Shown: positions 1 through 64,000 of the stretch, one piece after another
Position numbering within the stretch: position 1 is the first letter of the stretch
Layout: each line of letters opens with the position of its first letter
Program-made: the position numbers and the translations under genes
The notes under the pieces: model-generated
What the model saw: the letters and a program-made list of their open reading frames with translations, nothing else
Database searches by the model: none
Told to the model about the DNA's origin: nothing
Assembly: GCF_016772415.1 (NCBI RefSeq)
Contig: NZ_JAGSGD010000001.1
Span: 2,939,501 to 3,003,500 of the forward strand
Length of the DNA stretch: 64,000 bases
Source: Phenylobacterium glaciei
GTDB lineage: Bacteria > Pseudomonadota > Alphaproteobacteria > Caulobacterales > Caulobacteraceae
Reading direction: 5' to 3'

Positions 1-241
1 CGGCCGGTCCCGCCTGACCTTCGATCCAGCCCTGTCGCCGGAGATGGGCGGCTACATCGCCAGCAAGCTGTCGGTGCAGCTGAAAGGCCCCGACTGGCGG
101 GTCGCCGCCTTTGTCAGCAACCCGAACAACACCCAGGGCGACACCTTCGCCTACGGCAATCCCTTCAGTTTCGGCCAGGTCCGCCAGGTCACCCCGCAGC
201 GTCCCCGAACCCTCAGCCTGCTCCTTTCGCGCACATTTTGA
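1..241 (+). CDS. TonB-dependent receptor, C-terminal fragment (5' end outside window)
   Basis: Only the last roughly 79 residues are present, read in the frame starting at base 2 and ending at TGA 239-241. The stretch has alternating polar and apolar residues and ends in LSLLLSRTF. A terminal aromatic residue after a beta strand is the usual outer-membrane barrel signature, and the RTF ending is common in TonB-dependent receptors. The barrel would sit in the outer membrane and import an unknown ligand using TonB energy. The plug and substrate clues lie upstream of the window, so family membership rests on the C-terminal pattern alone. It could be another outer-membrane barrel. Confidence 0.6.
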   Translation, partial: GRSRLTFDPALSPEMGGYIASKLSVQLKGPDWRVAAFVSNPNNTQGDTFAYGNPFSFGQVRQVTPQRPRTLSLLLSRTF

Positions 242-245
242 CGCG

Positions 246-259
246 ACCCCCTGAGGGGT
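246..259 (+). terminator. Short GC hairpin after the receptor fragment
   Basis: ACCCC-CTGA-GGGGT forms a 5-bp stem with a 4-nt loop starting 5 nt after the stop codon. No T-run follows, so this is only a weak terminator candidate. Confidence 0.3.
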
Positions 260-339
260 AAGGATCATGGCGTCGTCATGCCTAGGACGGTCAATAAACC
301 GTCGCATATCGTTCGCCGGGGGGCGAGGGAAGGTTCGTG

Positions 340-1182
340 ATGACCAGGTTGTCCGCGTTGGTGTGTGTCCACAACGAAGAAGCGCGGCTTGCCGACTGCC
401 TCGCGCGTCTGGCCTTCTGCGACGAGATCGTTGTGGTCGCCGACCGCTGCACCGACCGGTCTGAATCCATCGCCCTGGAATACGGCGCGCGCGTCGTCAG
501 CGGCAGCTTTCCTCTCGAAGGCCCCCGCAAGGAGGCCGGGATCGCCGCCTGCTCCGGCCAATGGGTCATCGAGATCGACGCCGATGAGTGGGTCAGCGTC
601 CAGCTCGCCCAGGAAATCCGCCGGACGGTGGAGAACATCTCGCAGGGCGACTACTTCCAGATCCCCGTGGACAACTATGTCGGACACCGCCTGGTGCGCC
701 AGGGCTGGGGCGGCTCCTTCGGCACCTCGTCGGTGGCGAGGCTCTATCGCAACGGGGTCAAGCACTGGAAAAGCCAGCGCGTGCATCCCGGCGTGACCTT
801 CACCGGCGTCCTGGCGGGCTCGCTCACCACCCCGATCAAGCACACGGTGGACGACGACATCGGCGACATGGTCGATCGCTTGAACCGCTACACCGCCCTG
901 CGCGCCCAGGACCTGGCCGACATCGGCCAGCCGGGTGGGGTCGGCGACAACGTGTTCCGCGGCTTCCGCCGGTTCTACAAGTGCTTCGTCTCCCGCAAGG
1001 GCTATCGCGAGGGCGAACTCGGTTTCCTGATCGCCCTGATGGCCGGCGTCTATCCGGTGCTGTCCTGTCTGCGGGCCCGCGAGATCCTGGCGGTCCGCGC
1101 CCTGGCGGCCCAGGCCTCCCTGGTGGAGCTGCGTCCCGGCGATCTACAGCGCACCGCGCCATTGCGCGAGGTCGCCGCCTAG
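340..1182 (+). CDS. Glycosyltransferase family 2 (LPS core / WaaE-KdtX-like)
   Basis: A 280-residue cytoplasmic GT-A fold glycosyltransferase. The N-terminus (LSALVCVHNEEARLADCL) is the nucleotide-sugar binding start typical of GT2, and EIDADEWVS near residue 85 carries the DxD-type metal site. Conserved His/Trp residues further on (KHWKSQRVHPGV) resemble the LPS-core glucosyl/heptosyltransferase group of WaaE/KdtX. ATG 340 is preferred over GTG 337 because GAGGGAAGG lies 6 nt before it. The gene stands alone between a receptor fragment and a lipoprotein gene, so the acceptor glycan cannot be read from context. GT2 assignment is firm; the LPS-core role is inferred. Confidence 0.85.
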   Translation: MTRLSALVCVHNEEARLADCLARLAFCDEIVVVADRCTDRSESIALEYGARVVSGSFPLEGPRKEAGIAACSGQWVIEIDADEWVSVQLAQEIRRTVENISQGDYFQIPVDNYVGHRLVRQGWGGSFGTSSVARLYRNGVKHWKSQRVHPGVTFTGVLAGSLTTPIKHTVDDDIGDMVDRLNRYTALRAQDLADIGQPGGVGDNVFRGFRRFYKCFVSRKGYREGELGFLIALMAGVYPVLSCLRAREILAVRALAAQASLVELRPGDLQRTAPLREVAA

Positions 1183-1252
1183 CTTCGCTATGCTAGTCTG
1201 AACCTGACCCGTCCCCGCGCATTGAAGCGAAGTCGGGTATCAGGAGACGTCC

Positions 1253-2590
1253 ATGCGTTCGGTTTTGTTGGCGGCGTCCGTGGTGGCGCTCGGTCTGTCA
1301 GCCTGTAGCCAGGGCGTCTCCGATCCGTTCGCGGGGTTCGGCCCCAAGCCCGCCCTGCCGACCCCCACCAAGAGCGCCCTGCCGACGGTGAACGTCGCCA
1401 AGTTCGTGGGCTGGCCCAAGGATGGCGCGCCCAAGGCCCCGCCCGGATTCGTTGTGACGCGGTTCGCCGACGGCCTGGACCACCCCCGCTGGCTGCTGGT
1501 CCTCCCCAATGGCGACGTGCTGGCCGCCGAGTCCTCATCCGAGGCCGGCAAGCCCCAGGGTTTCAAGGACTTCATCGCCCAGCTGATCCAGAAGCGCGCC
1601 GGCGCCCTGCAGGTCAGCCCCAACAAGATCATGCTGCTGCGGGACTCCGACGGCGACGGCGTGGCCGACACCAAGGCGGTCTTCGCCCAGGGCCTGAAGC
1701 GTCCCTTCGGCATGGCCCTGGTGGGCGACACCCTCTACGTGGCCAACGACGACTCCATCGTCGCCTTCCCCTATGCGGAAGGCCAGACCCAGGTGCAGGG
1801 AACCGGGACCAAGGTCTTCGACCTGCCGGGCGGCCCGATCAACCACCACTGGACCAAGAACATCGTCGCCAGCCCCGACGGCCAGAAGCTGTACGCCACG
1901 GTCGGCTCCAACTCCAACGTCGGCGAGAACGGCCTGCCGGCCGAGGCGGGCCGCGCCCAGATCGTCGAGTTCACCCTGCCTGAAGGCCCCAGCCGCACCT
2001 ATGCGACCGGCCTGCGCAATCCCAACGGCATGGATTGGGAGCCTGTCACCGGCAAGCTGTGGACCGCGGTCAACGAACGCGACGAGCTCGGCGACGACCT
2101 GGTCCCCGACTACATGACCAGCGTCACCCCGGGCGGCTTCTACGGCTGGCCCTATAGCTACTACGGCCAGCACGTCGACATCCGCGTCAGCCCGCAGCAG
2201 CCCGACCTGGTGGCCAAGGCCCTGGTCCCCGACTACGCGCTGGGTCCCCACACGGCCTCGCTGGGCCTGACCTTCTACCGGGCCGACGCCTTCCCGGCCG
2301 CCTACAAGGGCGGGGTGTTCATCGGCCAGCACGGCTCCTGGAACCGCAAGCCGCTGAACGGCTATCGCGTGGTCTTCGTGCCCTTCGCGGGCGGCAAGCC
2401 CGCCGGCCCGCCGCAGGTCTTCCTATCAGGCTTCCTCAACGCCAAACAGCAGGCCCAGGGCCGTCCGGTCGGCGTGGCGGTGGATAACACCGGCGCCCTG
2501 CTGGTGGCTGATGACAGCGGTGACATCGTCTGGCGCGTGGCCAACGCCACCCCGCCGCCCGCGCCCGTCGCCGCGCCGTCGAAACCCTAG
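1253..2590 (+). CDS. PQQ-type sugar dehydrogenase lipoprotein (sorbosone dehydrogenase family)
   Basis: A 445-residue exported protein. The N-terminus is a lipoprotein signal ending in LSAC with Cys18 as the lipidated residue, followed by a Pro/Ala-rich linker and then a six-bladed beta-propeller of the soluble glucose / L-sorbosone dehydrogenase family. Family signatures visible are DGLDHPRWLLVLPNGDVLAAE, GLKRPFGMAL, GLRNPNGMDW and GQHGSWNRKPLNGYRVVF. Members oxidise sugars or aldoses in the periplasm, usually with PQQ, although many homologues have no proven cofactor. No PQQ biosynthesis gene is nearby. The 3' end overlaps the convergent TonB receptor gene by four bases. Confidence 0.85.
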   Translation: MRSVLLAASVVALGLSACSQGVSDPFAGFGPKPALPTPTKSALPTVNVAKFVGWPKDGAPKAPPGFVVTRFADGLDHPRWLLVLPNGDVLAAESSSEAGKPQGFKDFIAQLIQKRAGALQVSPNKIMLLRDSDGDGVADTKAVFAQGLKRPFGMALVGDTLYVANDDSIVAFPYAEGQTQVQGTGTKVFDLPGGPINHHWTKNIVASPDGQKLYATVGSNSNVGENGLPAEAGRAQIVEFTLPEGPSRTYATGLRNPNGMDWEPVTGKLWTAVNERDELGDDLVPDYMTSVTPGGFYGWPYSYYGQHVDIRVSPQQPDLVAKALVPDYALGPHTASLGLTFYRADAFPAAYKGGVFIGQHGSWNRKPLNGYRVVFVPFAGGKPAGPPQVFLSGFLNAKQQAQGRPVGVAVDNTGALLVADDSGDIVWRVANATPPPAPVAAPSKP

Positions 2591-4653
2591 AAGCTCTTGC
2601 GGATCCGGAGATTCCAGACCCTGCCCCAGCGCAGGTCGCGGACGTCAGTATAGAGCAGGGCGCTGCGGTCGCGCGGCCCCGCATAGACCTCGCGGATACG
2701 TTCGGCGCTGCGCTCGGTGACATTCAGCAGCTCCAGGCGCACGCTGAGGTCAGGCTTGGGCTTGTATTCGCCGAACAGGGTGACCCAGGTGTCCAGCTTG
2801 CGGGTCTCGATCTCCGACAGCCGATAGGCCCTATCGCGCCAGCCATAGAAGTCGTTAGCGTTGGACCCGCCCTTGTTGACGTCGATCCCCCAGTTTGATT
2901 TCCACCGGGCCAGGTCCTGGGTGAAGTGCAGGTCCCACTCCATGTGGCGCAGGCCGGAGATCTCGCGGGCCTGCAGGGTCAGCGGATCAGTCACCTCCGA
3001 ACGCCGCCACACCGCCTGGGCCTTCAGTTGGGCGGCCGGGATATGGAAGCGGTCCAGCGGCAGGCTGAGGCTGGCCTGGACCTCATCCTTGGTCCCCTCC
3101 CCGATATTGCCCGGGGCGTCGGCGACGCTGCCACCGGCTCCGAAGATCGGCGCGCGGTCGATGACGTCGGTGAGCTCGTAGTGGCGCAAGGTCAGGATCG
3201 CCGCCCCGCTTTTCCAGAACCGCTGCTCGACGGCGGCCTCCACCACCCAGGCCTGCTGCGGCGACAGGTCGGGATTGCCCGCGATCACCGTGCCGGTGCT
3301 GGCCACCGAGGACGGGGCCACGAAGTCGTCGAAGTTGAGCTGCCCGACCTCACGCTCGACCCGCAGGCGCACCTGGGTCGTCGGCGTCGCCGACCAGGTC
3401 ACCGCCACCCGGGGCTTGGTGAACTGCAGCTGCTTCTCCAGCAGCACGTCCCCCTCCGAGGAGATGGTGGAGCGCTCCTGGCGCAGGCCGGCCTCGACGG
3501 TGATGGCCTCGCTTGGCCGCCAGGTGGCTGTCCCGAAGACCTCGCCGCGCTTCTCGGTCACCAGGACGCTGGCCGCCGGCACGCGCACCTTGGCTCCGTT
3601 CTGGAAAAGGGTCGTCGTGTTGTCGAGCTTGTTGTAGGCCCCCTCCGCCCCGAACTCCCAGGTCAGGGTCGGCGATTGGGCGAAGCGTACATGGCCGCGC
3701 CCGACGCTCTCGGTGGTCTTCCGATCGCCCTCGAACTGACGGATCAGGTTTGCGCCTTCGAAGCGGGACTTGGTGTCGTTGTTGTTCCACTGCTGGAACG
3801 CCACGGCCTCCAGGTCCAGGCGCGGCGTCAAGTGGCGGGTGTATCGCCCCCCCACCTCGGCCTGCAGCCGGTCCATGGTGTCGTACTGGTATTCCTTGCC
3901 GCCCGGGAAGCGCAGGCGATCGGTGACCTCCGCCGAATAGGGGGTCATCATATAGGCAGCGTTCAGACGCAGCTTGCCGCCCGCCAGCGGGGTCTCATAG
4001 GCGCCGGTGGTCCATTGCTTCAGGCCTTTCCCGTCAGCGTCGACATCGGAGAGGATCAGGGTCGAGCCGTTCGCCGCCGTGCGGATACGTCGCCCATCGC
4101 CCAGCTGGTCGTCGGGCCCGTAGCCCAGGATGATCGAGGCCTCAGCCGCGCGGCCTCCGGCCCAGCGCCACTGGCCCTCCGCGCGGAAACTGCCCAGGGT
4201 GCGGCCGTCATAGACGAAGTAGGCGCCCGTCGTGGTCGCCCCCCGGAAGCCCGCGGTCGACTTGCGCACCAGGTTGACCACCACCGTGCGGCCCTGCATG
4301 TCGATGCCGGGCGCGCCGCCGCGGATCAGGTCGACATGAGCCACGGCGCCGGCCGGGATGCGCTTGAGGATCTCGTCCAGGGCGTCGTTCTTGGCCACCG
4401 CCGGCTCACCGTCGATCAGGACGTTGCCGCCCGATCCGGCCAGGCCGCGGACCACCGTCCCCTTGTCGAAGGAGAAGCCCGGCACCCGGATGACCATGTC
4501 ATAGGCGGTCGAGGGCGAGGCCTCGGCGAAGAAGCTGGCGGGATAGGCGATGACGCCGGTTTCGGAGGTGGCGGCCTTCGCGGGCGTCACGTCGGCCGAC
4601 GGCTCGGCCGCGGCTAGAGCGGCCACTGCCGCCGCGATCATCAGCATACCCAT
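2587..4653 (-). CDS. TonB-dependent receptor plug-domain protein
   Basis: A 688-residue outer-membrane protein. A short Sec signal (MGMLMIAAAVAALAAAE) leads straight into a plug domain: VIRVPGFSFDKGTVVRGLAGSGGNVLIDG and later IDLIRGG-type segments, here DLIRGGAPGIDMQGRTVV. A 22-strand-type barrel of alternating residues follows, ending in WNLRIRKSF with a terminal Phe. ATG 4653 is chosen because GGGGAGGG lies 6 nt before it; the longer frame from 4710 adds a non-signal extension. It is at the short end for TonB receptors. No ligand clue is visible: neighbours are a sugar dehydrogenase lipoprotein (convergent) and an SDR. It is transcribed alone. Confidence 0.85.
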   Translation of the reverse strand: MGMLMIAAAVAALAAAEPSADVTPAKAATSETGVIAYPASFFAEASPSTAYDMVIRVPGFSFDKGTVVRGLAGSGGNVLIDGEPAVAKNDALDEILKRIPAGAVAHVDLIRGGAPGIDMQGRTVVVNLVRKSTAGFRGATTTGAYFVYDGRTLGSFRAEGQWRWAGGRAAEASIILGYGPDDQLGDGRRIRTAANGSTLILSDVDADGKGLKQWTTGAYETPLAGGKLRLNAAYMMTPYSAEVTDRLRFPGGKEYQYDTMDRLQAEVGGRYTRHLTPRLDLEAVAFQQWNNNDTKSRFEGANLIRQFEGDRKTTESVGRGHVRFAQSPTLTWEFGAEGAYNKLDNTTTLFQNGAKVRVPAASVLVTEKRGEVFGTATWRPSEAITVEAGLRQERSTISSEGDVLLEKQLQFTKPRVAVTWSATPTTQVRLRVEREVGQLNFDDFVAPSSVASTGTVIAGNPDLSPQQAWVVEAAVEQRFWKSGAAILTLRHYELTDVIDRAPIFGAGGSVADAPGNIGEGTKDEVQASLSLPLDRFHIPAAQLKAQAVWRRSEVTDPLTLQAREISGLRHMEWDLHFTQDLARWKSNWGIDVNKGGSNANDFYGWRDRAYRLSEIETRKLDTWVTLFGEYKPKPDLSVRLELLNVTERSAERIREVYAGPRDRSALLYTDVRDLRWGRVWNLRIRKSF

Positions 4654-4774
4654 CACGCGCCCTCCCCGGGAACCGGGACGGTTCTGGCTTACTTCGTAAG
4701 CTCTCGCCACCCAGCTTCACCTCGATGGGACGATTCGCCCCGCCGTGCGGCTTTGGCGTAACAAGGTCGGCGGT

Positions 4775-5485
4775 TCAGACCCGCCCGGTGACCGGGATCA
4801 GGGCGCCGGTGACCGCGCTGGCGGCGGGCGACGCCAGGAACAGGATCACCGCGGCCAGCTCGTCGGGCGTCACCCAGCTTGCGAAATCGGCGTCGGGCAT
4901 GTCGGCGCGGTTGGTGGGGGTGTCGATGATCGAGGGCAGGACGGCGTTGACCGTCACCTGCCCTTTCAGCTCCTCGGCCAGGCTTTCGGTCAGGCGGTGG
5001 ACGCCCGCCTTGGAGGCGGCGTAGGCGCCCATGCCGGCGCCGGACTTCACCGCGCCATTGGCCCCGATGTTGATGATCCGGCCCGCCGCGCTGGCCTTCA
5101 GGTGCGGAATGGCCGCGCGGCTCGCATTGGCCGTCGTCTTGACGTTCATGGCGTAGAGCCTGTCCCAGACCGCCGGGTCGCCGTCGGCGTGGGTCTGCCA
5201 GGCGAAGCCCCCGGCCACATTGATCAGGACATCCAGTCCGCCCAACCGCGCGGCGGCCTCATCGACAGCCGCCTTGGCCGTGTCGGGATCGGTGAGGTCG
5301 ACGCCGGGCAGCGCCACGGCGTCCGGCCCACAGGCCTCCACCAGCCCCTCGGGCGCGGTCTTGGAAAAGTCGATGAGGGCGACCTTGGCCCCCTGCCCGG
5401 CCGCGGCGCGGGCGACGGCGGCGCCGAGGATGCCGAATGCGCCGGTGACGGCGACGATGCGTGGCTGGCTCAAGTCAGACCCCAT
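4775..5485 (-). CDS. SDR family NAD(P)-dependent oxidoreductase
   Basis: A 236-residue classical short-chain dehydrogenase with a Rossmann fold. The cofactor motif is TGAFGILG near residue 14, and NVAGG is the NAG-type structural motif. The catalytic Tyr-Lys is YAASK near residue 155, with an upstream INIGANG in the position of the catalytic Ser strand. The usual catalytic Ser is not obvious there (GANGAVKSGAGMGAYAASK), so the exact Ser is uncertain. Length and motifs fit FabG-like 3-oxoacyl reductases and sugar/steroid dehydrogenases. It lies 55 bp downstream of a thiolase on the same strand, which hints at fatty-acid or acyl-CoA metabolism. Substrate is not readable. Confidence 0.85.
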   Translation of the reverse strand: MGSDLSQPRIVAVTGAFGILGAAVARAAAGQGAKVALIDFSKTAPEGLVEACGPDAVALPGVDLTDPDTAKAAVDEAAARLGGLDVLINVAGGFAWQTHADGDPAVWDRLYAMNVKTTANASRAAIPHLKASAAGRIINIGANGAVKSGAGMGAYAASKAGVHRLTESLAEELKGQVTVNAVLPSIIDTPTNRADMPDADFASWVTPDELAAVILFLASPAASAVTGALIPVTGRV

Positions 5486-5540
5486 GTCAGCGAGGCTTCC
5501 TTCTCCCGCACGGGGCGAAGGAAGCCAAGCCGATAGGAGA

Positions 5541-6713
5541 TTAGAGGCGTTCGACGATGGTCACGTTGGCCATGCCGCCGCCTTCGCACATGGTCTGCAG
5601 ACCGTACTTGCCGCCGCTGGCTTCCAGGGCGTTCAGCAGGGTGGCCATCAGCTTGGTGCCCGAGGCGCCCAGCGGGTGGCCCAGCGCGATGGCGCCGCCG
5701 TTGACGTTGATCTTGTCCCGCGAGACGCCCAGCGAGTGCATGAAGGCCACGGGCACGGAGGCGAAGGCCTCATTGACCTCGAACAGGTCGATGTCGTCGA
5801 CGGTCATGCCGGCGCGCTTCAGGGCGCGTTCGGTGGCCGGCAGCGGGGCTTCCAGCATGATCACCGGGTCATGGCCCAGCAGGCTCATGTGATGGATGCG
5901 GGCCAGCGGCTTGACGCCCAGTTCCTTCAGGCCCTTTTCCGAGACGATCATCACGCCCGAGGCGCCGTCGCAAATCTGGCTGGAAGAGGCCGCCGTCAGG
6001 CTGCCGTCCTCGCGCAGCAGCTTCACGCCCTTGATGCCCTCGAGGCTGGCCTCGAAGCGGATCCCTTCATCGACGGTGTGCAGGGTCTTGTTGCCCTCAG
6101 CGTCGGTCACCTCGATGCCGACGATCTCGTTCTTGAAGGCGCCGGCCTGGGTGGCGGCGATGGCGCGCTGGTGGGACTGGAAGCTGTACTCGTCCAGCTG
6201 GTCGCGGTTCAGGCCGTATTTCTTGGCGACCATCTCGGCGCCGACGAACTGGCTGAACTGGATGTTGGGATACTGTTCCTGGATGCCGGGGCTCATATAG
6301 GTGCCAAAGCCGTTCTGAGCCGGCAGGGCGGCCGACAGGCCCATCGGCACGCGGGTCATGCTCTCGACACCGGCGGCGATGACGATGTCCATGGTGCCGC
6401 TCATCACGGCCTGGGCCGCGAACTGCAGGGCCTGCTGCGAGGAGCCGCACTGGCGGTCGACGCTGGTTCCGGGGACGCTCTCGGGCAGGCGCGAGGCCAG
6501 CACGGCGTTGCGCCCGACATTGATCCCCTGCTCGCCCACCTGGCCGACGCAGCCCATGATCACGTCCTCCACCAGGGCCGGGTCGGCCTTGGTGCGGTCG
6601 ATGAGGTCATTGAGGACATTGGCGGCCAGATCGACCGGATGCCAATCCTTCAGTTTGCCACCCTTGCGGCCGCCGGCCGTGCGTGAGGCCGCGACGATAT
6701 AGGCTTCGCCCAT
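5541..6713 (-). CDS. Acetyl-CoA C-acyltransferase (thiolase)
   Basis: A 390-residue cytoplasmic thiolase that cleaves 3-ketoacyl-CoA with CoA or runs the reverse condensation. The nucleophilic cysteine is Cys89 in SVDRQCGSSQQAL, the catalytic His lies in GGAIALGHPLGASG, and the second Cys is in MCEGGGMANVTIVE at the C-terminus. These are the three thiolase signatures in order. ATG 6713 is chosen because AGGGAG lies 7 nt upstream and the protein then begins at the conserved EAYIVAASRT. The sequence is nearer to degradative FadA-type acyltransferases than to PhaA, a call made by eye. The SDR gene downstream is probably co-transcribed. Confidence 0.92.
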   Translation of the reverse strand: MGEAYIVAASRTAGGRKGGKLKDWHPVDLAANVLNDLIDRTKADPALVEDVIMGCVGQVGEQGINVGRNAVLASRLPESVPGTSVDRQCGSSQQALQFAAQAVMSGTMDIVIAAGVESMTRVPMGLSAALPAQNGFGTYMSPGIQEQYPNIQFSQFVGAEMVAKKYGLNRDQLDEYSFQSHQRAIAATQAGAFKNEIVGIEVTDAEGNKTLHTVDEGIRFEASLEGIKGVKLLREDGSLTAASSSQICDGASGVMIVSEKGLKELGVKPLARIHHMSLLGHDPVIMLEAPLPATERALKRAGMTVDDIDLFEVNEAFASVPVAFMHSLGVSRDKINVNGGAIALGHPLGASGTKLMATLLNALEASGGKYGLQTMCEGGGMANVTIVERL

Positions 6714-6868
6714 GGTTCCGCTCCCTTTGGAAATGCGCGTCTGTCGCGCGTCGAAATTCACTCTAGGCGGGCGCCGTCAGGTAAGCCAACGGGGCCCGGC
6801 ACGGCGCCAGATTACAGCGGCGGCGAATTGGGCCACAAGCATCCTGGCCAAGCCGTGGAACCCGACGA

Positions 6869-7573
6869 ATGACCCTCAAGCGCCGCGTCGACTTCCTCGC
6901 TCACCTGCTGAAGGCGGCGACCCAGCAGCATCACCGCGAACTGATCCCGGTGTTCGCGCCGCATGTCCCGCGCGAAGGCGTGGTGATCGATGTCGGCGCC
7001 CACGCCGGGCAGTTCTCCAAGCTCTTCGCCCGCATGGCCAGCCAGGGCCGGGTCTACGCCTTCGAGCCCTCGGCCTATGCCCGCTCGATCCTCATCAGGT
7101 CCCTGGCCTTCAACCGGCTGAGCCACGTCCAGGTGGTCCCCATGGGCCTCTCCGACGCCCCCGGCGAGCTGATCCTGCACACCCCGATCAAGGCCCGCGG
7201 CGGCCTTGGCTTCGGCATCGCCCACTTCGGCGAGGATGGCCAGGACACCCGCGACACCATGGACCAGGTGGTCCCGCTCACCACCCTGGACGCCTTCGCG
7301 GAACAGCAGGGTCTCACCCGCCTCGATTTCCTGAAGGCCGACGTGGAGGGCTGGGAGGTCAATGTCCTGAAGGGCGGCCTCAAGACCCTGGCCAAGCACA
7401 AGCCCGCCCTCTTCCTGGAAATCTCCGACGCCTCGCTGGCCCGCGCCGGCGCCAAGCCCATCGACATCTGGGACCTCCTGCGCCCCCTCGGCTACCGGGC
7501 GCTCCGGGCGCCCGACTTCGTGGCGGTGGACGGCTATGCCGGCGTCGAGGACTACCTGTTCGTGGCGGACTAG
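6869..7573 (+). CDS. FkbM family methyltransferase
   Basis: A 234-residue SAM-dependent methyltransferase of the FkbM type. GVVIDVGAHAGQFSKLFA is motif I for SAM binding, VYAFEPSAYARSIL gives the acidic post-I residue, and LTRLDFLKADVEGWEVNVLKGG is the characteristic FkbM DxEG block. C-terminal FLEISD completes the core. FkbM enzymes O-methylate sugars or polyketides, and in Proteobacteria they are common in surface-polysaccharide clusters. The next three genes on the opposite strand also look glycan-related, which supports that role. Its stop codon overlaps the convergent neighbour's stop. Confidence 0.85.
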   Translation: MTLKRRVDFLAHLLKAATQQHHRELIPVFAPHVPREGVVIDVGAHAGQFSKLFARMASQGRVYAFEPSAYARSILIRSLAFNRLSHVQVVPMGLSDAPGELILHTPIKARGGLGFGIAHFGEDGQDTRDTMDQVVPLTTLDAFAEQQGLTRLDFLKADVEGWEVNVLKGGLKTLAKHKPALFLEISDASLARAGAKPIDIWDLLRPLGYRALRAPDFVAVDGYAGVEDYLFVAD

Positions 7574-8487
7574 ACCGGCAGAAGGCTTCCCAGCCGCTCA
7601 GTGTCCAGCTTGAAGCTCGTCGGCAGCACCCGCGGGTTCGGCTTCTGCAGTTTCAGCGCCTTGGCGCCGCGCGCCACCGCCAGCTTGCCGAGCGCGCCCG
7701 GCGAAAACCCGTTCTGGATGCGCGGCCGCTGCGCGCCCAGCCGGCGGCGCAGGACGCCGTTGGCATAGATCACATTGGCGCGCATCAGGGCCTGGGGCGT
7801 CATGAATTCGATGGACAGCGAGACGTTCAGCATCGGCCCGTTCTCGATCCGGTGCGGCGCGTTCTGGGCCCAGGTGACCATCTTGCCAGGCGTCAGGTCG
7901 TAAACCGCCGCGCCCTTGTCCCAGGCCGGATTGAAGGCGAACTGCTCGGCGGTCTCCTTCAGGACGATCTTCTCCAGGGCCTCGTCGCCCACATAGGGAT
8001 CGGCCACCGGATAGACCCAGACCCGCTTCTGCCCGCGCAGCTGCCACAGCGACACCAGCGGCACGTCCAGATGGTAGAAGACCTGGGCGTTGGCCGAGGA
8101 AATCAGCATCCCCAGGTCGCGCTTGAAGGTGCGCAGACCCGGCGCGTGGGCCTGCTTCTCGGCGAAGATCTCGTCGCCCAGGGCGGCGTATTCCGGCAGG
8201 TGCAGGTTGGTCTCGCGCAGGTTCAGCCAGATGCGCCCTGACTGGGCGGCCTCCAGCAGCTTGGAGCCCGAGAGCGTCCCGGCCGATCCCCGGCGCCAGG
8301 TGGTCCAGGCCTCCGGGTCCTCGCCCATGGTGAAGACCCCCAGCTTCTCGCGCGGATAGCGGTCCAGCAGCTCCTCCAGCCCCGCGTCGCCGAACAGCGG
8401 CCGTTCGTGCAGGCCGTGCTGGAAGGTCAGGTTCTGCTTGGTGAAGGCGCAGCCCTTCTCGGGCGTCCAATCCTTGATGATGCTCAT
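7570..8487 (-). CDS. Cupin-like (JmjC/AspH-type fold) protein
   Basis: A 305-residue protein with a double-stranded beta-helix core. AQVFYHLDVPLVSLWQLRGQKRVWVYP gives the first His-rich strand, and GKMVTWAQNAPHRIENGP supplies a second His, an arrangement expected for Fe(II)/2-oxoglutarate-type cupins of the JmjC class. The full HxD...H triad is suggested (HLD and PHR) but not proven. Homologues are found in bacterial glycan clusters and are mostly uncharacterised. Start 8487 overlaps the stop of the upstream glycosyltransferase in an ATGA, so the two are translationally coupled. It might hydroxylate a protein or glycan, or be a non-catalytic scaffold. Confidence 0.65.
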   Translation of the reverse strand: MSIIKDWTPEKGCAFTKQNLTFQHGLHERPLFGDAGLEELLDRYPREKLGVFTMGEDPEAWTTWRRGSAGTLSGSKLLEAAQSGRIWLNLRETNLHLPEYAALGDEIFAEKQAHAPGLRTFKRDLGMLISSANAQVFYHLDVPLVSLWQLRGQKRVWVYPVADPYVGDEALEKIVLKETAEQFAFNPAWDKGAAVYDLTPGKMVTWAQNAPHRIENGPMLNVSLSIEFMTPQALMRANVIYANGVLRRRLGAQRPRIQNGFSPGALGKLAVARGAKALKLQKPNPRVLPTSFKLDTERLGSLLPV

Positions 8488-9419
8488 GTCGGAGCCCTCA
8501 AACCGTAGAAGTGAATCTTGAAGGGACCCCACCACAGGGTCTTGCCCAGGCCGCGCGCGGCGCGGTCCAGGGTGAAGGCGAAGCGCGGGCTGCTGACCAG
8601 CCCTTGCAGGCCCGCCAGCAGGCCAAACACGCCGGCCTGCAGCACGCCGATCACCATCCAGCGCGCCATGCCCACGCGGTCGGGCGGCGTCTGGGCGGCG
8701 CAGTGGCTGGTGGGGCCCTGGCCATAGGCGAAGGCGCGCGCGATCGTGTAGTCCAGGGTCAGGCGGTTCGGTACGGGATCTTCCCAGACCCAGGCGGCCG
8801 GCGCCCAGGCGAACCTTGCGCCGGCCGCCTGCATCCCGCCGAACAACAGGTCGTCCTCGCCGCCGATGTGGTTGCGGATCGCCGAGAACGGGGCCTTGGC
8901 GTCGGGCAGGCTGGCGCGGCGCAGCAGGCTGTCGCCGCAACCGTAATAGTGATCGATCAGCCCCTCGGCCGGCCCATCGCCGACCCGGGAGAAGAACCAT
9001 TCCAGATAGGCGCGGTGCTTGACCACCCCGGCCGGCGCCCGGCCCCGCACGGGTCCGAACACCACGTCGGCGTCGTACCTGGCCTGGACAGCCAGCAAAG
9101 CCGCCAGCCAGCCGGCCGGCGCCTCCTCGTCGTCGTCCAGGAAGGCGATGAAGTCGCCCCGCGCCTTGGCCATCGCGGCGTTGCGCGCATTGGCGACGCC
9201 GGGCCGCGCCTCATGCACATAGACCACCGGGAACGGCGCCTCGGCGGCCAGGGTCCTGGTCAGCGCTTCCGCGGACGGAACCTGGTCGTTGTCCACCACC
9301 ACCAGCTCCAGGGTCGCGGGATCCACGCCCGTCTGGAGGAAGGTGGAGCGCGCAGCCGTGGCCAGTCCGTCCAGACGCCGCTGGGTGGGAATGATCAGGC
9401 TGACGCGCGGCGTGGTCAT
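8484..9419 (-). CDS. Glycosyltransferase family 2
   Basis: A 311-residue GT-A glycosyltransferase. MTTPRVSLIIPTQRRLDGL is the GT2 opening, LELVVVDNDQ is the first acidic strand, and GDFIAFLDDDEEAPAGWL holds the DDD metal-binding motif near residue 96. GGEDDLLFGGM contains the probable catalytic base (ED). The C-terminal region has two hydrophobic segments (WMVIGVLQAGVFGLLAGLQGL), suggesting membrane association. It is the middle gene of a three-gene operon with a FemAB-like acyltransferase 4 bp upstream and a cupin-like protein overlapping downstream. The glycan product is unknown but is probably an exported surface polymer. Confidence 0.88.
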   Translation of the reverse strand: MTTPRVSLIIPTQRRLDGLATAARSTFLQTGVDPATLELVVVDNDQVPSAEALTRTLAAEAPFPVVYVHEARPGVANARNAAMAKARGDFIAFLDDDEEAPAGWLAALLAVQARYDADVVFGPVRGRAPAGVVKHRAYLEWFFSRVGDGPAEGLIDHYYGCGDSLLRRASLPDAKAPFSAIRNHIGGEDDLLFGGMQAAGARFAWAPAAWVWEDPVPNRLTLDYTIARAFAYGQGPTSHCAAQTPPDRVGMARWMVIGVLQAGVFGLLAGLQGLVSSPRFAFTLDRAARGLGKTLWWGPFKIHFYGLRAPT

Positions 9420-9423
9420 GGGG

Positions 9424-10563
9424 TCAGACGGCCTCGAGCTCGGCGGGCGCCCGGCGCACGCGGGCGCCGATGGCCTGGGCCAGGCCCAGGGCGCGGCCGG
9501 TGAAGGACAGTTCGGAACTGGCGATGATGTCCAGGCGGCGGCGTAGCTTGCCCACCGCGCCCTGGCCGTGCGCGCCGGCGAGAGTCCAGGCCTGCTCTGA
9601 CATCTGGGCCGCGCGGCCGCCGAGGTTGGCGGCGGTGGCCACGCCCTCGCCAATCCTCCGCGTGGTCAGGGCATAGGGCCGCTTGTAGTGCTCGTGGCCG
9701 GGGCCGAGGTCATAGGTGGTCAGGCCCATCTGGGGCATGGCGGCGATGGCGCGGCCCAGGAACACCTGACCCGGCGACCAGGCGCCCAGCTCCGGATCGG
9801 TCGAGGCGATCCACGGGTGATAGATTCCGCCCTGGCGGATGCCGAAGTGCCCCGCCACCAGCCGCTCGCCGGCATAGAGGTTGACCATCAGGCCCTGGAA
9901 GTCGCCCGCTTGGCGCTCGAACAGGTCCTGCAGCAGACCTTGCGTCCAGTCGGCGTTCAGGAAGCCGTGGGCGCCGGTGCGGGCCAGCTGCTCGCGCTTC
10001 CAGCGTAGCAGGGTGTCGAAAGCGGTCTGGTCGAACTCGGCGCGGATCGACAGCGCGCCGACCTCGCGGTCCAGCTTGTGGTCCAGGCGGCGATAGTTCT
10101 TGAAGCGCTTGGGGCTGGCGGCGCGCAGGGCCTCCAGATAGGCCTCGGCGGTGGTCTCCAGCGCGATGACGAAGCTCTCGCGCTCCACGGCGCCGAAGCC
10201 CGCGAAGGCCATGTTCGGATCGGTCAGGCCGGTGAAGCGGTAGACCGACAGGCCGGCGGCGGCCAGCGCCTCATCGGAGTCCAGGCCCGGCTCGGCCACC
10301 AGGCCATGATAGTCCGACAGCGGCGCGCCGATCGGCCGGGCATAGCTGCCCGGACGCCGGTGATAGGCCAGGAACCCCGCCGTCCGGCCCGGCCAGCGCC
10401 AGACCGTGACCCGCGCGTCGGCGCGCACCTTCCCCACCGCCTGAGCGAAGTCGGGGCCCATCAGCGGATTGGCGAATTCCGGCCGGCTGGCGCACAGCCT
10501 GCGCCAGGTGGAGATGTCGGCCTGCGAAAGATCGCTCGGATGAAAGGTCTCGGCGCTCAGCAT
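9424..10563 (-). CDS. FemAB/GNAT-like acyltransferase (polysaccharide-associated)
   Basis: A 379-residue protein of the BioF2-like / FemAB acetyltransferase class. The second GNAT fold is visible as SPKRFKNYRRLDHKLDREVGAL followed by FDTLLRWKREQLARTG and GLMVNLYAGERLVAGHFGIRQGGIYHPWIASTDPELGAWSPGQVFLGRAI, ending with a TTYDLGPGHEHYKRPYA signature. Such proteins are encoded in exopolysaccharide and cellulose clusters and are thought to acylate sugars. First gene of an operon with GT2 and the cupin-like gene. ATG 10563 is preferred; an AGGG lies upstream at a loose spacing. Confidence 0.75.
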   Translation of the reverse strand: MLSAETFHPSDLSQADISTWRRLCASRPEFANPLMGPDFAQAVGKVRADARVTVWRWPGRTAGFLAYHRRPGSYARPIGAPLSDYHGLVAEPGLDSDEALAAAGLSVYRFTGLTDPNMAFAGFGAVERESFVIALETTAEAYLEALRAASPKRFKNYRRLDHKLDREVGALSIRAEFDQTAFDTLLRWKREQLARTGAHGFLNADWTQGLLQDLFERQAGDFQGLMVNLYAGERLVAGHFGIRQGGIYHPWIASTDPELGAWSPGQVFLGRAIAAMPQMGLTTYDLGPGHEHYKRPYALTTRRIGEGVATAANLGGRAAQMSEQAWTLAGAHGQGAVGKLRRRLDIIASSELSFTGRALGLAQAIGARVRRAPAELEAV

Positions 10564-10896
10564 GGTCTCAAACCCTAGCTTGTCCCGGTTAGGGAAAGGT
10601 GGATCAGAGCGCTGCAATCCACATGCCTTGAGACGTGTCCCGTTTCGCGTCAGGCGCGAGTGGACGGGGACCTGGCTCCCCTTGCGGGGTCGACAAGCTC
10701 AACCCCCTGCGTCATCCCGGCCGGAGCGAAGCGGAGAGCCGGGACCCAGGGGCCGCAATCAATCCCCTGGGTCCCGGGTCTCCCCTGCGGGTCGCCCGGG
10801 ATGACGGGTGTTGTTGTTTTGGGAGCGGACCGCGATCCCGCAAGGGGAGAAGGGCGCAGAAAACCCAACACCCGAGAAATCTGGAGCCAGGCTGCG
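10564..10896. other. 333-bp intergenic region
   Basis: No plausible gene on either strand. It separates two minus-strand genes and contains the promoter side of the FemAB-like gene plus a large imperfect inverted-repeat element (10710-10806, listed separately). Small open frames through this stretch have no initiation signal and follow the repeat. Confidence 0.7.
10710..10806. repeat. REP-like compound hairpin element
   Basis: Outer arms CGTCATCCCGG (10710-10720) and CCGGGATGACG (10796-10806) are perfect reverse complements. Inside them, CCGGGACCCAGGGG (10739-10752) pairs with CCCCTGGGTCCCGG (10764-10777) around an 11-nt loop. The element shares its CATCCCGG and CCGGGACCCAG cores with the inverted repeat at 13874-13998, so both belong to one dispersed intergenic repeat family. 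It may terminate transcription or be a REP/MITE-like remnant. Confidence 0.75.
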
Positions 10897-11391
10897 CTAG
10901 CTGAAAGCAGCCTTCAAAATCGTCTCAAGCCACCGGGCGTCGACCTCGTCGAAGGCCGCGGGCTCCGTGGCGTCGACGTCGAACACCGCGATCAGCTCGC
11001 CCGCCGCATCGAACACCGGGACCACCACCTCGCTGGCCGACCGGCCGTCGCAGGCGATGTGGCCGGGGAAGGCGTGCACATCGGGCACCAGCTGGGTCTG
11101 TCCGGTCGCCGCCGCCGCGCCGCAGACCCCGCGCCCATAGGCGATCCGCAGGCAGCCCAGCGTCCCCTGATACGGCCCCACCACGAGCTCCCGGTCCCTG
11201 TCGGGATCGACCACGTAGAAGCCGGTCCAGAAATAGTGCTCGAAACTGGCGGCCAGCATGGAGGCGATGGTGGCCATCCGCGCCGTGCGGTTGGGCTCGC
11301 CGTCGAGCACAGACGCGATCTCCTGCGCCACCGTCGCATAGCGGGCGGCCTTGTCGTCGGGCAGGGTCAGGTCGTTGAAAGCTTCGGCCAT
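10897..11391 (-). CDS. msrC: GAF-type free methionine-(R)-sulfoxide reductase
   Basis: A 164-residue single-GAF-domain protein of the fRMsr family, which reduces free (not protein-bound) L-Met-(R)-sulfoxide in the cytosol. The three redox cysteines of the family are all present: Cys80 (GTLGCLRI), Cys90 (GRGVCGAA) and Cys114 (HIACDGRSASE). The hallmark HIACD-x-RS-x-SEVVVP block is intact. Length matches the family (about 160). It reads as functional repair of oxidised methionine. A regulator-like receiver protein lies 20 bp upstream on the same strand. Confidence 0.9.
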   Translation of the reverse strand: MAEAFNDLTLPDDKAARYATVAQEIASVLDGEPNRTARMATIASMLAASFEHYFWTGFYVVDPDRDRELVVGPYQGTLGCLRIAYGRGVCGAAAATGQTQLVPDVHAFPGHIACDGRSASEVVVPVFDAAGELIAVFDVDATEPAAFDEVDARWLETILKAAFS

Positions 11392-11410
11392 GGGAGCCGT
11401 ATACAGTCTT

Positions 11411-12373
11411 CTAGCCGATCGCCACCAGACGCCGCGCGCTCTTGCGGGTCACCACCGCTTCAAGGTTGCGCGCGATGCGGTCGGCCTCCACCGGGTCCAT
11501 CTCGATCTGGCCCAGCAGATTGCGGATGGCGTCGAAGTGGATCTCGATCACCGCCGGGTCGCAGGCGTCGGGCCCGCCCATGGCGTCCACATAGGCGATC
11601 AGCGACTGCGACGCCCGCTCCACGGTCTTGTCGCGCACCTGGCGGGCGCGGAAGGTGGTGTGCTGCATGACCCGGTAGGTCATCTGCAGGGTGGCGCGAT
11701 CCATCCCGCCGCGGGCGGCGATCAGGCGACGCATGGCCTCCAGCTCGACGCTGATGGTTTCGCGGGCCACTTCGCGTTCGACCTCGTCGGCCACCTCTTC
11801 GGGATCGCAGGTGCGGCGCAGGGGGCCGGAATAGTTCAGCTCCACCTTTCGGCGGCGGTCGGGGCCGACATAGGCCTCGCTGATGATGAAGTGCCGGGGC
11901 TTCCTCAGCACCAGCTGAATCCTCGACAGCAGGGCGGCGGGCGTGAAGGGCTTGATCACGAACTCATTGACCCCGGCCAGGCGGGCGATCTGCACGTCGC
12001 GCTCGCTGCGCTGGCCGGTGACCATCACCACCGGGACCTCGGGGTTGGGCACCAGGGGGTCGGGATAGATGGCGGCCCGACGGATGGAGCGGACCAGTTC
12101 CAGGCCGTCCATCACCGGCATGGCGCTGTCGGTGAAAATGATGTGCGGGCAGCGATGGCGCAGCAGCTCGCGCGCCCTCTGGCCGTCGACCGCCGTATAG
12201 ACCTCCCCCACCCCGCCGGCCCGCAGCACGTCGGTGATCAGGCGCAGGGTGTTGGAATGGTCGTCGACCACGAGGATCTTAAGACCCGAAAGATCGTCGG
12301 GCGTCAGGTTCGAACTTGGCAGCAGTCGTTGCGAGCTCATCGGCCCCGAAAATCCCCAAACCTTGGCGAACAT
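11411..12373 (-). CDS. Response regulator with a receiver domain and an unclassified C-terminal region
   Basis: About 320 residues. The receiver domain spans roughly residues 30-155: LKILVVDDHSNTLRL carries the acidic pocket, IIFTDSAMPVMDG the phospho-accepting Asp, VVMVTGQ the conserved Thr and FVIKPF the Lys. The next roughly 160 residues have no HTH, GGDEF or kinase motif; they are largely helical and include a basic GPDRRRK segment. No cognate kinase is adjacent. The start is uncertain: ATG 12373 and ATG 12340 are both possible and neither has a strong ribosome binding site. The C-terminal part could be a protein-interaction output. Confidence 0.8.
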   Translation of the reverse strand: MFAKVWGFSGPMSSQRLLPSSNLTPDDLSGLKILVVDDHSNTLRLITDVLRAGGVGEVYTAVDGQRARELLRHRCPHIIFTDSAMPVMDGLELVRSIRRAAIYPDPLVPNPEVPVVMVTGQRSERDVQIARLAGVNEFVIKPFTPAALLSRIQLVLRKPRHFIISEAYVGPDRRRKVELNYSGPLRRTCDPEEVADEVEREVARETISVELEAMRRLIAARGGMDRATLQMTYRVMQHTTFRARQVRDKTVERASQSLIAYVDAMGGPDACDPAVIEIHFDAIRNLLGQIEMDPVEADRIARNLEAVVTRKSARRLVAIG

Positions 12374-12630
12374 GATCGGTCAGCGTTGAGATCGGGTTTA
12401 TGGCGACCGAAAAATGTCGGGTGGTCGACTCCGGCTATCGGAGAACGTGGGCGGCCAGGGCCTTGGAGGACGGCTGGACCTGGTCGGCGATGCTGTGCAG
12501 GTCGGCGGAGAGCCGCACCTCACCTGCTTCCCCCGGCGGCTTAGGGTCCGCCTTCGGCGCCGAAGCCAATGCCGGCTTTCGACCTTTATCGGACATTGAA
12601 GTAGGCGAGAGCGGCGTTACAAGCTCGCGT

Positions 12631-13182
12631 ATGCTGAATTTGACTTTTCACGAAGTGGACGAAACCCGTTGGGACGACTTCGAGCGCCTGTTTGCGAGCC
12701 GCGGGGGCCCAAAATCCTGCTGGTGCATGGTCTGGCGAGCGACCGGTCTCGAGACCAAGCAAACAAAAGGTGCGGAGCGCAAGGCCGCCATAGAAGCCAG
12801 GGTTCGCAATAAAACTCCGATCGGGATTCTAGGCTATTTGGACGATGAACCTGTCGCTTGGTGCTCCATCGCGCCTCGGCCGACATACCGTCGCCTTGGA
12901 GGGCAGGAAATCGCCGGTGAGAAGCCGGACAGCGTTTGGTCGCTGGCGTGCTTTTTCGCGCACCGCAAGCTTCGTGGACAAGGGGTCACCTCGCAGTTGA
13001 TAGACGCCGCAGTCGCGCACGCGCGCGCCAAAGGCGCGAGCGTCGTGGAAGCCTATCCGGTCGAACCAGGGTCCCCGAGCTACCGCTTCATGGGTTACTT
13101 GCCCACCTTTGAAGCGTCGGGTTTTGATCATGTCGCCGTGGCTGGTACGCGCCGACACGTCATGCGGTTGAAGCTTCGCTGA
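12631..13182 (+). CDS. GNAT family N-acetyltransferase, atypical composition
   Basis: A 183-residue acetyl-CoA-dependent acetyltransferase. WSLACFFAHRKLRGQGVTSQLIDAAVAHARAKGA contains the acetyl-CoA loop R-G-Q-G-V and the following helix, and VVEAYPVE then SYRFMGYLPTFEASGF give the C-terminal GNAT strands. WCMVW near the N-terminus is seen in a GNAT subgroup of unknown substrate. ATG 12631 is chosen because the 77 codons upstream in frame show no domain. Base composition is visibly more AT-rich than its neighbours, with AAA, AAT and ATT-type codons that are rare elsewhere here, which suggests later acquisition. Confidence 0.8.
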   Translation: MLNLTFHEVDETRWDDFERLFASRGGPKSCWCMVWRATGLETKQTKGAERKAAIEARVRNKTPIGILGYLDDEPVAWCSIAPRPTYRRLGGQEIAGEKPDSVWSLACFFAHRKLRGQGVTSQLIDAAVAHARAKGASVVEAYPVEPGSPSYRFMGYLPTFEASGFDHVAVAGTRRHVMRLKLR

Positions 13183-13333
13183 CAGGAACGTCGGAACCCC
13201 ACCCATCTCTGACGTTCCCAGGGTCAGCTCATCGGCCGTCGCCGCCGCGCCCGCTGCATCGCCGGACTTCAGTTTGCGAGCACACGCTCCGGAGTGTCTT
13301 GCGGCAAAGCTCGACCCGTGACTTTAGGGACCC

Positions 13334-13858
13334 ATGCCGCTCTATCGCGCCACCGCCGCCGACCTGCCCGCCATCGTCGACCTGGTGAATTCCGCCTATC
13401 GCGGCGAGACCTCCCGTCAGGGCTGGACCACCGAGGCCGACTATCTGGAGGGCCAGCGCACCGACCTGGCCACCCTGGCCCGCGACCTCGCCGAGACGCC
13501 GGGCGCCGCGCTGTTCATGTGGCGCGACGATCCCGACACGCCCCTGCTGGGGACCGTCTGGCTGGAGCCTGCAGAAGCCGGCGTCTGGTATCTGGGCATG
13601 CTCACCGTCCGCCCCGACCTGCAGGCGCGGCGCCTGGGCCGCACCCTGCTGCACGCCGCCGAGGCGGTGGCGCAGGCCAAGGGGGCGCGCCGCATCCGCA
13701 TGACCGTGGTCAATATCCGCGACACCCTGATCGCCTGGTACGGCCGCCGCGGCTACGACTCCACCGGCGAAACCCGGCCCTTCCCCTATGGCGACAACCG
13801 CTTCGGCGATCCCCTGCGCGACGACCTGGCCTTCGTGGTGCTGGAGAAGGCGCTGTAG
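13334..13858 (+). CDS. GNAT family N-acetyltransferase
   Basis: A 174-residue GNAT. Core motifs are VWYLGMLTVRPDLQARRLGRTLLHAAEAVA (acetyl-CoA loop R-L-G-R) and IRMTVVNIRDTLIAWYGRRGYDSTGE (catalytic Tyr region). Codon use is typical of the window, unlike the preceding GNAT. Substrate unknown. A perfect long inverted repeat begins 16 bp after the stop. Confidence 0.88.
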   Translation: MPLYRATAADLPAIVDLVNSAYRGETSRQGWTTEADYLEGQRTDLATLARDLAETPGAALFMWRDDPDTPLLGTVWLEPAEAGVWYLGMLTVRPDLQARRLGRTLLHAAEAVAQAKGARRIRMTVVNIRDTLIAWYGRRGYDSTGETRPFPYGDNRFGDPLRDDLAFVVLEKAL

Positions 13859-13873
13859 GGCCACCAATATCCG

Positions 13874-13998
13874 CTCATCCCGGCGCAGGCCGGGACCCAG
13901 ATTCATCCACGGCGGCCGCAGGCGATCTTCCTGTAGCGCTGGGATTCACCTGACAGAGGGATGGGCTTCACCTGGGTCCCGGCCTGCGCCGGGATGAG
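13874..13998. repeat. Perfect 27-bp inverted repeat bracketing 71 bp
   Basis: Bases 13874-13900 are the exact reverse complement of 13972-13998. The arms begin CTCATCCCGGCGCAGG and end GGGACCCAG. The element sits between convergent genes (stops at 13858 and 14007), so it can act as a bidirectional terminator. Each arm also folds on itself through CCGGCGCAGGCCGG. It shares cores with the element at 10710-10806. Confidence 0.85.
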
Positions 13999-14006
13999 GT
14001 TGCCCC

Positions 14007-14948
14007 CTACACGAAGTCGAAGGTCACCGCGGAGCGTCCGAAATCCAGGGACACCTTCGTGAACTCGGCCAGCAGGTCCATGCCCAGGACCAGGGCCGGA
14101 TCATCCCCCAACCCCCAGAGCGCGAACACCGGCAGGTCGGCGAACACGACGGGCACGTTGCCGAGCTGCACGCCCCCCAGCCGTAGGAACGGCACATACA
14201 GCATGTCGCCGACGAAGGTTTCCCCCGTCACCGAAACCATGGTGACCTGTTCCAGCTTCTTGCTCGCCTGCGGTGGCAGCAGCGACCGCAGGATCGGGTT
14301 GCCGATGGAGATCTGCGCGCCGGAATCGATCATGCAGCTGATCGGCTTGTCTCCCATGGCGGCGTCGACGATGGTCAGCTGGCCCACCCGTTTGCGGGCC
14401 GCCACAACCACGCTGCCGACGGCGGTGACGTCGCGCCGCGATGCGGTGATCGACACCTGCTTGTTGGCCATGTCCAGGACCAGGCGCTGACCGCGCAGCC
14501 AGTCCACCGCCAGCAAGCCCTCGATCGTGGTGCCCACGAAGGGCAGGACCGGGACCCGTACCCGCCGTTGAGCCCGCGTGCCGACCTGCAGGCGATCGAC
14601 CACCACGCTCTGGCGGGTTCGGCCGCCGGTGATGGTGTTCACCACCACCTTGCCCCCGGCCGGCAGACCAAGCTTGGCGGCCAGCTGGGTGGAGATGCAG
14701 GATCGGTTGGCGCCGGTGTCGACCATGAAGTCGAAGGGCCCTTGGCCATTGATGGTCACCGGCACCGTAATGCGGGAAAACGCATCCCTGCCACTGTCCA
14801 CCTGGGTGGGTTCGACGGTGGCCTCATCATCGGGGCTGATGTCCGGCGCCGGCGCTGGCGGGGTCTGGGCGTGCGCCAGCCCCCCGCCCAGCAGCAGGGC
14901 GCCGCTAAGCGCGCCGGCCGCGCCGCGCCGGGTCAGTCCGTCGTCCAT
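14007..14948 (-). CDS. Exported retropepsin-like aspartic protease (two-domain)
   Basis: A 313-residue protein with a twin-arginine-style signal (LTRRGAAGALSGALLLGGGLAHAQ), then two aspartic-protease half domains. The first active-site motif is FMVDTGANRS and the second is CMIDSGAQIS, giving the pair of catalytic aspartates on one chain. Flap-like and psi-loop segments follow each (TRQSVVVDRLQVG, VGDMLYVPFLRLGGVQLGN). The family (PF13650/PF13975 type) is exported and poorly characterised; some act as periplasmic processing proteases. It lies 2 bp downstream of an MDR reductase gene on the same strand. Confidence 0.82.
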   Translation of the reverse strand: MDDGLTRRGAAGALSGALLLGGGLAHAQTPPAPAPDISPDDEATVEPTQVDSGRDAFSRITVPVTINGQGPFDFMVDTGANRSCISTQLAAKLGLPAGGKVVVNTITGGRTRQSVVVDRLQVGTRAQRRVRVPVLPFVGTTIEGLLAVDWLRGQRLVLDMANKQVSITASRRDVTAVGSVVVAARKRVGQLTIVDAAMGDKPISCMIDSGAQISIGNPILRSLLPPQASKKLEQVTMVSVTGETFVGDMLYVPFLRLGGVQLGNVPVVFADLPVFALWGLGDDPALVLGMDLLAEFTKVSLDFGRSAVTFDFV

Positions 14949-14950
14949 GG

Positions 14951-16087
14951 CTAGGACAGGCCCTTGCTGGGATTGATCAGGTACTTCTCGCCGGTGGCGC
15001 GGCGGTTGTAGCCGGCCATGATCTCCGGGTTCAGGGTCTCGGCCAGCGAGATTTCATGGGAATAGTGGCTGGCGAAGGTGGTCTTCAGCTCGTCCAGCAC
15101 CCGCTGGCGCAGCTTGCCGGCCGCCTCGGCGCCGACCTTCATCAGGAACGGCGTCAGCAGCCAGCCCCCCAGGCCCCAGGACATGCCGAAGGCGCGGTTC
15201 AGCTCCGTCGGGCCGGTGTTCAGGCCGCCATAGATATAGACCTGCTTGTAGGTGGTGGAGCCGTAGCGGCTGTAGGTCTTGGCCGTCATGTTGGCGGCGA
15301 CCTCCATCCCGCTGAGGATCTGGCCGGCCAGCTTGCCGCCGCCGATGGCGTCGAAGGCCAGCGTCGCGCCGGTGGCGGCGAGCGCCTTGATCAGCGCTTC
15401 CATGAAATCAGGCGCGGTGGAGTCCACCACGTACTTGGCGCCGATATCGGTCAGGATCTTGGCCTGCTCGGGGCTGCGGACGATGTTCACCAGGTCCACG
15501 CCGTCCTTGATGCAGACCTTGTTGAGCATCTGCCCCAGGTTGGAGGCTGCGGCGGTGTGCACCAGGGCCTTGTGGCCCTCCATCTTCATGGTCTCCACCA
15601 TGCCAAGCGCGGTCAGCGGATTGACGAAGCACGAGGCGCCGTCGGCGGCGGTGGCGCCGGCCGGCAGGACCAGGACGTCGGCGGCCTTCAGCAGGCGGTA
15701 CTGGGCGTACATGGCCCCGCCCAGCATGGCGACGGTCTTGCCCAGCAGGTGTTGCGCATTGGCGCCGGCCTTGATGACCTCGCCCGCGCCCTCGTTGCCC
15801 ACCGGCATGGACTCATCGGCGCGCGCCGCCATGGCGCGCATGAAGGCCGGCTGGATGGGAGCGGTGGTCACGGGACGGTCGGCCGGACCCGACATCTTGG
15901 CCTGCGCCACGTCGATGGGGCCCAGCAGCAGGCCGAGGTCGGAGGGATTGATCGGCGAGGCCTGGACGCGGACCAGGATCTCGTCAGGACCGGGCTCGGG
16001 GTGCGAGACGGTGGCCAGGGACAGTTCCAGCTCGCCGCTGGACTTCACGAGGGAGCGCAGCTCCAGGCCTTGAGTTTCGTTGCTCAT
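14951..16087 (-). CDS. MDR family zinc-independent NAD(P)H:quinone oxidoreductase-like protein
   Basis: A 378-residue medium-chain dehydrogenase/reductase. The N-terminal GroES-like domain has LVRVQASPINPSDLGLLLGP, and GNEGAGEVIKAG is the MDR signature. The Rossmann domain is seen in ALVHTAAASNLGQMLNKVCIKDGVDLVNIVRS and GATLAFDAIGGG. The Cys/His ligands of zinc alcohol dehydrogenases are absent, which fits quinone-oxidoreductase or enoyl-reductase type members. Start 16087 has GGAAA at a suitable distance; ATG 16099 is possible but its site is too close. Substrate unknown. Confidence 0.82.
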   Translation of the reverse strand: MSNETQGLELRSLVKSSGELELSLATVSHPEPGPDEILVRVQASPINPSDLGLLLGPIDVAQAKMSGPADRPVTTAPIQPAFMRAMAARADESMPVGNEGAGEVIKAGANAQHLLGKTVAMLGGAMYAQYRLLKAADVLVLPAGATAADGASCFVNPLTALGMVETMKMEGHKALVHTAAASNLGQMLNKVCIKDGVDLVNIVRSPEQAKILTDIGAKYVVDSTAPDFMEALIKALAATGATLAFDAIGGGKLAGQILSGMEVAANMTAKTYSRYGSTTYKQVYIYGGLNTGPTELNRAFGMSWGLGGWLLTPFLMKVGAEAAGKLRQRVLDELKTTFASHYSHEISLAETLNPEIMAGYNRRATGEKYLINPSKGLS

Positions 16088-16202
16088 CTGCGTTTCCAAT
16101 CCCGTGTTGTGGTCTTTTTGGCGCCTGGAGCGCGTGTCGTCATCACTTAAGGGGCGCAGGGTCCTGTTGCGAGCCCGACCTGCAAATTCTCAAGCTTGCG
16201 TC

Positions 16203-17132
16203 TCAGGCGTTCGGCAGCACGGCGATGTAGCGCTCGGCGCTCTCGCACAGCACCAGGTCGGCGCGATGCTGGGTCACCTCAGCCCAAACCACGTCCTTCG
16301 ACCAGACGAAGGCGACATAGCCGAACACCGCCGACAGCGCATAGGCCAGGCCCGCGTCATAGGCGTAGCTGTCGCCAAACAGCATCAACCGCCGCCGGTC
16401 GGGCGCATGGGGGTTCTCCAGCACATACCGGCTGCCGACATGCTTGCCGGTCAGTTCCAGCTGGCGGTTGTCAGAGGTCACCTCCCCCGGCGGCGCCAGC
16501 AGCAGCAGGTCTTCCACCGGCGGCGGATCGAAGAAGTGGGCGGTGAGGTCGTGGTTGGTGCGCTGGCGCTCGGCCGCCAGGTCCAGGTCCGCCAGCCGGA
16601 CCCCTGGCGCCAGGGCGTCCAGGATCACCTGGGTGGCGACGCAGCAGCCGGTCGCCGTCCAGTGGGAGTTATGCCGGAAATAGGTGGGTCCCTGGGCGGC
16701 GCGCAGAGCCTCCTCCGGATAGAGCAGCCGCGCCTCCGGAGTCAGCATCGCCTGCAGCAGCCGCAGCGGCCGGCCTTCGCCGCGGGTCTCGCCTCCGGGC
16801 CAGCGCTTGTGCGGCAGGACCACCTGCTTTTCCGGCGCCAGGAAATTCCACAGCGCGACCCCGTGCGCGCGGGCCTGGACCTGGCGCGCGTCCAGCAGGC
16901 CGCGCCAGGCGTCCTTCCAGGCGTCGACCACCGTCAGCTCGCCCAGATACTGCCGCTCCCAGCGGTTGGTCCCGTCGCCGATGAACAGGTAGCCCTCGAT
17001 CCCCGCCACCGCGACCCCGCCCGGCGAGGTCGAGTTCAGTTTCAGCGCGCTGGCCGGATGCCCGGGGCCTGCCGCGGTGTCATGCTCGGCGTCGATCCGC
17101 GCGATGTCGGCCAGACGCAGGACGTCCCTCAT
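16203..17132 (-). CDS. AlgX/AlgJ-type SGNH hydrolase-like protein
   Basis: A 309-residue protein resembling the SGNH domain of alginate O-acetylation proteins AlgX/AlgJ. Visible markers are GIEGYLFIGDGTNRW (substrate loop like EGWLF), FLAPEKQVVLPHKRW, the acid-base motif TYFRHNSHWTATG (NSHWT in place of DTHWT) and the Ser nucleophile LMLFGDSYAYD. No signal peptide is visible, which is odd for a family that normally works in the periplasm. Its start overlaps the GMC oxidoreductase stop (ATGA), so the two are coupled. It may O-acetylate or deacetylate a glycan. Confidence 0.65.
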   Translation of the reverse strand: MRDVLRLADIARIDAEHDTAAGPGHPASALKLNSTSPGGVAVAGIEGYLFIGDGTNRWERQYLGELTVVDAWKDAWRGLLDARQVQARAHGVALWNFLAPEKQVVLPHKRWPGGETRGEGRPLRLLQAMLTPEARLLYPEEALRAAQGPTYFRHNSHWTATGCCVATQVILDALAPGVRLADLDLAAERQRTNHDLTAHFFDPPPVEDLLLLAPPGEVTSDNRQLELTGKHVGSRYVLENPHAPDRRRLMLFGDSYAYDAGLAYALSAVFGYVAFVWSKDVVWAEVTQHRADLVLCESAERYIAVLPNA

Positions 17133-18736
17133 GCCCGGGCGTCCTCGATCATCATCCGCGCGGCCTTCTCGGCGATCATCATGGTCGGCGAGTTGGTGTT
17201 GCCCGAGGTGATGGTGGGCATCACCGAGGCGTCGGCGATGCGCAGGCCGGAGACGCCATGCACCCGCAGCCGGGCGTCCACCACCGCGCCGGGGTCACTC
17301 TGCGGTGCCATCTTCGCCGTCCCCACCGGATGGAAGATCGTGGTGCCGAGCGTGCGCGCCGCCGCTAGCAGATCGTCGTCGCTCTGGGCCTGCGCGCCCG
17401 GCCTGCGCTCCACCGGCGAGAACCTGGCCAGCGGCGGTTGGGCGACGATCTGCCGGACCAGCCGCATGGCGTCCACCGCCACCCGCTCGTCCTCGCGGGC
17501 CGAAAGATAGTTGGGCTGAATCAGCGGCGCGTCGCGGGGATCGGCGCTGGCCGCGTGGATCGAACCCCGGCTGGCAGGGCGAAGATTGCAGACGCTGACC
17601 GTGATCGCCGGCGCCACGTGCAGCGCCTCGCCGAACCGGTCCAGCGACAGCGGCTGGACGTGGAACTGCAGGTTCGGCGTCGCCTGCTCGGGCGAGGACT
17701 TGGCGAAGGCCCCCAACTGCGACGGCGCCATCGACATCGGCCCCTTCCGGAACAGGGCGTACTCGGCCGCCATCAGCGGCCGGCGCCACCAGGAGGCATA
17801 GAGCTCGTTCATGGTCGGCACGCCGGTGACCCCGTAATAGGGCCGGATCTGCAGGTGATCCTGTAGGTTCTCGCCGACGCCCGGCAGATGCCGCGTGGTC
17901 GCGATCCCCAGGGCCGACAGCCGTTCGCCGTCGCCGATCCCCGACAGCTCCAGGATCTGCGGCGTGCCCACCGCGCCCGCCGCCAGCACCACTTCGCCGT
18001 CAGCCCACGCCTCGAAGGCCTCGGCGCCTTGCGTCCAGGCCACGCCCACGGCGCGCCCGTCCTCGATAATCACCCGGCTCACCTGGGCGCCCGTCACCAG
18101 CTTCAGGTTGGGCCGCGTCAGCACCGGCTTCAGGAACCCCCGCGCCGCGCTCCAGCGCCGCCCGGCCTTCTGGTTCACCTGGAAATAGCCGACGCCGGCA
18201 TTGTCGCCGCTGTTGAAATCGCCGACCGCCGGGATGCCCGCCATCTCGGCGGCTTCGGAGAAAGCGTCGAGAACATCCCAGCGCATGCGCGGATGCTCCA
18301 CCCGCCACTCGCCGCCGCTGCGATGGTGTTCGGACGGTGGCGCGATGTGGTCCTCCTGGGCCAGGAACAGCGGCAGGACGTCGTCCCAGCCCCAGCCCGC
18401 CAGTCCCATCTGCCGCCAGCCGTCATAGTCGGCCGCCTGGCCGCGCATGTAGATCATCGCGTTGATGGCCGACGATCCGCCGATCACCTTGCCACGCGGA
18501 TAGGCCAGCTTGCGCCCCGCCAGCCCCGGAATGGCCTGGGTCTCGAACATCCAGTCGGCGCGCGGATTGCCGATGGAAAACAGGTAGCCCACCGGGATGT
18601 GGAACCAGATCCAGTCGTCCTTGCCGCCGGCCTCCAGCACCAGGACCCGCGTCGCAGGGTCGGCCGACAGCCGGTTGGCCAGGACGCACCCGGCCGAGCC
18701 GCCGCCGACGATGATGTAATCGAAGTGCTCAGACAC
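17129..18736 (-). CDS. GMC family FAD oxidoreductase (choline dehydrogenase-like)
   Basis: A 535-residue flavoprotein. FDYIIVGGGSAGCVLANRLS is the FAD dinucleotide-binding motif, YPRGKVIGGSSAINAMIYMRG is GMC signature 1, and GAVGTPQILELSGIG is signature 2. The C-terminal GTTIFHPVGTAKMAP holds the catalytic His, with DARLRVHGVSGLRIADASVMPTITSGNTNSPTMMIAEK closing the FAD domain. Members oxidise primary alcohols, most often choline or aliphatic alcohols. GTG 18736 is the start, 4 nt after the methyltransferase stop. No betaine pathway gene is nearby, so the substrate is open. Confidence 0.88.
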   Translation of the reverse strand: MSEHFDYIIVGGGSAGCVLANRLSADPATRVLVLEAGGKDDWIWFHIPVGYLFSIGNPRADWMFETQAIPGLAGRKLAYPRGKVIGGSSAINAMIYMRGQAADYDGWRQMGLAGWGWDDVLPLFLAQEDHIAPPSEHHRSGGEWRVEHPRMRWDVLDAFSEAAEMAGIPAVGDFNSGDNAGVGYFQVNQKAGRRWSAARGFLKPVLTRPNLKLVTGAQVSRVIIEDGRAVGVAWTQGAEAFEAWADGEVVLAAGAVGTPQILELSGIGDGERLSALGIATTRHLPGVGENLQDHLQIRPYYGVTGVPTMNELYASWWRRPLMAAEYALFRKGPMSMAPSQLGAFAKSSPEQATPNLQFHVQPLSLDRFGEALHVAPAITVSVCNLRPASRGSIHAASADPRDAPLIQPNYLSAREDERVAVDAMRLVRQIVAQPPLARFSPVERRPGAQAQSDDDLLAAARTLGTTIFHPVGTAKMAPQSDPGAVVDARLRVHGVSGLRIADASVMPTITSGNTNSPTMMIAEKAARMMIEDARA

Positions 18737-18740
18737 GGCG

Positions 18741-19460
18741 CTAGTCGTAGTTCATGAAGGCGCGCGCCTGCCGGTCGGCGATCCGCGCGGCGCGGAAGGT
18801 CAGCTCCGGCAGGGTCGCCTGGATCAGCTGGAAACACGGCTCCACGGCATGTTGCGTGGTGCAGACCAGCTTGGTGCCGCCCCCCATCAGCGGGCCCGAA
18901 CGCGGGATCACCGCCACGGGGTGCAGGTTCGGCGCGGCGCGCAGGCCGTCGATGATCCCCTCGGTCACGTCCGGGAACCAGTCGTGCAGATAGTCGTCGA
19001 TCACCACAATGCCGCCCTCCACCAGGAAGCTCGCGGCCAGCTGGATGTCGTTGAACACCGCTTCATAGGCGTGGTCGCCGTCGATGTGGACGAAGCGCGC
19101 GGGCGCCTCCAGCAGCCCCGCCCAGCCGGCCGGATCGATGGTGCGGGAGTCGGCCTTGGCGAACCGCACATTGGCCACCGTCTCGGGGCTGACCACGCGG
19201 TTCAGGTGATCCACCAGCACCTCGGCGATGTCGCCCTCGAAGACATCGACGCCGATCAGCTTGTCCTCGCCGGCCGCCAGGGCCATGCCCACGAAGGTCT
19301 TGCCGTAATAGGTGCCGATCTCGGCCAGCGAGCCCCGCAGGCCCGCCTGCAGCTGCCAGGACAGCAGGGTCGAGAAGGTGCGCGCCGAGCGGGGCGAGAT
19401 GAAGCCCGCCACGCTCTCCATGCCGCCGCCGGCCGCGAACCACGCCTCGTGATCAGCCAT
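18741..19460 (-). CDS. Class I SAM-dependent methyltransferase
   Basis: A 239-residue methyltransferase of the MT_24 / CmcI-like type. GSLAEIGTYYGKTFVGMALAA is SAM motif I, KLIGVDVFEGD the post-I acidic residue, ARFVHIDGDHAYEAVFNDIQLA the DGDH metal or substrate motif, and GGIVVIDDYLHDWFPDV the second acidic block. DGDH followed by DD is typical of metal-dependent O-methyltransferases. GGGGAG lies upstream of ATG 19460. First gene of an operon with the GMC oxidoreductase and the AlgX-like gene. Confidence 0.82.
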   Translation of the reverse strand: MADHEAWFAAGGGMESVAGFISPRSARTFSTLLSWQLQAGLRGSLAEIGTYYGKTFVGMALAAGEDKLIGVDVFEGDIAEVLVDHLNRVVSPETVANVRFAKADSRTIDPAGWAGLLEAPARFVHIDGDHAYEAVFNDIQLAASFLVEGGIVVIDDYLHDWFPDVTEGIIDGLRAAPNLHPVAVIPRSGPLMGGGTKLVCTTQHAVEPCFQLIQATLPELTFRAARIADRQARAFMNYD

Positions 19461-19544
19461 GCCTAACTCCCCGAGTCGCCATGACCCGCGCCTTGAGCGA
19501 TACGGTTTGGCGCCGGTGGTGACAATGCGCGACAGGGAGGCGTG

Positions 19545-20471
19545 ATGCGACAGACCAAACCCGAAATCTCCATCGCGCCGGGCGCGCGCCGCCCCGGCAT
19601 GACCTGGATTGCTGGCGGCGCATTCCGCATGGGATCGGACCATCACTATGCCGAGGAGGCGCCGGCCCGCGAGGCGGCCGTGGCCGGCTTCTGGATCGAC
19701 ACCGCCCCCGTCACCAACCGCCAGTTCGCCCGCTTCGTCCGCGAGACCGGCTGGACCAGCTTCGCCGAGCGGACGCCCGATCCTGCCGACTATCCCGGCG
19801 CGCCGCCGGATGCCCTGGTGGCCGGCTCCCTGGTCTTCACCCCGCCCCCCGGCCCCGTGCCCCTGGACAATCCCGGCGGCTGGTGGCGCTACGTGGCCGG
19901 CGCCGACTGGCGCCATCCCCTCGGGCCCGACAGCGGTCTCGCCGGCCTGTGGGAGCACCCCGTCGTCCACGTCGCCTGGACCGACGTCGAGGCCTATGCC
20001 GCCTGGGCCAAGGCTGATCTGCCCACCGAGGCCGAGTGGGAGTTCGCGGCCCGCGGCGGTCTCGCCGACACCGAGTTCGCCTGGGGCGACGAGCTGTCGC
20101 CGAACGGCAAGCTGATGGCCAACACCTGGCAGGGCCAGTTCCCGCACCACAGCCTGAAACCCCGCTTCCGGACCTCTAAGGTCGGCAGCTTCCCCGCCAA
20201 CGGCTACGGCCTGGCCGACATGATCGGCAATGTCTGGGAATGGACGCGTGACACCTGGACGGTCACTTGTCGGCCAATGTCGGCCTGTTGCGCCGACCCG
20301 GCCGACAGCTTTGATCCCGACGCTCCCACCATACCCCGCAAGGTTTTGAAGGGCGGCTCCCACCTCTGCGCGCCCTCCTACTGTCAGCGCTATCGGCCGG
20401 CCGCGCGCCACGCGCAGAGCCTCGACAGCTCCACCTCCCATGTCGGCTTCCGCTGCGTGGTGCGCCCCTGA
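19545..20471 (+). CDS. Formylglycine-generating enzyme (sulfatase-modifying factor)
   Basis: A 308-residue FGE-type protein. It converts an active-site Cys of sulfatases (CxPxR motif) to formylglycine with O2 and Cu(I). The catalytic pair is intact: Cys275 and Cys280 in GGSHLCAPSYCQRYRP, followed by ARHAQSLDSSTSHVGFRC as in the human SUMF1 core. MTWIAGGAFRMGSD opens the domain and NVWEWTRDTW is the central motif. Thus it is a true FGE rather than one of the many Cys-lacking FGE-fold proteins. ATG 19545 is chosen from GGAGG 4 nt before it. No sulfatase gene is in the window, so its substrate is encoded elsewhere. Confidence 0.9.
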   Translation: MRQTKPEISIAPGARRPGMTWIAGGAFRMGSDHHYAEEAPAREAAVAGFWIDTAPVTNRQFARFVRETGWTSFAERTPDPADYPGAPPDALVAGSLVFTPPPGPVPLDNPGGWWRYVAGADWRHPLGPDSGLAGLWEHPVVHVAWTDVEAYAAWAKADLPTEAEWEFAARGGLADTEFAWGDELSPNGKLMANTWQGQFPHHSLKPRFRTSKVGSFPANGYGLADMIGNVWEWTRDTWTVTCRPMSACCADPADSFDPDAPTIPRKVLKGGSHLCAPSYCQRYRPAARHAQSLDSSTSHVGFRCVVRP

Positions 20472-20568
20472 CCCTTATTCCGCCCTTACGCCCCGGTTCG
20501 GCCTTCCGTCTCGAAGCCTGACGGTCCCCGGGTCCACAACCGCGTCCTGTTCCATCCAGGACGCCGAC

Positions 20569-20652
20569 ATGTTGGACCTTCTCTTCCTCGCCACCGGCCT
20601 CGGGGCCTTCGCCCTGTTCGCCGCCTTCGCCATCGCGCTGAGGCGCCTCTAG
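20569..20652 (+). CDS. 27-residue membrane microprotein upstream of kdpF
   Basis: ATG 20569 to TAG 20652 encodes 27 residues: MLDLLFLATGLGAFALFAAF as one hydrophobic helix, ending AIALRRL with a positive tail. It ends 2 nt before the kdpF start, so it is in the kdp transcript. Its reality rests on hydrophobicity, a basic C-terminus and tight spacing. Small proteins of this shape occur ahead of kdpF in other genomes as far as I recall, but that was not checked. It could be a second KdpF-like stabiliser or an unselected leader peptide. Confidence 0.5.
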   Translation: MLDLLFLATGLGAFALFAAFAIALRRL

Positions 20653-20654
20653 CC

Positions 20655-20741
20655 ATGGCCGAGACCCTGATCTGGGCCGCCGGCGCCGTCGTCATCGGCG
20701 TCTACATGGTCGCGGCCCTGCTGCGCCCCGACCGCTTCTAG
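20655..20741 (+). CDS. kdpF: KdpF, small subunit of the K+-transporting ATPase
   Basis: A 28-residue single-span protein: MAETLIWAAGAVVIGVYMVA then ALLRPDRF. The ALLRP-[DE]-[RK]-F ending is the KdpF hallmark. KdpF sits beside KdpA and stabilises the KdpFABC complex in the inner membrane. It is 12 nt upstream of kdpA, with GGGAG ahead of the kdpA start. Confidence 0.88.
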   Translation: MAETLIWAAGAVVIGVYMVAALLRPDRF

Positions 20742-20753
20742 GGAGCGCCCGCC

Positions 20754-22463
20754 ATGAACTGGCAAGGCTGGGCCGAAATCGCCCTCACCCTCTCCGCCGC
20801 CATCGGCCTGGGCTGGCCCCTGGGGGTCTACATGTCCCGCGTCTGGAACGGCGAGCGCACCTGGCTCGACCCCGTGCTCAAGCCCGTCGAGCGGCTGGTC
20901 TATGCCGGTTGCGGCGTCGATCCGGCCAAGAGCCAGACCTGGCTCGGCTACGCTGCCGCCCTGCTGGCCTTCAACGCCGCGGGCTTCGTCATCCTCTACG
21001 CCATCCTGCGCCTGCAGGGGGTGCTACCCCTTAATCCGCAAGGCTTTGCGGGCCTCTCGCCGGACCTCGCATTCAACACCGCGGTCAGCTTCGTCACCAA
21101 CACCAACTGGCAGTCCTACGGTGGCGAGACCACCATGAGCGCGCTCAGCCAGATGATCGGACTGACCACCCAGAACTTCCTGTCGGCCGCCACCGGGGCC
21201 ACCATCGCCGCGGCCCTGGCGCGGGCCTTCATCAGCCATCGCGGCGAGGGCGTCGGCAACTTCTGGGCCGACCTGACGCGCACAACGCTCTACGTCCTGC
21301 TGCCGCTGGCCATCGTCTTCGCCCTGGTCCTGGTGGCGCTGGGCGTGCCGCAGACCCTGGCCGCCTCGGTCACCGCCCACACCCTCGACGGTGGCGAGCA
21401 GCAGATCTCGCTGTTCGCCACCGCCAGCCAGCTGTCCATCAAGATGCTGGGGATCAACGGCGGCGGGGTGTTCAACGTCAACTCGGCTCACCCCTTTGAG
21501 AACCCCAGCCCGATCACCAACTTCCTGACCGCGGTCTCGATCAACGTGCTGGGCTGGGGCGCCTTCTTCGCCTTCGGCCGCTCGGCCCTGGCGCGCAAGG
21601 ACATCCGCGCCCTGGTGGCCGCCGCCGCCATCCTGCTGTCGGCCGGCGCCAGCGCCATCTACTGGTCGGAGACGCAAGCCGCCCCCTCCCTGGTCGCCGC
21701 CCATGTGGAGGCGTCCCAGAACATGGAGGGCAAGGAGGTCCGCTTCGGCGCGCCGTCCTCCGCCGTCTGGGCTGCGTCCACCACCGGCGCCTCCAACGGC
21801 TCGGTCAACGCCATGCACGCCAGCTTCATGCCGGTGGGCGGGATGGTGGCCATGTTCCTGATGATGCTGGGCGAGATCCTGCCCGGCGGCATCGGCTCGG
21901 GCCTCGCCGTCATGGTGGTCATGGCCCTGCTGGCGGTGTTCGTGGCGGGCCTGATGGTCGGCCGCACGCCCGAGTACATGGGCAAGAAGGTGGAGGCCCG
22001 GGAGATCAAGCTCGCCATGCTGGCCGTGCTGGTGATCCCGCTTTCCATGCTGGGCTTCGCCGCCGTGGCCGCCGTCCTGCCGGTGGCGCTGAAAGGCCTG
22101 CTGAACCACGGCCCGCACGGCCTGTCGGAGATCCTCTACGCCTACGCCTCGGCCACGGCCAACAACGGCTCGGCCTTCGCGGGGCTGACCGCCAACAGCC
22201 CCTGGTGGAACACCACCCTCGGCATCGCCATGCTGCTGGGCCGCTTCCCCCCGGCCATCGCCATCCTGGCCATCGCCGGCTCCATGGCCGCCAAGCCCAA
22301 GCTCGCCCCCACCGCCGGCGCCATGCCCACCGACACCGGCCAGTTCGTCGGCCTGCTGGTGGGCGTGATCCTGATCCTCGGCGGCCTGCAATTCTTCCCG
22401 GCTCTCGCCCTTGGCCCCATCGTCGAGCACTTCCAGGTGCTGCAGACGATGGCGCGCCTCTGA
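20754..22463 (+). CDS. kdpA: KdpA, potassium-binding channel-like subunit of the Kdp ATPase
   Basis: A 569-residue polytopic inner-membrane protein with four SKT-type repeats. Selectivity-loop segments are visible as [53 protein letters not shown] and [12 protein letters not shown]. KdpA binds K+ and passes it toward KdpB. Length and order match known KdpA (about 560). It is followed by kdpB after 24 bp. Confidence 0.97.
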
Positions 22464-22487
22464 CCCCTGCGTTCAAGGCGTCCTGAC

Positions 22488-24554
22488 ATGACCACCTCCT
22501 ACGTCCCCGGCGAGCCGACCCGCCGCGCCCCCAAGCTCGGCGGCGGGGTCTCCGCCGCCCAGATGGGCCGCGCCCTGCGCCAGGCCTTCGTCAAGCTCGA
22601 TCCCCGCAAACTGGCCGGCAATCCGGTCATCCTCACCACCGAGATCGTCGCCATCCTGGCCACCCTCTCGGCGGGCCTTGCCATCGCCCAGGGCGCGGGC
22701 GCGGGCTTCGCGATCCAGATGGCCGCCTGGCTCTGGGCCACCGTGCTGTTCGCCAACTTCGCCGAGAGCATCGCCGAGGGCCGGGGCAAGGCCGCCGCCG
22801 ACAACCTGCGCGCCACCCGCGTCACGACGAAAGCCAAGCTGATCGTCGACTCCAAGACCGGGACCATCGTCCCCACCCCGGCCCACCTGCTGGGGGTCGG
22901 AGAGATCGTCCTGGTGGAGGCCGGCGACGTGATCCCCGCCGACGGCGAGATCATTGAGGGCGTCGCCTCGGTCAACGAAGCCGCCATCACCGGCGAGAGC
23001 GCCCCCGTCATCCGCGAGTCCGGCGGCGACCGGTCCGCCGTCACCGGCGGCACCACCGTGGTCTCCGACTGGCTCAAGATCCGCATCACCTCGGAGGCGG
23101 GCAACACCTTCCTCGACCGCATGATCGCCATGGTCGAGGGCGCCGACCGCCGCAAGACCCCCAACGAGCTGGCCCTGGCCGTGCTGCTGGCCGGACTGAC
23201 CCTGATCTTCCTGATCGCCGTGGTCAGCCTGGTGGGCCTGGGCGCCTATTCGGGGATCACCCTTCCCCCGATGATCCTGGGCGCCCTGTTCATCACCCTG
23301 ATCCCCACCACCATCGGCGGCCTGCTCTCGGCCGTCGGCATCGCCGGCATGGACCGGCTGCTGAAGGTCAATGTGCTCGCCACCTCCGGCCGGGCCGTGG
23401 AGGCCGCCGGCGACGTCGACACCCTGCTGCTGGACAAGACCGGCACCATCACCTTCGGCAACCGCATGGCCACCGAGGTGATCCCCGCCCCCGGCGTCCG
23501 CCCCGAGGTCGTCCTGCGCGCCACCCTGATGGCCTCCCTGGGCGACGAGACCCCGGAGGGCCGTTCCATCGTCGAACTGGCCCGCAACCAGGGCCTCACG
23601 GCCGAAGTCCCCAAGGGCGCGACCCTGATCGCCTTCTCGGCCACCACCCGTCAGTCGGGCCTGGACGCCGACGGCCACGCCTGGCGCAAGGGCGCGGTGG
23701 ACGCGGTGATCCGCAGCCTCGACCTCACCCCCGACCAGATCCCGCCGGAGTTCAGCGCCGCCGTCGACCGCATCGCCCGCTCGGGCGGCACGCCGCTGGC
23801 GGTGAGCGAGAACGGCGCGCTCGTCGGTGTCATCCACCTGAAGGACGTCGTGAAGCCCGGCGTGAAGGAGCGCTTCGCCGACCTGCGCCGCATGGGCCTG
23901 CGCACGGTGATGATCACCGGCGACAACCCGGTGACCGCCGCGGCCATCGCCAGCGAGGCGGGCGTCGACGACTTCCTCGCCGAGGCCACGCCGGAGGACA
24001 AGCTGCGGATGATCCGCGAGGAGCAGGCCAAGGGCCGGCTGGTGGCCATGTGCGGCGACGGCGCCAACGACGCGCCCGCCCTCGCCCAAGCCGATGTCGG
24101 CGTCGCCATGCAGACCGGCGCCCAGGCCGCCCGCGAGGCCGGCAACATGGTCGACCTCGACAGCGACCCCACCAAGGTCCTGGAGATCGTCGAGGTCGGC
24201 AAGCAGATGCTGATCACCCGGGGCGCGCTCACCACCTTCTCCATCGCCAACGATGTGGCCAAGTACTTCGCCATCATCCCGGCGATGTTCGCAGGCTCCC
24301 TGCCGGCGCTGGGCGCGCTTAACATCATGCACCTGGGCAGCCCGCAGAGCGCGATTCTGTCGGCGGTGATCTTCAACGCCGTCATCATCGTCATGCTGAT
24401 CCCGCTGGCCCTGCGCGGCGTGAAGTACCGGGCGATCGGGGCGGCCAAGCTCCTGTCCCGCAACCTGCTGGTCTACGGCCTGGGCGGCCTGATCGCCCCC
24501 TTCGTCGGCATCAAGGTCATCGACCTGGTCGTCTCAGGCCTGCGTCTCGCGTGA
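22488..24554 (+). CDS. kdpB: KdpB, P-type ATPase subunit of the Kdp potassium pump
   Basis: A 688-residue type IA P-type ATPase. The phosphorylated Asp is about residue 316 in [21 protein letters not shown] is the actuator loop, [15 protein letters not shown] and [20 protein letters not shown] form the P-domain hinge. Membrane helices at the N-terminus and around 215-280 flank the actuator, and the C-terminal helices end the protein. KdpB hydrolyses ATP to power uptake by KdpA. Confidence 0.97.
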
Positions 24555-24562
24555 GGATTTCC

Positions 24563-25150
24563 ATGCTCGCTCAACTTCGCCCCGCCCTGGTCTCCACGGG
24601 CTTCTTCACCGTGCTGCTGGGCCTGGTCTATCCGATGGCGATCACCGGGATCGCCCAGGTGGCCCTGCCCGCCGCCGCCAATGGCAGCCTGGTCCACGAC
24701 GCCAAGGGCCAGGTGATCGGCTCGGCCCTGATCGGCCAAGGCTTCGCCAAGCCGGAGTACCTGCATCCCCGCCCTTCGGCGGCCGGCACGGGCTACGACG
24801 CCTCGGCCTCCTCCGGCTCCAACCTCGGCCCGATGAACGAAGACCTCGCCAAGCGCATCGCCACCGACGCCGACGCCCTGCGCAAGGAAGCCCCCGGCCC
24901 AATCCCCGCCGACGCGGTGACGACGTCGGCCTCGGGCCTCGATCCCGACATCTCGCCGGAGACCGCCCATCGCCAGGCCGCCCGTATCGCCGCCGCCCGA
25001 GGCGCCACCGTCGCAGAGGTGGAGGCCCTGATCACCACCCACACCGCCGGCCGGACCCTGGGCTTCCTGGGCCAGCCGCGGGTCAATGTGCTGATGACCA
25101 ACCTCGCCCTCGACGCGCGCTATCCGGTCCGTCACCCTCGCGTCCCATGA
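24563..25150 (+). CDS. kdpC: KdpC, subunit of the Kdp potassium pump
   Basis: A 195-residue single-span inner-membrane protein with a periplasmic domain. Family blocks are LVYPMAITGIAQ (membrane helix), GSALIGQGFAKPEYLHPRPSAAG, SSGSNLGPMN, DAVTTSASGLDPDISPETAHRQAARIA and VNVLMTNLALD. ATG 24563 is chosen: GAGGA lies 5 nt before it, while GTG 24551 overlaps kdpB and has no site. Its stop overlaps the kdpD start in ATGA. Confidence 0.95.
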   Translation: MLAQLRPALVSTGFFTVLLGLVYPMAITGIAQVALPAAANGSLVHDAKGQVIGSALIGQGFAKPEYLHPRPSAAGTGYDASASSGSNLGPMNEDLAKRIATDADALRKEAPGPIPADAVTTSASGLDPDISPETAHRQAARIAAARGATVAEVEALITTHTAGRTLGFLGQPRVNVLMTNLALDARYPVRHPRVP

Positions 25151-27831
25151 GCCCCGACGAACCGCGCCGTCCCGATCCGGACGCCCTGCTGGCCGCCACC
25201 GCCAAACCCGGGCGGGGGCGGCTGAAGGTGTTCCTCGGCATGGCCCCGGGGGTGGGCAAGACCTACGAGATGCTGCGCGCCGCCCGCCGTCGAAAGGCCG
25301 AGGGCGGCGATGTGGTGGTGGGCGTCGTCGAAACCCACGGCCGCCGCGAGACCCAGGCTCTGCTGCGCGGCCTGGACGTCATGGCCCGCCAGCCCATCGC
25401 CTATCGCGACCACACCCTGCTGGAGTTCGATATCGATGCGGCGCTGGCCCGCAAGCCCGAGCTGCTGCTGATCGACGAATACGCCCACTCCAACGCTCCG
25501 GGCTCGCGCCACCCCAAGCGCTGGCAGGACGTCGAGGAGTTGCTGGCCGCCGGCATCGACATCTGGACGACACTGAACGTCCAGCACCTGGAGAGCCTGG
25601 TGGATGTGGTCTGGAAGATCACCGGGGTACGCCAGCAGGAGACGGTGCCAGACTCCACCCTGTCGGGCGCCGACGAGATCGAGGTCATCGACATCACCCC
25701 CAGCGAGCTGCGCGCCCGCATGGCCGAGGGGAAGATCTACCTGCCCGAGACCGCCCGCTTGGCCGGCGACCGGTTCTTCAAGGCCGAGAACCTGACCGCC
25801 CTGCGCGAACTCACCCTGCGCCGGGCCGCCCAGACGGTGGACGACCAGCTGCTGGGGGAGATGAAGCGGGCCGGGGTCGAGGGACCCTGGGCCGCTGGCG
25901 AACGCATCCTGGTGCTGGTGGGGCCCGACCCCGCCGCCAGCTCCCTGGTCCGCGCCGGGCGGCGGCTGTCGGACATGATGATGGACGCCCCCTGGACCGT
26001 GGCCCACGTCGAGCGCCCCAACGCGCCGCCGCCAGCTGTCATGGGGACCGCCCGCCTCAACGAGGTCCTGAAGCTCGCCGAGCAGCTGGGCGGCGCCACC
26101 GTGGTGCTGACCGGCGATGACCTGGTGGCCAGCGTCCTGGACTATGCCCGGCGCAACAACGTCACCCAGATCGTGGTGGGCAAGCCCGCGCGCCGTCCGC
26201 GCAATCCCTTCCACCGCGCCCTGATCCCGGCCCTCCTGGACGAGGCCGCCGGCGCGGCCCTGCACGTTATCACTGAGGCGTCCGGCCAGCCCCTCGCGCC
26301 GCCGCCGCCGCGACCCCGGCGCGGCGTGGAGGCTCCTGCCTGGCGCGGGCATGCCGGCGCCCTACTGATGGTGGCCCTTGCAGGCGGGGTCGCCGCCGTC
26401 ACCGACCGGTTCTCGGACGGCGCGGACCTGGCCATGATCTTCATGCTCAGCGTCCTGGGTTCGGGGCTCGCCTTCGGTCTCTGGCCGGCGGTGACGGCGG
26501 CGGGCGTCGCGGCCCTGGCCTACAACTTCTTCTTCCTGGAGCCCCGCCTGACCATCCTGATCGGGCAGGCGTCAGATACCCTGACCTTCGCGGTGTTCTT
26601 CCTGGTGGCCATGACCACCGGCTGGCTGACCGGGCGTATCCGCGACCAGAGCCGGGCCGTCTCCCGCCGCGCCTCGGCCATCGCCACCCTGCTGGCCGCC
26701 AGCCGACGCCTGTCGTCGGCCGCACGGTTCGAGGACGCCGCCCAGGCCCTGGCCGAACAGCTGGCCGCGGCCACCGGCGGCGGGGCCGTGGTCCTGACCC
26801 CCAAGGCCGACGACATCGCCATCACCGCGGCCTGCCCGCCCCTGGAGATCCTCGCGCCCGGCGACATGGCCGCCGCCCGCTGGGCCTGGGAAAAGGGCGA
26901 ACCCGCCGGGGCCGGCACCGGCACCCTGCCCAACGCGGCTTGGACCTTCCGGCCTCTTCAGGGCGTGAAGGCCCGCGCGGGCGTGGCCGGCGTCGAGGGG
27001 GGAACGGTGAGCGTCGAGGAGGACGAGCGCTTCGTCACCGCCATGCTGGACCAGGGCGCCGTGGCCCTGGAGCGGGCGGAACTGGCGGCCCTGGCCGTGG
27101 ACGCCGAAGCCCTGCGCCGCACCGACCGCCTGCGAGGCGCCCTGCTGAATTCCGTCAGCCACGACCTGCGCACGCCGCTGTCGACGGTGCTGGGCTCGGT
27201 CACCACCCTGCTGGACTACGGCAAGTCGCTCACCGCCAAGGTGCAGCGCGACCTTCTGATCAGCATCCGCGAGGAGGCCGAGCGCCTGAACCGCTATGTC
27301 GGCGACCTGCTGGACATGACGCGACTGGAGGGTGGGGCCCTGGTCACGCGCCGGGAATGGGTGGATATCCGCGACGTCCTGCGCGCCGCCGCCGACCGGG
27401 TGAAGCGCCGGGCGCAGGGCCGCAAGCTGGTCCGCGAATTCCCGCCAGAGCTGTCCATGGTCAAGGCCGATCCCTCCCTGCTGGAACAGGCCCTGGTCAA
27501 TATCCTGGAAAACGCCATCAGCTACAGTCCCGACGGCTCCTCCATCGAACTGGCCGCCTATGAGGACCGCAGCAACGTGGTGATCAGCATCGAGGACGAG
27601 GGCCGCGGCATCCCCACCAGCGAGCTGGAGCGGGTCTTCGAGCGCTTCCGCCGCATGGAGGAGTCTACCGACCGCGGCAAGGGCGCGGGCCTGGGCCTGG
27701 CGATCTCCAAGGGCTTCGTGGAGGCCATGGGCGGGCGCATCGCGGCGGCCAGCCCCATCCACGACGGCCGCGGCACCCGCATCCTCATCAGCCTGCCCAA
27801 GGCCAACAAGATGCCGGAGCATCTCCTTTGA
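25147..27831 (+). CDS. kdpD: KdpD, turgor / K+ sensor histidine kinase
   Basis: An 894-residue sensor kinase. The N-terminal KdpD domain has Walker A GMAPGVGKTYEML near residue 36 and LLIDEYAHSN as Walker B. A USP-like domain follows (ERILVLVGPDP to IVVGKPARRPR), then a four-helix DUF4118 membrane unit (about 400-490), a GAF-like segment, HisKA with the phosphorylated His in NSVSHDLRTPLSTVLG, and HATPase with NILENAISYSPDG and GAGLGLAISKGF. It controls kdp expression through KdpE at low K+. It overlaps kdpC (ATGA) and kdpE (TTGA). Confidence 0.96.
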   Translation: MSPDEPRRPDPDALLAATAKPGRGRLKVFLGMAPGVGKTYEMLRAARRRKAEGGDVVVGVVETHGRRETQALLRGLDVMARQPIAYRDHTLLEFDIDAALARKPELLLIDEYAHSNAPGSRHPKRWQDVEELLAAGIDIWTTLNVQHLESLVDVVWKITGVRQQETVPDSTLSGADEIEVIDITPSELRARMAEGKIYLPETARLAGDRFFKAENLTALRELTLRRAAQTVDDQLLGEMKRAGVEGPWAAGERILVLVGPDPAASSLVRAGRRLSDMMMDAPWTVAHVERPNAPPPAVMGTARLNEVLKLAEQLGGATVVLTGDDLVASVLDYARRNNVTQIVVGKPARRPRNPFHRALIPALLDEAAGAALHVITEASGQPLAPPPPRPRRGVEAPAWRGHAGALLMVALAGGVAAVTDRFSDGADLAMIFMLSVLGSGLAFGLWPAVTAAGVAALAYNFFFLEPRLTILIGQASDTLTFAVFFLVAMTTGWLTGRIRDQSRAVSRRASAIATLLAASRRLSSAARFEDAAQALAEQLAAATGGGAVVLTPKADDIAITAACPPLEILAPGDMAAARWAWEKGEPAGAGTGTLPNAAWTFRPLQGVKARAGVAGVEGGTVSVEEDERFVTAMLDQGAVALERAELAALAVDAEALRRTDRLRGALLNSVSHDLRTPLSTVLGSVTTLLDYGKSLTAKVQRDLLISIREEAERLNRYVGDLLDMTRLEGGALVTRREWVDIRDVLRAAADRVKRRAQGRKLVREFPPELSMVKADPSLLEQALVNILENAISYSPDGSSIELAAYEDRSNVVISIEDEGRGIPTSELERVFERFRRMEESTDRGKGAGLGLAISKGFVEAMGGRIAAASPIHDGRGTRILISLPKANKMPEHLL

Positions 27832-28532
27832 CGGCCTCCCGCCCCCGCGTCCTGGTGATCGACGACGAGCCGCAGATTCACCGATTCCTGCAGCCGGCCC
27901 TTGAGGCCGCGGGCTATGAGGCGGTGCGCGCCGACACCGCCACCGATGGCCTGCGCGAGATCGCCCGCAAGCCACCGGACGCCGTGGTCCTGGACCTCGG
28001 CCTGCCCGACATGGACGGCAAGGAGGCGCTCGCCAAGGCGCGCGCCTTCTACGACGGCCCGATCATCATCCTCTCGGCCCGCGACAAGGAGACCGAGAAG
28101 ATCGACGCCCTGGACCTGGGCGCCGATGACTATGTGGAAAAGCCCTTCGGGGTCGGGGAGTTGCTGGCCCGTCTGCGGGTCGCCCTGCGCCATCGCCTGC
28201 ACCAGAAGGGCGCCGAGCCCATCATCGTGGCCGGCGACCTGACCATCGACCTGATCAAGCGCATGGTCACCCGGGCCGGCGTCGCCATCCGCCTGTCGCC
28301 CAAGGAGTATGACCTCTTCGCCCAGCTGGTGGAGGGCGGGGGCAAGGTGATCACCCATCGCCAGCTGCTCACCGCCGTCTGGGGCCCGGCCCACGAGGCC
28401 GACGTCCAGTACCTGCGCGTCTTCATCGCCCAGCTTCGCGCCAAGATCGAAACCGATCCCGCCAGCCCCACCCAGATCGTCACCGAGCCCGGCGTCGGCT
28501 ACCGCTGGTATGGCCAGGACAGCGAGGCCTAA
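27828..28532 (+). CDS. kdpE: KdpE, OmpR-family response regulator of the kdp operon
   Basis: A 234-residue regulator. The receiver domain has VLVIDDEPQ, the phospho-Asp in VVLDLGLPDMDGKEAL, IIILSARD and EKPFGVGELLAR. The winged-helix DNA-binding domain has LSPKEYDLFAQL, KVITHRQLLTAVWGP and VGYRWY. The TTG start lies inside the kdpD stop (TTGA), so translation is coupled. Its stop overlaps the convergent GlxA-type gene. Confidence 0.95.
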   Translation: MTASRPRVLVIDDEPQIHRFLQPALEAAGYEAVRADTATDGLREIARKPPDAVVLDLGLPDMDGKEALAKARAFYDGPIIILSARDKETEKIDALDLGADDYVEKPFGVGELLARLRVALRHRLHQKGAEPIIVAGDLTIDLIKRMVTRAGVAIRLSPKEYDLFAQLVEGGGKVITHRQLLTAVWGPAHEADVQYLRVFIAQLRAKIETDPASPTQIVTEPGVGYRWYGQDSEA

Positions 28533-29458
28533 ACCGCCCGGCGCAGTTCCGCCGGTGACCGTCGCGCCTCGCGCCGGATCAGGCGGCGCAGGGTCGAGGG
28601 TTCGGCGTAGCCGACCCGCCGGGCCACCTCGTCCACCGACAGCCGGGTGGTCTCCAGCAGGCGCTCGGCGGCCTCCATCCGGATGCGCTGAGCGAACTTC
28701 ACCGGCGACAGGCCGCAGACCGAGGCCAGGCGGCGGGCGAAGGTGCGCGGCGCCAGGCCCGCCGCGGAGGCCAGTTCGTCCATGCTGAAGTCGCGGGCGA
28801 TGTGCGCGCGGGCCCAGGCCTCGGCGCGGGCGATCTGCGGGTCCTGCCCGGCCAGGAAGGTCACCGCCATGTACGGCGCCTGGGAGCGGCGCTGGTCCAG
28901 CAGCAGGTATCGCGCGCAGGCCTCCGACAGGCCGGGACTGGCGAACTTGGCGATCACCGCCAGCATCAGGTCCATCTGCGCCATGGCCGCGCCCGCCGTG
29001 GCGATCGGCCAGTCGGCCACCACGATCTGGTCGGCGACCAGATCCACATCCGGGTGCAGCCGGCGGAACACCGGCGCCAGCCACCAGGTGGTCGTCGCCC
29101 GCCGACCCGAGAGCAGGCCCGCCTCCCCCAGGATGAAGGTGCTGGCGCAGGAGGCCGCCACGCAGGCGCCTGCCGTATGGCTCAGGGCGGCGATCCGCGC
29201 GGCGCGGCGCACGGCGGGGGTGGCCAGGCCGGCGATCAACTCGTCCTCGGAGCGGGTTCCGAGACCCGGGATGATCAGCAGGTCGCCGCGCCCCAGGGCC
29301 GGCGGCGTCCCGCGCCCGGCCTTGACCGTCAGCACCTCGAAGGGCGCCTGGCGACCCCCGTTCACGCTCACCCGGTTGGCGGTGTCCAGGGCGTCGAGGG
29401 TGATGGCCAGGCTGGAAGCCAGTCCGCCCGGCAGGGCCAGGACCGCGACACGCGTCAT
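28529..29458 (-). CDS. GlxA family transcriptional regulator (DJ-1/PfpI + AraC HTH)
   Basis: A 309-residue AraC-type regulator. Residues 1-190 are a DJ-1/PfpI-like amidotransferase fold (VAVLALPGGLASSLAITLDALDTAN, LLIIPGLG, TAGACVAASCASTFILGEAGLL), where the nucleophile-elbow position carries A-S-C-A. Residues 210-309 hold two HTH motifs: FSMDELASAAGLAPRTFARRLA and LSVDEVARRVGYAEPSTLRRL. It is divergent from a dienelactone-hydrolase-like gene across 94 bp, so that gene is its most likely target. Confidence 0.88.
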   Translation of the reverse strand: MTRVAVLALPGGLASSLAITLDALDTANRVSVNGGRQAPFEVLTVKAGRGTPPALGRGDLLIIPGLGTRSEDELIAGLATPAVRRAARIAALSHTAGACVAASCASTFILGEAGLLSGRRATTTWWLAPVFRRLHPDVDLVADQIVVADWPIATAGAAMAQMDLMLAVIAKFASPGLSEACARYLLLDQRRSQAPYMAVTFLAGQDPQIARAEAWARAHIARDFSMDELASAAGLAPRTFARRLASVCGLSPVKFAQRIRMEAAERLLETTRLSVDEVARRVGYAEPSTLRRLIRREARRSPAELRRAV

Positions 29459-29480
29459 TGGCGAATTCTCCGCGAAAAGT

Positions 29481-29492
29481 GTCGTATTCGAC
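29481..29492. promoter_or_regulatory. Candidate operator between GlxA-type regulator and hydrolase
   Basis: GTCG-TATT-CGAC is a short perfect palindrome in the 94-bp divergent promoter region, 23 bp from the regulator start. Short palindromes occur by chance, so this is only a suggestion. Confidence 0.25.
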
Positions 29493-29552
29493 TCTATCGC
29501 CGAGCCGGGGCCCGCGCAATTCTAACCGGGACATCGCGAGCGGAGCCCGACC

Positions 29553-30359
29553 ATGCCTCAGAGTGACGATCCCCTGACCGACTTCGAACCCCGGGAGATC
29601 ACGCTGGAAGGCGCAACCAAGGTGGTCCACATCGCCGGAACCGGCCCCGCCGTGATCGTGATGACCGAGATGCCTGGCATCAGCCCGCACGTGGCGCGCT
29701 TCGCCCGTTGGGTCCGCGACGCCGGCTTCACCGTCTACATGCCCTCCCTGTTTGGCCGCGACGGGGCGGTTCCGGGAGCCGACGAGGGAGCGGCCGTCTT
29801 CCGGCGGGCCTGTGTCAGCGCCGAGTTCCGCGCCTTCGGAGCCGGCGGCTCCAGCCCCGTGACCACCTGGCTCCGCGCCCTCGCCCGCCAGGCCCATGCG
29901 GAGTGCGGCGGTCCCGGCGTCGGGGCCATCGGCATGTGCTTCACCGGCAACTTCGCCCTGACCATGATGCTGGAAAGCGCGGTGCTGGCGCCGGTGCTGT
30001 CCCAACCCTCCCTGCCCCTGGACGATCCCGGCGGCCTGGACATCGCGCCCGCAGAGCTCGCCGCCGTGCGTGCCCGGCTTGACCGCGAGGACCTGACGGT
30101 GCTCGCCTACAGGTTCGAGGGCGACCAGGTCTGCCGGGCCGAGCGGTTCGCCGCCCTCTCCCAGGCGCTCGGCGACCGGTTCGTCAGCCGCACCCTGCCC
30201 GACAGCGCCGCCCACACCGACCCGCCGCCCTTTTTCCAGCGGCACGTGGCCTTTCCCCACAGCGTGGTCACCGCCCACCTGATCGACGCGACCGGTGAGC
30301 CGACGATCGCGGCCCGCGACGAGATCCTCGCCTTCTTCGGGCAGCGCCTCCATGGGTGA
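29553..30359 (+). CDS. Dienelactone hydrolase family protein
   Basis: A 268-residue alpha/beta hydrolase of the dienelactone hydrolase type. The nucleophile is Cys in GAIGMCFTGNFAL, as in true DLH enzymes rather than Ser lipases. PAVIVMTEMPGISPHVARFARWVRDAGFTVYMPSLFGRDG matches the oxyanion and early core, and the catalytic Asp and His are probably in the 190-240 region (AHTDPPPFFQRHVAF includes a candidate His). The family hydrolyses lactones and cyclic esters of aromatic degradation, but no such pathway is present. It overlaps the next gene by 8 bp and is divergent from the GlxA-type regulator. Confidence 0.82.
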   Translation: MPQSDDPLTDFEPREITLEGATKVVHIAGTGPAVIVMTEMPGISPHVARFARWVRDAGFTVYMPSLFGRDGAVPGADEGAAVFRRACVSAEFRAFGAGGSSPVTTWLRALARQAHAECGGPGVGAIGMCFTGNFALTMMLESAVLAPVLSQPSLPLDDPGGLDIAPAELAAVRARLDREDLTVLAYRFEGDQVCRAERFAALSQALGDRFVSRTLPDSAAHTDPPPFFQRHVAFPHSVVTAHLIDATGEPTIAARDEILAFFGQRLHG

Positions 30360-30639
30360 GCCCCATGTGCTGATCCTCCACGAGGTCGCAGACTATCCCG
30401 CCTGGAAGGCGGTGTTCGACGAGGCCGCGGCCCTGCGCAAGGCCGCCGGCGAACTCAGCTTCCAGGTCCTGGCTCAGGACGACGACGCCAACCGCATCGT
30501 CCACTTCTCCCGATGGACCAGCCTGGAGCGCGCCCGGACCTTTTTTGAGTCCGCCGCCCTGGTGGAGATCCGCCGCAAGGCCGGGGTCCGCGCGCCGCAG
30601 TTCCTCTACCTGACCCTGCTGGACCAGGGCGACCTCTAG
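30352..30639 (+). CDS. Small ferredoxin-like-fold (ABM/Dabb-type) protein
   Basis: A 95-residue protein: VLILHEVADYPAWKAVFDEAA, then FQVLAQDDDANRIVHFSRWTSLERARTFFES and GVRAPQFLYLTLLD. The beta-alpha-beta pattern and the VxDYxxWKxxFDE motif are those of dimeric alpha-beta barrel proteins in the antibiotic-biosynthesis-monooxygenase superfamily. ATG 30352 overlaps the hydrolase stop by 8 bp, so the two are one operon. Catalytic activity is not indicated by any residue I can name. Confidence 0.7.
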   Translation: MGEPHVLILHEVADYPAWKAVFDEAAALRKAAGELSFQVLAQDDDANRIVHFSRWTSLERARTFFESAALVEIRRKAGVRAPQFLYLTLLDQGDL

Positions 30640-30794
30640 GCTACTTCGGCAAGGGGTGCGGCCGCACCGGATAGAGCGTGAGGCCCGCCGCCCATGCCCT
30701 CGCCGACCGCGGCCAAATCGCGAATCTCAAGCCTCTCATGAGATGGGGCGGCGGCGCGTGCTAAGGGTCGCGCCGCTGGCTTACGGAGACCGCC

Positions 30795-31661
30795 ATGGAA
30801 GGCCCGACATCCCACTTCTATTTCTCGCAGCGGCTGCGCCTGCACTATGTCGACTGGGGCAACGAGGGCGCGCCGCCGCTGGTCCTGGTCCATGGCGGCC
30901 GCGACCACTGCCGCAACTGGGACTGGGTCGCCCAACGGCTCCGCGACCGCTACCATGTGATCGCGCCCGATCTTCGCGGCCATGGCGACAGCGAATGGGC
31001 GGTGGGCGGCGGCTACGACAACGCCGCCTACCTCTACGACCTGGCTCAGATCATCCATCAGAAGGACATGGCGCCGGCCACCATCATCTCCCACTCGCTC
31101 GGCGCGGGGATCGCGCTGAACTACTGCGGCGCCTTTCCCGAGAGCGTGAAGAAGATCGTCGCCATCGAGGGTCTCGGCCCCTCCCCCGCGGTCATGGCCG
31201 AGCAGGCCAAGCGCCCCGTGGAGGAGCGGCTGCGGACCTGGGTCGATGACCGGCGCAAGAACTCCGGCCGCACCCCGCGCCGCTATGCCAGCCTCGATGA
31301 GGCCATCGCCCGCATGGCCGAGCAGAACCCCCATCTTTCGGCCGAGCAGGCGCGCCACCTGACCATCTACGGCGTCAACCAGAACGAGGACGGGACCTAT
31401 AGCTGGAAGTTCGACAACCACACCGGCGGCGGCGTCGGCGGTCTGTCCCACGCCGACCAGCACCGGCTCTGGAGCCAGATCACCACCCCGGTCCTGCTGG
31501 TGCGCGGCGCGGAATCCTGGGCCTCGGACCCGGTGATCGACGGCCGCATCCAGCACTTCCGAAACGCCCGGCTGGTGAACTTCGAAGGCGCCGGACACTG
31601 GGTCCACCACGACCGGCTCGACGGCTTCATGGACGCGGTCGAAACCTTCCTCGCCGAATAG
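30795..31661 (+). CDS. Alpha/beta hydrolase
   Basis: A 288-residue alpha/beta hydrolase. LVLVHGGRDHCRNWDWVAQRL is the oxyanion HGG region, APDLRGHGDSEWA the following strand, and ISHSLGAGIALNYC holds the Ser nucleophile (SHSLG). The acid is likely in VLLVRGAESWASDP and the His in FEGAGHWVHHDR. Typical of epoxide-hydrolase or esterase-like enzymes; substrate unknown. It stands alone upstream of fixK with 150 bp between. Confidence 0.85.
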   Translation: MEGPTSHFYFSQRLRLHYVDWGNEGAPPLVLVHGGRDHCRNWDWVAQRLRDRYHVIAPDLRGHGDSEWAVGGGYDNAAYLYDLAQIIHQKDMAPATIISHSLGAGIALNYCGAFPESVKKIVAIEGLGPSPAVMAEQAKRPVEERLRTWVDDRRKNSGRTPRRYASLDEAIARMAEQNPHLSAEQARHLTIYGVNQNEDGTYSWKFDNHTGGGVGGLSHADQHRLWSQITTPVLLVRGAESWASDPVIDGRIQHFRNARLVNFEGAGHWVHHDRLDGFMDAVETFLAE

Positions 31662-31723
31662 GCGAGGCCCGTGAGGGCGCGGCGGCCTTCCATAAGCCCG
31701 ACGAAGCCGCCACCGGAGCCGAC

Positions 31724-31781
31724 CTCCGTAGCACTACTTAAGGGGCTGACCCGAATGTCAGTCGAGGCGCGAACGCCCTAG
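31724..31781 (+). promoter_or_regulatory. Candidate FixJ-type promoter of fixK
   Basis: Three elements upstream of fixK: CTCCGTAG (31724-31731), GAATGTCAG (31753-31761) and CCTAG (31777-31781). Their offsets from the ATG (88, 59 and 35 bp) are the same, base for base, as those of CTCCGTAG, GAATTTCGG and CCTAG ahead of the alternative oxidase gene at 48710. Over the first 38 bp 25 positions agree. FixJ activates fixK in related bacteria, which makes FixJ the likely binder. Confidence 0.6.
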
Positions 31782-31811
31782 CCATGGATCATCGATCAAG
31801 GGAACTTGCTG

Positions 31812-32474
31812 ATGACCCAGACGCACCGCCTCGACGACACCACCGCCCCCTTCATGCCCGGCCCACGAGCTGCGGCAGACGACCTCATGATGAGCCTGGG
31901 CGTGCGGATGACCTTCGCCAAGGATGAGGAGATCTATGGCCAGGATGAGAAGGCCGACCTGATCTACCGCGTCATCAGCGGCGCGGTGCGCACCACCCGG
32001 GTCATGAGCGACGGGCGGCGGCAGATCGGCGGCTTCTACTACCCCGGCGAGATGTTCGGCGTGGAAGCCAGCGACCACCACCGCTTCTCGGCCGAAGCGC
32101 TCAGCGACGGCATCATCCTGGTGGTGAAGGCCTCGGCCCTGCGCGCGGTGGCGGGCGACGAGGCGTTCGGACGGCTGACCTGGACGGCCACCAATCGTGA
32201 ACTGGACCGCACCCAGGATCATCTGCTGCTTCTGGGCCGCAAGACCGCGGCGGAACGGGTGGCGAGCTTCCTGATGGAGCTTGCCGATCGGCGAGGCGCC
32301 GAGGCGGTGACCCTGCCCATGGGCCGCCAGGACATGGCCGACTATCTGGGCCTGACCATCGAGACGGTCTCGCGGATGCTGACCCAGCTCCAGAGCGCCC
32401 TGGTGGTGGAGTTCTTAGGGTCGCGCATCTTCAAGATCAGCAACCGCTGCGCCCTGGCCCGCCTGGCCGACTAG
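31812..32474 (+). CDS. fixK: FixK, CRP/FNR-family regulator of micro-oxic genes
   Basis: A 220-residue CRP/FNR regulator. The cNMP-like beta-roll (residues 25-130) has GQDEKADLIYRVISGAVRTTRVMSDGRRQIGGFYYPGEMFG. The HTH is GRQDMADYLGLTIETVSRMLTQLQ, with the E-x-V-S-R readout that recognises TTG half sites. The N-terminal Cys cluster of true FNR is absent, so oxygen is not sensed directly; control is through FixLJ. ATG 31812 is chosen, with AAGGGA upstream. Matching TTG-N8-CAA boxes lie ahead of seven nearby transcripts. Confidence 0.92.
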   Translation: MTQTHRLDDTTAPFMPGPRAAADDLMMSLGVRMTFAKDEEIYGQDEKADLIYRVISGAVRTTRVMSDGRRQIGGFYYPGEMFGVEASDHHRFSAEALSDGIILVVKASALRAVAGDEAFGRLTWTATNRELDRTQDHLLLLGRKTAAERVASFLMELADRRGAEAVTLPMGRQDMADYLGLTIETVSRMLTQLQSALVVEFLGSRIFKISNRCALARLAD

Positions 32475-32484
32475 GGTTTCGCCG

Positions 32485-32500
32485 GCGGCGGACGCCGCCA
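32485..32500 (+). terminator. Hairpin downstream of fixK
   Basis: GGCGGC-GGAC-GCCGCC is a perfect 6-bp stem with a 4-nt loop 11 bp after the fixK stop. No T-run follows. Confidence 0.45.
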
Positions 32501-32582
32501 GCGCTCACATCCAGAGCCTGATCGGTTCATGAGTCACGTTTCAGCCGGGACCGCGACGCGGTTCCGTCTAAAACGATATGCT

Positions 32583-33419
32583 CTAGTGAGAGATGAGCAA
32601 GGCTGTCGGCGGGTCGCTGACCATGTCGTGGCTTACCCCGCCCAACACCAGTTCCTGCACCCGATTGCGGCCGTAGAGGCCCATCACCACCAGGTCGATA
32701 TCCAGAGCCTTCACGTGCCCGCGCAGGATCGCCGCGGCCGAGGCGTCGTGGCTGCGGTCCACGATGACCTTGGCTTCGCGGCCATGCCGTTCCAGGTGGC
32801 GCTGCAGCAGGCCGTCGGCCCCGCCCTCGCCCTGCGGCGACACCACCAGGATGTGAACCTGCTCCGCACCCATCACCAGCGGCCAGGCGTCGTGCAGGGC
32901 CCGGGCAGACTCGCGTGTGCCTTTCCAGGCGATCAGCACCCGTTTGCCGACATCCCGCGTGACCCCGTGCTCGGGGACCACCAGGACCGGGCCGCCGCTC
33001 GTCAGCCCCAGGTCCGCCGCGCTGATGGTGTGCTGGCCGAGGGGCGCGCAGGCGATCGTGGGAAAGATGGTGAGGTCGGATCGTCGGGCGCAGGCGGCCA
33101 TGGGGGCGGTGAAATCGCCATCGATCACCATCCACTCCGAGGACACCCCGACCTTGGCCGTGGCGCTCTCGAAGATCTCGCGGCCCCGCTCCGCGGCCTT
33201 CAGAACCGCCGAGGCGTGGTCCTTCAGGATGGAGTCGATGTCACTGGGAGACATATAGGCCAAGGCTTCCCCGGCCATGTAATTGTGCAGGAACGCGCTC
33301 TTCAGGAAGACCCCGCTCACGTGCGCGTTGGAGCGCAGAGCAAGTTCGGCCGCGGCGGTGGCCCGGGCCGAGGACGCCGGCGTGTCATCGATATGAACGA
33401 GGATATCGCGATAGGTCAT
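32583..33419 (-). CDS. Universal stress protein, tandem UspA domains
   Basis: A 278-residue tandem Usp protein. The first domain starts YRDILVHIDDTPASSAR; the second starts KRVLIAWKGTRESARAL and ends with LVVMGLYGRNRVQELVLGGVSHDMVSDPPTALLISH. The ATP-binding G-x-x-G-x9-G-S/T loop is close in the second domain (MGLYGRNRVQELVLGGVSH). ATG 33419 is preferred, with GGAGG 7 nt ahead. A perfect FixK box lies 51 bp upstream, so it is expected under micro-oxia. A second Usp gene follows upstream on the same strand. Confidence 0.9.
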   Translation of the reverse strand: MTYRDILVHIDDTPASSARATAAAELALRSNAHVSGVFLKSAFLHNYMAGEALAYMSPSDIDSILKDHASAVLKAAERGREIFESATAKVGVSSEWMVIDGDFTAPMAACARRSDLTIFPTIACAPLGQHTISAADLGLTSGGPVLVVPEHGVTRDVGKRVLIAWKGTRESARALHDAWPLVMGAEQVHILVVSPQGEGGADGLLQRHLERHGREAKVIVDRSHDASAAAILRGHVKALDIDLVVMGLYGRNRVQELVLGGVSHDMVSDPPTALLISH

Positions 33420-33469
33420 AGGGTCGCCTCCGGTTTTCATCATCCTGTCGCGGGGCCGGGCGGGTCGCC

Positions 33470-33483
33470 TTGATCCCCGTCAA
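33470..33483 (-). promoter_or_regulatory. FixK/FNR box for the first Usp gene
   Basis: TTGATCCCCGTCAA, a full match to TTG-N8-CAA with GAT/GTC inner bases. Its centre at 33476.5 would set a start near 33435, 16 bp before the ATG. Confidence 0.8.
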
Positions 33484-33490
33484 CGCCCCG

Positions 33491-34339
33491 TCAGTGAGAC
33501 ATCAGGACGGGAAGTTGGGCCCGGCGCAGCATGTGCTCGGTGGCCCCGCCCAGGATCATTTCGCGCAGCCGGGAATGGCCGTAGGCGCCCATCACCATCA
33601 GGTCGGCCTGCGTCCGGCTCAGATAGGTGTCCAGCACTCGGCTGATGAACTCGCCCTGGGCGTCCACCTCGTCGATGGCCGTCTCAATCCCATGGGCCTG
33701 AAGATGGCGGGCGGCGTCCTGGGCGAGACCTGCGGTCGCAGAGGCCTTTTCATTGAGGATGGTCAGGACCCGGACCTGGCGCATGCCCCGCAGGATCGGC
33801 AGGGCGTCGGCCATGGCGCGCGCCGCGGGCACGCTACCGTCCCAGGCCAGCACCGCCACGCCGCCGGTCAGCTTCGCGGACGCCTTGGCCTCGCTCCGCA
33901 TCACCAGGGCCGGGCGGCCGGAATGGAAGATCACCGCCTCGGCCACCCCCTCCTGGCCATCCATGCCGCTGGCGAGAGGCACGATGCAGAGGTCGCGGGC
34001 GCGCGCCCTGCGGGCGACGTGGAAGGCGAAGTCCGGCAGCTGGACCTGCTCCAGCAGCACGCCCCGGAACACGCCGGTGGCCTCAGCCCGCGCCTTGAAG
34101 CGGTCCAGCACGTGGCGGCAGGCGGCCAGGCTGCGAGCCTCCTCCTCCCGCGCCATGCCGGTCAGGCCGATCAGGCGTTCGGCGATGATGTTGCTCTTCA
34201 CCGGGATCGAGATGGGCATGGCCAGGGCCGTGATCTGGGCGCCCAGTCGCGCGGCGACCTGCACCGCGGCGTCTATGGCGGCGTCCGAGGTCGGCTCCGG
34301 ATAGGTATCGATGTGTAGCAGTATGTCTTGCAGGCTCAT
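33491..34339 (-). CDS. Universal stress protein, tandem UspA domains
   Basis: A 282-residue tandem Usp protein paralogous to the neighbour. First domain LQDILLHIDTYPEPTSDAAIDAAVQVAARLGAQITALA; second VAVLAWDGSVPAARAMADALPIL and LMVMGAYGHSRLREMILGGATEHMLRRAQLPVLMSH with a well-conserved ATP loop G-x-x-G-H-S-R-x5-G-G-A-T. It ends 7 bp before the FixK box of the next gene. GGAG precedes ATG 34339. Confidence 0.9.
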   Translation of the reverse strand: MSLQDILLHIDTYPEPTSDAAIDAAVQVAARLGAQITALAMPISIPVKSNIIAERLIGLTGMAREEEARSLAACRHVLDRFKARAEATGVFRGVLLEQVQLPDFAFHVARRARARDLCIVPLASGMDGQEGVAEAVIFHSGRPALVMRSEAKASAKLTGGVAVLAWDGSVPAARAMADALPILRGMRQVRVLTILNEKASATAGLAQDAARHLQAHGIETAIDEVDAQGEFISRVLDTYLSRTQADLMVMGAYGHSRLREMILGGATEHMLRRAQLPVLMSH

Positions 34340-34387
34340 GATGGCTCCGATGTTCCGATAGACTTCTCGCCCCGGCGGACGGCCGCC

Positions 34388-34401
34388 TTGACCTAGCGCA
34401 A
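34388..34401 (-). promoter_or_regulatory. FixK/FNR box for the second Usp gene
   Basis: TTGCGCTAGGTCAA on the minus strand (plus strand TTGACCTAGCGCAA). It overlaps the 3' end of the preceding microprotein frame. Centre 34394.5 predicts a start at about 34353, 14 bp ahead of the Usp ATG. Confidence 0.72.
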
Positions 34402-34518
34402 GCCCGGTCGCGATCCCGGCCAGCTGAGCAGACTCACGGGGATAGCCGCCGCGACGCTGACCAGCAGCAACCCGACCAGACCCGCCGGCGTCTCCGGCAA
34501 GCGCCTGGTGTCGCTCAC
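34393..34518 (-). CDS. 41-residue membrane microprotein
   Basis: GTG 34518 to TAG 34393 encodes 41 residues with one hydrophobic helix (AGLVGLLLVSVAAAIPVSLL) and a short basic/Pro-rich tail. The start GTGA overlaps the stop of the 38-residue gene before it, so the two form a coupled pair. Its 3' end overlaps the FixK box of the Usp gene. No family recognised. It may be real because of the coupling and the promoter; a chance frame cannot be excluded. Confidence 0.5.
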   Translation of the reverse strand: MSDTRRLPETPAGLVGLLLVSVAAAIPVSLLSWPGSRPGLR

Positions 34519-34631
34519 TTGCCGGCTTTGTCGTCGCCCATGGAGCGCAGCCGCCCATACGCGAGCGCCACGATGAAGCTCACGAAACCGGCGATGACCA
34601 TGGCGAGATAGGGGGTGATGTGACTGAACAT
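34515..34631 (-). CDS. 38-residue membrane microprotein under a FixK box
   Basis: ATG 34631 to TGA 34515. The sequence starts MFSHITPYLAMVIAGFVSFIV, one membrane helix, then a short charged tail GRLRSMGDDKAGK. GGAG stands 8 nt upstream. A perfect FixK box lies 53 bp upstream, with a predicted start near 34649. The size and topology resemble accessory micro-subunits of cbb3 and bd oxidases (CcoM, CydX), but I see no sequence motif that proves that relation. It lies on the same strand as, and about 14 kb from, the cbb3 operon it may serve. Confidence 0.65.
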   Translation of the reverse strand: MFSHITPYLAMVIAGFVSFIVALAYGRLRSMGDDKAGK

Positions 34632-34683
34632 GTGTGTGCTCCAAACTGTCCGGTCACCTTGTACGACGGCATCGTGACCCGCC

Positions 34684-34697
34684 TTGATCGAGGTCAA
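34684..34697 (-). promoter_or_regulatory. FixK/FNR box for the microprotein pair
   Basis: TTGATCGAGGTCAA on the plus strand; the reverse is TTGACCTCGATCAA, a perfect TTGAY-N4-RTCAA box. It overlaps the stop of the Rap1a-like gene and is the only promoter signal seen for the microproteins. Confidence 0.8.
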
Positions 34698-35050
34698 TCA
34701 GGCTGGACCGCCCGGCAACCGTACTCTGCCTGAGCCGCCTGGCGGATCGCATCGGCCGCGGCCTCGGGCCGGTTCCTTGGATCACGCGTCAACCGGGTCA
34801 TGATGGCGTCGCGCATCGCTTCGGCGGTCACGCCCTTGGGCAGGCAGATGGTGTGCCGAGCGGCGGAGCGGCGCGCCTGGCGCGCCAACAGCTGGTCCAT
34901 CGCCCCCACCAGATAGCCGAGACACAGGGCTGAGGCCTCATCCTGCGGCTCGCACAGCACGGCCAGATCGGCGGCGCTCATGAAGCCCTGGACGCTCGGG
35001 GACGGCGCCGGGATCGCCGTCACCAGCGAGAGAATAAGGAGCCAAGCCAT
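34694..35050 (-). CDS. Rap1a/Tai-like small exported protein
   Basis: A 118-residue protein with a signal peptide (MAWLLILSLVTAIPAPSPS). The mature part has Cys and motif positions of the Rap1a/Tai family: SAADLAVLCE, ASALCLGYLVGAMDQLL, HTICLPKGVTAEAMRDAIMTRL and AAQAEYGCRA. In Serratia, Rap1a/Tai proteins are immunity factors, but most homologues have no T6SS link, and none is nearby. It shares a divergent promoter with hemA that carries two FixK boxes. ATG 35050 has a weak ribosome site. Confidence 0.65.
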   Translation of the reverse strand: MAWLLILSLVTAIPAPSPSVQGFMSAADLAVLCEPQDEASALCLGYLVGAMDQLLARQARRSAARHTICLPKGVTAEAMRDAIMTRLTRDPRNRPEAAADAIRQAAQAEYGCRAVQPD

Positions 35051-35084
35051 GGCCGAGGACTCACATCCCCGGCGCCTCGTCGCC

Positions 35085-35098
35085 TTGATCCATCGCAA
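35085..35098. promoter_or_regulatory. FixK/FNR box 1 between the Rap1a-like gene and hemA
   Basis: TTGATCCATCGCAA, matching TTG-N8-CAA. It is nearer the Rap1a-like gene. The two boxes in this 132-bp divergent region are 16 bp apart centre to centre. Confidence 0.65.
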
Positions 35099-35100
35099 GC

Positions 35101-35114
35101 TTGACCCAGATCAA
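35101..35114. promoter_or_regulatory. FixK/FNR box 2, likely driving hemA
   Basis: TTGACCCAGATCAA, a perfect box. For hemA, centre 35107.5 predicts a start near 35149, 34 bp before ATG 35183. In the other direction it predicts a start near 35066 for the Rap1a-like gene. Confidence 0.8.
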
Positions 35115-35182
35115 GGGCACGGCTTCCAGGACGTCTCATTGGAGAGCCGGGCAGAGTTGGCCCGGCAATGCGAGCTTGCGAC

Positions 35183-36412
35183 ATGGATCTCAGGGCCCCC
35201 TTCCGACGCGCCATGGAGCAGATCCATGCCGAGGGACGTTATCGGGTCTTCGCCGACCTGAAGCGTCACCGTGGACAGTTCCCGCGAGCGACCTGGACGC
35301 GTGAGGACGGGGTCTCCTCAGACGTCATCGTCTGGTGCTCCAACGACTATCTCGGCCAGGGCCAGAACCCGGTCGTCCTCGACGCCATGCATCAGGCCAT
35401 CGATGAGGCCGGCGCAGGCTCGGGCGGCACGCGCAACATTTCCGGCACCACCCACTACCATGTCGAGCTGGAGGCCGAGCTGGCTGACCTGCACGGCAAG
35501 GAAGCCGCCCTGCTGTTCACCTCCGGCTATGTGTCCAACGAGGCGTCGCTCTCGACCCTCTACAAGATCCTGCCGGGTCTGATCATGTTCTCCGACGAGC
35601 TCAACCATAACTCGATGATCAGCGGCATCCGGGCCGGCAAGCGCGAGCAGCGCCGGGTGTTCCGCCACAACGACCTGGCCCATCTCGAAGAGCTGCTGAT
35701 GCAGGTCCCGCTGGACGCGCCCAAGGTGATCGCTTTCGAGAGCGTCTACTCCATGGACGGCGACATCACCGACATGCGGGCGATGGTGGCCCTGGCCAAG
35801 ACGTACAACGCCATGACCTACCTGGACGAAGTCCACGCGGTGGGCATGTACGGCCCCCGCGGCGCGGGCGTGGCCGAGCGTGACGGCGTCATGGACCAGA
35901 TCGATATCATCGAAGGCACGCTCGCCAAGGGCTTCGGCGTCATGGGCGGCTATATCGCCGCCGACGCGGTGATCGTCGATGCGATCCGCTCCTATGCCGA
36001 CGGCTTCATCTTCACCACCTCGATCCCGCCGGCCCTGGCGGCCGGCGCCGTGGCCTCGATCCGCTATCTCAAGGACCACAACGAGATCCGCATCGCCCAT
36101 CAGGAGCGCGCCGCCGCCCTGAAGGCCAGGCTGACCAAGGCCGGCCTGCCGGTCATGCCCTCGGAGAGCCACATCGTTCCGGTGCTGGTGGGTGATCCCG
36201 TCCACTGCAAGATGATCAGCGACATCCTGCTGGAAGAGCATGGCGTCTACGTCCAGCCGATCAACTATCCCACTGTCCCCCGCGGGACCGAGCGCCTGCG
36301 CTTCACCCCCTCGCCCGCCCACACCGACGCCATGATGGACGACCTGGCCCAGACGCTGGAAATGCTGTGGACGCGTTGCAACATCGCCCGTATGGGCGGC
36401 CTGGCCGCCTGA
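35183..36412 (+). CDS. hemA: 5-aminolevulinate synthase
   Basis: A 409-residue PLP enzyme that condenses glycine with succinyl-CoA to 5-aminolevulinate, the first step of alphaproteobacterial heme synthesis. The PLP Lys is about residue 249 in [14 protein letters not shown]. The glycine-rich [16 protein letters not shown], the [14 protein letters not shown] substrate loop and the cofactor Asp in [12 protein letters not shown] are all intact. ATG 35183 is chosen because homologues start at MD-x-RxxF; ATG 35168 adds five residues. Upstream FixK boxes couple heme supply to the cbb3 oxidase. Confidence 0.96.
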
Positions 36413-36425
36413 ACCCCGCCATACA

Positions 36426-36447
36426 CTTGGCCCTTGCGTGGGCCAAG
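36426..36447 (+). terminator. Hairpin after hemA
   Basis: CTTGGCCC-TTGCGT-GGGCCAAG is a perfect 8-bp stem with a 6-nt loop, 13 bp after the hemA stop and 21 bp before fixL. No T-run follows. It likely reduces read-through into fixL. Confidence 0.6.
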
Positions 36448-36468
36448 CGGGCGGCCTAGCCCAGATGA

Positions 36469-37965
36469 ATGCGAATGTCGCTCCCCGGCCTGCAGACACG
36501 GTCTATCGGTGCGGTTCTAAGCGGCTATGGGGGCGCGGCCCTGCTCTCGGGCCTGGCCATCGCCGCCCGCTGGGCCCTGACGCCGATTTTCCAGGACCGG
36601 CCATTCTTCCTGCTGTTCATGCCGGCGGTGATCGTCAGCGCGGCCCTCTGGGGACCCGGGCCCGCGCTGCTGGCCACCGCCCTCACCCTGGCCGCCGGAG
36701 TCGCGCTCAGCGGGATCACCCTGCTCTCTCATCCGGCCGACCTGATCAACGCCCTGCTGTTCCTGTTGATGGGCCCCGCCATCGCCTATGGCGGCTGGCG
36801 ATTGCGGCGGCAGACCGGCCAGACCACAGACGCTCTGGTTCACTTGGGCGAGCGCGAGGCGCACCTGCGCTCCATTCTCGACACCGTGCCCGACGCCATG
36901 GTGGTGATCGACGAGCACGGGGTGATGCAGTCCTTCAGCACCACCGCTGAGCGGCTGTTCGGATGGCGCGAGGACGAGGTTATCGGAGGCAATGTCAGCA
37001 TGCTGATGCCCCAGCCCTACCGCGACGCCCATGACAGCTATCTGCTGCGATACCTGACCACCGGCGAGCGGCGCATCATCGGCATAGGCCGGGTGGTGGT
37101 GGGCGAGCGCAAGGACGGCTCCACCTTTCCCATGGAGCTTTCGGTGGGGGAGATGCAGTCCCAGTCCGAGCGCTTCTTCACCGGCTTCGTCCGGGACCTG
37201 TCCGAGAGCCAGGCCACCGAACGACGGCTGCAGGATCTGCAGGCCGAGCTGGTGCATGTCTCGCGCCTGACCGCCTTGGGCGAGATGGCCTCGGCCCTGG
37301 CTCACGAACTGAACCAGCCGCTGTCGGCCATCGCCAACTACGTGAAGGGGTCGGTCCGTATCCTCGACCAGGACCAGCCTGACGCCGCCAAGGTCCGCAA
37401 CGCCCTGGTCTTGGCCGGCGATCAGGCCCTGCGCGCCGGCGAGATCATCCGGCGACTTCGCGACTTCGTCTCCAAGGGTGAGTCCGAACGGCGGGTCGAG
37501 CCCCTGGCCAAGCTGATCGAGGAGGCTGGCGCCCTGGCGATGATCGGCGCCAAGGAAACCGGTGTCAGGGTCAACTTCCAAATCTCGCCCGAGGTCCCCT
37601 ACGTCCTGGCCGACAAGGTGCAGGTGCAGCAGGTCCTGCTGAACCTGATGCGCAACGCCATCGAAGCGATGCAGGAGAGCCCGCGGCGTGAGCTGACGGT
37701 GGCCTCCGCGCCCGGTGATGACGATACGGTGGTCATCCGGGTGATCGACACCGGCTCGGGCATCGCGCCCGAGGTCGCCGCCCGCCTGTTCCAGCCTTTC
37801 GTCACCAGCAAGGTCAGCGGCATGGGCGTCGGGCTTTCCATTTCGCGCACGATCATCGAAGCTCACGGCGGTCGCATCTGGGCCGAGCCCGCGCCCGGCG
37901 GCGGGACCATCTTCTCATTCACCCTGCGAACGATCCCCGAGGAGGAACTGAACGGTGGCGTCTGA
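36469..37965 (+). CDS. fixL: FixL, heme-PAS oxygen sensor histidine kinase
   Basis: A 498-residue kinase. Membrane helices occupy residues about 15-110, then a PAS domain with the FixL heme-ligand motif: His188 in [13 protein letters not shown], and [12 protein letters not shown] with the ligand-gating Arg. HisKA has [19 protein letters not shown], and the HATPase has [22 protein letters not shown] and [19 protein letters not shown]2 binding to heme shuts the kinase off, so FixJ is phosphorylated under low oxygen. It overlaps fixJ by 11 bp. Confidence 0.96.
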
Positions 37966-38563
37966 GGCTCTCGTGCATGTGATCGACGACGACGACGCCA
38001 TGCGCGATTCTCTGTCCTTCCTGCTGGAGAGCGCCGGGTTCGAGGCGCGCGCCTACGACTCGGCCACCGCCTTCATCGAGGGCGCCGCCCGCCTGTCTGG
38101 GGGCTGCATCGTCACCGACGTGCGGATGCCCGGCATGAACGGCCTGGAGATGACCCGCCATCTGAAGGCCCTGCATGTCGACCTGCCCATCATCATGATC
38201 ACCGGCCACGGCGACGTGCCCCTGGCCGTGGAGGCCATGAAGGCCGGCGTCGCCGACTTCCTGGAAAAGCCCTTCGACGACGACGCGCTCCTGCGCGCGA
38301 TCCGCATGGCCATCGACCAGGCCAAGCCGGGCGCCGCCCGCGTTGGGGCCGAACCCTTCCAGACGCTTCTGGCCAGCCTGTCGCCGCGGGAGACCGAGGT
38401 CCTGCGCGGTGTGGTGGAGGGCAAGGCCAACAAGGTGATCGCCTTCGAGCTCGGCATCAGCCCCCGCACGGTGGAGGTCTATCGGGCCAATGTGATGACC
38501 AAAACCGGCGCCTCGGGCCTCTCTGAATTGATCCGGATGGCGCTGACGGCTGGGTTCGACTGA
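37955..38563 (+). CDS. fixJ: FixJ, response regulator of the oxygen-limitation response
   Basis: A 202-residue regulator. Receiver: [14 protein letters not shown], phospho-Asp55 in [22 protein letters not shown] and [10 protein letters not shown]. The C-terminal LuxR-type HTH is [45 protein letters not shown]. It starts at GTG 37955 inside fixL, so the two are coupled. In known systems it activates fixK; the candidate target promoters here are at 31724 and 48622. Confidence 0.96.
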
Positions 38564-38575
38564 TCGCCGGCGTGA

Positions 38576-38589
38576 TTGCGCTGCATCAA
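38576..38589 (+). promoter_or_regulatory. FixK/FNR box for the FixT-like gene
   Basis: TTGCGCTGCATCAA, matching TTG-N8-CAA. Centre 38582.5 predicts a start near 38624, 17 bp ahead of the TTG start at 38641. It begins 13 bp after the fixJ stop. Confidence 0.68.
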
Positions 38590-38640
38590 GGCGGCCCTTC
38601 CATAGGCGACTAGACTCTCCAGATCGTCTGGAGACCAGCC

Positions 38641-39018
38641 TTGCCGCCGCCCTCGCCGTTTACCCGCAATGTGGTCCTCGTCGATGACGACAGCGCCCTG
38701 CGGCTGGCCCTGACCTTCATGCTGGAACTCGACGGATTCGCCGTCACCGCGCTGGACAGCGGCGAGGCGCTCCTGCTGTCGGACCTGCCCGCGGCGCCGG
38801 TCTGCCTGGTCCTGGATCAGAACCTGAGCGGGCTGACGGGGCTGGAAGCGCTGGCCGCCCTGCGCGCCAAGAACGAGCACTTGCCCGCCTTGCTGATCAC
38901 CAGCCACCCGCGCCCCAGCATCCGCGAGACGGCCGCCCTCCTCGGCGCGGTGATCGTCGAGAAGCCGCTGCTGGGGGACTCCCTCAACGCCGCGATCAAC
39001 GCCGCGATGCTTCTCTGA
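38641..39018 (+). CDS. Single-domain response regulator, FixT candidate
   Basis: A 125-residue stand-alone receiver. The acidic pocket is VVLVDDDSALRL, phospho-Asp59 is in CLVLDQNLSGLTG, LLITSHPRP has the conserved Thr, and IVEKPLLG the Lys. There is no output domain. The start is TTG 38641 with GGAG 7 nt upstream. In Caulobacter, FixT is a FixK-activated single-domain receiver that inhibits FixL. The position directly after fixLJ and the own FixK box fit that role; sequence identity to FixT was not tested. Confidence 0.8.
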   Translation: MPPPSPFTRNVVLVDDDSALRLALTFMLELDGFAVTALDSGEALLLSDLPAAPVCLVLDQNLSGLTGLEALAALRAKNEHLPALLITSHPRPSIRETAALLGAVIVEKPLLGDSLNAAINAAMLL

Positions 39019-39028
39019 GCCCCACTCT

Positions 39029-40423
39029 TTAAAGGGCCCTTGAGTGCCGCCCGGCCTCGGGCGCGAAATAGGTGTCGAACACCGCGCAGACGGATCTGAC
39101 CACCAGGCGGCCCAGGTCGGTGACGGACAGCCGCTCCCCCTGCCTCACCACGAGGCCGTCGTCGGCGAACGCCCGCAGAGCCGCAAGCTCATCGGTCAGA
39201 TCGCTCATGGTCCGGCCGTGGCGCCCGCACACGGCGGCTAGGTCGACCGCAAGGTCACACATCAGCCGCTCGATGATCTCGGCCCGGAAACGGTCCTCGC
39301 CCGTGACCGCAACCCCCCGCGCGATCGGCAGGTCGCCGGCGGCCACCGCGTTTCGCCACGGCAGCTCCTGGGCGATGTTCTGGACCAGCCCCTGGGGCAG
39401 ACTGCCGATCGAGGAGGCGCCAAGGCCCAGCAGGGTCTGGGCGCTGTCGGTGGTGTAGCCTTGGAAGTTGCGGCGCAGCCGGCCTTCCCGCTGGGCGGTC
39501 ACCAGGTTGTCGGTGGGGAGCGCGAAGTGATCCAGGCCGATGCGGACATAGCCTTCCGAGACCAGTCTTTCGGCCGCGGCCTCGCTCTGGTCGAGACGCT
39601 CGGCGGCCCCCGGCAACGCCGCCTCATCGAGAAGCTGCTGGTGCGCCTTCATCCAGGGCACATGGGCATAGCCGAACAAGGCCAGGCGCTCGGGCCGCAG
39701 GGTCACGATCTTGTCGATCGTGGCCAGGGTGTTGACCGTGGTCTGGTGTGGCAGGCCGTACATCAGGTCGAGATTGATCGAGCCGACCCCGAACTCGCGC
39801 AGCCAGGCCACGCACTGGGCGATCTCCTCGAAGCTCTCCTGGCGGTTCACCGCGGCCTGCACCTCGGGCGACAGGTTCTGGACGCCCAGGCTGGCGCGCG
39901 AGAGGCCGTGGGAGGTCGCTGAGCGGACCCAGTCACGGGTGAGCACGGCCGGGTCCAGTTCCGCGGCGACCTCGGCGTCGGGCGCGATGTCGAAGATGCG
40001 ACGAAGCGCGCCGAAGATGGCGTCCATCTCCCCCGGCGCGAGCATGTTGGGGGTGCCGCCCCCGAGGTGGATGGCGTTGGCCGGCAGTCGGCCCGGCAGC
40101 GCGTCCTGTAACAGGGCCGCCTCGGCGATCAGATGCTGGACATAGTCGCTGACCGGCTCATGGCGGTTCACCGCCCGGGTGTTGCAGCCGCAGTACCAAC
40201 AGAGCCGCGCGCAGAACGGGATGTGCAGATAGAGGGAGACCGGATCGGCCGGCGGCAGCGCCGCCAGCCAGCCGCGATAGGTCGCCGCGTCGACCTGGGG
40301 CGTGAACTGCACCGCCGTCGGATAGCTGGTGTAGCGCGGGGCGCGGCCATCGTACCTGGCGATCAGCTCATTCAGGGCCAGAGTCACGGGCTTGGGGGCG
40401 TGCAGGACGGAAGGCGAGGTCAC
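39029..40423 (-). CDS. hemN: Oxygen-independent coproporphyrinogen III oxidase
   Basis: A 464-residue radical SAM enzyme that makes protoporphyrinogen IX without O2. The cluster motif is CARLCWYCGC after SLYLHIPF, then HLGGGTPNM, SLGVQNLSPEVQ and NLDLMYGLPHQT, all HemN blocks. The C-terminal HemN domain follows (FQGYTTDSAQTLLGLGASSIG). Start: GTG 40423 has GGAG 8 nt before it and lies downstream of a near-consensus FixK box at 40479; ATG 40453 right after the ccoS stop has no site and would lie upstream of that promoter's start. Both starts are possible. Confidence 0.92.
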   Translation of the reverse strand: MTSPSVLHAPKPVTLALNELIARYDGRAPRYTSYPTAVQFTPQVDAATYRGWLAALPPADPVSLYLHIPFCARLCWYCGCNTRAVNRHEPVSDYVQHLIAEAALLQDALPGRLPANAIHLGGGTPNMLAPGEMDAIFGALRRIFDIAPDAEVAAELDPAVLTRDWVRSATSHGLSRASLGVQNLSPEVQAAVNRQESFEEIAQCVAWLREFGVGSINLDLMYGLPHQTTVNTLATIDKIVTLRPERLALFGYAHVPWMKAHQQLLDEAALPGAAERLDQSEAAAERLVSEGYVRIGLDHFALPTDNLVTAQREGRLRRNFQGYTTDSAQTLLGLGASSIGSLPQGLVQNIAQELPWRNAVAAGDLPIARGVAVTGEDRFRAEIIERLMCDLAVDLAAVCGRHGRTMSDLTDELAALRAFADDGLVVRQGERLSVTDLGRLVVRSVCAVFDTYFAPEAGRHSRAL

Positions 40424-40453
40424 GGGGCGGTCTCCGAATAGCGGTCCGCCCAT

Positions 40454-40648
40454 TCAGCCGGGATCGACCTCTCGCGCCCTGACCTGGATCAAAGCCGGCG
40501 GGCCGGCGTCATCGTCGTCGATCAGGATGCGGGCCGCGTCGCCGGCCGGGTCGTCGTACTGCCCACTGCGCACTGTCCACCAGAACCCCCAGAGCCCCAG
40601 CAGGGCCAACAACACCGAGAAGGGCGCCAGGAGGAAGAAGATGGTCAT
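40454..40648 (-). CDS. ccoS: CcoS, cbb3 oxidase assembly protein
   Basis: A 64-residue single-span protein (IFFLLAPFSVLLALLGLWGFWWTVRSGQYDD), with the FWW...GQYDD motif of CcoS. It is needed for heme and copper incorporation into cbb3. Start 40648 overlaps the ccoI stop (ATGA). Confidence 0.92.
   Translation of the reverse strand: MTIFFLLAPFSVLLALLGLWGFWWTVRSGQYDDPAGDAARILIDDDDAGPPALIQVRAREVDPG
40479..40492 (-). promoter_or_regulatory. Near-consensus FixK box upstream of hemN, inside ccoS
   Basis: Minus strand TTGATCCAGGTCAG: one mismatch to TTG-N8-CAA. Centre 40485.5 predicts a start near 40444, just ahead of GTG 40423. This would let hemN be transcribed separately from the ccoN transcript. 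Confidence 0.45.
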
Positions 40649-42816
40649 CGGCCGGCCTTGTGCATGCGCAGGGCGTTGAGGGTCACCACCAGGGATGAGC
40701 CCGACATGGCCAGGGCCGCGACAAAGGGATTGATCAGGCCCAGCATGGCGGCCGGCGCCGCGATCAGGTTGTAGAGCGCCGAGAAGCCGAAGTTCTCCAG
40801 GGCTCGGCGGCGCGCGGCGCGCGCCACGTCGATGGCCGTGACCACCGCGCCAAGGCCTTCGCCGGAAAAGACCAGGTCGGCCGCGTTCTGGCTGGCGTCC
40901 AACGCCGTCCCGGGCGCCATGGCGGCGTGGGCGACGGCCAGGGCGGCGGTGTCGTTCAGGCCGTCGCCGACCATCAGGGACCTGTGGCCCACCGTGGCCA
41001 GGCTCTCGACCCAGGCGGCCTTGTCGGCCGGCGTCATGCCCGCCCGCCACTGCCGTATGTCCAGGGCCTCGGCCACCGCGCCCACCGCGCCCGGCAGATC
41101 GCCGGAGAGAATTTCGACGCTCAGTCCACGGGCCCGCAAGGCGTCGACGGTCTGGCGCGCATCGGGACGCAGGGTGTCTGCGAACTGAAAGCGGATCTTG
41201 GTGTCCCCCTCGAAGGCGAACCACAGCTCGGTTTCCGAGCCCGACGCGTCCTCGATCCCAACAAAGGACCCCCGGCCGAGACGGGCGCGGCGGCCGTGGA
41301 TCACGCCTTCCACGCCCTGGCCGGTGGTCTCCACCACATCTTCGGCCAGCTCCGTCCTGCCGTCCTGCGCCGCCAGGGCGCGGGCCAGGGGATGGGACGA
41401 GGCCCGGGCAAGGGGGGCGGCCAGGGCCACGGCCGACGGTATCGGATCGATGAGGGTCGGCCGACCCAGGGTCAGGACCCCGGTCTTGTCGAAGACCACG
41501 TGGGTCACCTCGGCCAGCCGCTCCAGCGCCGCGCCGGACTTCACCAGCACTTGCCTGCGGAACAGTCGCGCCGAGGCGGCGACCTGCACGGCCGGAACCG
41601 CCAGGCCCAGGGCGCAGGGACAGGTGATGATGAGGACCGCGACCGCCCGCAGCAGCGCCTCGCGCGGGCCAAGGCCTAACCCCCAGCCCAGAACGAAGGT
41701 CAGGGCCGCGGCGGTGTGAACCACCGGCACATAGATGGCCGCGGCGCGGTCGGCGAGACGGACATAGCGGGACTTCGATTGCGCGCCCGCCTCCACCAGC
41801 CGCGCGATGGCGGCCACGGCGGAATCGTCGGAGCGGGCCTGGGCGCGCACGGTGAGCAGGCCCGACAGGTTCAGCGCCCCGGCCTTGCACAGCGCGCCGG
41901 GGGCGACGGCGACGGGCCGCGACTCCCCGGTGAGCAGAGCGTTGTCGAGTTCGGAGACGCCTGCCTCGATGCGGGCGTCCACCGGCAGGCGCTCGCCCGG
42001 CCGAACCAGGATCAGATCCCCCACCGCGATCTCCGCCAGGGGCCGGCGATGCTGGACGCCGTCGGCGGTCAGGACCGTGGCGGCCGGCGCCTGCATGGCC
42101 AGCAGATCGGCGGCCGCGCCGCGGGCCTTGCTCCGCAGTTTGTGGTCCAGCCAGCGCCCGATCAGCAGCAGGAACAGCAGCGAAATAGCGGCGTCGAAAT
42201 AGGTGTCTCGGCCGTGCAGCAGGGTCTCGGCGAAGCTGATCCCCAGGGTCAGGATCACCCCGATGGAGATCGGCACGTCCATGTTGGCGCGTCCCACCCG
42301 CAGCGAGCGCCAGGCCGACTGGAAGAAGGGCATGCCGGCATAGATCGCGCAGGGGGTGGCGATCAGGCCGCTCGCCCATTGCATCATGATCAGGGCGGCC
42401 GGACCCAACTCCTGGCCAAACAGGCCCGCCCAGATCGGCACTGAGAACATCATGGCGTTGCCGGCCCCGAAGGCCGCGACGCCGAGCGCCAGGGTCAGCC
42501 GGCGGCCCTCACGGTCCTGGGCGGCGGCGGCCTGGCCCGGATCGTAGGGCGCGGACTCGTAGCCCAGCTTCTCCAGGGTGGACATCACCCGGCCGGGATC
42601 GCCGGACCGGCCCTCGAAGGCCACCGACAGCTTGCCGCTGGTGAGGTTCAGGCGGGCGCTGCGGACCCCCGGGAGGGCGGCCACCCCGGTCTCGATCTTG
42701 GCCATGCAGGCCGCGCAGCGCGCGCCCTTCACCAACAGGTCGAAGGTGGCCCCGCCGTCCTTGGCGGGCTTCAGGAAGGCCGAATAGTCCGGCGCGGCGT
42801 CGTAGGTCAGCGCCAT
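40645..42816 (-). CDS. ccoI: CcoI, copper-transporting P1B-type ATPase for cbb3 assembly
   Basis: A 723-residue copper pump. HMA domain with CAACM near residue 33; membrane CPC motif in VLIITCPCALGLAVPAVQ; phosphorylated Asp in VVFDKTGVLTLGRP; SLMVGDGLNDTAALAVAHAAMAPG in the P-domain. The N-terminal region and length match CcoI/FixI rather than CopA detox pumps. It supplies copper to the CcoN active site. It overlaps ccoH by 10 bp and ccoS by 4 bp. Confidence 0.95.
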   Translation of the reverse strand: MALTYDAAPDYSAFLKPAKDGGATFDLLVKGARCAACMAKIETGVAALPGVRSARLNLTSGKLSVAFEGRSGDPGRVMSTLEKLGYESAPYDPGQAAAAQDREGRRLTLALGVAAFGAGNAMMFSVPIWAGLFGQELGPAALIMMQWASGLIATPCAIYAGMPFFQSAWRSLRVGRANMDVPISIGVILTLGISFAETLLHGRDTYFDAAISLLFLLLIGRWLDHKLRSKARGAAADLLAMQAPAATVLTADGVQHRRPLAEIAVGDLILVRPGERLPVDARIEAGVSELDNALLTGESRPVAVAPGALCKAGALNLSGLLTVRAQARSDDSAVAAIARLVEAGAQSKSRYVRLADRAAAIYVPVVHTAAALTFVLGWGLGLGPREALLRAVAVLIITCPCALGLAVPAVQVAASARLFRRQVLVKSGAALERLAEVTHVVFDKTGVLTLGRPTLIDPIPSAVALAAPLARASSHPLARALAAQDGRTELAEDVVETTGQGVEGVIHGRRARLGRGSFVGIEDASGSETELWFAFEGDTKIRFQFADTLRPDARQTVDALRARGLSVEILSGDLPGAVGAVAEALDIRQWRAGMTPADKAAWVESLATVGHRSLMVGDGLNDTAALAVAHAAMAPGTALDASQNAADLVFSGEGLGAVVTAIDVARAARRRALENFGFSALYNLIAAPAAMLGLINPFVAALAMSGSSLVVTLNALRMHKAGR

Positions 42817-43292
42817 GTCAGCCGCCGCTCGGCCTCGAAGCGCGCGCCGGCGCGGTCGTGCGCCACCAGGCTCATGTCCCAGGCCCCGCTCAGGCCGCCG
42901 GGCCGGGCCGCATAGATTCCGGGCGCGGTCTCGGCCAGGAAGGCGTTCTTGCGGCCCGTCTCGGTGGCCGGGCGCTCAAGCTTCACCGCGACCTTGAGCC
43001 CGCTCACCGGACGGCCCGTCCGGTCCCGGAAGGTCACCACCACGGCGCCGTCGTCCCCGGCCTGCGCGGCCGCGCGCCAGCCGAGGCGCTCCTGGGCGTT
43101 AAGCTGGGCGAGCTTGGCGTTGTAGGCGACCCCGTCCTCGTAGGGTGTGCGCGAGACCTCGCCGGGAAAGGTGCGGATCGCCATCACCGTGAACCCGACA
43201 TTCACCGCGATGATGACGCCGAAGAAGGCCACGAAGATGCCCAGGACGTGCAGGCCGTTCAACTGGAAGGGCTTGTGCGGGATGTCGGTCAT
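42807..43292 (-). CDS. ccoH: CcoH, cbb3 assembly protein
   Basis: A 161-residue FixH/CcoH family protein. One N-terminal membrane helix (HVLGIFVAFFGVIIAVNVGFTVMAI), then FPGEVSRTPYEDGVAYNAKLAQLNAQERLGW, which is the FixH-type block, and a beta-rich periplasmic domain. It associates with the cbb3 complex. It overlaps ccoG by 4 bp at its 5' end. Confidence 0.92.
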   Translation of the reverse strand: MTDIPHKPFQLNGLHVLGIFVAFFGVIIAVNVGFTVMAIRTFPGEVSRTPYEDGVAYNAKLAQLNAQERLGWRAAAQAGDDGAVVVTFRDRTGRPVSGLKVAVKLERPATETGRKNAFLAETAPGIYAARPGGLSGAWDMSLVAHDRAGARFEAERRLTWR

Positions 43293-44785
43293 GGCGCGTT
43301 CGCGGCTCCCGAGAGGAAGTTGGTCTTGACGGTCATGGCGTCGCGCCCGGCCCGCGCCGCGAAGACGGCGGGCATGTTGGGCGCCGCGATGGCGGCGGCC
43401 GGGACGGTGACGAACACCCGCACGGCGCGGACTTGGTTGGGCTCCACACGCACGCTGAGGGTCTCGCCGGCCGCCTTGTCGCCTGGGGTGCGCAGTTTGG
43501 CGCCCACCGGCCCGGCGAAGGCCACCTGGACGTCCTGCGCCTCGAAGCCACGGTTCGCGATCTTGAGGGTGTAACCGTCGCGGATGGCCCCGTCGTGCAG
43601 GCGCACGAACATCGGGTTTCTGTCCCGCAGGACGTGGACGTCCAGGGCGCTGCGGTGGGTCAGGCCCCAGATCATCAGGCCGCTCACCAGGGTCAGGGCC
43701 ACAGCGTAGTAGGCGGTCCTGGGTCGCAGCAGCTTGTAAACCGGCGTCTGCCGCATCTCGCGGGCGGCCACCGCCGCATCGGTGTCATAGGCGATCAGGC
43801 CGCGCGGCCGCTCGACCTTGTCCATGATCTCGTCGCAGGCGTCGATGCAAAGGCCACAGTTGATGCACTCCAGCTGCGAACCGTCGCGGATGTCGATGCC
43901 CATGGGGCAGACGACGACGCAGGCGTGGCAGTCGATGCAGTCGCCGCGCCCCTCCCAGGTCTGGCCCTTCTTGTGGGGCCCGCGGGCCTCGCCCCGGTCG
44001 CGCAGATAGGTCACCTGCAGGGAGTGCTCGTCCAGCATGGCGCCCTGGATGCGCGGCCACGGGCAGAGATAGACGCAGACCTGTTCGCGCATGAAGCCGG
44101 CGAAGGCGTAGGTGGTCGCGGTCAGCAGGGCGCAGAAGATGTAGGCCGTGGCCGGAGCCTGGCCGATCCAGAAGTGGGTGATCAGGGTGGGCGCGTCGTG
44201 GAAGTAGAAGATCCACGCCCCGCCGGTCCCAAAGCCGATGGCGAGCCAGACAGCGTGCTTGCCGATCTTGCGCCAGGCCTTGTCGAAGGACCATGGCGCG
44301 GCGTCCAGCTTCATGCGGGCATTGCGGTCGCCCTCGAAGGCGCGCTCCACATAGATGAAGAGGTCGGTCCAGACCGTCTGCGGGCAGGCGTAGCCGCACC
44401 ACAGCCGGCCGAACAGGGCGCTGACCAGGAACAGGGCCAGGGCCCCCATCACCAGCAGGCCGGTGATGAAATAGACCTCCTGCGGCCAGAGCTGGATGCC
44501 GAAGAAGTAGAACCGCCCACCGGCGAAATCGACCAGCACCGCCTGGTCCGGCAGGGCGCCGGGGCGCTCCCACCGGATCCAGGGGGTGACGTAGTAGATC
44601 GTCAGCATGACGATCATCAGGATCCACTTGATCCGCCGCCACTGGCCGTGGACCAGCTTGGGATAGATCGGGGTCCGGGGCTTGTAGAGGCCCAGGGTGA
44701 ACCCCTTGGCTCGCGCCGTGGCCGCAGCCGAGACAGGCCCCGTCTTGGGAGCTTCGGGCTTGGTCCGATCAATGACGACGGTCAT
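43289..44785 (-). CDS. ccoG: CcoG, membrane ferredoxin-like protein for cbb3 assembly
   Basis: A 498-residue polytopic protein. Two 4Fe-4S ferredoxin motifs lie at CIDCHACVVVCPMGID and CINCGLCIDACDEIM; an early YACPQTVW motif is typical of the family. A periplasmic Ig-like C-terminal domain follows. CcoG reduces Cu(II) to Cu(I) during cbb3 assembly in Rhodobacter. ATG 44785 is 6 nt after the ccoP stop. Confidence 0.95.
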   Translation of the reverse strand: MTVVIDRTKPEAPKTGPVSAAATARAKGFTLGLYKPRTPIYPKLVHGQWRRIKWILMIVMLTIYYVTPWIRWERPGALPDQAVLVDFAGGRFYFFGIQLWPQEVYFITGLLVMGALALFLVSALFGRLWCGYACPQTVWTDLFIYVERAFEGDRNARMKLDAAPWSFDKAWRKIGKHAVWLAIGFGTGGAWIFYFHDAPTLITHFWIGQAPATAYIFCALLTATTYAFAGFMREQVCVYLCPWPRIQGAMLDEHSLQVTYLRDRGEARGPHKKGQTWEGRGDCIDCHACVVVCPMGIDIRDGSQLECINCGLCIDACDEIMDKVERPRGLIAYDTDAAVAAREMRQTPVYKLLRPRTAYYAVALTLVSGLMIWGLTHRSALDVHVLRDRNPMFVRLHDGAIRDGYTLKIANRGFEAQDVQVAFAGPVGAKLRTPGDKAAGETLSVRVEPNQVRAVRVFVTVPAAAIAAPNMPAVFAARAGRDAMTVKTNFLSGAANAP

Positions 44786-44791
44786 GGCGGG

Positions 44792-45658
44792 CTACTGACC
44801 GCCGGCGTTGGCATGGACGTAGACGGCCAGCGCCTTGATGGTCTCTGGGCTGAAGCGCGCCTCCCAGGTCGGCATCACCCCGCCACGGCCGTTCCAGATC
44901 TGGCCGCGGATGTCCGTCCGTTCAGGACCGTACAGCCAGTCGGCGTCGGTCAGGTCGGGCGCCCCCAGGGTGACATTGCCCTTCCCCTGCGGCCCGTGAC
45001 AGGCGACGCACTGCTCGGCGAACACAGGGGCGGCTCGCGCCACGGCGGCGGCATTGGCCGGACGCCGCGAGAGGGCGACCACGTATTCGGTCAGATCGTC
45101 GATCTGAGCCGGCTGCAGGATCTGGTCACGGCCGAAGGACGGCATCTGCGACTGGCGGGCGTGCGGGTTGTCGGAGCGCACCCCTACCTGGATGGTGTGC
45201 TGGATATCCTCCAGGCTGCCGCCCCAGAGCCAGACGTCGTCGCGCAGGTTGGCGTAGCCCTTGGACCCCGTGCCGCCGACGCCATGACAGGTGGCGCAGT
45301 TGTCGCCGAACACCGACTGACCGACGGCCAGGGCGTAGGCCTGCAGCTTAGGATCGGACTCGATGGTCTCCAGAGACGCTGTGCGCAGCATCGCCCCCTC
45401 GGCCCCGCGCAGGTGTTGCAGGGTCTCCAGCTGCTTGGCCACTTCGACGCGGTCGGACTGATGCAGCACGCCCTTGGCGTAGGAATGCATCCCCGGCCAG
45501 GACGGCATCAGCACCCAGTAGATCGCCGCGATGACGATGCAGCCGTAGAAGATGTAGAGCCACCAGCGGGGCAGAGGATTGTCCAGCTCACGGATGCCAT
45601 CCCACTCGTGGCCGGTGTCCTCGACGCCGGAATGTTCGTCGGTTTCACGGTTGGACAT
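44792..45658 (-). CDS. ccoP: CcoP, diheme cytochrome c subunit of cbb3 oxidase
   Basis: A 288-residue protein. One membrane helix (PRWWLYIFYGCIVIAAIYWVL) preceded by WDGIRELDNPLP, then two cytochrome c domains with CATCH and CVACH heme sites and distal Met ligands such as QSQMPSFG and GGVMPTW. GAGGA lies ahead of ATG 45658. It passes electrons to CcoO. Confidence 0.97.
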   Translation of the reverse strand: MSNRETDEHSGVEDTGHEWDGIRELDNPLPRWWLYIFYGCIVIAAIYWVLMPSWPGMHSYAKGVLHQSDRVEVAKQLETLQHLRGAEGAMLRTASLETIESDPKLQAYALAVGQSVFGDNCATCHGVGGTGSKGYANLRDDVWLWGGSLEDIQHTIQVGVRSDNPHARQSQMPSFGRDQILQPAQIDDLTEYVVALSRRPANAAAVARAAPVFAEQCVACHGPQGKGNVTLGAPDLTDADWLYGPERTDIRGQIWNGRGGVMPTWEARFSPETIKALAVYVHANAGGQ

Positions 45659-45824
45659 GGTCGTCCTCACTGTCCTCCAGCGGCAGAGCCGCGAGGCGTT
45701 TGAAGGTCTCGTTGTGACGGGGCCAGAGGGCGTAGATCACCCCGATGAAGAAGAGGACGCCGAAGTAGACGGTGCCCCCCTGCTGGGCGAAGCGGGCGAC
45801 CGCCTCGTAGGACAGGCCGCTCAT
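45645..45824 (-). CDS. ccoQ: CcoQ, small subunit of cbb3 oxidase
   Basis: A 59-residue protein starting [20 protein letters not shown], with one membrane helix ([16 protein letters not shown]) followed by [17 protein letters not shown], a typical CcoQ tail. It overlaps ccoO by 4 bp (ATGA) and ccoP by 14 bp. It stabilises the complex and the CcoP association. Confidence 0.92.
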
Positions 45825-46558
45825 CTTTGGTTCTCCGGGTCTTCCGCGTGATAGGTCCGGAAGTCCACCAGCCCGCCCAGCATCTGCAGATAGGCGATCA
45901 GGGCGTCCATCTCGGTCAGCCGGTCCGGATCGCCGTCGAAATCGCGCTGGGCGATCTTGGCGCCGTAGCGCTTCTTCAGGGCGGTGGCCCGGCTGTCGAA
46001 GGGATCGGCCTGGGCCTCCAGATCATCCGTCGCGTGGTCGATCTGGTCCTGGGTATAGGGGACGCCCACCCGGGTCATGGCCGAGAGCTTGGCCTGGACG
46101 TCCCGGTAGTCGAGGTCCTTGTCGCGCAGGAAGGCGTAGGGCGGCATCACCGACTCCGGCACCACCGAACGCGGATCGGTCAGGTGGTCCTTGTGCCAGC
46201 TGTCGGAATACTTGCCGCCGACCCGTGCGAGGTCGGGCCCGGTGCGCTTGGAGCCCCACTGGAAGGGGTGGTCGTACATGCTCTCGGCCGCCAGGCTGTA
46301 GTGGCCGTAGCGTTCGACCTCGTCGCGCAGCGGGCGGATCATCTGCGAGTGGCAGACGTAGCAGCCCTCGCGAATGTAGATGTCGCGGCCCTCAAGCTCG
46401 AGGGGGGTGTAGGGACGCATCCCGTCGACCTTCTCCACCGTGCTCTCCAGGTAGAAGAGCGGCGAGATCTCCACGAGGCCGCCGATGGAGACGACGACGA
46501 CGATGCCGATGATCATCCAGAGCGAGTGACGCTCGAAGTTGGCGTGTTTTTTCCACAT
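45821..46558 (-). CDS. ccoO: CcoO, monoheme cytochrome c subunit of cbb3 oxidase
   Basis: A 245-residue protein. N-terminal membrane helix ([21 protein letters not shown]), then the heme c site [14 protein letters not shown], the family block [36 protein letters not shown], and a C-terminal [12 protein letters not shown]. One heme c. Confidence 0.97.
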
Positions 46559-46570
46559 GGTCAGGGCCCC

Positions 46571-48229
46571 CTACGCCGCCGCCGCGAGGGCGGGCAGCGA
46601 GGCCAGGCCTTGAGGCTGGGCCTCATGACCCGGCATCCTGATGGTCCGCCAAAGGTTGTAGGACATGATCACCGCGCCCGAGAGGTACATGAGCCCCCCG
46701 ACCGTGCGGATGATGTTCTCGACGTGCTTGGCTGCGACGGTCTCGACGAAGCTGTTGGCCAGGAACCCCTGCGGCGTGTACTCGCGCCACATCAGGCCCT
46801 CCATGATCCCGGAGACCCACATCGCGGCGATGTAGAGCAGGATGCCCGTCGTCGCGATCCAGAAGTGCCATTCAATCAGGGTGTTGGAGTAGATCCTGTC
46901 CTTCTTCCACAGCCACGGGACCATGCAGTAGACGGCTCCGAAGGAGATGAAGCCGACCCAGCCCAGCGCGCCGGAATGCACGTGGCCGATGGTCCAGTCG
47001 GTGTAGTGGGAGAGCGCGTTGACCTCCCGAAGGCTCATCAGCGGGCCCTCGAAGGTGGACATGCCGTAGAAGGCCAGGGCCACCACCATCATCCGGATGA
47101 CGGGATCGGTGCGCAGCTTGTCCCAGGCGCCCGAGAGCGTCATCAGGCCGTTGATCATGCCGCCCCAGGAGGGCATCCAGAGCATGATCGAGAAGGTGGC
47201 CCCCAGGGTCTGGGTCCACTGCGGCAGGGCCGTATAGTGCAGGTGGTGCGGGCCCGCCCAGATGTAGATGAAGATCAGCGACCAGAAGTGGACGATGGAC
47301 AGGCGGTACGAATAGACCGGCCGCTCGGCCCGCTTGGGCACGAAATAGTACATCATCCCCAGGAAGCCGGCGGTGAGGAAGAAGCCGACGGCGTTGTGGC
47401 CGTACCACCACTGCACCAGGGCGTCCTGGACCCCCGAATAGAGCGAGTAGCTGCGGTGGTTCAGCAGGCCCACCGGCAAGGCCATGTTGTTGACGATGTG
47501 CAGGATCGCCACGGTGATGATGAAGGCCAGATAGAACCAGTTGGCCACGTAGATGTGGGGCTCCTTGCGCTTCCAGATGGTGCCTAGGAAGACCAGCAGA
47601 TAGGCGACCCAGACCACGGCCAGCCAGAGATCCACGTACCACTCGGGTTCGGCGTATTCCTTCGACTGGGTGATCCCGGCCAGGTAGCCGGTGGCCGCCA
47701 GGACGATGAACAGCTGATAGCCCCAGAACACGAACCAGGGGGCGACGCCGCCGGCCAGACGGGCGCGGCAGGTGCGCTGGACGACCCAGAAGGAGGTGGC
47801 GATCAAAGCGTTGCCGCCGAAGGCGAAGATCACCCCGGAGGTATGCAGCGGGCGCAGGCGGCCGAAGTTCAACCAGCCGGCCTCGGGGAAGTAGAAGATG
47901 TTGGGCCAGGTCACCTGGGCGGCGATCAGCACACCGGCCAGCATGGCGACAATGGCCCAGAACATGGTGGCCACGACGCCCGCCCGGATCACGCCGTCGG
48001 CGTAGCGCGTGGGCTGGGAGCGGAACTTCCCGTAGGCGACCCCCGCGGTCATCACCCCGGCGGCCAGTACGAAGGCGGCCAGGAAGATGTAGCTGTGGAA
48101 GCGGAACAGGGGGTCCTGGGTGAAGGCCGCGGCAAGCAGCGCCGTGAAGGCCCCCACCCCTGTGAAGATGTAGAGCAGCACCACGTCGAACGGCGCGCCC
48201 TCATCATGTTGGACAGATAGTTGTGTCAT
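46571..48229 (-). CDS. ccoN: CcoN, catalytic subunit of cbb3 cytochrome oxidase
   Basis: A 552-residue heme-copper oxidase subunit I of type C with about 12 membrane helices. Heme b and b3 ligands: LRPLHTSGV and [10 protein letters not shown]. CuB ligands: HNAVGFF and GPHHLHY. The C-family Tyr crosslink position is near helix 7 ([13 protein letters not shown]). It reduces O2 to water with high affinity. Start 48229 has a perfect FixK box 61 bp upstream. It heads a transcript that runs through ccoS and possibly hemN. Confidence 0.97.
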
Positions 48230-48289
48230 CGATCCCCGACCCAAACTGCGAAGTTGGGTCCGCAATGGCGTGGATCGCGGCGGAGGGCT

Positions 48290-48303
48290 TTGACCGAGAT
48301 CAA
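48290..48303. promoter_or_regulatory. FixK/FNR box in the divergent ccoN / 48364 region
   Basis: TTGACCGAGATCAA, a perfect box midway between the two starts (67 bp from each). It predicts starts near 48255 for ccoN and 48338 for the plus-strand gene, so one box may serve both. Confidence 0.82.
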
Positions 48304-48363
48304 GGCCGTCAAACCGTCGCAGTCTCTTATGGGTCAAGCCGATCTCCGGCCGGAGCTAAAGAC

Positions 48364-48618
48364 ATGGCGCAGCCCGCCTCCCCCCGTCCCTCTCCCCTTC
48401 TGGCGGCCGCCGCCCTGCTCGGCGCCTCGGCCCTGGTGACCGGGACGATCGCCGCCGTCCATATGTGGCTGACCGCCCTGCGCGGGCCGATGTGCGGCCC
48501 CTCGGACGGCGGCCACTGCTGGGCCTGTTATGTGGCGCCGCTGCTGGCCATGACCGCCGTGACGGCCTGGCAAGCCCATCGCGGGCGCCTCACCCCGGTC
48601 TGGGCGCGGGCAAGGTAG
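48364..48618 (+). CDS. 84-residue Cys/His-rich membrane protein
   Basis: ATG 48364 has GGAG 9 nt upstream. Two hydrophobic segments (LLAAAALLGASALVTGTIAAVHMWL and CYVAPLLAMTAVTAW) flank a loop MCGPSDGGHCWAC with three Cys and one His, which could bind a metal or heme. It is divergent from ccoN with a shared FixK box. No family recognised. Confidence 0.72.
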   Translation: MAQPASPRPSPLLAAAALLGASALVTGTIAAVHMWLTALRGPMCGPSDGGHCWACYVAPLLAMTAVTAWQAHRGRLTPVWARAR

Positions 48619-48621
48619 AGC

Positions 48622-48679
48622 CTCCGTAGTCCCCCCTAGGGAGCGCTCCTGAATTTCGGCGACCGGTCGCCGGGCCTAG
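48622..48679 (+). promoter_or_regulatory. Candidate FixJ-type promoter of the alternative oxidase operon
   Basis: CTCCGTAG (48622-48629), GAATTTCGG (48651-48659) and CCTAG (48675-48679) lie 88, 59 and 35 bp before ATG 48710, the same offsets as in the fixK promoter (31724-31781). CTCCGTAG...CTAGGGAG also forms an imperfect palindrome, as expected for a dimeric LuxR-type HTH. Confidence 0.6.
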
Positions 48680-48709
48680 GTCTGGGGCATCGTCGTTTTG
48701 GAGTTCGTC

Positions 48710-49407
48710 ATGACCCTCGCCGCCCCGCCCCTGGTTGACCTGAGCATCCACTATCCGCCCGCCAACCTGTCCGACCGCGTGGCGCTCGGGGCCACCAAGT
48801 TCCTGCGGCTGTTCGCCGACACCTTCTTCGCCAAGCGCTATGGCCACCGCGCCGTGGTGCTGGAGACGGTGGCCGCCGTGCCCGGCATGGTGGGGGCGAC
48901 CCTCAACCACCGAAGTGCCTTCGCCGCATGGAGGACGACCGGGGCTGGATCCGCACCCTGATGGACGAGGCTGAGAACGAGCGCATGCACCTGATGACCT
49001 TCATCGAGGTCTGCAAGCCGACGGCCTTCGAGCGGTTCATGGTGATCGCCGCCCAGTGGGTCTTCTACCTGTTCTTCTTCGGCCTCTACCTGATCGCTCC
49101 GAAGACCGCGCACAGGCTGGTGGGCTATTTCGAGGAAGAGGCGGTGATCAGCTACACCCACTATCTGGCCGAGATCGACGAAGGCCGCTCGCCCAATGTG
49201 CCGGCGCCCGCGCTCGCCATCCGCTACTGGAACCTGCCGGCCACCGCGACCCTTCGCGACGTGGTCCTGGTGGTCCGCGCCGACGAGGCGCACCACCGCG
49301 ACGTGAACCACGGGTTCGCCAATGACCTGATCGGCCTGCCCCTCGGCGCCGTCGCCCCCTGCCCGCCCCACGTCGAACTGACGCCCCATTGGAAGACCGC
49401 GGCCTGA
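48710..49407 (+). pseudogene. aox: Alternative oxidase (ubiquinol:O2, cyanide-insensitive), frameshifted
   Basis: Frame 1 from ATG 48710 (GGAG upstream) reads through [29 protein letters not shown] and then leaves the family. The protein resumes in the next frame at 48913 as [33 protein letters not shown]. One base is missing at 48911-48912; a restored codon would give the usual H-L-K. All diiron ligands are present across the two parts: Glu in LETVAA, Glu and His in NERMHL, Glu in FEEEAVISY, and Glu and His in RADEAHHRD. It is either a recent mutation or a sequencing error. An intact enzyme would be about 232 residues and membrane-attached. Confidence 0.85.
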
Positions 49408-49433
49408 TGGCCCGCCGCCCGGAAGGATTGACC

Positions 49434-49775
49434 ATGCGTACAGGCCTGCTTGTTCTGATCCTTCTGGCGGCGCCGGCCGCCGCGACGGCCGCGGACAATC
49501 CCCTGCTGGCCGCCCAGGCCCGAGGCTACACCTTGGCCGCCGGGGTCTGCGCCGCGTGCCACATGATTGAGCCGGCGGGAACCAGCCCCAACCCGCGGGC
49601 GCCGCCGTTCCGGATCCTGGCGGGGCGCTATGTCCCCCTCACCCTGCAGCGCCGGCTGGCCGATATCGCCGAGACCGGACACTACGCCATGCCGCCGATC
49701 AACATTCACGCCGACCAGGTGCAGGACGTGGTGGCCTATATCAACAGCCTGGAACGACCCACCGACCCGCATTAG
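49434..49775 (+). CDS. Periplasmic c-type cytochrome
   Basis: A 113-residue cytochrome c with a Sec signal (MRTGLLVLILLAAPAAATAA). The heme site is GVCAACHMIEP and the distal Met is HYAMPPINI; VVAYINSLE closes the fold. GGAAGGA precedes the start. It lies 26 bp after the alternative oxidase and is probably in one transcript with it. Confidence 0.9.
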   Translation: MRTGLLVLILLAAPAAATAADNPLLAAQARGYTLAAGVCAACHMIEPAGTSPNPRAPPFRILAGRYVPLTLQRRLADIAETGHYAMPPINIHADQVQDVVAYINSLERPTDPH

Positions 49776-49820
49776 GGCCACCGGCGACGGGTCCATATCC
49801 AGTCAGGACGAGCAGTAGGC

Positions 49821-50261
49821 GTGATCACGGTGTCCCCCGTTCCGTCGCGCCATGGCCCCGGCGTCCCCGCCGGCGTCACCGAGCCGATGATCCATGACCT
49901 GGTCCACGGCTTCTACGCCACCATCCGCGCCGATCCGATTCTGGGGCCTATCTTCAACCGCGAGGTCGGCGACGACTGGCACCCTCACCTGGCCAAGCTC
50001 TGCGACTTCTGGTCCTCGGTGCTGCTGATGACCGGACGGTTCAAGGGATCGCCGATGGCCGCCCACGCGGCCCTGCCCGACATCACGCCGGCCCACTTCA
50101 CGCGCTGGCTGAACCTCTTCCGGCAAAGCGCCGAGAAGCTCTGTCCGCCGGACGCCGCGGCCCTGTTTGTCGCCAAGTCCGAAATGATCGCCCAGAGCCT
50201 GCAGCTCGGCATCGCCGCACGCCGCGGAGACCTGCCACCCTTGCGGGCCTCGCACAGCTGA
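49821..50261 (+). CDS. Group III truncated hemoglobin
   Basis: A 146-residue heme protein of the trHb group III (P) class. Family features are LVHGFYATIRADPILGPIFN, WHPHLAKLCDFWSSVLLMTGRFKGSPMAAHAAL and FTRWLNLFRQSAEKLCPPDAA. The start is GTG 49821. It may detoxify NO or bind O2. It follows the cytochrome c and alternative oxidase genes on the same strand. Confidence 0.87.
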   Translation: MITVSPVPSRHGPGVPAGVTEPMIHDLVHGFYATIRADPILGPIFNREVGDDWHPHLAKLCDFWSSVLLMTGRFKGSPMAAHAALPDITPAHFTRWLNLFRQSAEKLCPPDAAALFVAKSEMIAQSLQLGIAARRGDLPPLRASHS

Positions 50262-50272
50262 TGGAAGCGCGC

Positions 50273-50295
50273 TGGTGGGCCCGGTAGGACTCGAA
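50273..50295 (-). other. tRNA 3'-end fragment (possible att remnant)
   Basis: The minus strand reads a 23-nt tRNA end: T-loop TTCGAGT, T-stem CCTAC, acceptor CGGGCCC, discriminator A and CCA (7+5+7+1+3). The preceding bases (CGCCGCGTTA) do not continue the T-arm, and no D-arm or anticodon arm follows, so there is no complete tRNA. Such 3' ends are usual attachment scars of integrating elements. It lies between the oxidase operon and the RND locus. Confidence 0.6.
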
Positions 50296-50378
50296 TAACG
50301 CGGCGAAACACCTACCGCGCCCGGGATTCGTGGAGATTTGCCCGGGCACATACCAACAATTGTACGAACATCCCTGAG

Positions 50379-53300
50379 TCAGATGCTGGCCGCATCGGCC
50401 TTGGGTTGACCAAAGCCCCAGATCATCGCCGGCAGCAGGATCAGGCTGGCCAGGGTGGAGGTGAAAAGCCCTCCCAGGATGACAATCGCCATCGGACCCT
50501 GGATCTCACGCCCAGCCTGCCCGGTCTGGATCGCCAGGGGTAGTACGCCCAGAGCGGTCACCAAGGCCGTCATCAGGATGGGCGTCACGCGTTCGCGGGT
50601 GGCCTGGGCGAGCGTGTCCAGCGACCAGTCGCGGCCTTCGGTGGTGACCAGATGGTCGAGGTGGGACACCAGCAGGATGGCGTTGCGCGCGGCCACGCCA
50701 AACAGGGTGACAAAGCCCACCAGCGAACCCAGCGACAGGCTCGCCCCTGTCAGAGCCACGGCGATCACCCCGCCCACCAGGGCGAAGGGCGCCGAGGCCA
50801 GGATCAGGGTCACGTCGCGGCCATTTCGGAAGGCGATCAGCAGCAGGGCCACCACCGCCACCAGGGCGAAGCCGACATTGAGCAGGAGCTCTTGCTGCGC
50901 CGCCTTCGTCCCCGCCGCCGTGCCGGAATAGTCGAGATAGACCCCAGGCGGCAGCTTCAGCTTGCCAATGGCCGCCTGGGCCTGCCGGGTCACGCGCTGC
51001 ACGTCCCTTGGAGCCGGGTTGGCCGTCACCACCTGGCGCGGGCGGCCGCCCTGGTGGGCGATGGCGGTTCGGCCATCGGTCAGCCGCACGCGGGCCACCT
51101 GGCTCAGCGGCACAGTCACCCCGGACGCGCCGCGGATCATCAGGTCGCCCACCGCCTCGGGATCCTGCCGCAAGTCCGGCGGGGTGGTGACGACGATCTG
51201 CAGGGCGCGGCTCTCTTGATAGATCTGGGCCGCCTCGCCGCCCTGGTAGGCGATCTGCACGGCGTCCAACACCTCGGCCGGCGACAGGCCGTAGCGGGCG
51301 AGCGCCCCGAAGTTGAGGTCGATGCGCACGACCGGCGTCTGCGGCGGGGTCTGCACCTTTACGTCCGTCGCACCTGATACCCCTTCGAGCACCTTGGCGA
51401 TCTGCTGAGCGGTGCGATCCAGAGTGTCCAGATCGGCGCCGTAAATCCCTACGGCCAGGGACGCCGTCTCGCCCGAAAGGGACTCGCCGATGCGATCGCC
51501 GAGGAAGGTCAGGACCTCGGTTTCGAGACCGGGATAGCTGTCTAGCACCTCATGGATTTTCGCCTGGATGCGGTCCTGCTCGGAGCCCGACAGCTTGGGC
51601 TTCAGCTCGACGTGGAACTCGCTGCGCTCCGGGCCCCAGGTGTCCTCGCCACCCTCCGAGCGGCCGATCTGTTGCTCGGCGCTCTCCACGCCGGGGATAG
51701 CCAGCAGGTCGTGGGTGATCCCCTCCCCGTACTTACGCAGGACCGAAAGCGAGGTCCCTGGAGGGCCTGCGACGGCCAGCACGAAGTGGCCCTCTCGGAA
51801 GCTGGGCAGCAGTTCGGAATTGAACAGCAGCAATCCGGCGACGGTCGCGATCAGGGCCACCCCAGCGCTGATCCCCGCCAGGCGCGCCCGTCCCGTGGCC
51901 CGCTCCAGCAGGCCATGATGGAACGCCTTCACGCGGGCCAGGAACGGCGGCTCCTCTGGCAGAGTGGCGTTGCGCAGCATCAGGTAGGCGAGCGGCGGGG
52001 TGACGATCACGGCGACCGCCAGGGAGGCCGCCGTGGCCACGATGAAAGCCGCCGCCAAGGGCGCGAAGAACGATCCCTGCAGACCGTGCAGCATCAGCAC
52101 CGGAACCAGGACCAGGGCCACCACCAGGGTGGCGTAGATGACCGGCGCACGGACCTCCAGCGAGGCATTCAGCACCACCTCCCGGGCCGGCGTGTCTCCC
52201 CGGGTCCGCAGCCGTCGGACGATGTTCTCGACGTCGATGACGGCGTCATCCACCACCACGCCGAGCGCCACGGCAAGGCCCCCGAGGGTCATGGTGTTGA
52301 TGGTCCAGCCTAGCCAATCCAGCACGATCACCGCCGTCAGCAACGACAGCGGGATCGAGACGAAGGACACCGCCACCGTGCGCAGGTTGCGCATGAAGAC
52401 GAAGAGCACGAGGGCGATCAACACAGCCCCGATCACCAAGTCCTCGGCGATACCGCCCAGGGCGGCGACGATGAAGTTGGCGGGCCGGTGCAGACCGGAG
52501 TCGATCTTCACGCCCTGGGCCTCGATGGCCGGGCGCAGCTCCTCCAGCGCGGCCTCGACGGCATGTGTGGCGTCCAGCGTATTGGCCCCGTACTGGCTGG
52601 ACAGGCTGATCAGCACGCCGGGCTTACCCTGTATCAGGGCGTCGCCGACGTCCGGCGCGGGTCCATCAACCACCTGGGCCACATCGCCGATCCGCACCGG
52701 GGCTCCGCCGGCGGGGCCGGGAATGGTCGAAGCCGCGACATCCTCGGCTGTCAGGGCCTGGCCGCGCGGCTCGATCAGGATGCGCTGCTGCGGCGTATCG
52801 ATGAACCCGCCGCCGCTGACGCTGGTGGATTTCTGAACCGCCGCCAGCACGTCGGCGAGGCTGAGGTCGCGCGCCGCCAGGTCGTTGGGGCGCACCTGGA
52901 CCTCCAGTCGGCGAATCTGACCGCCATAGACCGTGGCCCGCGCCACCCCGGCGGCCGACAGCATGCGGGGCCGAACCGTCCACTGGATGAGGTCGCGAAG
53001 CTGCATGGGCGTCAGCTTGTCGGAGGTGAAGCCGATCTTCAGCAGGTCCATGGTCGATGAGGTGAGCGGGGTCACCTTGGGCGGCTGCACCCCGGCGGGG
53101 AGAGAGGTGACGGCCTCCCCCAGAGCCTCGGCCACGATCTGGCGGGCGCGATAGGGATCGGAGCCCTCGGCGAACACTACGGTGACGATGGAGATGCCCT
53201 GGATGGACTGCGAGCGCACCTCGGCGACGCCCGCCGCGCCATTCACCGCCTGCTCGACGGGACGGGTGACCAGCTGTTCGACCTGCTCGGCCGACAGGCC

Positions 53301-53462
53301 CGGGGCCTCTGTCTGCACCTCGGCCTGGGCCGGTACGAATTCTGGGAAGACGTCATACTTGGCGTGGGCCAGGACCGAGACGCCGTAGACCAGCAGCAGC
53401 AGGGCGGCCACCGCCACCAGGCGAGGCCTGGAAAGCGACCAGCGGACGATGGCGCTGAGCAT
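50379..53462 (-). CDS. HME-type RND efflux pump, inner-membrane subunit (CusA/CzcA family)
   Basis: A 1027-residue, 12-helix RND protein. The TM4 motif is VALGVVVDDAVIDVENIVRRL, where CzcA/CusA normally have DGAVxxVEN; the DDAVIDVEN form belongs to other HME branches. Opening MLSAIVRWSLSRPRLV and FPEFVPAQAEVQTEAPGLSAEQVEQLVTRPVE are typical of HME pumps. It uses proton flux to expel a substrate, probably a metal ion. Final gene of the operon with the adaptor and TolC-like genes; adjoining start and stop codons (TAG/ATG). Confidence 0.9.
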   Translation of the reverse strand: MLSAIVRWSLSRPRLVAVAALLLLVYGVSVLAHAKYDVFPEFVPAQAEVQTEAPGLSAEQVEQLVTRPVEQAVNGAAGVAEVRSQSIQGISIVTVVFAEGSDPYRARQIVAEALGEAVTSLPAGVQPPKVTPLTSSTMDLLKIGFTSDKLTPMQLRDLIQWTVRPRMLSAAGVARATVYGGQIRRLEVQVRPNDLAARDLSLADVLAAVQKSTSVSGGGFIDTPQQRILIEPRGQALTAEDVAASTIPGPAGGAPVRIGDVAQVVDGPAPDVGDALIQGKPGVLISLSSQYGANTLDATHAVEAALEELRPAIEAQGVKIDSGLHRPANFIVAALGGIAEDLVIGAVLIALVLFVFMRNLRTVAVSFVSIPLSLLTAVIVLDWLGWTINTMTLGGLAVALGVVVDDAVIDVENIVRRLRTRGDTPAREVVLNASLEVRAPVIYATLVVALVLVPVLMLHGLQGSFFAPLAAAFIVATAASLAVAVIVTPPLAYLMLRNATLPEEPPFLARVKAFHHGLLERATGRARLAGISAGVALIATVAGLLLFNSELLPSFREGHFVLAVAGPPGTSLSVLRKYGEGITHDLLAIPGVESAEQQIGRSEGGEDTWGPERSEFHVELKPKLSGSEQDRIQAKIHEVLDSYPGLETEVLTFLGDRIGESLSGETASLAVGIYGADLDTLDRTAQQIAKVLEGVSGATDVKVQTPPQTPVVRIDLNFGALARYGLSPAEVLDAVQIAYQGGEAAQIYQESRALQIVVTTPPDLRQDPEAVGDLMIRGASGVTVPLSQVARVRLTDGRTAIAHQGGRPRQVVTANPAPRDVQRVTRQAQAAIGKLKLPPGVYLDYSGTAAGTKAAQQELLLNVGFALVAVVALLLIAFRNGRDVTLILASAPFALVGGVIAVALTGASLSLGSLVGFVTLFGVAARNAILLVSHLDHLVTTEGRDWSLDTLAQATRERVTPILMTALVTALGVLPLAIQTGQAGREIQGPMAIVILGGLFTSTLASLILLPAMIWGFGQPKADAASI

Positions 53463-54359
53463 CTAGGGCTCCTCGCCCTTGGATGGGTGTTCCGCTGCAA
53501 AGAGCGCCGCCGCGCCGGTGACGGCCACGACTTCGCCGGCTTTCAGACCGCCACCGACGAACAGGCCTTCCGGCTCGACGGCCGTTCCGGTCAGCGCCCG
53601 GCGCTCGAAGTGGGTAGCGTCCTTGCGAACGTAAACGAAGGTCCCGCCGCCGGTGCGGATCAGGGCCGACCGGGGCGCCAACACACCCTGGCCACCGCTT
53701 CCCGACGCCAAGCTGACCGGGAGGCTGAGCCCAGCGCCCAGGCTCTGCGCCCCAGGACCTGACACCAGGCCGATAAGGCCAGACGATGGAAAGCGCGGAT
53801 CACCGGTGCGGGCGGCGCCGATGACCTGGACCATCGCCCGGCCTCCGCCGCCGAGGTCGAGGGTCGCTGAGCGAACGCCGCCCAACGGAACGCCGGCGTC
53901 GAGGCGCACCAGGGCGGCTCGGCCGGTGGCGAGGTTGGAAATCAGGGCCGCGCGCCGGGCGTCTGACATCGCCATGAAGGCGGGGCCCCATTCCAGGCCG
54001 AGCCTGCGGCGCAGCAAGGTCAGCTTGGCGCTGTCGGCGCGCGCCTGGGCGGCGGCGGCTTGGGCCACCTTGCGCGCTACGGTGGCGTCGGCGGCGGCCA
54101 GGACCTTTGTGCGGGCGGCCTCGGCGTTCGAGGCCTGGGCGGCGGCGGCGGCGGTGAGCAGGTCGGCGTCCAGCTGCGCCAGGGGACCGGGATCGAGGAC
54201 GCGGGCGAAACCGGCCGTCGTCCCCGCGTGCCAAGCCGCTGCGACAGCCTGAACAGTCACCCCCAAACGCTTCTGGAGCCTGGCGTCGGCCTCGACGCTC
54301 GCGGCCAGGGCCGGGGTCGCCATCAGCATCGCGACAGCGGCGAGGGTCGGCAGTCTCAT
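53463..54359 (-). CDS. Minimal RND periplasmic adaptor protein
   Basis: A 298-residue exported protein (signal MRLPTLAAVAMLMATPALA). A helical stretch rich in Ala and Gln follows (residues 65-120), then a beta-rich C-terminal part with SLPVSLASGSGGQGVLAPRSALIRTGGGTFVYV and GLFVGGGLKAGEVVAVTGAAALFAAE, the membrane-proximal signature of MFPs. The usual N-terminal lipoyl pieces are weak or missing, and it is shorter than most HME adaptors (about 400). It sits between the TolC-like and RND genes, overlapping the first by 4 bp. Confidence 0.78.
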   Translation of the reverse strand: MRLPTLAAVAMLMATPALAASVEADARLQKRLGVTVQAVAAAWHAGTTAGFARVLDPGPLAQLDADLLTAAAAAQASNAEAARTKVLAAADATVARKVAQAAAAQARADSAKLTLLRRRLGLEWGPAFMAMSDARRAALISNLATGRAALVRLDAGVPLGGVRSATLDLGGGGRAMVQVIGAARTGDPRFPSSGLIGLVSGPGAQSLGAGLSLPVSLASGSGGQGVLAPRSALIRTGGGTFVYVRKDATHFERRALTGTAVEPEGLFVGGGLKAGEVVAVTGAAALFAAEHPSKGEEP

Positions 54360-55690
54360 CTAGCAACTCCGAGGCGTCTGAAACTGTCCTGCAGCAGGGC
54401 ATGCTCGGCTGGGTCGAAGGGGGTCCGCAGGGCGTCCTCCAGATCGAGGATCGCCGAGTGGTGCGCCCGCCGGGCGTCCAGCAGTGCCAGTTCGGCGTCC
54501 AGCACGGCGGCCTGGGCGGCCAGGTCGTCGATCCGATCGCCCTCGCCGGCCCGCACCATCGCCGCGCTCCCCTGCGCCGCCTGGCGGGCGATGGGGAGGT
54601 CCCGGTCGCGAGCCAGTTGTTCGGCGTCCCGCGCCGTCGCCAGGCTGGCGGCCGCCTGGTCCGCCGCCGCCAACACCGTGGCCTGCACGGCCTCCAGCGA
54701 GCGCCCCGCCTCTGTCCGCCGCGCTTCGGCCTGGGCGATGGCGGCGCGGTTCAGGTCGAGGGGCGGCAGGACGAGCGTCAGGTTGAACGGGATCTTCTGG
54801 ACTCCATGGTCGTAGGTGTAGCCGGGGCCGATACGGACCTCCGGATATTGCCGGGCGACCTCGGTGCGCAGAGCAGACTCTGCCAGGTCGTAGTCCACAA
54901 CGGCGCGCAGCACGTCCTTGCGGGTCAGCGGCGCCTGCTCGCGCAGAGATCGCCAGTCCGGGGTGGCCGAGGCGGGCGGCGCCAGGTTCAGGTCGGCGAC
55001 GGCCGTTGCCGCGACCCCCAGCGCCTTGGCCAGGACGACGTCGGCCTGGCGGCGGCGCCCTCGGGCGTCTGCGAGTCGGCGCTCTGCCGCCACCTGCTCG
55101 GCATGGGCGGTGAGCGCCAGGCTGCGTGGATCTTCGCCCACCGCGACCCGTCGATCCAGGCGCTCTGCGCGCTGACGGCGCAGGTCGGCGGCGCGCCCAG
55201 CGATGGCGATCTCCGCATCGGCGCTCTGGCGGTCTGTGACAGCGCGCGCCAGGGCCGCGCGAACCGTCCAGACGACCTCGGCGTGGTCGTAGCGCGCCTG
55301 CAGGGCGGCGAGTTCGGCCTGACCGATCCGCCCCGACTTCCGCGCCCCGATATCCAAGGGGATATCCGAGCCCACGCCATAGAGCCAATGGGCGGCTTCG
55401 TCCGAATACTCCGCGGTCAGGGTCAGGGTGGCGGCCTGGGGGACGTGGGCCACCTGCACCGTCGCCTGGGCGGTGCGCACCTTGGCGGCGGCCTCGGCGA
55501 TCTGCGGGTTGTAAGCCAAGGCGAAAGCCAGCAGGTCAGCGACCGTCCACTGGCCGCTGGCGGGCGGCGTCAGGCTCCGGCCGGCCGCAGCCGCCGGGTA
55601 GGCGTCGAGGCGCGGGGGCGCTGGCGTATAGGTCTGGCAGGCGGAAAGCAGGAAGAGCCCCGCGAGGCTCATGCGGAGCGTAAGCTTCAT
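54356..55690 (-). CDS. TolC-family outer-membrane channel lipoprotein
   Basis: A 444-residue OEP-type protein. Lipobox LLSAC with Cys near residue 18, then repeated alpha-helical hairpins: LLAFALAYNPQIAEAAAKVRTAQATV and the second-half LNRAAIAQAEARRTEAGRSLEAV. It makes the trimer duct of an RND tripartite pump. Overlaps both neighbours by 4 bp, showing one operon. Confidence 0.88.
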   Translation of the reverse strand: MKLTLRMSLAGLFLLSACQTYTPAPPRLDAYPAAAAGRSLTPPASGQWTVADLLAFALAYNPQIAEAAAKVRTAQATVQVAHVPQAATLTLTAEYSDEAAHWLYGVGSDIPLDIGARKSGRIGQAELAALQARYDHAEVVWTVRAALARAVTDRQSADAEIAIAGRAADLRRQRAERLDRRVAVGEDPRSLALTAHAEQVAAERRLADARGRRRQADVVLAKALGVAATAVADLNLAPPASATPDWRSLREQAPLTRKDVLRAVVDYDLAESALRTEVARQYPEVRIGPGYTYDHGVQKIPFNLTLVLPPLDLNRAAIAQAEARRTEAGRSLEAVQATVLAAADQAAASLATARDAEQLARDRDLPIARQAAQGSAAMVRAGEGDRIDDLAAQAAVLDAELALLDARRAHHSAILDLEDALRTPFDPAEHALLQDSFRRLGVAR

Positions 55691-56685
55691 TTTCCGACGA
55701 CGAGCAGCTCGAAGGTGCCGGGGGTCGGAGTCGGCCGCCCGCCATCGGTGGGGATGACGTATTTGGCGACCGGCAGGAAGACGCGACCGCGGGCGGTGTC
55801 GAGGGCCAGGGTCCGCGCGCCCTTCTGGGTCATGACGGTGTCGATCAGAGTGGCGTCTCCGTGGGACACGGAGATGACCGAGAGCGTGCCCGCCATCCCA
55901 GCCGGGATGAAGGCCAGGTGGCGGCCGGCGTCGTAGGCCACGCCGTCCGCGCCGTCGCCGATCTTGATCTGGCGCACCACCTTGCCCGTCTCGGCGGCCA
56001 CGATCTCGGCCACGCCGTCACAGGACGAGATCAGCAGCTTGTCGGCGGCGGCGTAGGCGATGCCGGTCGGTCCCTCGCAGCCGGCCAGCTCGTAGCGGGC
56101 GGTCACCTTGCGGCCCGGAATATCGAGGACGGCGATCTGGTTCTTGTCCTCGACATTGACGAAGACGCGGCCCTTGCCGTCGACGGCGGCGGCTTCGAGG
56201 ATCCCGCCGACCGCTATGGTCCCGGCTACCGTGTGGGTCTTGGCGTGCACCAGGGTGACGGTTCCGCCCTTGTGGTCCATGACCAGCAGCAGACCGGTCT
56301 TGGGCTCGATAATGGCGTCGTCGGGGCCGTTTCCGGTGGCCACGGTGGCCAGCAGGGCGCCGGTGGTGGCATCCACGAAGGTGACGGTGTTGGCGCTCCC
56401 GTTGGTGATCGCCACCTCCTTGCCGCTATTGACCGGGAAGGCGGCGTGGCCGCGCGCGGCCGGGGCGAAGGCCGGATTGACCGCTCGCGTCTTCAGGTCG
56501 ACCGCTGTGACCGAGGTGGTGCGGGCGACCAGCACACGGTCGCGGCCCGCGTCGTAGCTGGCGTAGTCCCAGCCGCCGTCAGGACCCGCGATCCGATCGG
56601 TGATGTGATAGCCGGACGGGGCGGCCTGCGCGGCGGAGGCGATGGCCGCGGCGGCGCAAAACAGGACGAGACGGGCGGCGGTCAT
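55687..56685 (-). CDS. YVTN-type beta-propeller (YncE family)
   Basis: A 332-residue exported propeller. Signal MTAARLVLFCAAAAIASAAQA, then about seven repeats with patterns such as ATTGALLATVATGNGPDDAI, VEDKNQIAVLDIPGRKVTARYEL and ETGKVVRQIKIGDGADGVAYD. No enzyme motif. Such proteins are found with metal or redox genes; the function is not known. First gene of the TolC/MFP/RND operon. Confidence 0.85.
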   Translation of the reverse strand: MTAARLVLFCAAAAIASAAQAAPSGYHITDRIAGPDGGWDYASYDAGRDRVLVARTTSVTAVDLKTRAVNPAFAPAARGHAAFPVNSGKEVAITNGSANTVTFVDATTGALLATVATGNGPDDAIIEPKTGLLLVMDHKGGTVTLVHAKTHTVAGTIAVGGILEAAAVDGKGRVFVNVEDKNQIAVLDIPGRKVTARYELAGCEGPTGIAYAAADKLLISSCDGVAEIVAAETGKVVRQIKIGDGADGVAYDAGRHLAFIPAGMAGTLSVISVSHGDATLIDTVMTQKGARTLALDTARGRVFLPVAKYVIPTDGGRPTPTPGTFELLVVGK

Positions 56686-56769
56686 GCTGGAATCTCTCTC
56701 AAGCCCCCAGCTCTAGCAGCGCGCCGCTGACACTCCGATGTCCAGAAGATTAGCATGTCCCAATGTTCC

Positions 56770-56789
56770 GCCTGCCTGCTCAGGCAGGC
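56770..56789 (-). terminator. Perfect hairpin at the end of the histidine kinase gene
   Basis: GCCTGCCTG (56770-56778) pairs with CAGGCAGGC (56781-56789); the stem covers the kinase stop codon. It separates the two-component genes from the propeller-RND operon, whose own promoter must lie in 56686-56769. Confidence 0.65.
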
Positions 56790-58105
56790 CGGGGAAACGT
56801 CACGCGGACCGTCAGGCCGGGGCGTGCGTCCGCCAACTCGACGTCCGCCCCATGCAGCTTGGCGATCGCCGCCACCAGGGCTAACCCCAACCCGTTGCCA
56901 GGCGTCGAACGGCTGTGCTCCAGCCGGTAGAAGCGGTCAAACAGCCGCTCCCACGCGACCTCCGGAACCCCGGGTCCGTTGTCGGAGATCTCCAGCCGCC
57001 GCCCCGCGTCGTCGCCGACCGCCCAAACCGCGATCTGCGCCCCCGCGCCAGCGTGCCGCAGGGCGTTCTCCACCAGGTTCACCAGCATCTGGGTGAGCAG
57101 CTCGCGATCGCCCTCGACCATTACCGGACCGGAGGCGATGAGGGTCAGGGTTTGCTGCCCCTCCTCTGCCGACGGCGCGAAGGCGTCAACCACCGTGCGC
57201 GCCACCTCCGAGAGATCGCAGGGCCGGAACCCCGCCCGCCGCGCGCCGCCCTCGATCTGGGCGATACGCAGCAGGGCCGCGAAGGTCTCGAGGATGGAGT
57301 CCAGGTCGGTGAGGCCGGCCTCCAGGACCTGTTGACTCTCGGCCGGGGTCGCCAGCCCAGCCTCCAACTTCTGGCGCAGGCGGGTTAGAGGCGTCCGCAT
57401 GTCGTGGGCGATGTCGTTGGAGACCTGGTTGAGGCTCTCCATCAGGGCCGCGATCCGGTCGAGCATCCGATTGAAGGTCAAGGCCAGCCGGTCGAGATCA
57501 TCGTCAGACCCGCGGACCGGCACGCGGCGCGCCAGGTCGCCATCGATGATCGCCTCGGCCGTGCCCGAGATCGCCGCGAGGCGCCGGTGCACATCGCCGC
57601 TCAGGGCGTAGCCGCCGAGCACCCCCAGAACCACGACGCCCAGGAAGGCCCAGCCGAAGCCGCGCAGGACGGCGCCGTCCAGGGCCTCCACCCGCTCTTC
57701 ATCGTCCCCCACCATCAGGCTGTAGCCCCCAGGCAAGGCTATCGTCAGCACTCGGATGGTTTCGCTTTCGCCTCCTCGATGCCGGACGCTGGCGGTGGAC
57801 CAGCCGATGGGCGCGGCGTTGGCCGCCAGCCGCCCCACCATGGCGACACCGTTTGGTCCCTTCAGCCCGTAGTCCAGGGCGCCAGGGGTGCGGTCACGTT
57901 CCCGCACCGCCTGCACCACGCCGTTCAGACCCTCCGTCTGGTATTCCTCGGCCAGGGCGGCGGCTTCCGAGGCGATACGTGCATCGAACTGAGCCGTGAG
58001 CGCGGCGCGCGTGCTGGACAGGGTGATCATCCCAAGGATCACCACGGCGAGGGCGAACCCCGTCGTGTAGAGCGCCGCGAGCCGCAGGCTGGTGGAACGG
58101 AACAT
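56780..58105 (-). CDS. Sensor histidine kinase (CusS/CzcS-like)
   Basis: A 441-residue kinase. Two membrane helices (about 9-30 and 148-170) enclose a sensor domain; a HAMP domain follows (VHRRLAAISGTAEAIIDGDLARRVPVRGSDDDLDRLALTFNRML). HisKA has SNDIAHDMRTPLTRLRQKLEAG, the HATPase NLVENALRHAGAG, DNGPGVPE and GNGLGLALVAAIAKLHG. Typical metal- or envelope-stress kinase. It follows the response regulator with adjoining codons. Confidence 0.92.
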   Translation of the reverse strand: MFRSTSLRLAALYTTGFALAVVILGMITLSSTRAALTAQFDARIASEAAALAEEYQTEGLNGVVQAVRERDRTPGALDYGLKGPNGVAMVGRLAANAAPIGWSTASVRHRGGESETIRVLTIALPGGYSLMVGDDEERVEALDGAVLRGFGWAFLGVVVLGVLGGYALSGDVHRRLAAISGTAEAIIDGDLARRVPVRGSDDDLDRLALTFNRMLDRIAALMESLNQVSNDIAHDMRTPLTRLRQKLEAGLATPAESQQVLEAGLTDLDSILETFAALLRIAQIEGGARRAGFRPCDLSEVARTVVDAFAPSAEEGQQTLTLIASGPVMVEGDRELLTQMLVNLVENALRHAGAGAQIAVWAVGDDAGRRLEISDNGPGVPEVAWERLFDRFYRLEHSRSTPGNGLGLALVAAIAKLHGADVELADARPGLTVRVTFPRPA

Positions 58106-58783
58106 CTAGTCCGGCGCCCGCAGGACGTAGCCAGCGCCACGCACGGTTTGGATCAAGTCGCTGCCCTGACCCCGGTCGAGCTTGCCGCGCAGCCGGCTCA
58201 TATGGGTCTCGACGATGTTTGTCTTGGGGTCGAAGTGGAAGTCCCAGACGCTCTCAAGCAGCATGGTCCGCGTCACAACTCGTCCAGCGTGCCGCATCAG
58301 ATATTCCAGCAGCTGAAACTCTCGAGGCTGCAGGTCGACACGCGTCCCACCCCGGGTCACGGTGCGTTTCAAGAGATCGAGGGTCAGGTCGGCTACGGTC
58401 AGCGCCGTCTGGACGTCCTGCGTCGGCGGCCGCCGCGCGAGCGCGTTCACGCGAGCCAGCAGCTCGGCGAAGGCGAAGGGCTTGACCAGGTAGTCGTCGG
58501 CCCCCGCCTCCAGTCCCTCCACCCGGTCGTCGATGCCGCCCATGGCGGTCAGCAGCAGGACCGGCGTCTTTACGCCGGACGCTCGAATGGTGCGCAGGAT
58601 GGCCAGGCCGTCGATCTCAGGCACCATGCGGTCGAGGACGATGACGTCATAGGTCTCGCCAGCCGCCAGCATCAGGCCTTCGCGGCCCGAGCCAGCGTAG
58701 TCTATCGTATGACCAGCCTCGGAGAGCGCCCGCCGCAGATAGGCGGCCGCCTCCTTGTCGTCCTCGACCAGCAATAGCTTCAT
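58106..58783 (-). CDS. OmpR-family response regulator
   Basis: A 225-residue regulator. Receiver: LLLVEDDKEAAAYLRRAL, phospho-Asp in VIVLDRMVPEIDG, LLLTAMGGIDDRVEGLEAGADDYLVKPFAFAELLAR. Winged helix: LDLLKRTVTRGGTRVDLQPREFQLLEYLM and VWDFHFDPKTNIVETHMSRLRGKLDRG. Its likely targets are the RND operon and the TonB receptor-phosphatase transcript. Confidence 0.93.
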   Translation of the reverse strand: MKLLLVEDDKEAAAYLRRALSEAGHTIDYAGSGREGLMLAAGETYDVIVLDRMVPEIDGLAILRTIRASGVKTPVLLLTAMGGIDDRVEGLEAGADDYLVKPFAFAELLARVNALARRPPTQDVQTALTVADLTLDLLKRTVTRGGTRVDLQPREFQLLEYLMRHAGRVVTRTMLLESVWDFHFDPKTNIVETHMSRLRGKLDRGQGSDLIQTVRGAGYVLRAPD

Positions 58784-58816
58784 CGGGCGATCCTGCCACG
58801 CTGCGGCGCCGAACGC

Positions 58817-59122
58817 CTAGTCGGGGTTCTTTCCCTCAGGCGCGTTCTCCAGGACCTTGCCGGTCTGGGCGTCCACGCCCACCTCGTAGGTGACGCCGGC
58901 GGTTTTGATATCGAAGGAATAGCGCAGGCCGCTGCCGCCCGCCTCCTTCTCCAGTTCTTTGTCGGTGATCTTGCCCGGACGCGCCTTGAGGGCGGTTTTC
59001 GTAGCCTGGGCGAGGGTCACCCTGGCGGTCTTGACCAGGGCTTGCCCGGCATAGCCGCCGGCCTGGGCGGTCACGGCGCCCAGGGTCAGGGCGAGGGTCG
59101 AGACGATGAGAAGGCGCTTCAT
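58817..59122 (-). CDS. Periplasmic PepSY domain protein
   Basis: A 101-residue exported protein (signal MKRLLIVSTLALTLGAVTAQA). The PepSY domain has LAQATKTALKARPGKITDKELEKEAGGSGLRYSFDIKTAGVTYEVGVDAQTGKVLEN. PepSY proteins often accompany metal-responsive two-component systems, as ligand-binding or protease-inhibiting modules. It lies 33 bp upstream of the response regulator. Confidence 0.88.
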   Translation of the reverse strand: MKRLLIVSTLALTLGAVTAQAGGYAGQALVKTARVTLAQATKTALKARPGKITDKELEKEAGGSGLRYSFDIKTAGVTYEVGVDAQTGKVLENAPEGKNPD

Positions 59123-59228
59123 TGGAAAACTCCGCTTGGCCCCAGCCAGCGAAGTCACCTTGCGCCACCCCACCTTTGGCCGCGGTGGACCGACCATTAA
59201 GATTCGCCAATCCGCCGCGGCCGCCTGG

Positions 59229-59972
59229 CTAGTCCGCCAGGTGAGCCGCCCGGAGTTCCGCAGCCGCCGCGTCCCGGTCCGCCCGGAAGGCGGGGTTGTG
59301 CAGGAGGTCGATCGCCACAGCGGTCCCCAGAGCCTGGGCCGCCACGATGTCGCTGCGGAAATGCATGCCGCAGACCAGTCGGCTGCCCCCATAGACCGAG
59401 GCTCGGCTCATCAGGGCCGCGGCCTTGGCCGGCGCGATGTCGGCCAGGACGATGGCCATGGAGTATCCCATCGTCGCATGGCCGCTCGGATAGGACGACA
59501 AGGGCTCGTCACCCCGGCTACAGCTCTGCACGCTGGGATCGATGATCCACGGGCGCGGACGCTTGAACGCCGCCTTGGCGGTGTCGGCGGCCACCTTCTC
59601 CTCGTTGCGGACCTCGGCCATCAGCTTGGCGGTGGCCGGCAGAGCCTTCAGATCGAAACCCGGGCCCATCGCGTCCGCGAAGATCGAGGCGTCCTTGGTG
59701 ACGTCGTCGGACTTGGCCTGGGCCAGCATTTCCGGCGTCCTGGCCTTCTCGATGGCGTGCAACTCCGCGAGTTCTGCCGTGGCGATCGCGGAGCCGGACG
59801 GCGGCGGCGGCGGCAGGAATCGCGCCGCGTCCAACTCCGTCGCCGACAGGAATATCGCCGTCGCCTTTGGCTTCGGAGCCTCGCCGGCAAGGGCGGGCCC
59901 CGTCAGCAACAGGGTGACTGTAGCGGTGAGCAACAGGCGCTTGGCGATCATGGAACCGCTCAGCATTTGCAT
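59229..59972 (-). CDS. Class A (PhoN-type) acid phosphatase, PAP2 family
   Basis: A 247-residue exported phosphatase. The PAP2 motifs are intact: KAAFKRPRPW, SSYPSGHATMG and SRLVCGMHFRSDI, giving the Arg-Lys, Ser-Gly-His and catalytic His-Asp residues. The signal peptide starts MIAKRLLLTATVTLLLTGPALA. ATG 59972 is coupled to the TonB receptor stop (TGATG); ATG 59951 is an alternative. It removes phosphate from organic esters in the periplasm. Confidence 0.88.
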   Translation of the reverse strand: MQMLSGSMIAKRLLLTATVTLLLTGPALAGEAPKPKATAIFLSATELDAARFLPPPPPSGSAIATAELAELHAIEKARTPEMLAQAKSDDVTKDASIFADAMGPGFDLKALPATAKLMAEVRNEEKVAADTAKAAFKRPRPWIIDPSVQSCSRGDEPLSSYPSGHATMGYSMAIVLADIAPAKAAALMSRASVYGGSRLVCGMHFRSDIVAAQALGTAVAIDLLHNPAFRADRDAAAAELRAAHLAD

Positions 59973-62272
59973 CAGAAATTGACCTTCACGGAGACCTGGG
60001 CGTTCCGCTCGGGTTGGAAATAGTACTGGTCGTAGGGAACCGTCTTGCCGGGCTTGATGGAGGTGGCCTGCTGGCTGTCGAACAGGTTGTAGATCGCGCC
60101 CTCGAGGCGGTAGGCCCCGAACCGGTAGACCACCGAGAGATCCGCCGAGTGGTAGGGATCGATACGATAGGCGGCGGGCTCGCCCTCGGCCGCCCACTGT
60201 TCACCGGTGTACTTGTCGCTCAGCGAGATCGACCAGTCGTCGTTACGGAACAGGACGCCCAGCGCGGCGGTCGACTTGGGGGCGCCGGCGATCTGCTTGC
60301 CACCGGCGATCACCACCGGCACGCCGCCGATCGTGGTGCTGGCGCCCTGGGCCTCGGCGCTGTTGATCGAGCCATTGGCGAAGACAAACAGGGTGTCTGT
60401 CGCGGCATAGGTCACCGCGCCTTCGATGCCCTTGTAGCGCGCGCCGCCAAGATTGAAGCTGACGTTTTCAGTGCCGACCGTGACCGACTGAATCTTGTTG
60501 GTGAAGTCGATGTAATAGGCGTCGGCGTCTACCGTGAGCTTGCCGCCGTGGTAAACCAGACCGGCCTGATAGTTGGTCGACTCCTGCGGCTCCAGGTCGT
60601 TCAGGTTGGGGTTCACTGCTTGGGTGGCGCTGATGTCGGGCAATAGGAAGCCCGTCGCGTACTGGCCGTAGAGGGCCAGATTGTCCTGCAGCTTATAGTT
60701 CGCGGTCAGGAAATAGAGGGTCTTGGTGAAGGTCTTGGAGCCGTGGAAGGGCAGCCGGGACTTCTGGTTGATGTCGGCGTCCACCGAGAGCTTCTCGCTG
60801 ACGTACTTCAGGCCAGGCGTGACTGTGAGCTGCGGGGTGACGTTCCACTCGACATCGATGAAGGGTTCGACCTGATCCCAGCCCGAGTACTGCAGATACT
60901 CGACATATTGCGGCACGCCGGCCAGCACCTTCTGGCGATAGTCCACGGTCCAGCCCGAGGCGGTGCGACCCAGGGTGGCGTCATAGTCGTAACGGGCGCG
61001 GGGGCCCGTCTCGGCCCGCTCCCACCAGACCCCGGCCTTGATGGTCCCGAAGGGCACGGTCTGGTCGAGGTGCAGGATGTCGCCGTAGATCTTGTAGACG
61101 TTGAGCTTGGTGTAGCCGGGGATATGCCCGTTCACGACCGGCTTGCCGCCCGGAACCTGAGTGATCTGCAGGCCCTTCTTGGCCGCGATGTCGGAGGGTG
61201 ACAGGGTCGGGTCCAGGGCAGATTCCGTGTTGTTCTTGTAGTAGTAGGAATAGATCGTGTTCTCGAGCTTCAGGCTCGGCGTCACGTCACCGGTCAGCTT
61301 GGCGTAGTTGAAATAGGTGTGCTTGGTGACCAGGTTGTAGCCGTAGAAGTTCGGCGTCGACGGGTCATTGTTCAGGGCGAAATTCTTCCCGAAGAGCGCC
61401 ACCTGATCCAGGGTCGCCCCGGAGTTATCGTTGGTGTGGACCTTGGTGTAGTTCCACGTTCCCAGGACGGTCAGCTTCCAGCTGCCGGCTATGGGGAAGA
61501 CGGCGCGGACCAGTTGGTTGTCGGCCCGAGCGGCGGCGTAGGACAGGTAGCCGTCGGTCTTGAGCTCCTGGAAGTTGAACAGGGCGCGGGCGCCGTTCAG
61601 CTGTTCGATTTCGCCGGTGTTGAGCTTGGTGACCGCCAGGAAGGTGTTCCAGGACCCAAGGGTGACCAACTGCGACCCGCCGCGGTCCAGGCTGACCTCG
61701 GGCGAGAACAGATTGATCGATCCGCCGAAGCTGGCCACGCCGAGCTGGCTCGCCGCGCCGGGTCCGCGGTCAACCACCACCGCGCCGATGGTCGAGGAGG
61801 GGAAGAACGAGGTCGAGTGGTGGGTCGGCCCGTTGGCGTCCCCCCAGGGGATGCCGTCATAGGTGATGTTGTACTCGCCGTCCTTGAACCCACGCAGGGT
61901 GGATTTGGCTTCACCGAGCCCCGGTCCATTGAAGGAGGTGCCAGAGACGCTGGGGGACAGGTTCACGACCTGGGTGTAGTCCGCCGTGGTCGGAATGAAC
62001 TGGTCGATCGCCTGGCGATCGATGATCGACTGCGGTTGGGTCGCCTCCAGGGAGGCCTTCACCGGGGCCGCGGCGGTGGAGAGGTAGGCCCCCGTCACCA
62101 CAAGCTCCTCGACCCGCGTGCCGTAGTCGGCGTTCTCGGGATCGATCTTCACCGAGCCGGCCTCGGCGTCGGCCGCCCAGGCCGGAACGCCGGAGACAAG
62201 CCCGATAACCAGGGCCGAGCCGGCCAGCCAGACAGACTTGCGAGTGCGCGAACGCGCCGGTGATGACTGCAT
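59972..62272 (-). CDS. TonB-dependent receptor
   Basis: A 766-residue outer-membrane receptor. Signal (RKSVWLAGSALVIGLVSGVPAWA), a TonB box-like EELVVTGAYL, plug segments VNLSPSVSGTSFNGPGLGEAKSTLRGFKDGEYNITYDGIPWGDANGPTHHSTSFFPSSTIGAVVVDRGPGAASQLG, then a long barrel ending RNAQVSVKVNF. GGGGGA lies 8 nt before ATG 62272. The phosphatase gene is coupled to it, so the ligand may be an organophosphate. Upstream region 62273-62506 holds repeats. Confidence 0.93.
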   Translation of the reverse strand: MQSSPARSRTRKSVWLAGSALVIGLVSGVPAWAADAEAGSVKIDPENADYGTRVEELVVTGAYLSTAAAPVKASLEATQPQSIIDRQAIDQFIPTTADYTQVVNLSPSVSGTSFNGPGLGEAKSTLRGFKDGEYNITYDGIPWGDANGPTHHSTSFFPSSTIGAVVVDRGPGAASQLGVASFGGSINLFSPEVSLDRGGSQLVTLGSWNTFLAVTKLNTGEIEQLNGARALFNFQELKTDGYLSYAAARADNQLVRAVFPIAGSWKLTVLGTWNYTKVHTNDNSGATLDQVALFGKNFALNNDPSTPNFYGYNLVTKHTYFNYAKLTGDVTPSLKLENTIYSYYYKNNTESALDPTLSPSDIAAKKGLQITQVPGGKPVVNGHIPGYTKLNVYKIYGDILHLDQTVPFGTIKAGVWWERAETGPRARYDYDATLGRTASGWTVDYRQKVLAGVPQYVEYLQYSGWDQVEPFIDVEWNVTPQLTVTPGLKYVSEKLSVDADINQKSRLPFHGSKTFTKTLYFLTANYKLQDNLALYGQYATGFLLPDISATQAVNPNLNDLEPQESTNYQAGLVYHGGKLTVDADAYYIDFTNKIQSVTVGTENVSFNLGGARYKGIEGAVTYAATDTLFVFANGSINSAEAQGASTTIGGVPVVIAGGKQIAGAPKSTAALGVLFRNDDWSISLSDKYTGEQWAAEGEPAAYRIDPYHSADLSVVYRFGAYRLEGAIYNLFDSQQATSIKPGKTVPYDQYYFQPERNAQVSVKVNF

Positions 62273-62332
62273 TTTGAAATCCCCCAACCGACCGTCCGGG
62301 GCTTTCCCGGTCCTGGGCCGTCGTTATGGGGC

Positions 62333-62410
62333 TGTAAAAGCGCGGTCACTGGACCGTCGCAAACCAAGCTTTGGCGACGGTTAAGTGAAGGATTTTGTAC
62401 AGCTTTTACA
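62333..62410. promoter_or_regulatory. Candidate regulator-binding repeats and hairpin upstream of the TonB receptor
   Basis: TGTAAAAGC (62333-62341) and GCTTTTACA (62402-62410) are reverse complements. TTTTGTACA (62393-62401) and TTTTACA (62404-62410) make an 11-bp direct repeat, usual for OmpR-type sites. Between them ACCGTCGC (62353-62360) pairs with GCGACGGT (62374-62381). Confidence 0.4.
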
Positions 62411-62506
62411 TTGGGAAAAATCAATGCTCAGGCCACAACTGGTCAAGCTTGGAAGGCTCACAAGCGACGATTCAGACGACACTTTCGCAGTCCGCAGAGC
62501 TACCTA

Positions 62507-62938
62507 TTACGGCTGCAGCGACACCGGACAGGTATCTCCGAGCCGCCGCGCCTGGGTGCTCGCCGCCCCGGTCAGCAGGACGCCGCCGATGCGGGTCCTG
62601 AGTTTGGCTTGCAGCCGGAAGGCGCTGGGACCGTAGTCGCCCACGGCCGTGATCTCGGCGACTTGCCCATGTTTGGTGACGCAGGTCCCCGCGAGCTCGA
62701 TATGGCCATTTCCGACAACCCGCTTGGGATAGGCGCATTGGTAGTGCCGGTTGCTCGGCCCCTCCAGCACCTTGAGAATGTCGGCGGCGGTGAAGCATTT
62801 TCGCTCCGCCGTCCTGGCGCTGAGAACCATCGTCGTGGTGTTCGACAGCTCCCAATAGCCCGGCAAGGGGACCGCATCGGCCCGTGCCGCCACAGGCGCG
62901 AGCACCGCGGCCACAACACAATTCCAAATCCGCCGCAA
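62507..62938 (-). CDS. Exported DUF3617-like protein
   Basis: A 143-residue exported protein. Start TTG 62938 has GGAGG upstream and gives signal LRRIWNCVVAAVLAPVAARA. The mature part begins PLPGYWELSNTTTM, then ERKCFTAADILKVLEG and CAYPKRVVGNGHIELAGTCVT, a pattern of W-E near the start and several Cys that matches the DUF3617 family. Function unknown. Confidence 0.65.
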   Translation of the reverse strand: MRRIWNCVVAAVLAPVAARADAVPLPGYWELSNTTTMVLSARTAERKCFTAADILKVLEGPSNRHYQCAYPKRVVGNGHIELAGTCVTKHGQVAEITAVGDYGPSAFRLQAKLRTRIGGVLLTGAASTQARRLGDTCPVSLQP

Positions 62939-63062
62939 CGCCTCGCCCTCCGTCGATAAGCGAACGACGACATGACGAAGGCGCGCCCTCACAGAAATCG
63001 ATGAGGCGCTTGAGCACGCCTGTCGTCGTTCCCATGCCCCCACTCGCCGGCGAGGAAATCGC

Positions 63063-64000
63063 GTGCTCGATACCCAAGCTTCTTCGCTTCTTGACGCTCC
63101 TACGGTCGAGAGCGGCCCATCGGGGCCGAACTGCGCACAAGCCCGAACAGCAGGCCCCGAACTCACCATCGTAGTGCCGACCTTCAACGAGTGCGGCAAT
63201 GTCGCGCGACTGGTCGCCCGCCTCGACGAGGTGCTGACGGGGGTGCGTTGGCAAGCGATCTTCGTGGACGACAACTCCCCGGACGGAACGGCTCAGGCGG
63301 TCAAGCGCATGGCCAACCTGGACAGTCGGATTCACTGTTTGCATCGCGTGAACCGGCGGGGCCTTTCGGGCGCGGTGGTCGAAGGCGCCTTGGCCAGTTC
63401 CGCGCCCTATATCGCGGTGATGGATGGCGACCTGCAGCACGACGAAATGCTGCTTGCCCATATGTTGCGGGCCCTGCGGGAAGATCGAGCCGACCTGGTG
63501 ATCGGCAGCCGCTTCCTGGGCGCGGCGGACGCTTCAGTCCTGGGGGTCCGGCGACAACTCGGCAGCCGGGTGGCCAACTGGCTTGGCCGCAAGGTGCTGT
63601 CAGCGGACCTGACCGACCCGGTCAGCGGCTTCTTCATGATCCGCCGCCCGCTGATCGACACCGTGGCCCACCGCCTTTCAAGCGATGGCTTCAAGGTGCT
63701 GTTCGACATCCTGGCCTCGCAGGCGACGGCGCCAAGGTGCCTGGAACTCCCCTATGTGTTTCGGCCAAGGACCTCGGGCGCAAGTAAGCTCGATAATCGG
63801 GTTGTCGCCCACTATCTCGGCCTGCTCTCCTCCAAGCTCAGCCACGACATCCTGTCCCCCCGGGTCCTGATGTTTGGGGCTGTCGGCGCGGGCGGCGTCG
63901 CGATCCACCTGCTCGTGCTCCGCGGCCTGCTAGGCCTCGGCGTGACCTTCGCCAGCGCTCAGGTCGCGGCGGCCCTGACAGCGATGACCTCGAACTACCT
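63063..64000 (+). CDS. Dolichol-phosphate mannosyltransferase-like GT2 with GtrA domain (3' end outside window)
   Basis: Open frame from GTG 63063 (GAGGA 6 nt upstream) to the window edge, so at least 312 residues. GT2 core: LTIVVPTFNECGNVARLV, IFVDDNSPDGTAQAV, AVMDGDLQHDEMLL and IGSRFLGAAD, the DPM1/GtrB motifs. After RPRTSGASKLDNR a hydrophobic GtrA-like part begins (LMFGAVGAGGVAIHLLVLRGLLGLG). It transfers a sugar from a nucleotide donor to a lipid carrier. Confidence 0.88.
   Translation, partial: MLDTQASSLLDAPTVESGPSGPNCAQARTAGPELTIVVPTFNECGNVARLVARLDEVLTGVRWQAIFVDDNSPDGTAQAVKRMANLDSRIHCLHRVNRRGLSGAVVEGALASSAPYIAVMDGDLQHDEMLLAHMLRALREDRADLVIGSRFLGAADASVLGVRRQLGSRVANWLGRKVLSADLTDPVSGFFMIRRPLIDTVAHRLSSDGFKVLFDILASQATAPRCLELPYVFRPRTSGASKLDNRVVAHYLGLLSSKLSHDILSPRVLMFGAVGAGGVAIHLLVLRGLLGLGVTFASAQVAAALTAMTSNY

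What the first reader, a model, noticed from the sequence alone, without database searches (positions are those of the whole stretch)
31724..48679. fixK and the alternative oxidase share one promoter architecture with identical spacing
CTCCGTAG, GAATnTCnG and CCTAG occur 88, 59 and 35 bp upstream of the ATG in both fixK (31812) and aox (48710). Over the first 38 bp 25 positions match with no gap. Two sites 17 kb apart are unlikely to match this way by chance. In related bacteria FixJ activates fixK, so FixJ is the best candidate activator. This would place a cyanide-insensitive oxidase under the same oxygen sensor as the cbb3 regulator, which I do not recall being described.
Basis: partly seen in the sequence, partly recalled or inferred. 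Interest (0 to 1): 0.75.

Follow-up and report, generated by a model that had tools for sequence, protein, structure and literature searches.

The report
FixJ-type promoter upstream of alternative oxidase
A gene for a cyanide-resistant oxygen-using enzyme carries the same switch as the bacterium's main low-oxygen regulator gene, and this link recurs in relatives and in a second bacterial order, so the oxygen sensor FixL probably controls it directly.

Summary
In detail: 25 of 38 positions match, with identical -88/-59/-35 spacing. It is not chance. A motif trained only on fixK promoters scores fixK 39.9 and aox 34.7 bits; the next best of 127,930 window positions scores -0.7. In the 4.24 Mb genome only these two sites stand out from the reversed control.

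The shared block resembles the published FixJ-dependent promoter: a FixJ palindrome, a GAATnTC (-35-type) element and a TA-containing -10. fixL and fixJ lie between fixK and aox.

The site precedes aox in 67 of 90 Caulobacteraceae loci (threshold 2 bits) and 26 of 32 named Sphingomonadales loci. 45 of 67 site-bearing named loci have fixL divergently next to aox, against 0 of 13 without the site.

Best reading: FixL-FixJ activates aox directly, in parallel with FixJ-FixK-cbb3. NO may be a co-signal (published aox induction in Sphingopyxis; published FixLJ NO sensing). No paper found in the searches was seen to link FixLJ and aox. Binding and expression are untested, and the window's own aox carries a one-base frameshift.

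The parts
31725..31740 (+). FixJ-type 16-mer palindrome of the fixK promoter (TCCGTAGCACTACTTA; 8 of 16 equal to the S. meliloti FixJ site)
31753..31761 (+). GAATGTCAG, -35-type element (CSNAATWT-like) of fixK
   Evidence: published CSNAATWT element read
31777..31781 (+). CCTAG; holds the near-invariant TA of a -10-like element of fixK
31812..32474 (+). fixK (Crp/Fnr family; best NCBIfam hit FixK of Caulobacter, below its cut-off: 219 of 300 bits)
36469..37965 (+). fixL, haem-PAS histidine kinase (His188 and Arg208 at the haem-ligand and distal positions, roles recalled); best NCBIfam hit FixL, below its cut-off
37955..38563 (+). fixJ response regulator (over the NCBIfam cut-off; the only match in this genome at E<=1e-55)
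38641..39018 (+). ORF with a single receiver-like stretch beside fixJ, FixT-like by position and size (36% identity to the FixJ receiver over 114 residues)
46571..48337 (-). ccoN of the cbb3 oxidase cluster (ccoO, ccoP, ccoG, a ccoI-type ATPase and ccoS follow on the minus strand)
48290..48303 (+). FixK/FNR-like box TTGACCGAGATCAA (one mismatch) between ccoN and the small ORF before aox
48623..48638 (+). FixJ-type 16-mer palindrome of the aox promoter (TCCGTAGTCCCCCCTA; 10 of 16 equal to the S. meliloti FixJ site)
48651..48659 (+). GAATTTCGG, -35-type element of aox
48675..48679 (+). CCTAG; conserved TA of the -10-like element of aox
48710..49407 (+). aox, alternative oxidase, broken by a one-base frameshift between 48910 and 48913; intact copies exist in relatives
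49389..49775 (+). small cytochrome c downstream of aox
49821..50261 (+). group III truncated haemoglobin (PDB 2ig3, E=1e-16; no Pfam or NCBIfam hit) downstream of aox

Best explanation
The shared block is a FixJ-dependent promoter. Under low oxygen (and possibly nitric oxide) the haem-PAS kinase FixL phosphorylates FixJ. FixJ-P binds the palindrome centred about 56 bp upstream of the inferred start site and helps RNA polymerase use the weak -35 (GAATnTC) and -10 (CCTAG-containing) elements. Two outputs follow in parallel: fixK, which switches on the cbb3 and haem genes through FixK boxes, and directly aox (perhaps with the cytochrome c and group III globin genes downstream). The likely benefit is a quinol oxidase that keeps working when haem-copper oxidases are inhibited by NO, or during oxygen fluctuation. 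Shown by sequence: the motif, its positions, its conservation and its frequent coupling to fixLJ. Inferred: binding, activation, the start site, co-transcription and physiology.
For: A fixK-trained motif finds aox: window ranks 1 and 2 with a gap of 35 bits to rank 3. 65 of 92 aox rows (91 distinct; 63 of 90 relatives) score >=12 against 0 of 1,840 crude block shuffles. Family-wide exact pattern search: 84 listed sites in 70 of 299 genomes, no hit in the reversed-control columns; 51 at fixK-type genes, 9 at aox. Named loci: 67 of 80 aox genes carry the site at >=2 bits against 10 of 1,600 shuffles; 45 of the 67 have fixL divergently next to aox, 0 of 13 site-less ones do (see evidence against for two near cases). 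Sphingopyxis group: 12 of 12 scored site-bearing loci have a fixL match within the 1.5 kb flanks, 0 of 13 site-less loci. Ten sphingomonad genomes: 11 pattern hits, control 0, all at aox (the pattern was written from these aox promoters, so it tests specificity only). 44 of 44 aox-adjacent FixL with the PAS covered keep the His-Arg motif. The published S. meliloti FixJ site TAAGTAATTTCCCTTA, SELEX class GTAGTTTCCC and CSNAATWT at -33 (PMC4999443 passages) fit the motif; one Caulobacter fixK distal site is 14 of 16 identical.
Against: No binding or expression data. 23 of 90 Caulobacteraceae aox loci score below 2 bits (21 below -2) and 13 of 80 named loci lack the site; 15 of those 21 are in genomes with a FixJ match at 1e-55, so the link is not universal. 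Two site-less named loci (L304, L305) still have a fixL about 1.5 kb upstream with a fixK-like gene between, and three (L273, L310, L311) have a group III globin match upstream of aox, so these neighbours also occur without the site. The window's own aox is frameshifted. AOX is described as a low-affinity oxidase (PMC6431628 passages), which fits poorly with a purely low-oxygen trigger. In S. granuli TFA aox lost its anaerobic induction in both the fnrN-fixK double mutant and the narG mutant, which the authors explain by NO (PMC7713065 passages). Counts are not corrected for shared ancestry.
Confidence: 0.87

Rival explanations
1. A different NarL/FixJ-family regulator, not FixJ, recognises the site.
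For: Such regulators share DNA-binding folds (recalled); FixJ binding was not measured. Two site-bearing aox loci lie in genomes without a FixJ match at 1e-80 (G199 with 2.1e-78, and G284, an 83% complete genome without a match at 1e-55).
Against: Site (at >=-2 bits) and FixJ co-occur: 67 of 77 loci with FixJ at 1e-80 against 2 of 13 without (threshold chosen after seeing the data); fixLJ next to aox in two orders; the same site at fixK, the established FixJ target.
Confidence: 0.07
2. aox is driven mainly by FixK, through the FixK-like box at 48290 and read-through of the small upstream ORF; the FixJ-type site is secondary.
For: A one-mismatch FixK-like box lies about 410 bp upstream of aox, between ccoN and the small ORF. 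In S. granuli TFA aox induction was lost in the fnrN-fixK double mutant (PMC7713065 passages), though the authors attribute this to missing NO.
Against: No such box close to aox itself; in relatives aox has the FixJ-type site without ccoN alongside (2 of 80 named loci show a ccoN match within the 3 kb flanks).
Confidence: 0.1
3. In this strain the promoter is a relict: aox is a pseudogene and makes no enzyme.
For: One-base frameshift; no AOX match in this genome other than its two pieces.
Against: Codon differences to relative L028 are mostly synonymous (49 to 11 codons), the promoter is intact, and neighbouring fix, cco and hem genes are matched along most of their profiles; an assembly error or a very recent event would look the same.
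Confidence: 0.4
4. FixJ represses rather than activates aox.
For: FixLJ inhibition of nif gene expression in Rhodopseudomonas palustris has been reported (PMC13327599, start of abstract seen in the listing).
Against: The site lies upstream of the -35 element in the same place as at fixK, where FixJ activates.
Confidence: 0.04
5. Chance or recent duplication of a promoter fragment inside this genome.
For: Two copies in one genome, 17 kb apart.
Against: The likeness is restricted to the elements (25/38 there, 50/91 overall) and recurs at aox in many genera.
Confidence: 0.01

Closest known systems
FixJ-dependent fixK promoter of rhizobia and Caulobacter (FixLJ-FixK cascade)
   Same: Palindromic FixJ site about 56 bp upstream of the inferred start, CSNAATWT-like element at about -33, fixK as target, fixLJ in the genome
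   Different: Here the same promoter also precedes aox; Tsoy et al. 2016 (PMC4999443, passages read) reported consistent FixJ sites in Caulobacterales only at fixK
NsrR-controlled aox of Vibrio fischeri
   Same: A bacterial alternative oxidase under a gas-responsive regulator (NO), as described in PMC5156696 and PMC1274295 (passages)
   Different: NsrR is a negative regulator of another family; here a haem-kinase two-component system and a FixJ-type promoter
aox of Sphingopyxis granuli TFA
   Same: Strong anaerobic induction (450-fold with nitrate, 17-fold without or in a narG mutant) and NO induction (PMC6472365, PMC7713065, passages); 14 of 28 aox loci found in 80 genomes of the Sphingopyxis group carry the FixJ-type site
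   Different: No FixJ control was proposed in the passages read; whether strain TFA's own aox has the site was not checked

Membership tests
FixJ-activated promoter | 16-18 bp imperfect palindromic FixJ site like TAAGTAATTTCCCTTA | tested here: met
   fixK-trained motif, aox 34.7 bits; 10 of 16 letters equal to the S. meliloti site
FixJ-activated promoter | CSNAATWT-like element at about -33 with fixed spacing to the palindrome | tested here: met
   GAATTTC at the same distance as in fixK; conserved in both sets. The aox copy CTGAATTT departs from CSNAATWT at one position (T for S), the fixK copy CCGAATGT also at one (G for W)
FixJ-activated promoter | fixL and fixJ encoded in the genome | tested here: met
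   window 36469-38563
FixJ-activated promoter | binding by phosphorylated FixJ | not testable with these tools
   needs EMSA or footprinting
FixJ-activated promoter | FixJ-dependent transcription at low oxygen | not testable with these tools
   needs a fixJ mutant
Alternative oxidase (PF01786) | Profile match over the curated cut-off | tested here: met
   205 bits against 22.7 for the longer piece
Alternative oxidase (PF01786) | Intact reading frame | tested here: not met
   two pieces in different frames
FixL oxygen sensor | Haem-PAS His and distal Arg (residue roles recalled) | tested here: met
   window H188/R208; 44 of 44 aox-adjacent FixL with the PAS covered

The most novel reading that the evidence does not exclude
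FixLJ plus aox (often with a group III globin or a FixT-like receiver) is a conserved respiratory bypass module of Caulobacterales and Sphingomonadales. FixL there reads NO as well as low oxygen, and in many sphingomonads aox is the main or only FixJ target, so that FixLJ works without a FixJ-fixK step. This would explain the unassigned NO/anaerobic induction of aox in Sphingopyxis.
Probability: 0.4. Interest if true: 0.78.

Novelty: new variant of a known kind. Interest (0 to 1): 0.66.

Why it matters
Regulation and purpose of bacterial alternative oxidases are little known; the worked example met in the passages read is NsrR in Vibrio fischeri. A conserved FixJ promoter at aox gives a named regulator, a precise site to mutate and a candidate explanation for large published inductions. 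It also widens the FixJ regulon, which the 2016 reconstruction confined to fixK in Caulobacterales, and raises a question that can be tested: why a low-affinity oxidase sits under a low-oxygen sensor.

Tried and rejected
Chance and simple duplication: rejected by the genome-wide pattern searches and by conservation in other genera. A FixK box as the direct control of aox: none adjacent; the nearest one-mismatch box is at 48290. A first regular-expression scan of unoriented loci missed most sites because minus-strand loci are not turned; replaced by an oriented motif scan. Searching for the micro-ORF of relatives in the own genome found nothing, which shows little for a 35-residue query. EM for the fixK -10 element gave mixed offsets; only the TA at +26/+27 from GAAT is firm. 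The shuffles permute two-base blocks and preserve dinucleotides only roughly. Thresholds of -2 bits and 1e-80 for FixJ were chosen after seeing the data: at -2 bits 37 of 1,840 shuffles pass, at 2 bits 10, at 12 bits 0, and the observed relatives are 69, 67 and 63 of 90; at the FixJ search threshold 1e-55 the table is 68/15 against 1/6. Crosson et al. 2005 is not held. Not all aox rows were used: 90 loci of relatives were scored; not fetched were G144, G238, G210, G279, G196, both pieces in G244 and in G253, and the second copy in G240. fixK: 91 upstream regions were used of the larger number listed, a capped list. In one search, 25 of 28 Sphingopyxis-group rows were scored before the script stopped; the other three were scored (two with the site, one fragment without), without an adjacency check.
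Full report
WHAT IS THERE. The stretch 31.7-50.3 kb is a microaerobic-respiration island: fixK, two Usp proteins, hemA, fixL, fixJ, a FixT-like receiver, hemN, the cco (cbb3) genes, then aox, a small cytochrome c and a group III truncated haemoglobin.

OBSERVATION. All coordinates in the finding are right: CTCCGTAG, GAATnTCnG and CCTAG stand at -88, -59 and -35 of both start codons, and 25 of the first 38 positions match. Over 91 positions only 50 match, so the likeness is confined to the elements. The exact pattern occurs only at these two places in the genome, and never in the reversed control.

MOTIF TEST. I collected 91 fixK upstream regions (30 loci, 60 fetched, and the window) and trained a 36-position matrix on them alone, starting from the window's fixK site. 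90 of 91 were selected; the one that failed (L124) and the weakest accepted one (L123, 9.7 bits) come from genomes with two fixK-like genes, whose other copies score 27.6 and 33.5 bits. Applied to the window, the two highest scores of 127,930 positions are fixK (39.9 bits) and aox (34.7); the third is -0.7. The aox score is independent of the training, since no aox region was used; the fixK score is not.

CONSERVATION AT AOX. PF01786 finds aox in 96 of 299 Caulobacteraceae genomes. Of 92 aox rows (window present twice, so 91 distinct) 65 score at least 12 bits, 63 of them among 90 relatives; none of 1,840 block-shuffled regions does. At 2 bits 67 of 90 relatives pass against 10 of 1,840 shuffles; at -2 bits, which admits one-base spacing variants seen by eye, 69 of 90 against 37 of 1,840. 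By group at -2 bits: Phenylobacterium group 32 of 34, Caulobacter group 22 of 23, Brevundimonas group 12 of 22, g4 2 of 2, g9 1 of 1, g8 0 of 1, g14 0 of 7. Six of the seven g14 loci lie in genomes with no FixJ match at 1e-55. With that threshold the table is 68 site/15 none with FixJ, and 1/6 without (Fisher p=5e-4; not corrected for ancestry).

UNBIASED TARGET LIST. A 32-base pattern of the composite site, written from the fixK motif and searched without mismatches in the 299 genomes, listed 84 sites in 70 genomes; the reversed-control columns were zero. By position and by the first downstream ORF: 51 fixK-type genes (43 at FixK places; 8 more of which 6 have full Crp/Fnr domains and 2 are short ORFs with only the cNMP-binding part), 9 aox, 4 hemN-type radical-SAM genes, 3 single receivers, 2 Usp, 1 fixL-type kinase, 1 pyrimidine-phosphorylase-type gene, 7 sites before a 35-38 residue ORF beside fixJ (six of them aligned, the seventh assigned by position), and 6 unassigned (three of these look like coding sequence). 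The strict pattern under-counts aox, whose sites are more diverged.

SECOND ORDER AND GENE NEIGHBOURHOOD. A scan of named genomes kept the best 80 of 506 aox relatives. 67 have the site within 260 bp upstream (threshold 2 bits; 10 of 1,600 shuffles): 37 of 41 Caulobacteraceae/Caulobacterales, 26 of 32 Sphingomonadales, 4 of 7 others, sorted by record title. A fixL gene lies divergently next to aox (within 1.2 kb) in 45 of the 67 and in none of the 13 without a site; a trHb match lies downstream in 25 of 67 against 0 of 13, a single receiver in 12 against 0. Against a perfect split: L304 and L305 (same scores and layout) have no site at aox, but a fixL about 1.5 kb upstream and a fixK-like gene with its own FixJ-type site directly before aox; L273, L310 and L311 have no site but a trHb match upstream of aox. 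Flanks were 3 kb or less and some contigs end early, so more distant fixLJ pairs, as in the window, are not counted. 30 other positions in 1,029,994 scored above the threshold; several are reverse images of the palindrome, others precede fixK-like genes or the micro-ORF, and a few are unexplained. In ten sphingomonad genomes a Sphingomonas-type pattern with up to 2 mismatches gave 11 hits, control 0, all at aox: ten at the known loci (by position) and one at a second aox copy (read). The pattern was written from these aox promoters, so this shows specificity, not independent discovery, and sites with another spacer would be missed. In the genus group of Sphingopyxis sp. 2PD (80 genomes, 26 with aox, 28 loci), 12 of 25 scored loci have the site and all 12 have a fixL match within 1.5 kb; the 13 others have neither; two more loci have the site and one fragment does not. 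All 44 aox-adjacent FixL whose PAS domain was covered keep the His...Arg pair of the haem pocket, as does the window's FixL (H188, R208; residue roles recalled).

PROMOTER ANATOMY. Aligned on GAAT, the conserved columns are T-28, A-27, G-25, T or G-24, A-23 (left half), C-16, T-14, A-13, G-11 (right half), CCC-3..-1, AAT+1..+3, T+5, and T+26 A+27. T-28..A-13 is a 16-mer in register with the S. meliloti FixJ site TAAGTAATTTCCCTTA (passage of PMC4999443): window fixK 8 of 16, window aox 10 of 16, a Caulobacter fixK distal site 14 of 16. GAATnTC fits the published CSNAATWT element at -33 with one departure each in fixK and aox. If transcription starts about 7 bases after the -10-like element (inference), the palindrome is centred at about -56, within the published -69/-44 protected region. 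CCTAG is thus best read as part of the -10.

MECHANISM. FixL at low oxygen phosphorylates FixJ; FixJ-P activates fixK and, in parallel, aox. FixK then serves the cbb3 and haem genes: four FixK-like boxes with one mismatch lie in the window against 0.30 expected, at 33470, 34684, 35101 and 48290. NO as co-signal: in Sphingopyxis granuli TFA aox was induced 450-fold in anaerobiosis with nitrate, 17-fold without nitrate or in a narG mutant, and 70-fold by NO in anaerobiosis without nitrate; induction was also lost in a fnrN-fixK double mutant, and the authors took NO to be the main signal (PMC6472365, PMC7713065, passages). [quoted passage not shown] Whether TFA's own aox has the site is untested; 14 of 28 aox loci in its genus group do.

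THE BROKEN COPY. The window's aox reads in one frame to 48910 and in another from 48913. Intact copies exist in relatives. Differences to L028 are 49 synonymous and 11 non-synonymous codons over the two pieces, so the break is recent or an assembly error. The promoter case does not depend on it.

LITERATURE. Searches for alternative oxidase with FixJ (2 papers), with FixL (4 papers), with response regulator and histidine kinase (1 paper), and with Phenylobacterium (2 papers) gave no listing or passage that links FixLJ to aox; of these papers I opened passages of PMC3820574, PMC1274295 and PMC7713065 only. The library lacks most subscription papers, so absence there is weak evidence. Tsoy et al. 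(PMC4999443, passages) state that in Caulobacterales conserved FixJ sites were consistently found only at fixK.

CHANGES AFTER CHECKING. The near-miss loci L304/L305, the upstream globins in three site-less loci and the fnrN-fixK result in TFA were added; confidence in the best explanation was lowered from 0.88 to 0.87 for them.

Noticed in passing
L070:3555-3790, L074, L076, L077, L064, L216: In Phenylobacterium-group aox-fixLJ loci a FixJ-type site stands 81-85 bases (from the pattern start) before a conserved 35-38 residue ORF with one hydrophobic stretch and an AGGAG upstream, convergent with fixJ. It is a possible FixJ-controlled membrane microprotein.
   Followed up: partly
L194, L195, L196, L201 (hemN-type); L219, L221 (Usp); L224, L225, L226 (receivers); L214 (fixL-type); L231: FixJ-type sites upstream of hemN-type, Usp, single-receiver, fixL-type and a pyrimidine-phosphorylase-type gene in relatives suggest a FixJ regulon wider than fixK.
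   Followed up: partly
48710-49407: One-base frameshift in aox; the fix, cco and hem genes nearby are matched along most of their profiles.
   Followed up: partly
48364-48618: 84-residue ORF with two hydrophobic stretches (by eye) between ccoN and aox, behind a FixK-like box; related sequence in L065.
   Followed up: no
33470, 34684, 35101, 48290: Four one-mismatch FixK-like boxes near two Usp genes, hemA and ccoN (0.30 expected).
   Followed up: no
L238:5145, L242:5095, L248:4649, L250:4517: In Brevundimonas-type loci a fixK-like gene with its own FixJ-type site follows about 1.6 kb behind aox.
   Followed up: no
L304:2182, L305:2182: A fixK-like gene directly before a site-less aox carries a FixJ-type site, so aox there could be reached by read-through.
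   Followed up: no
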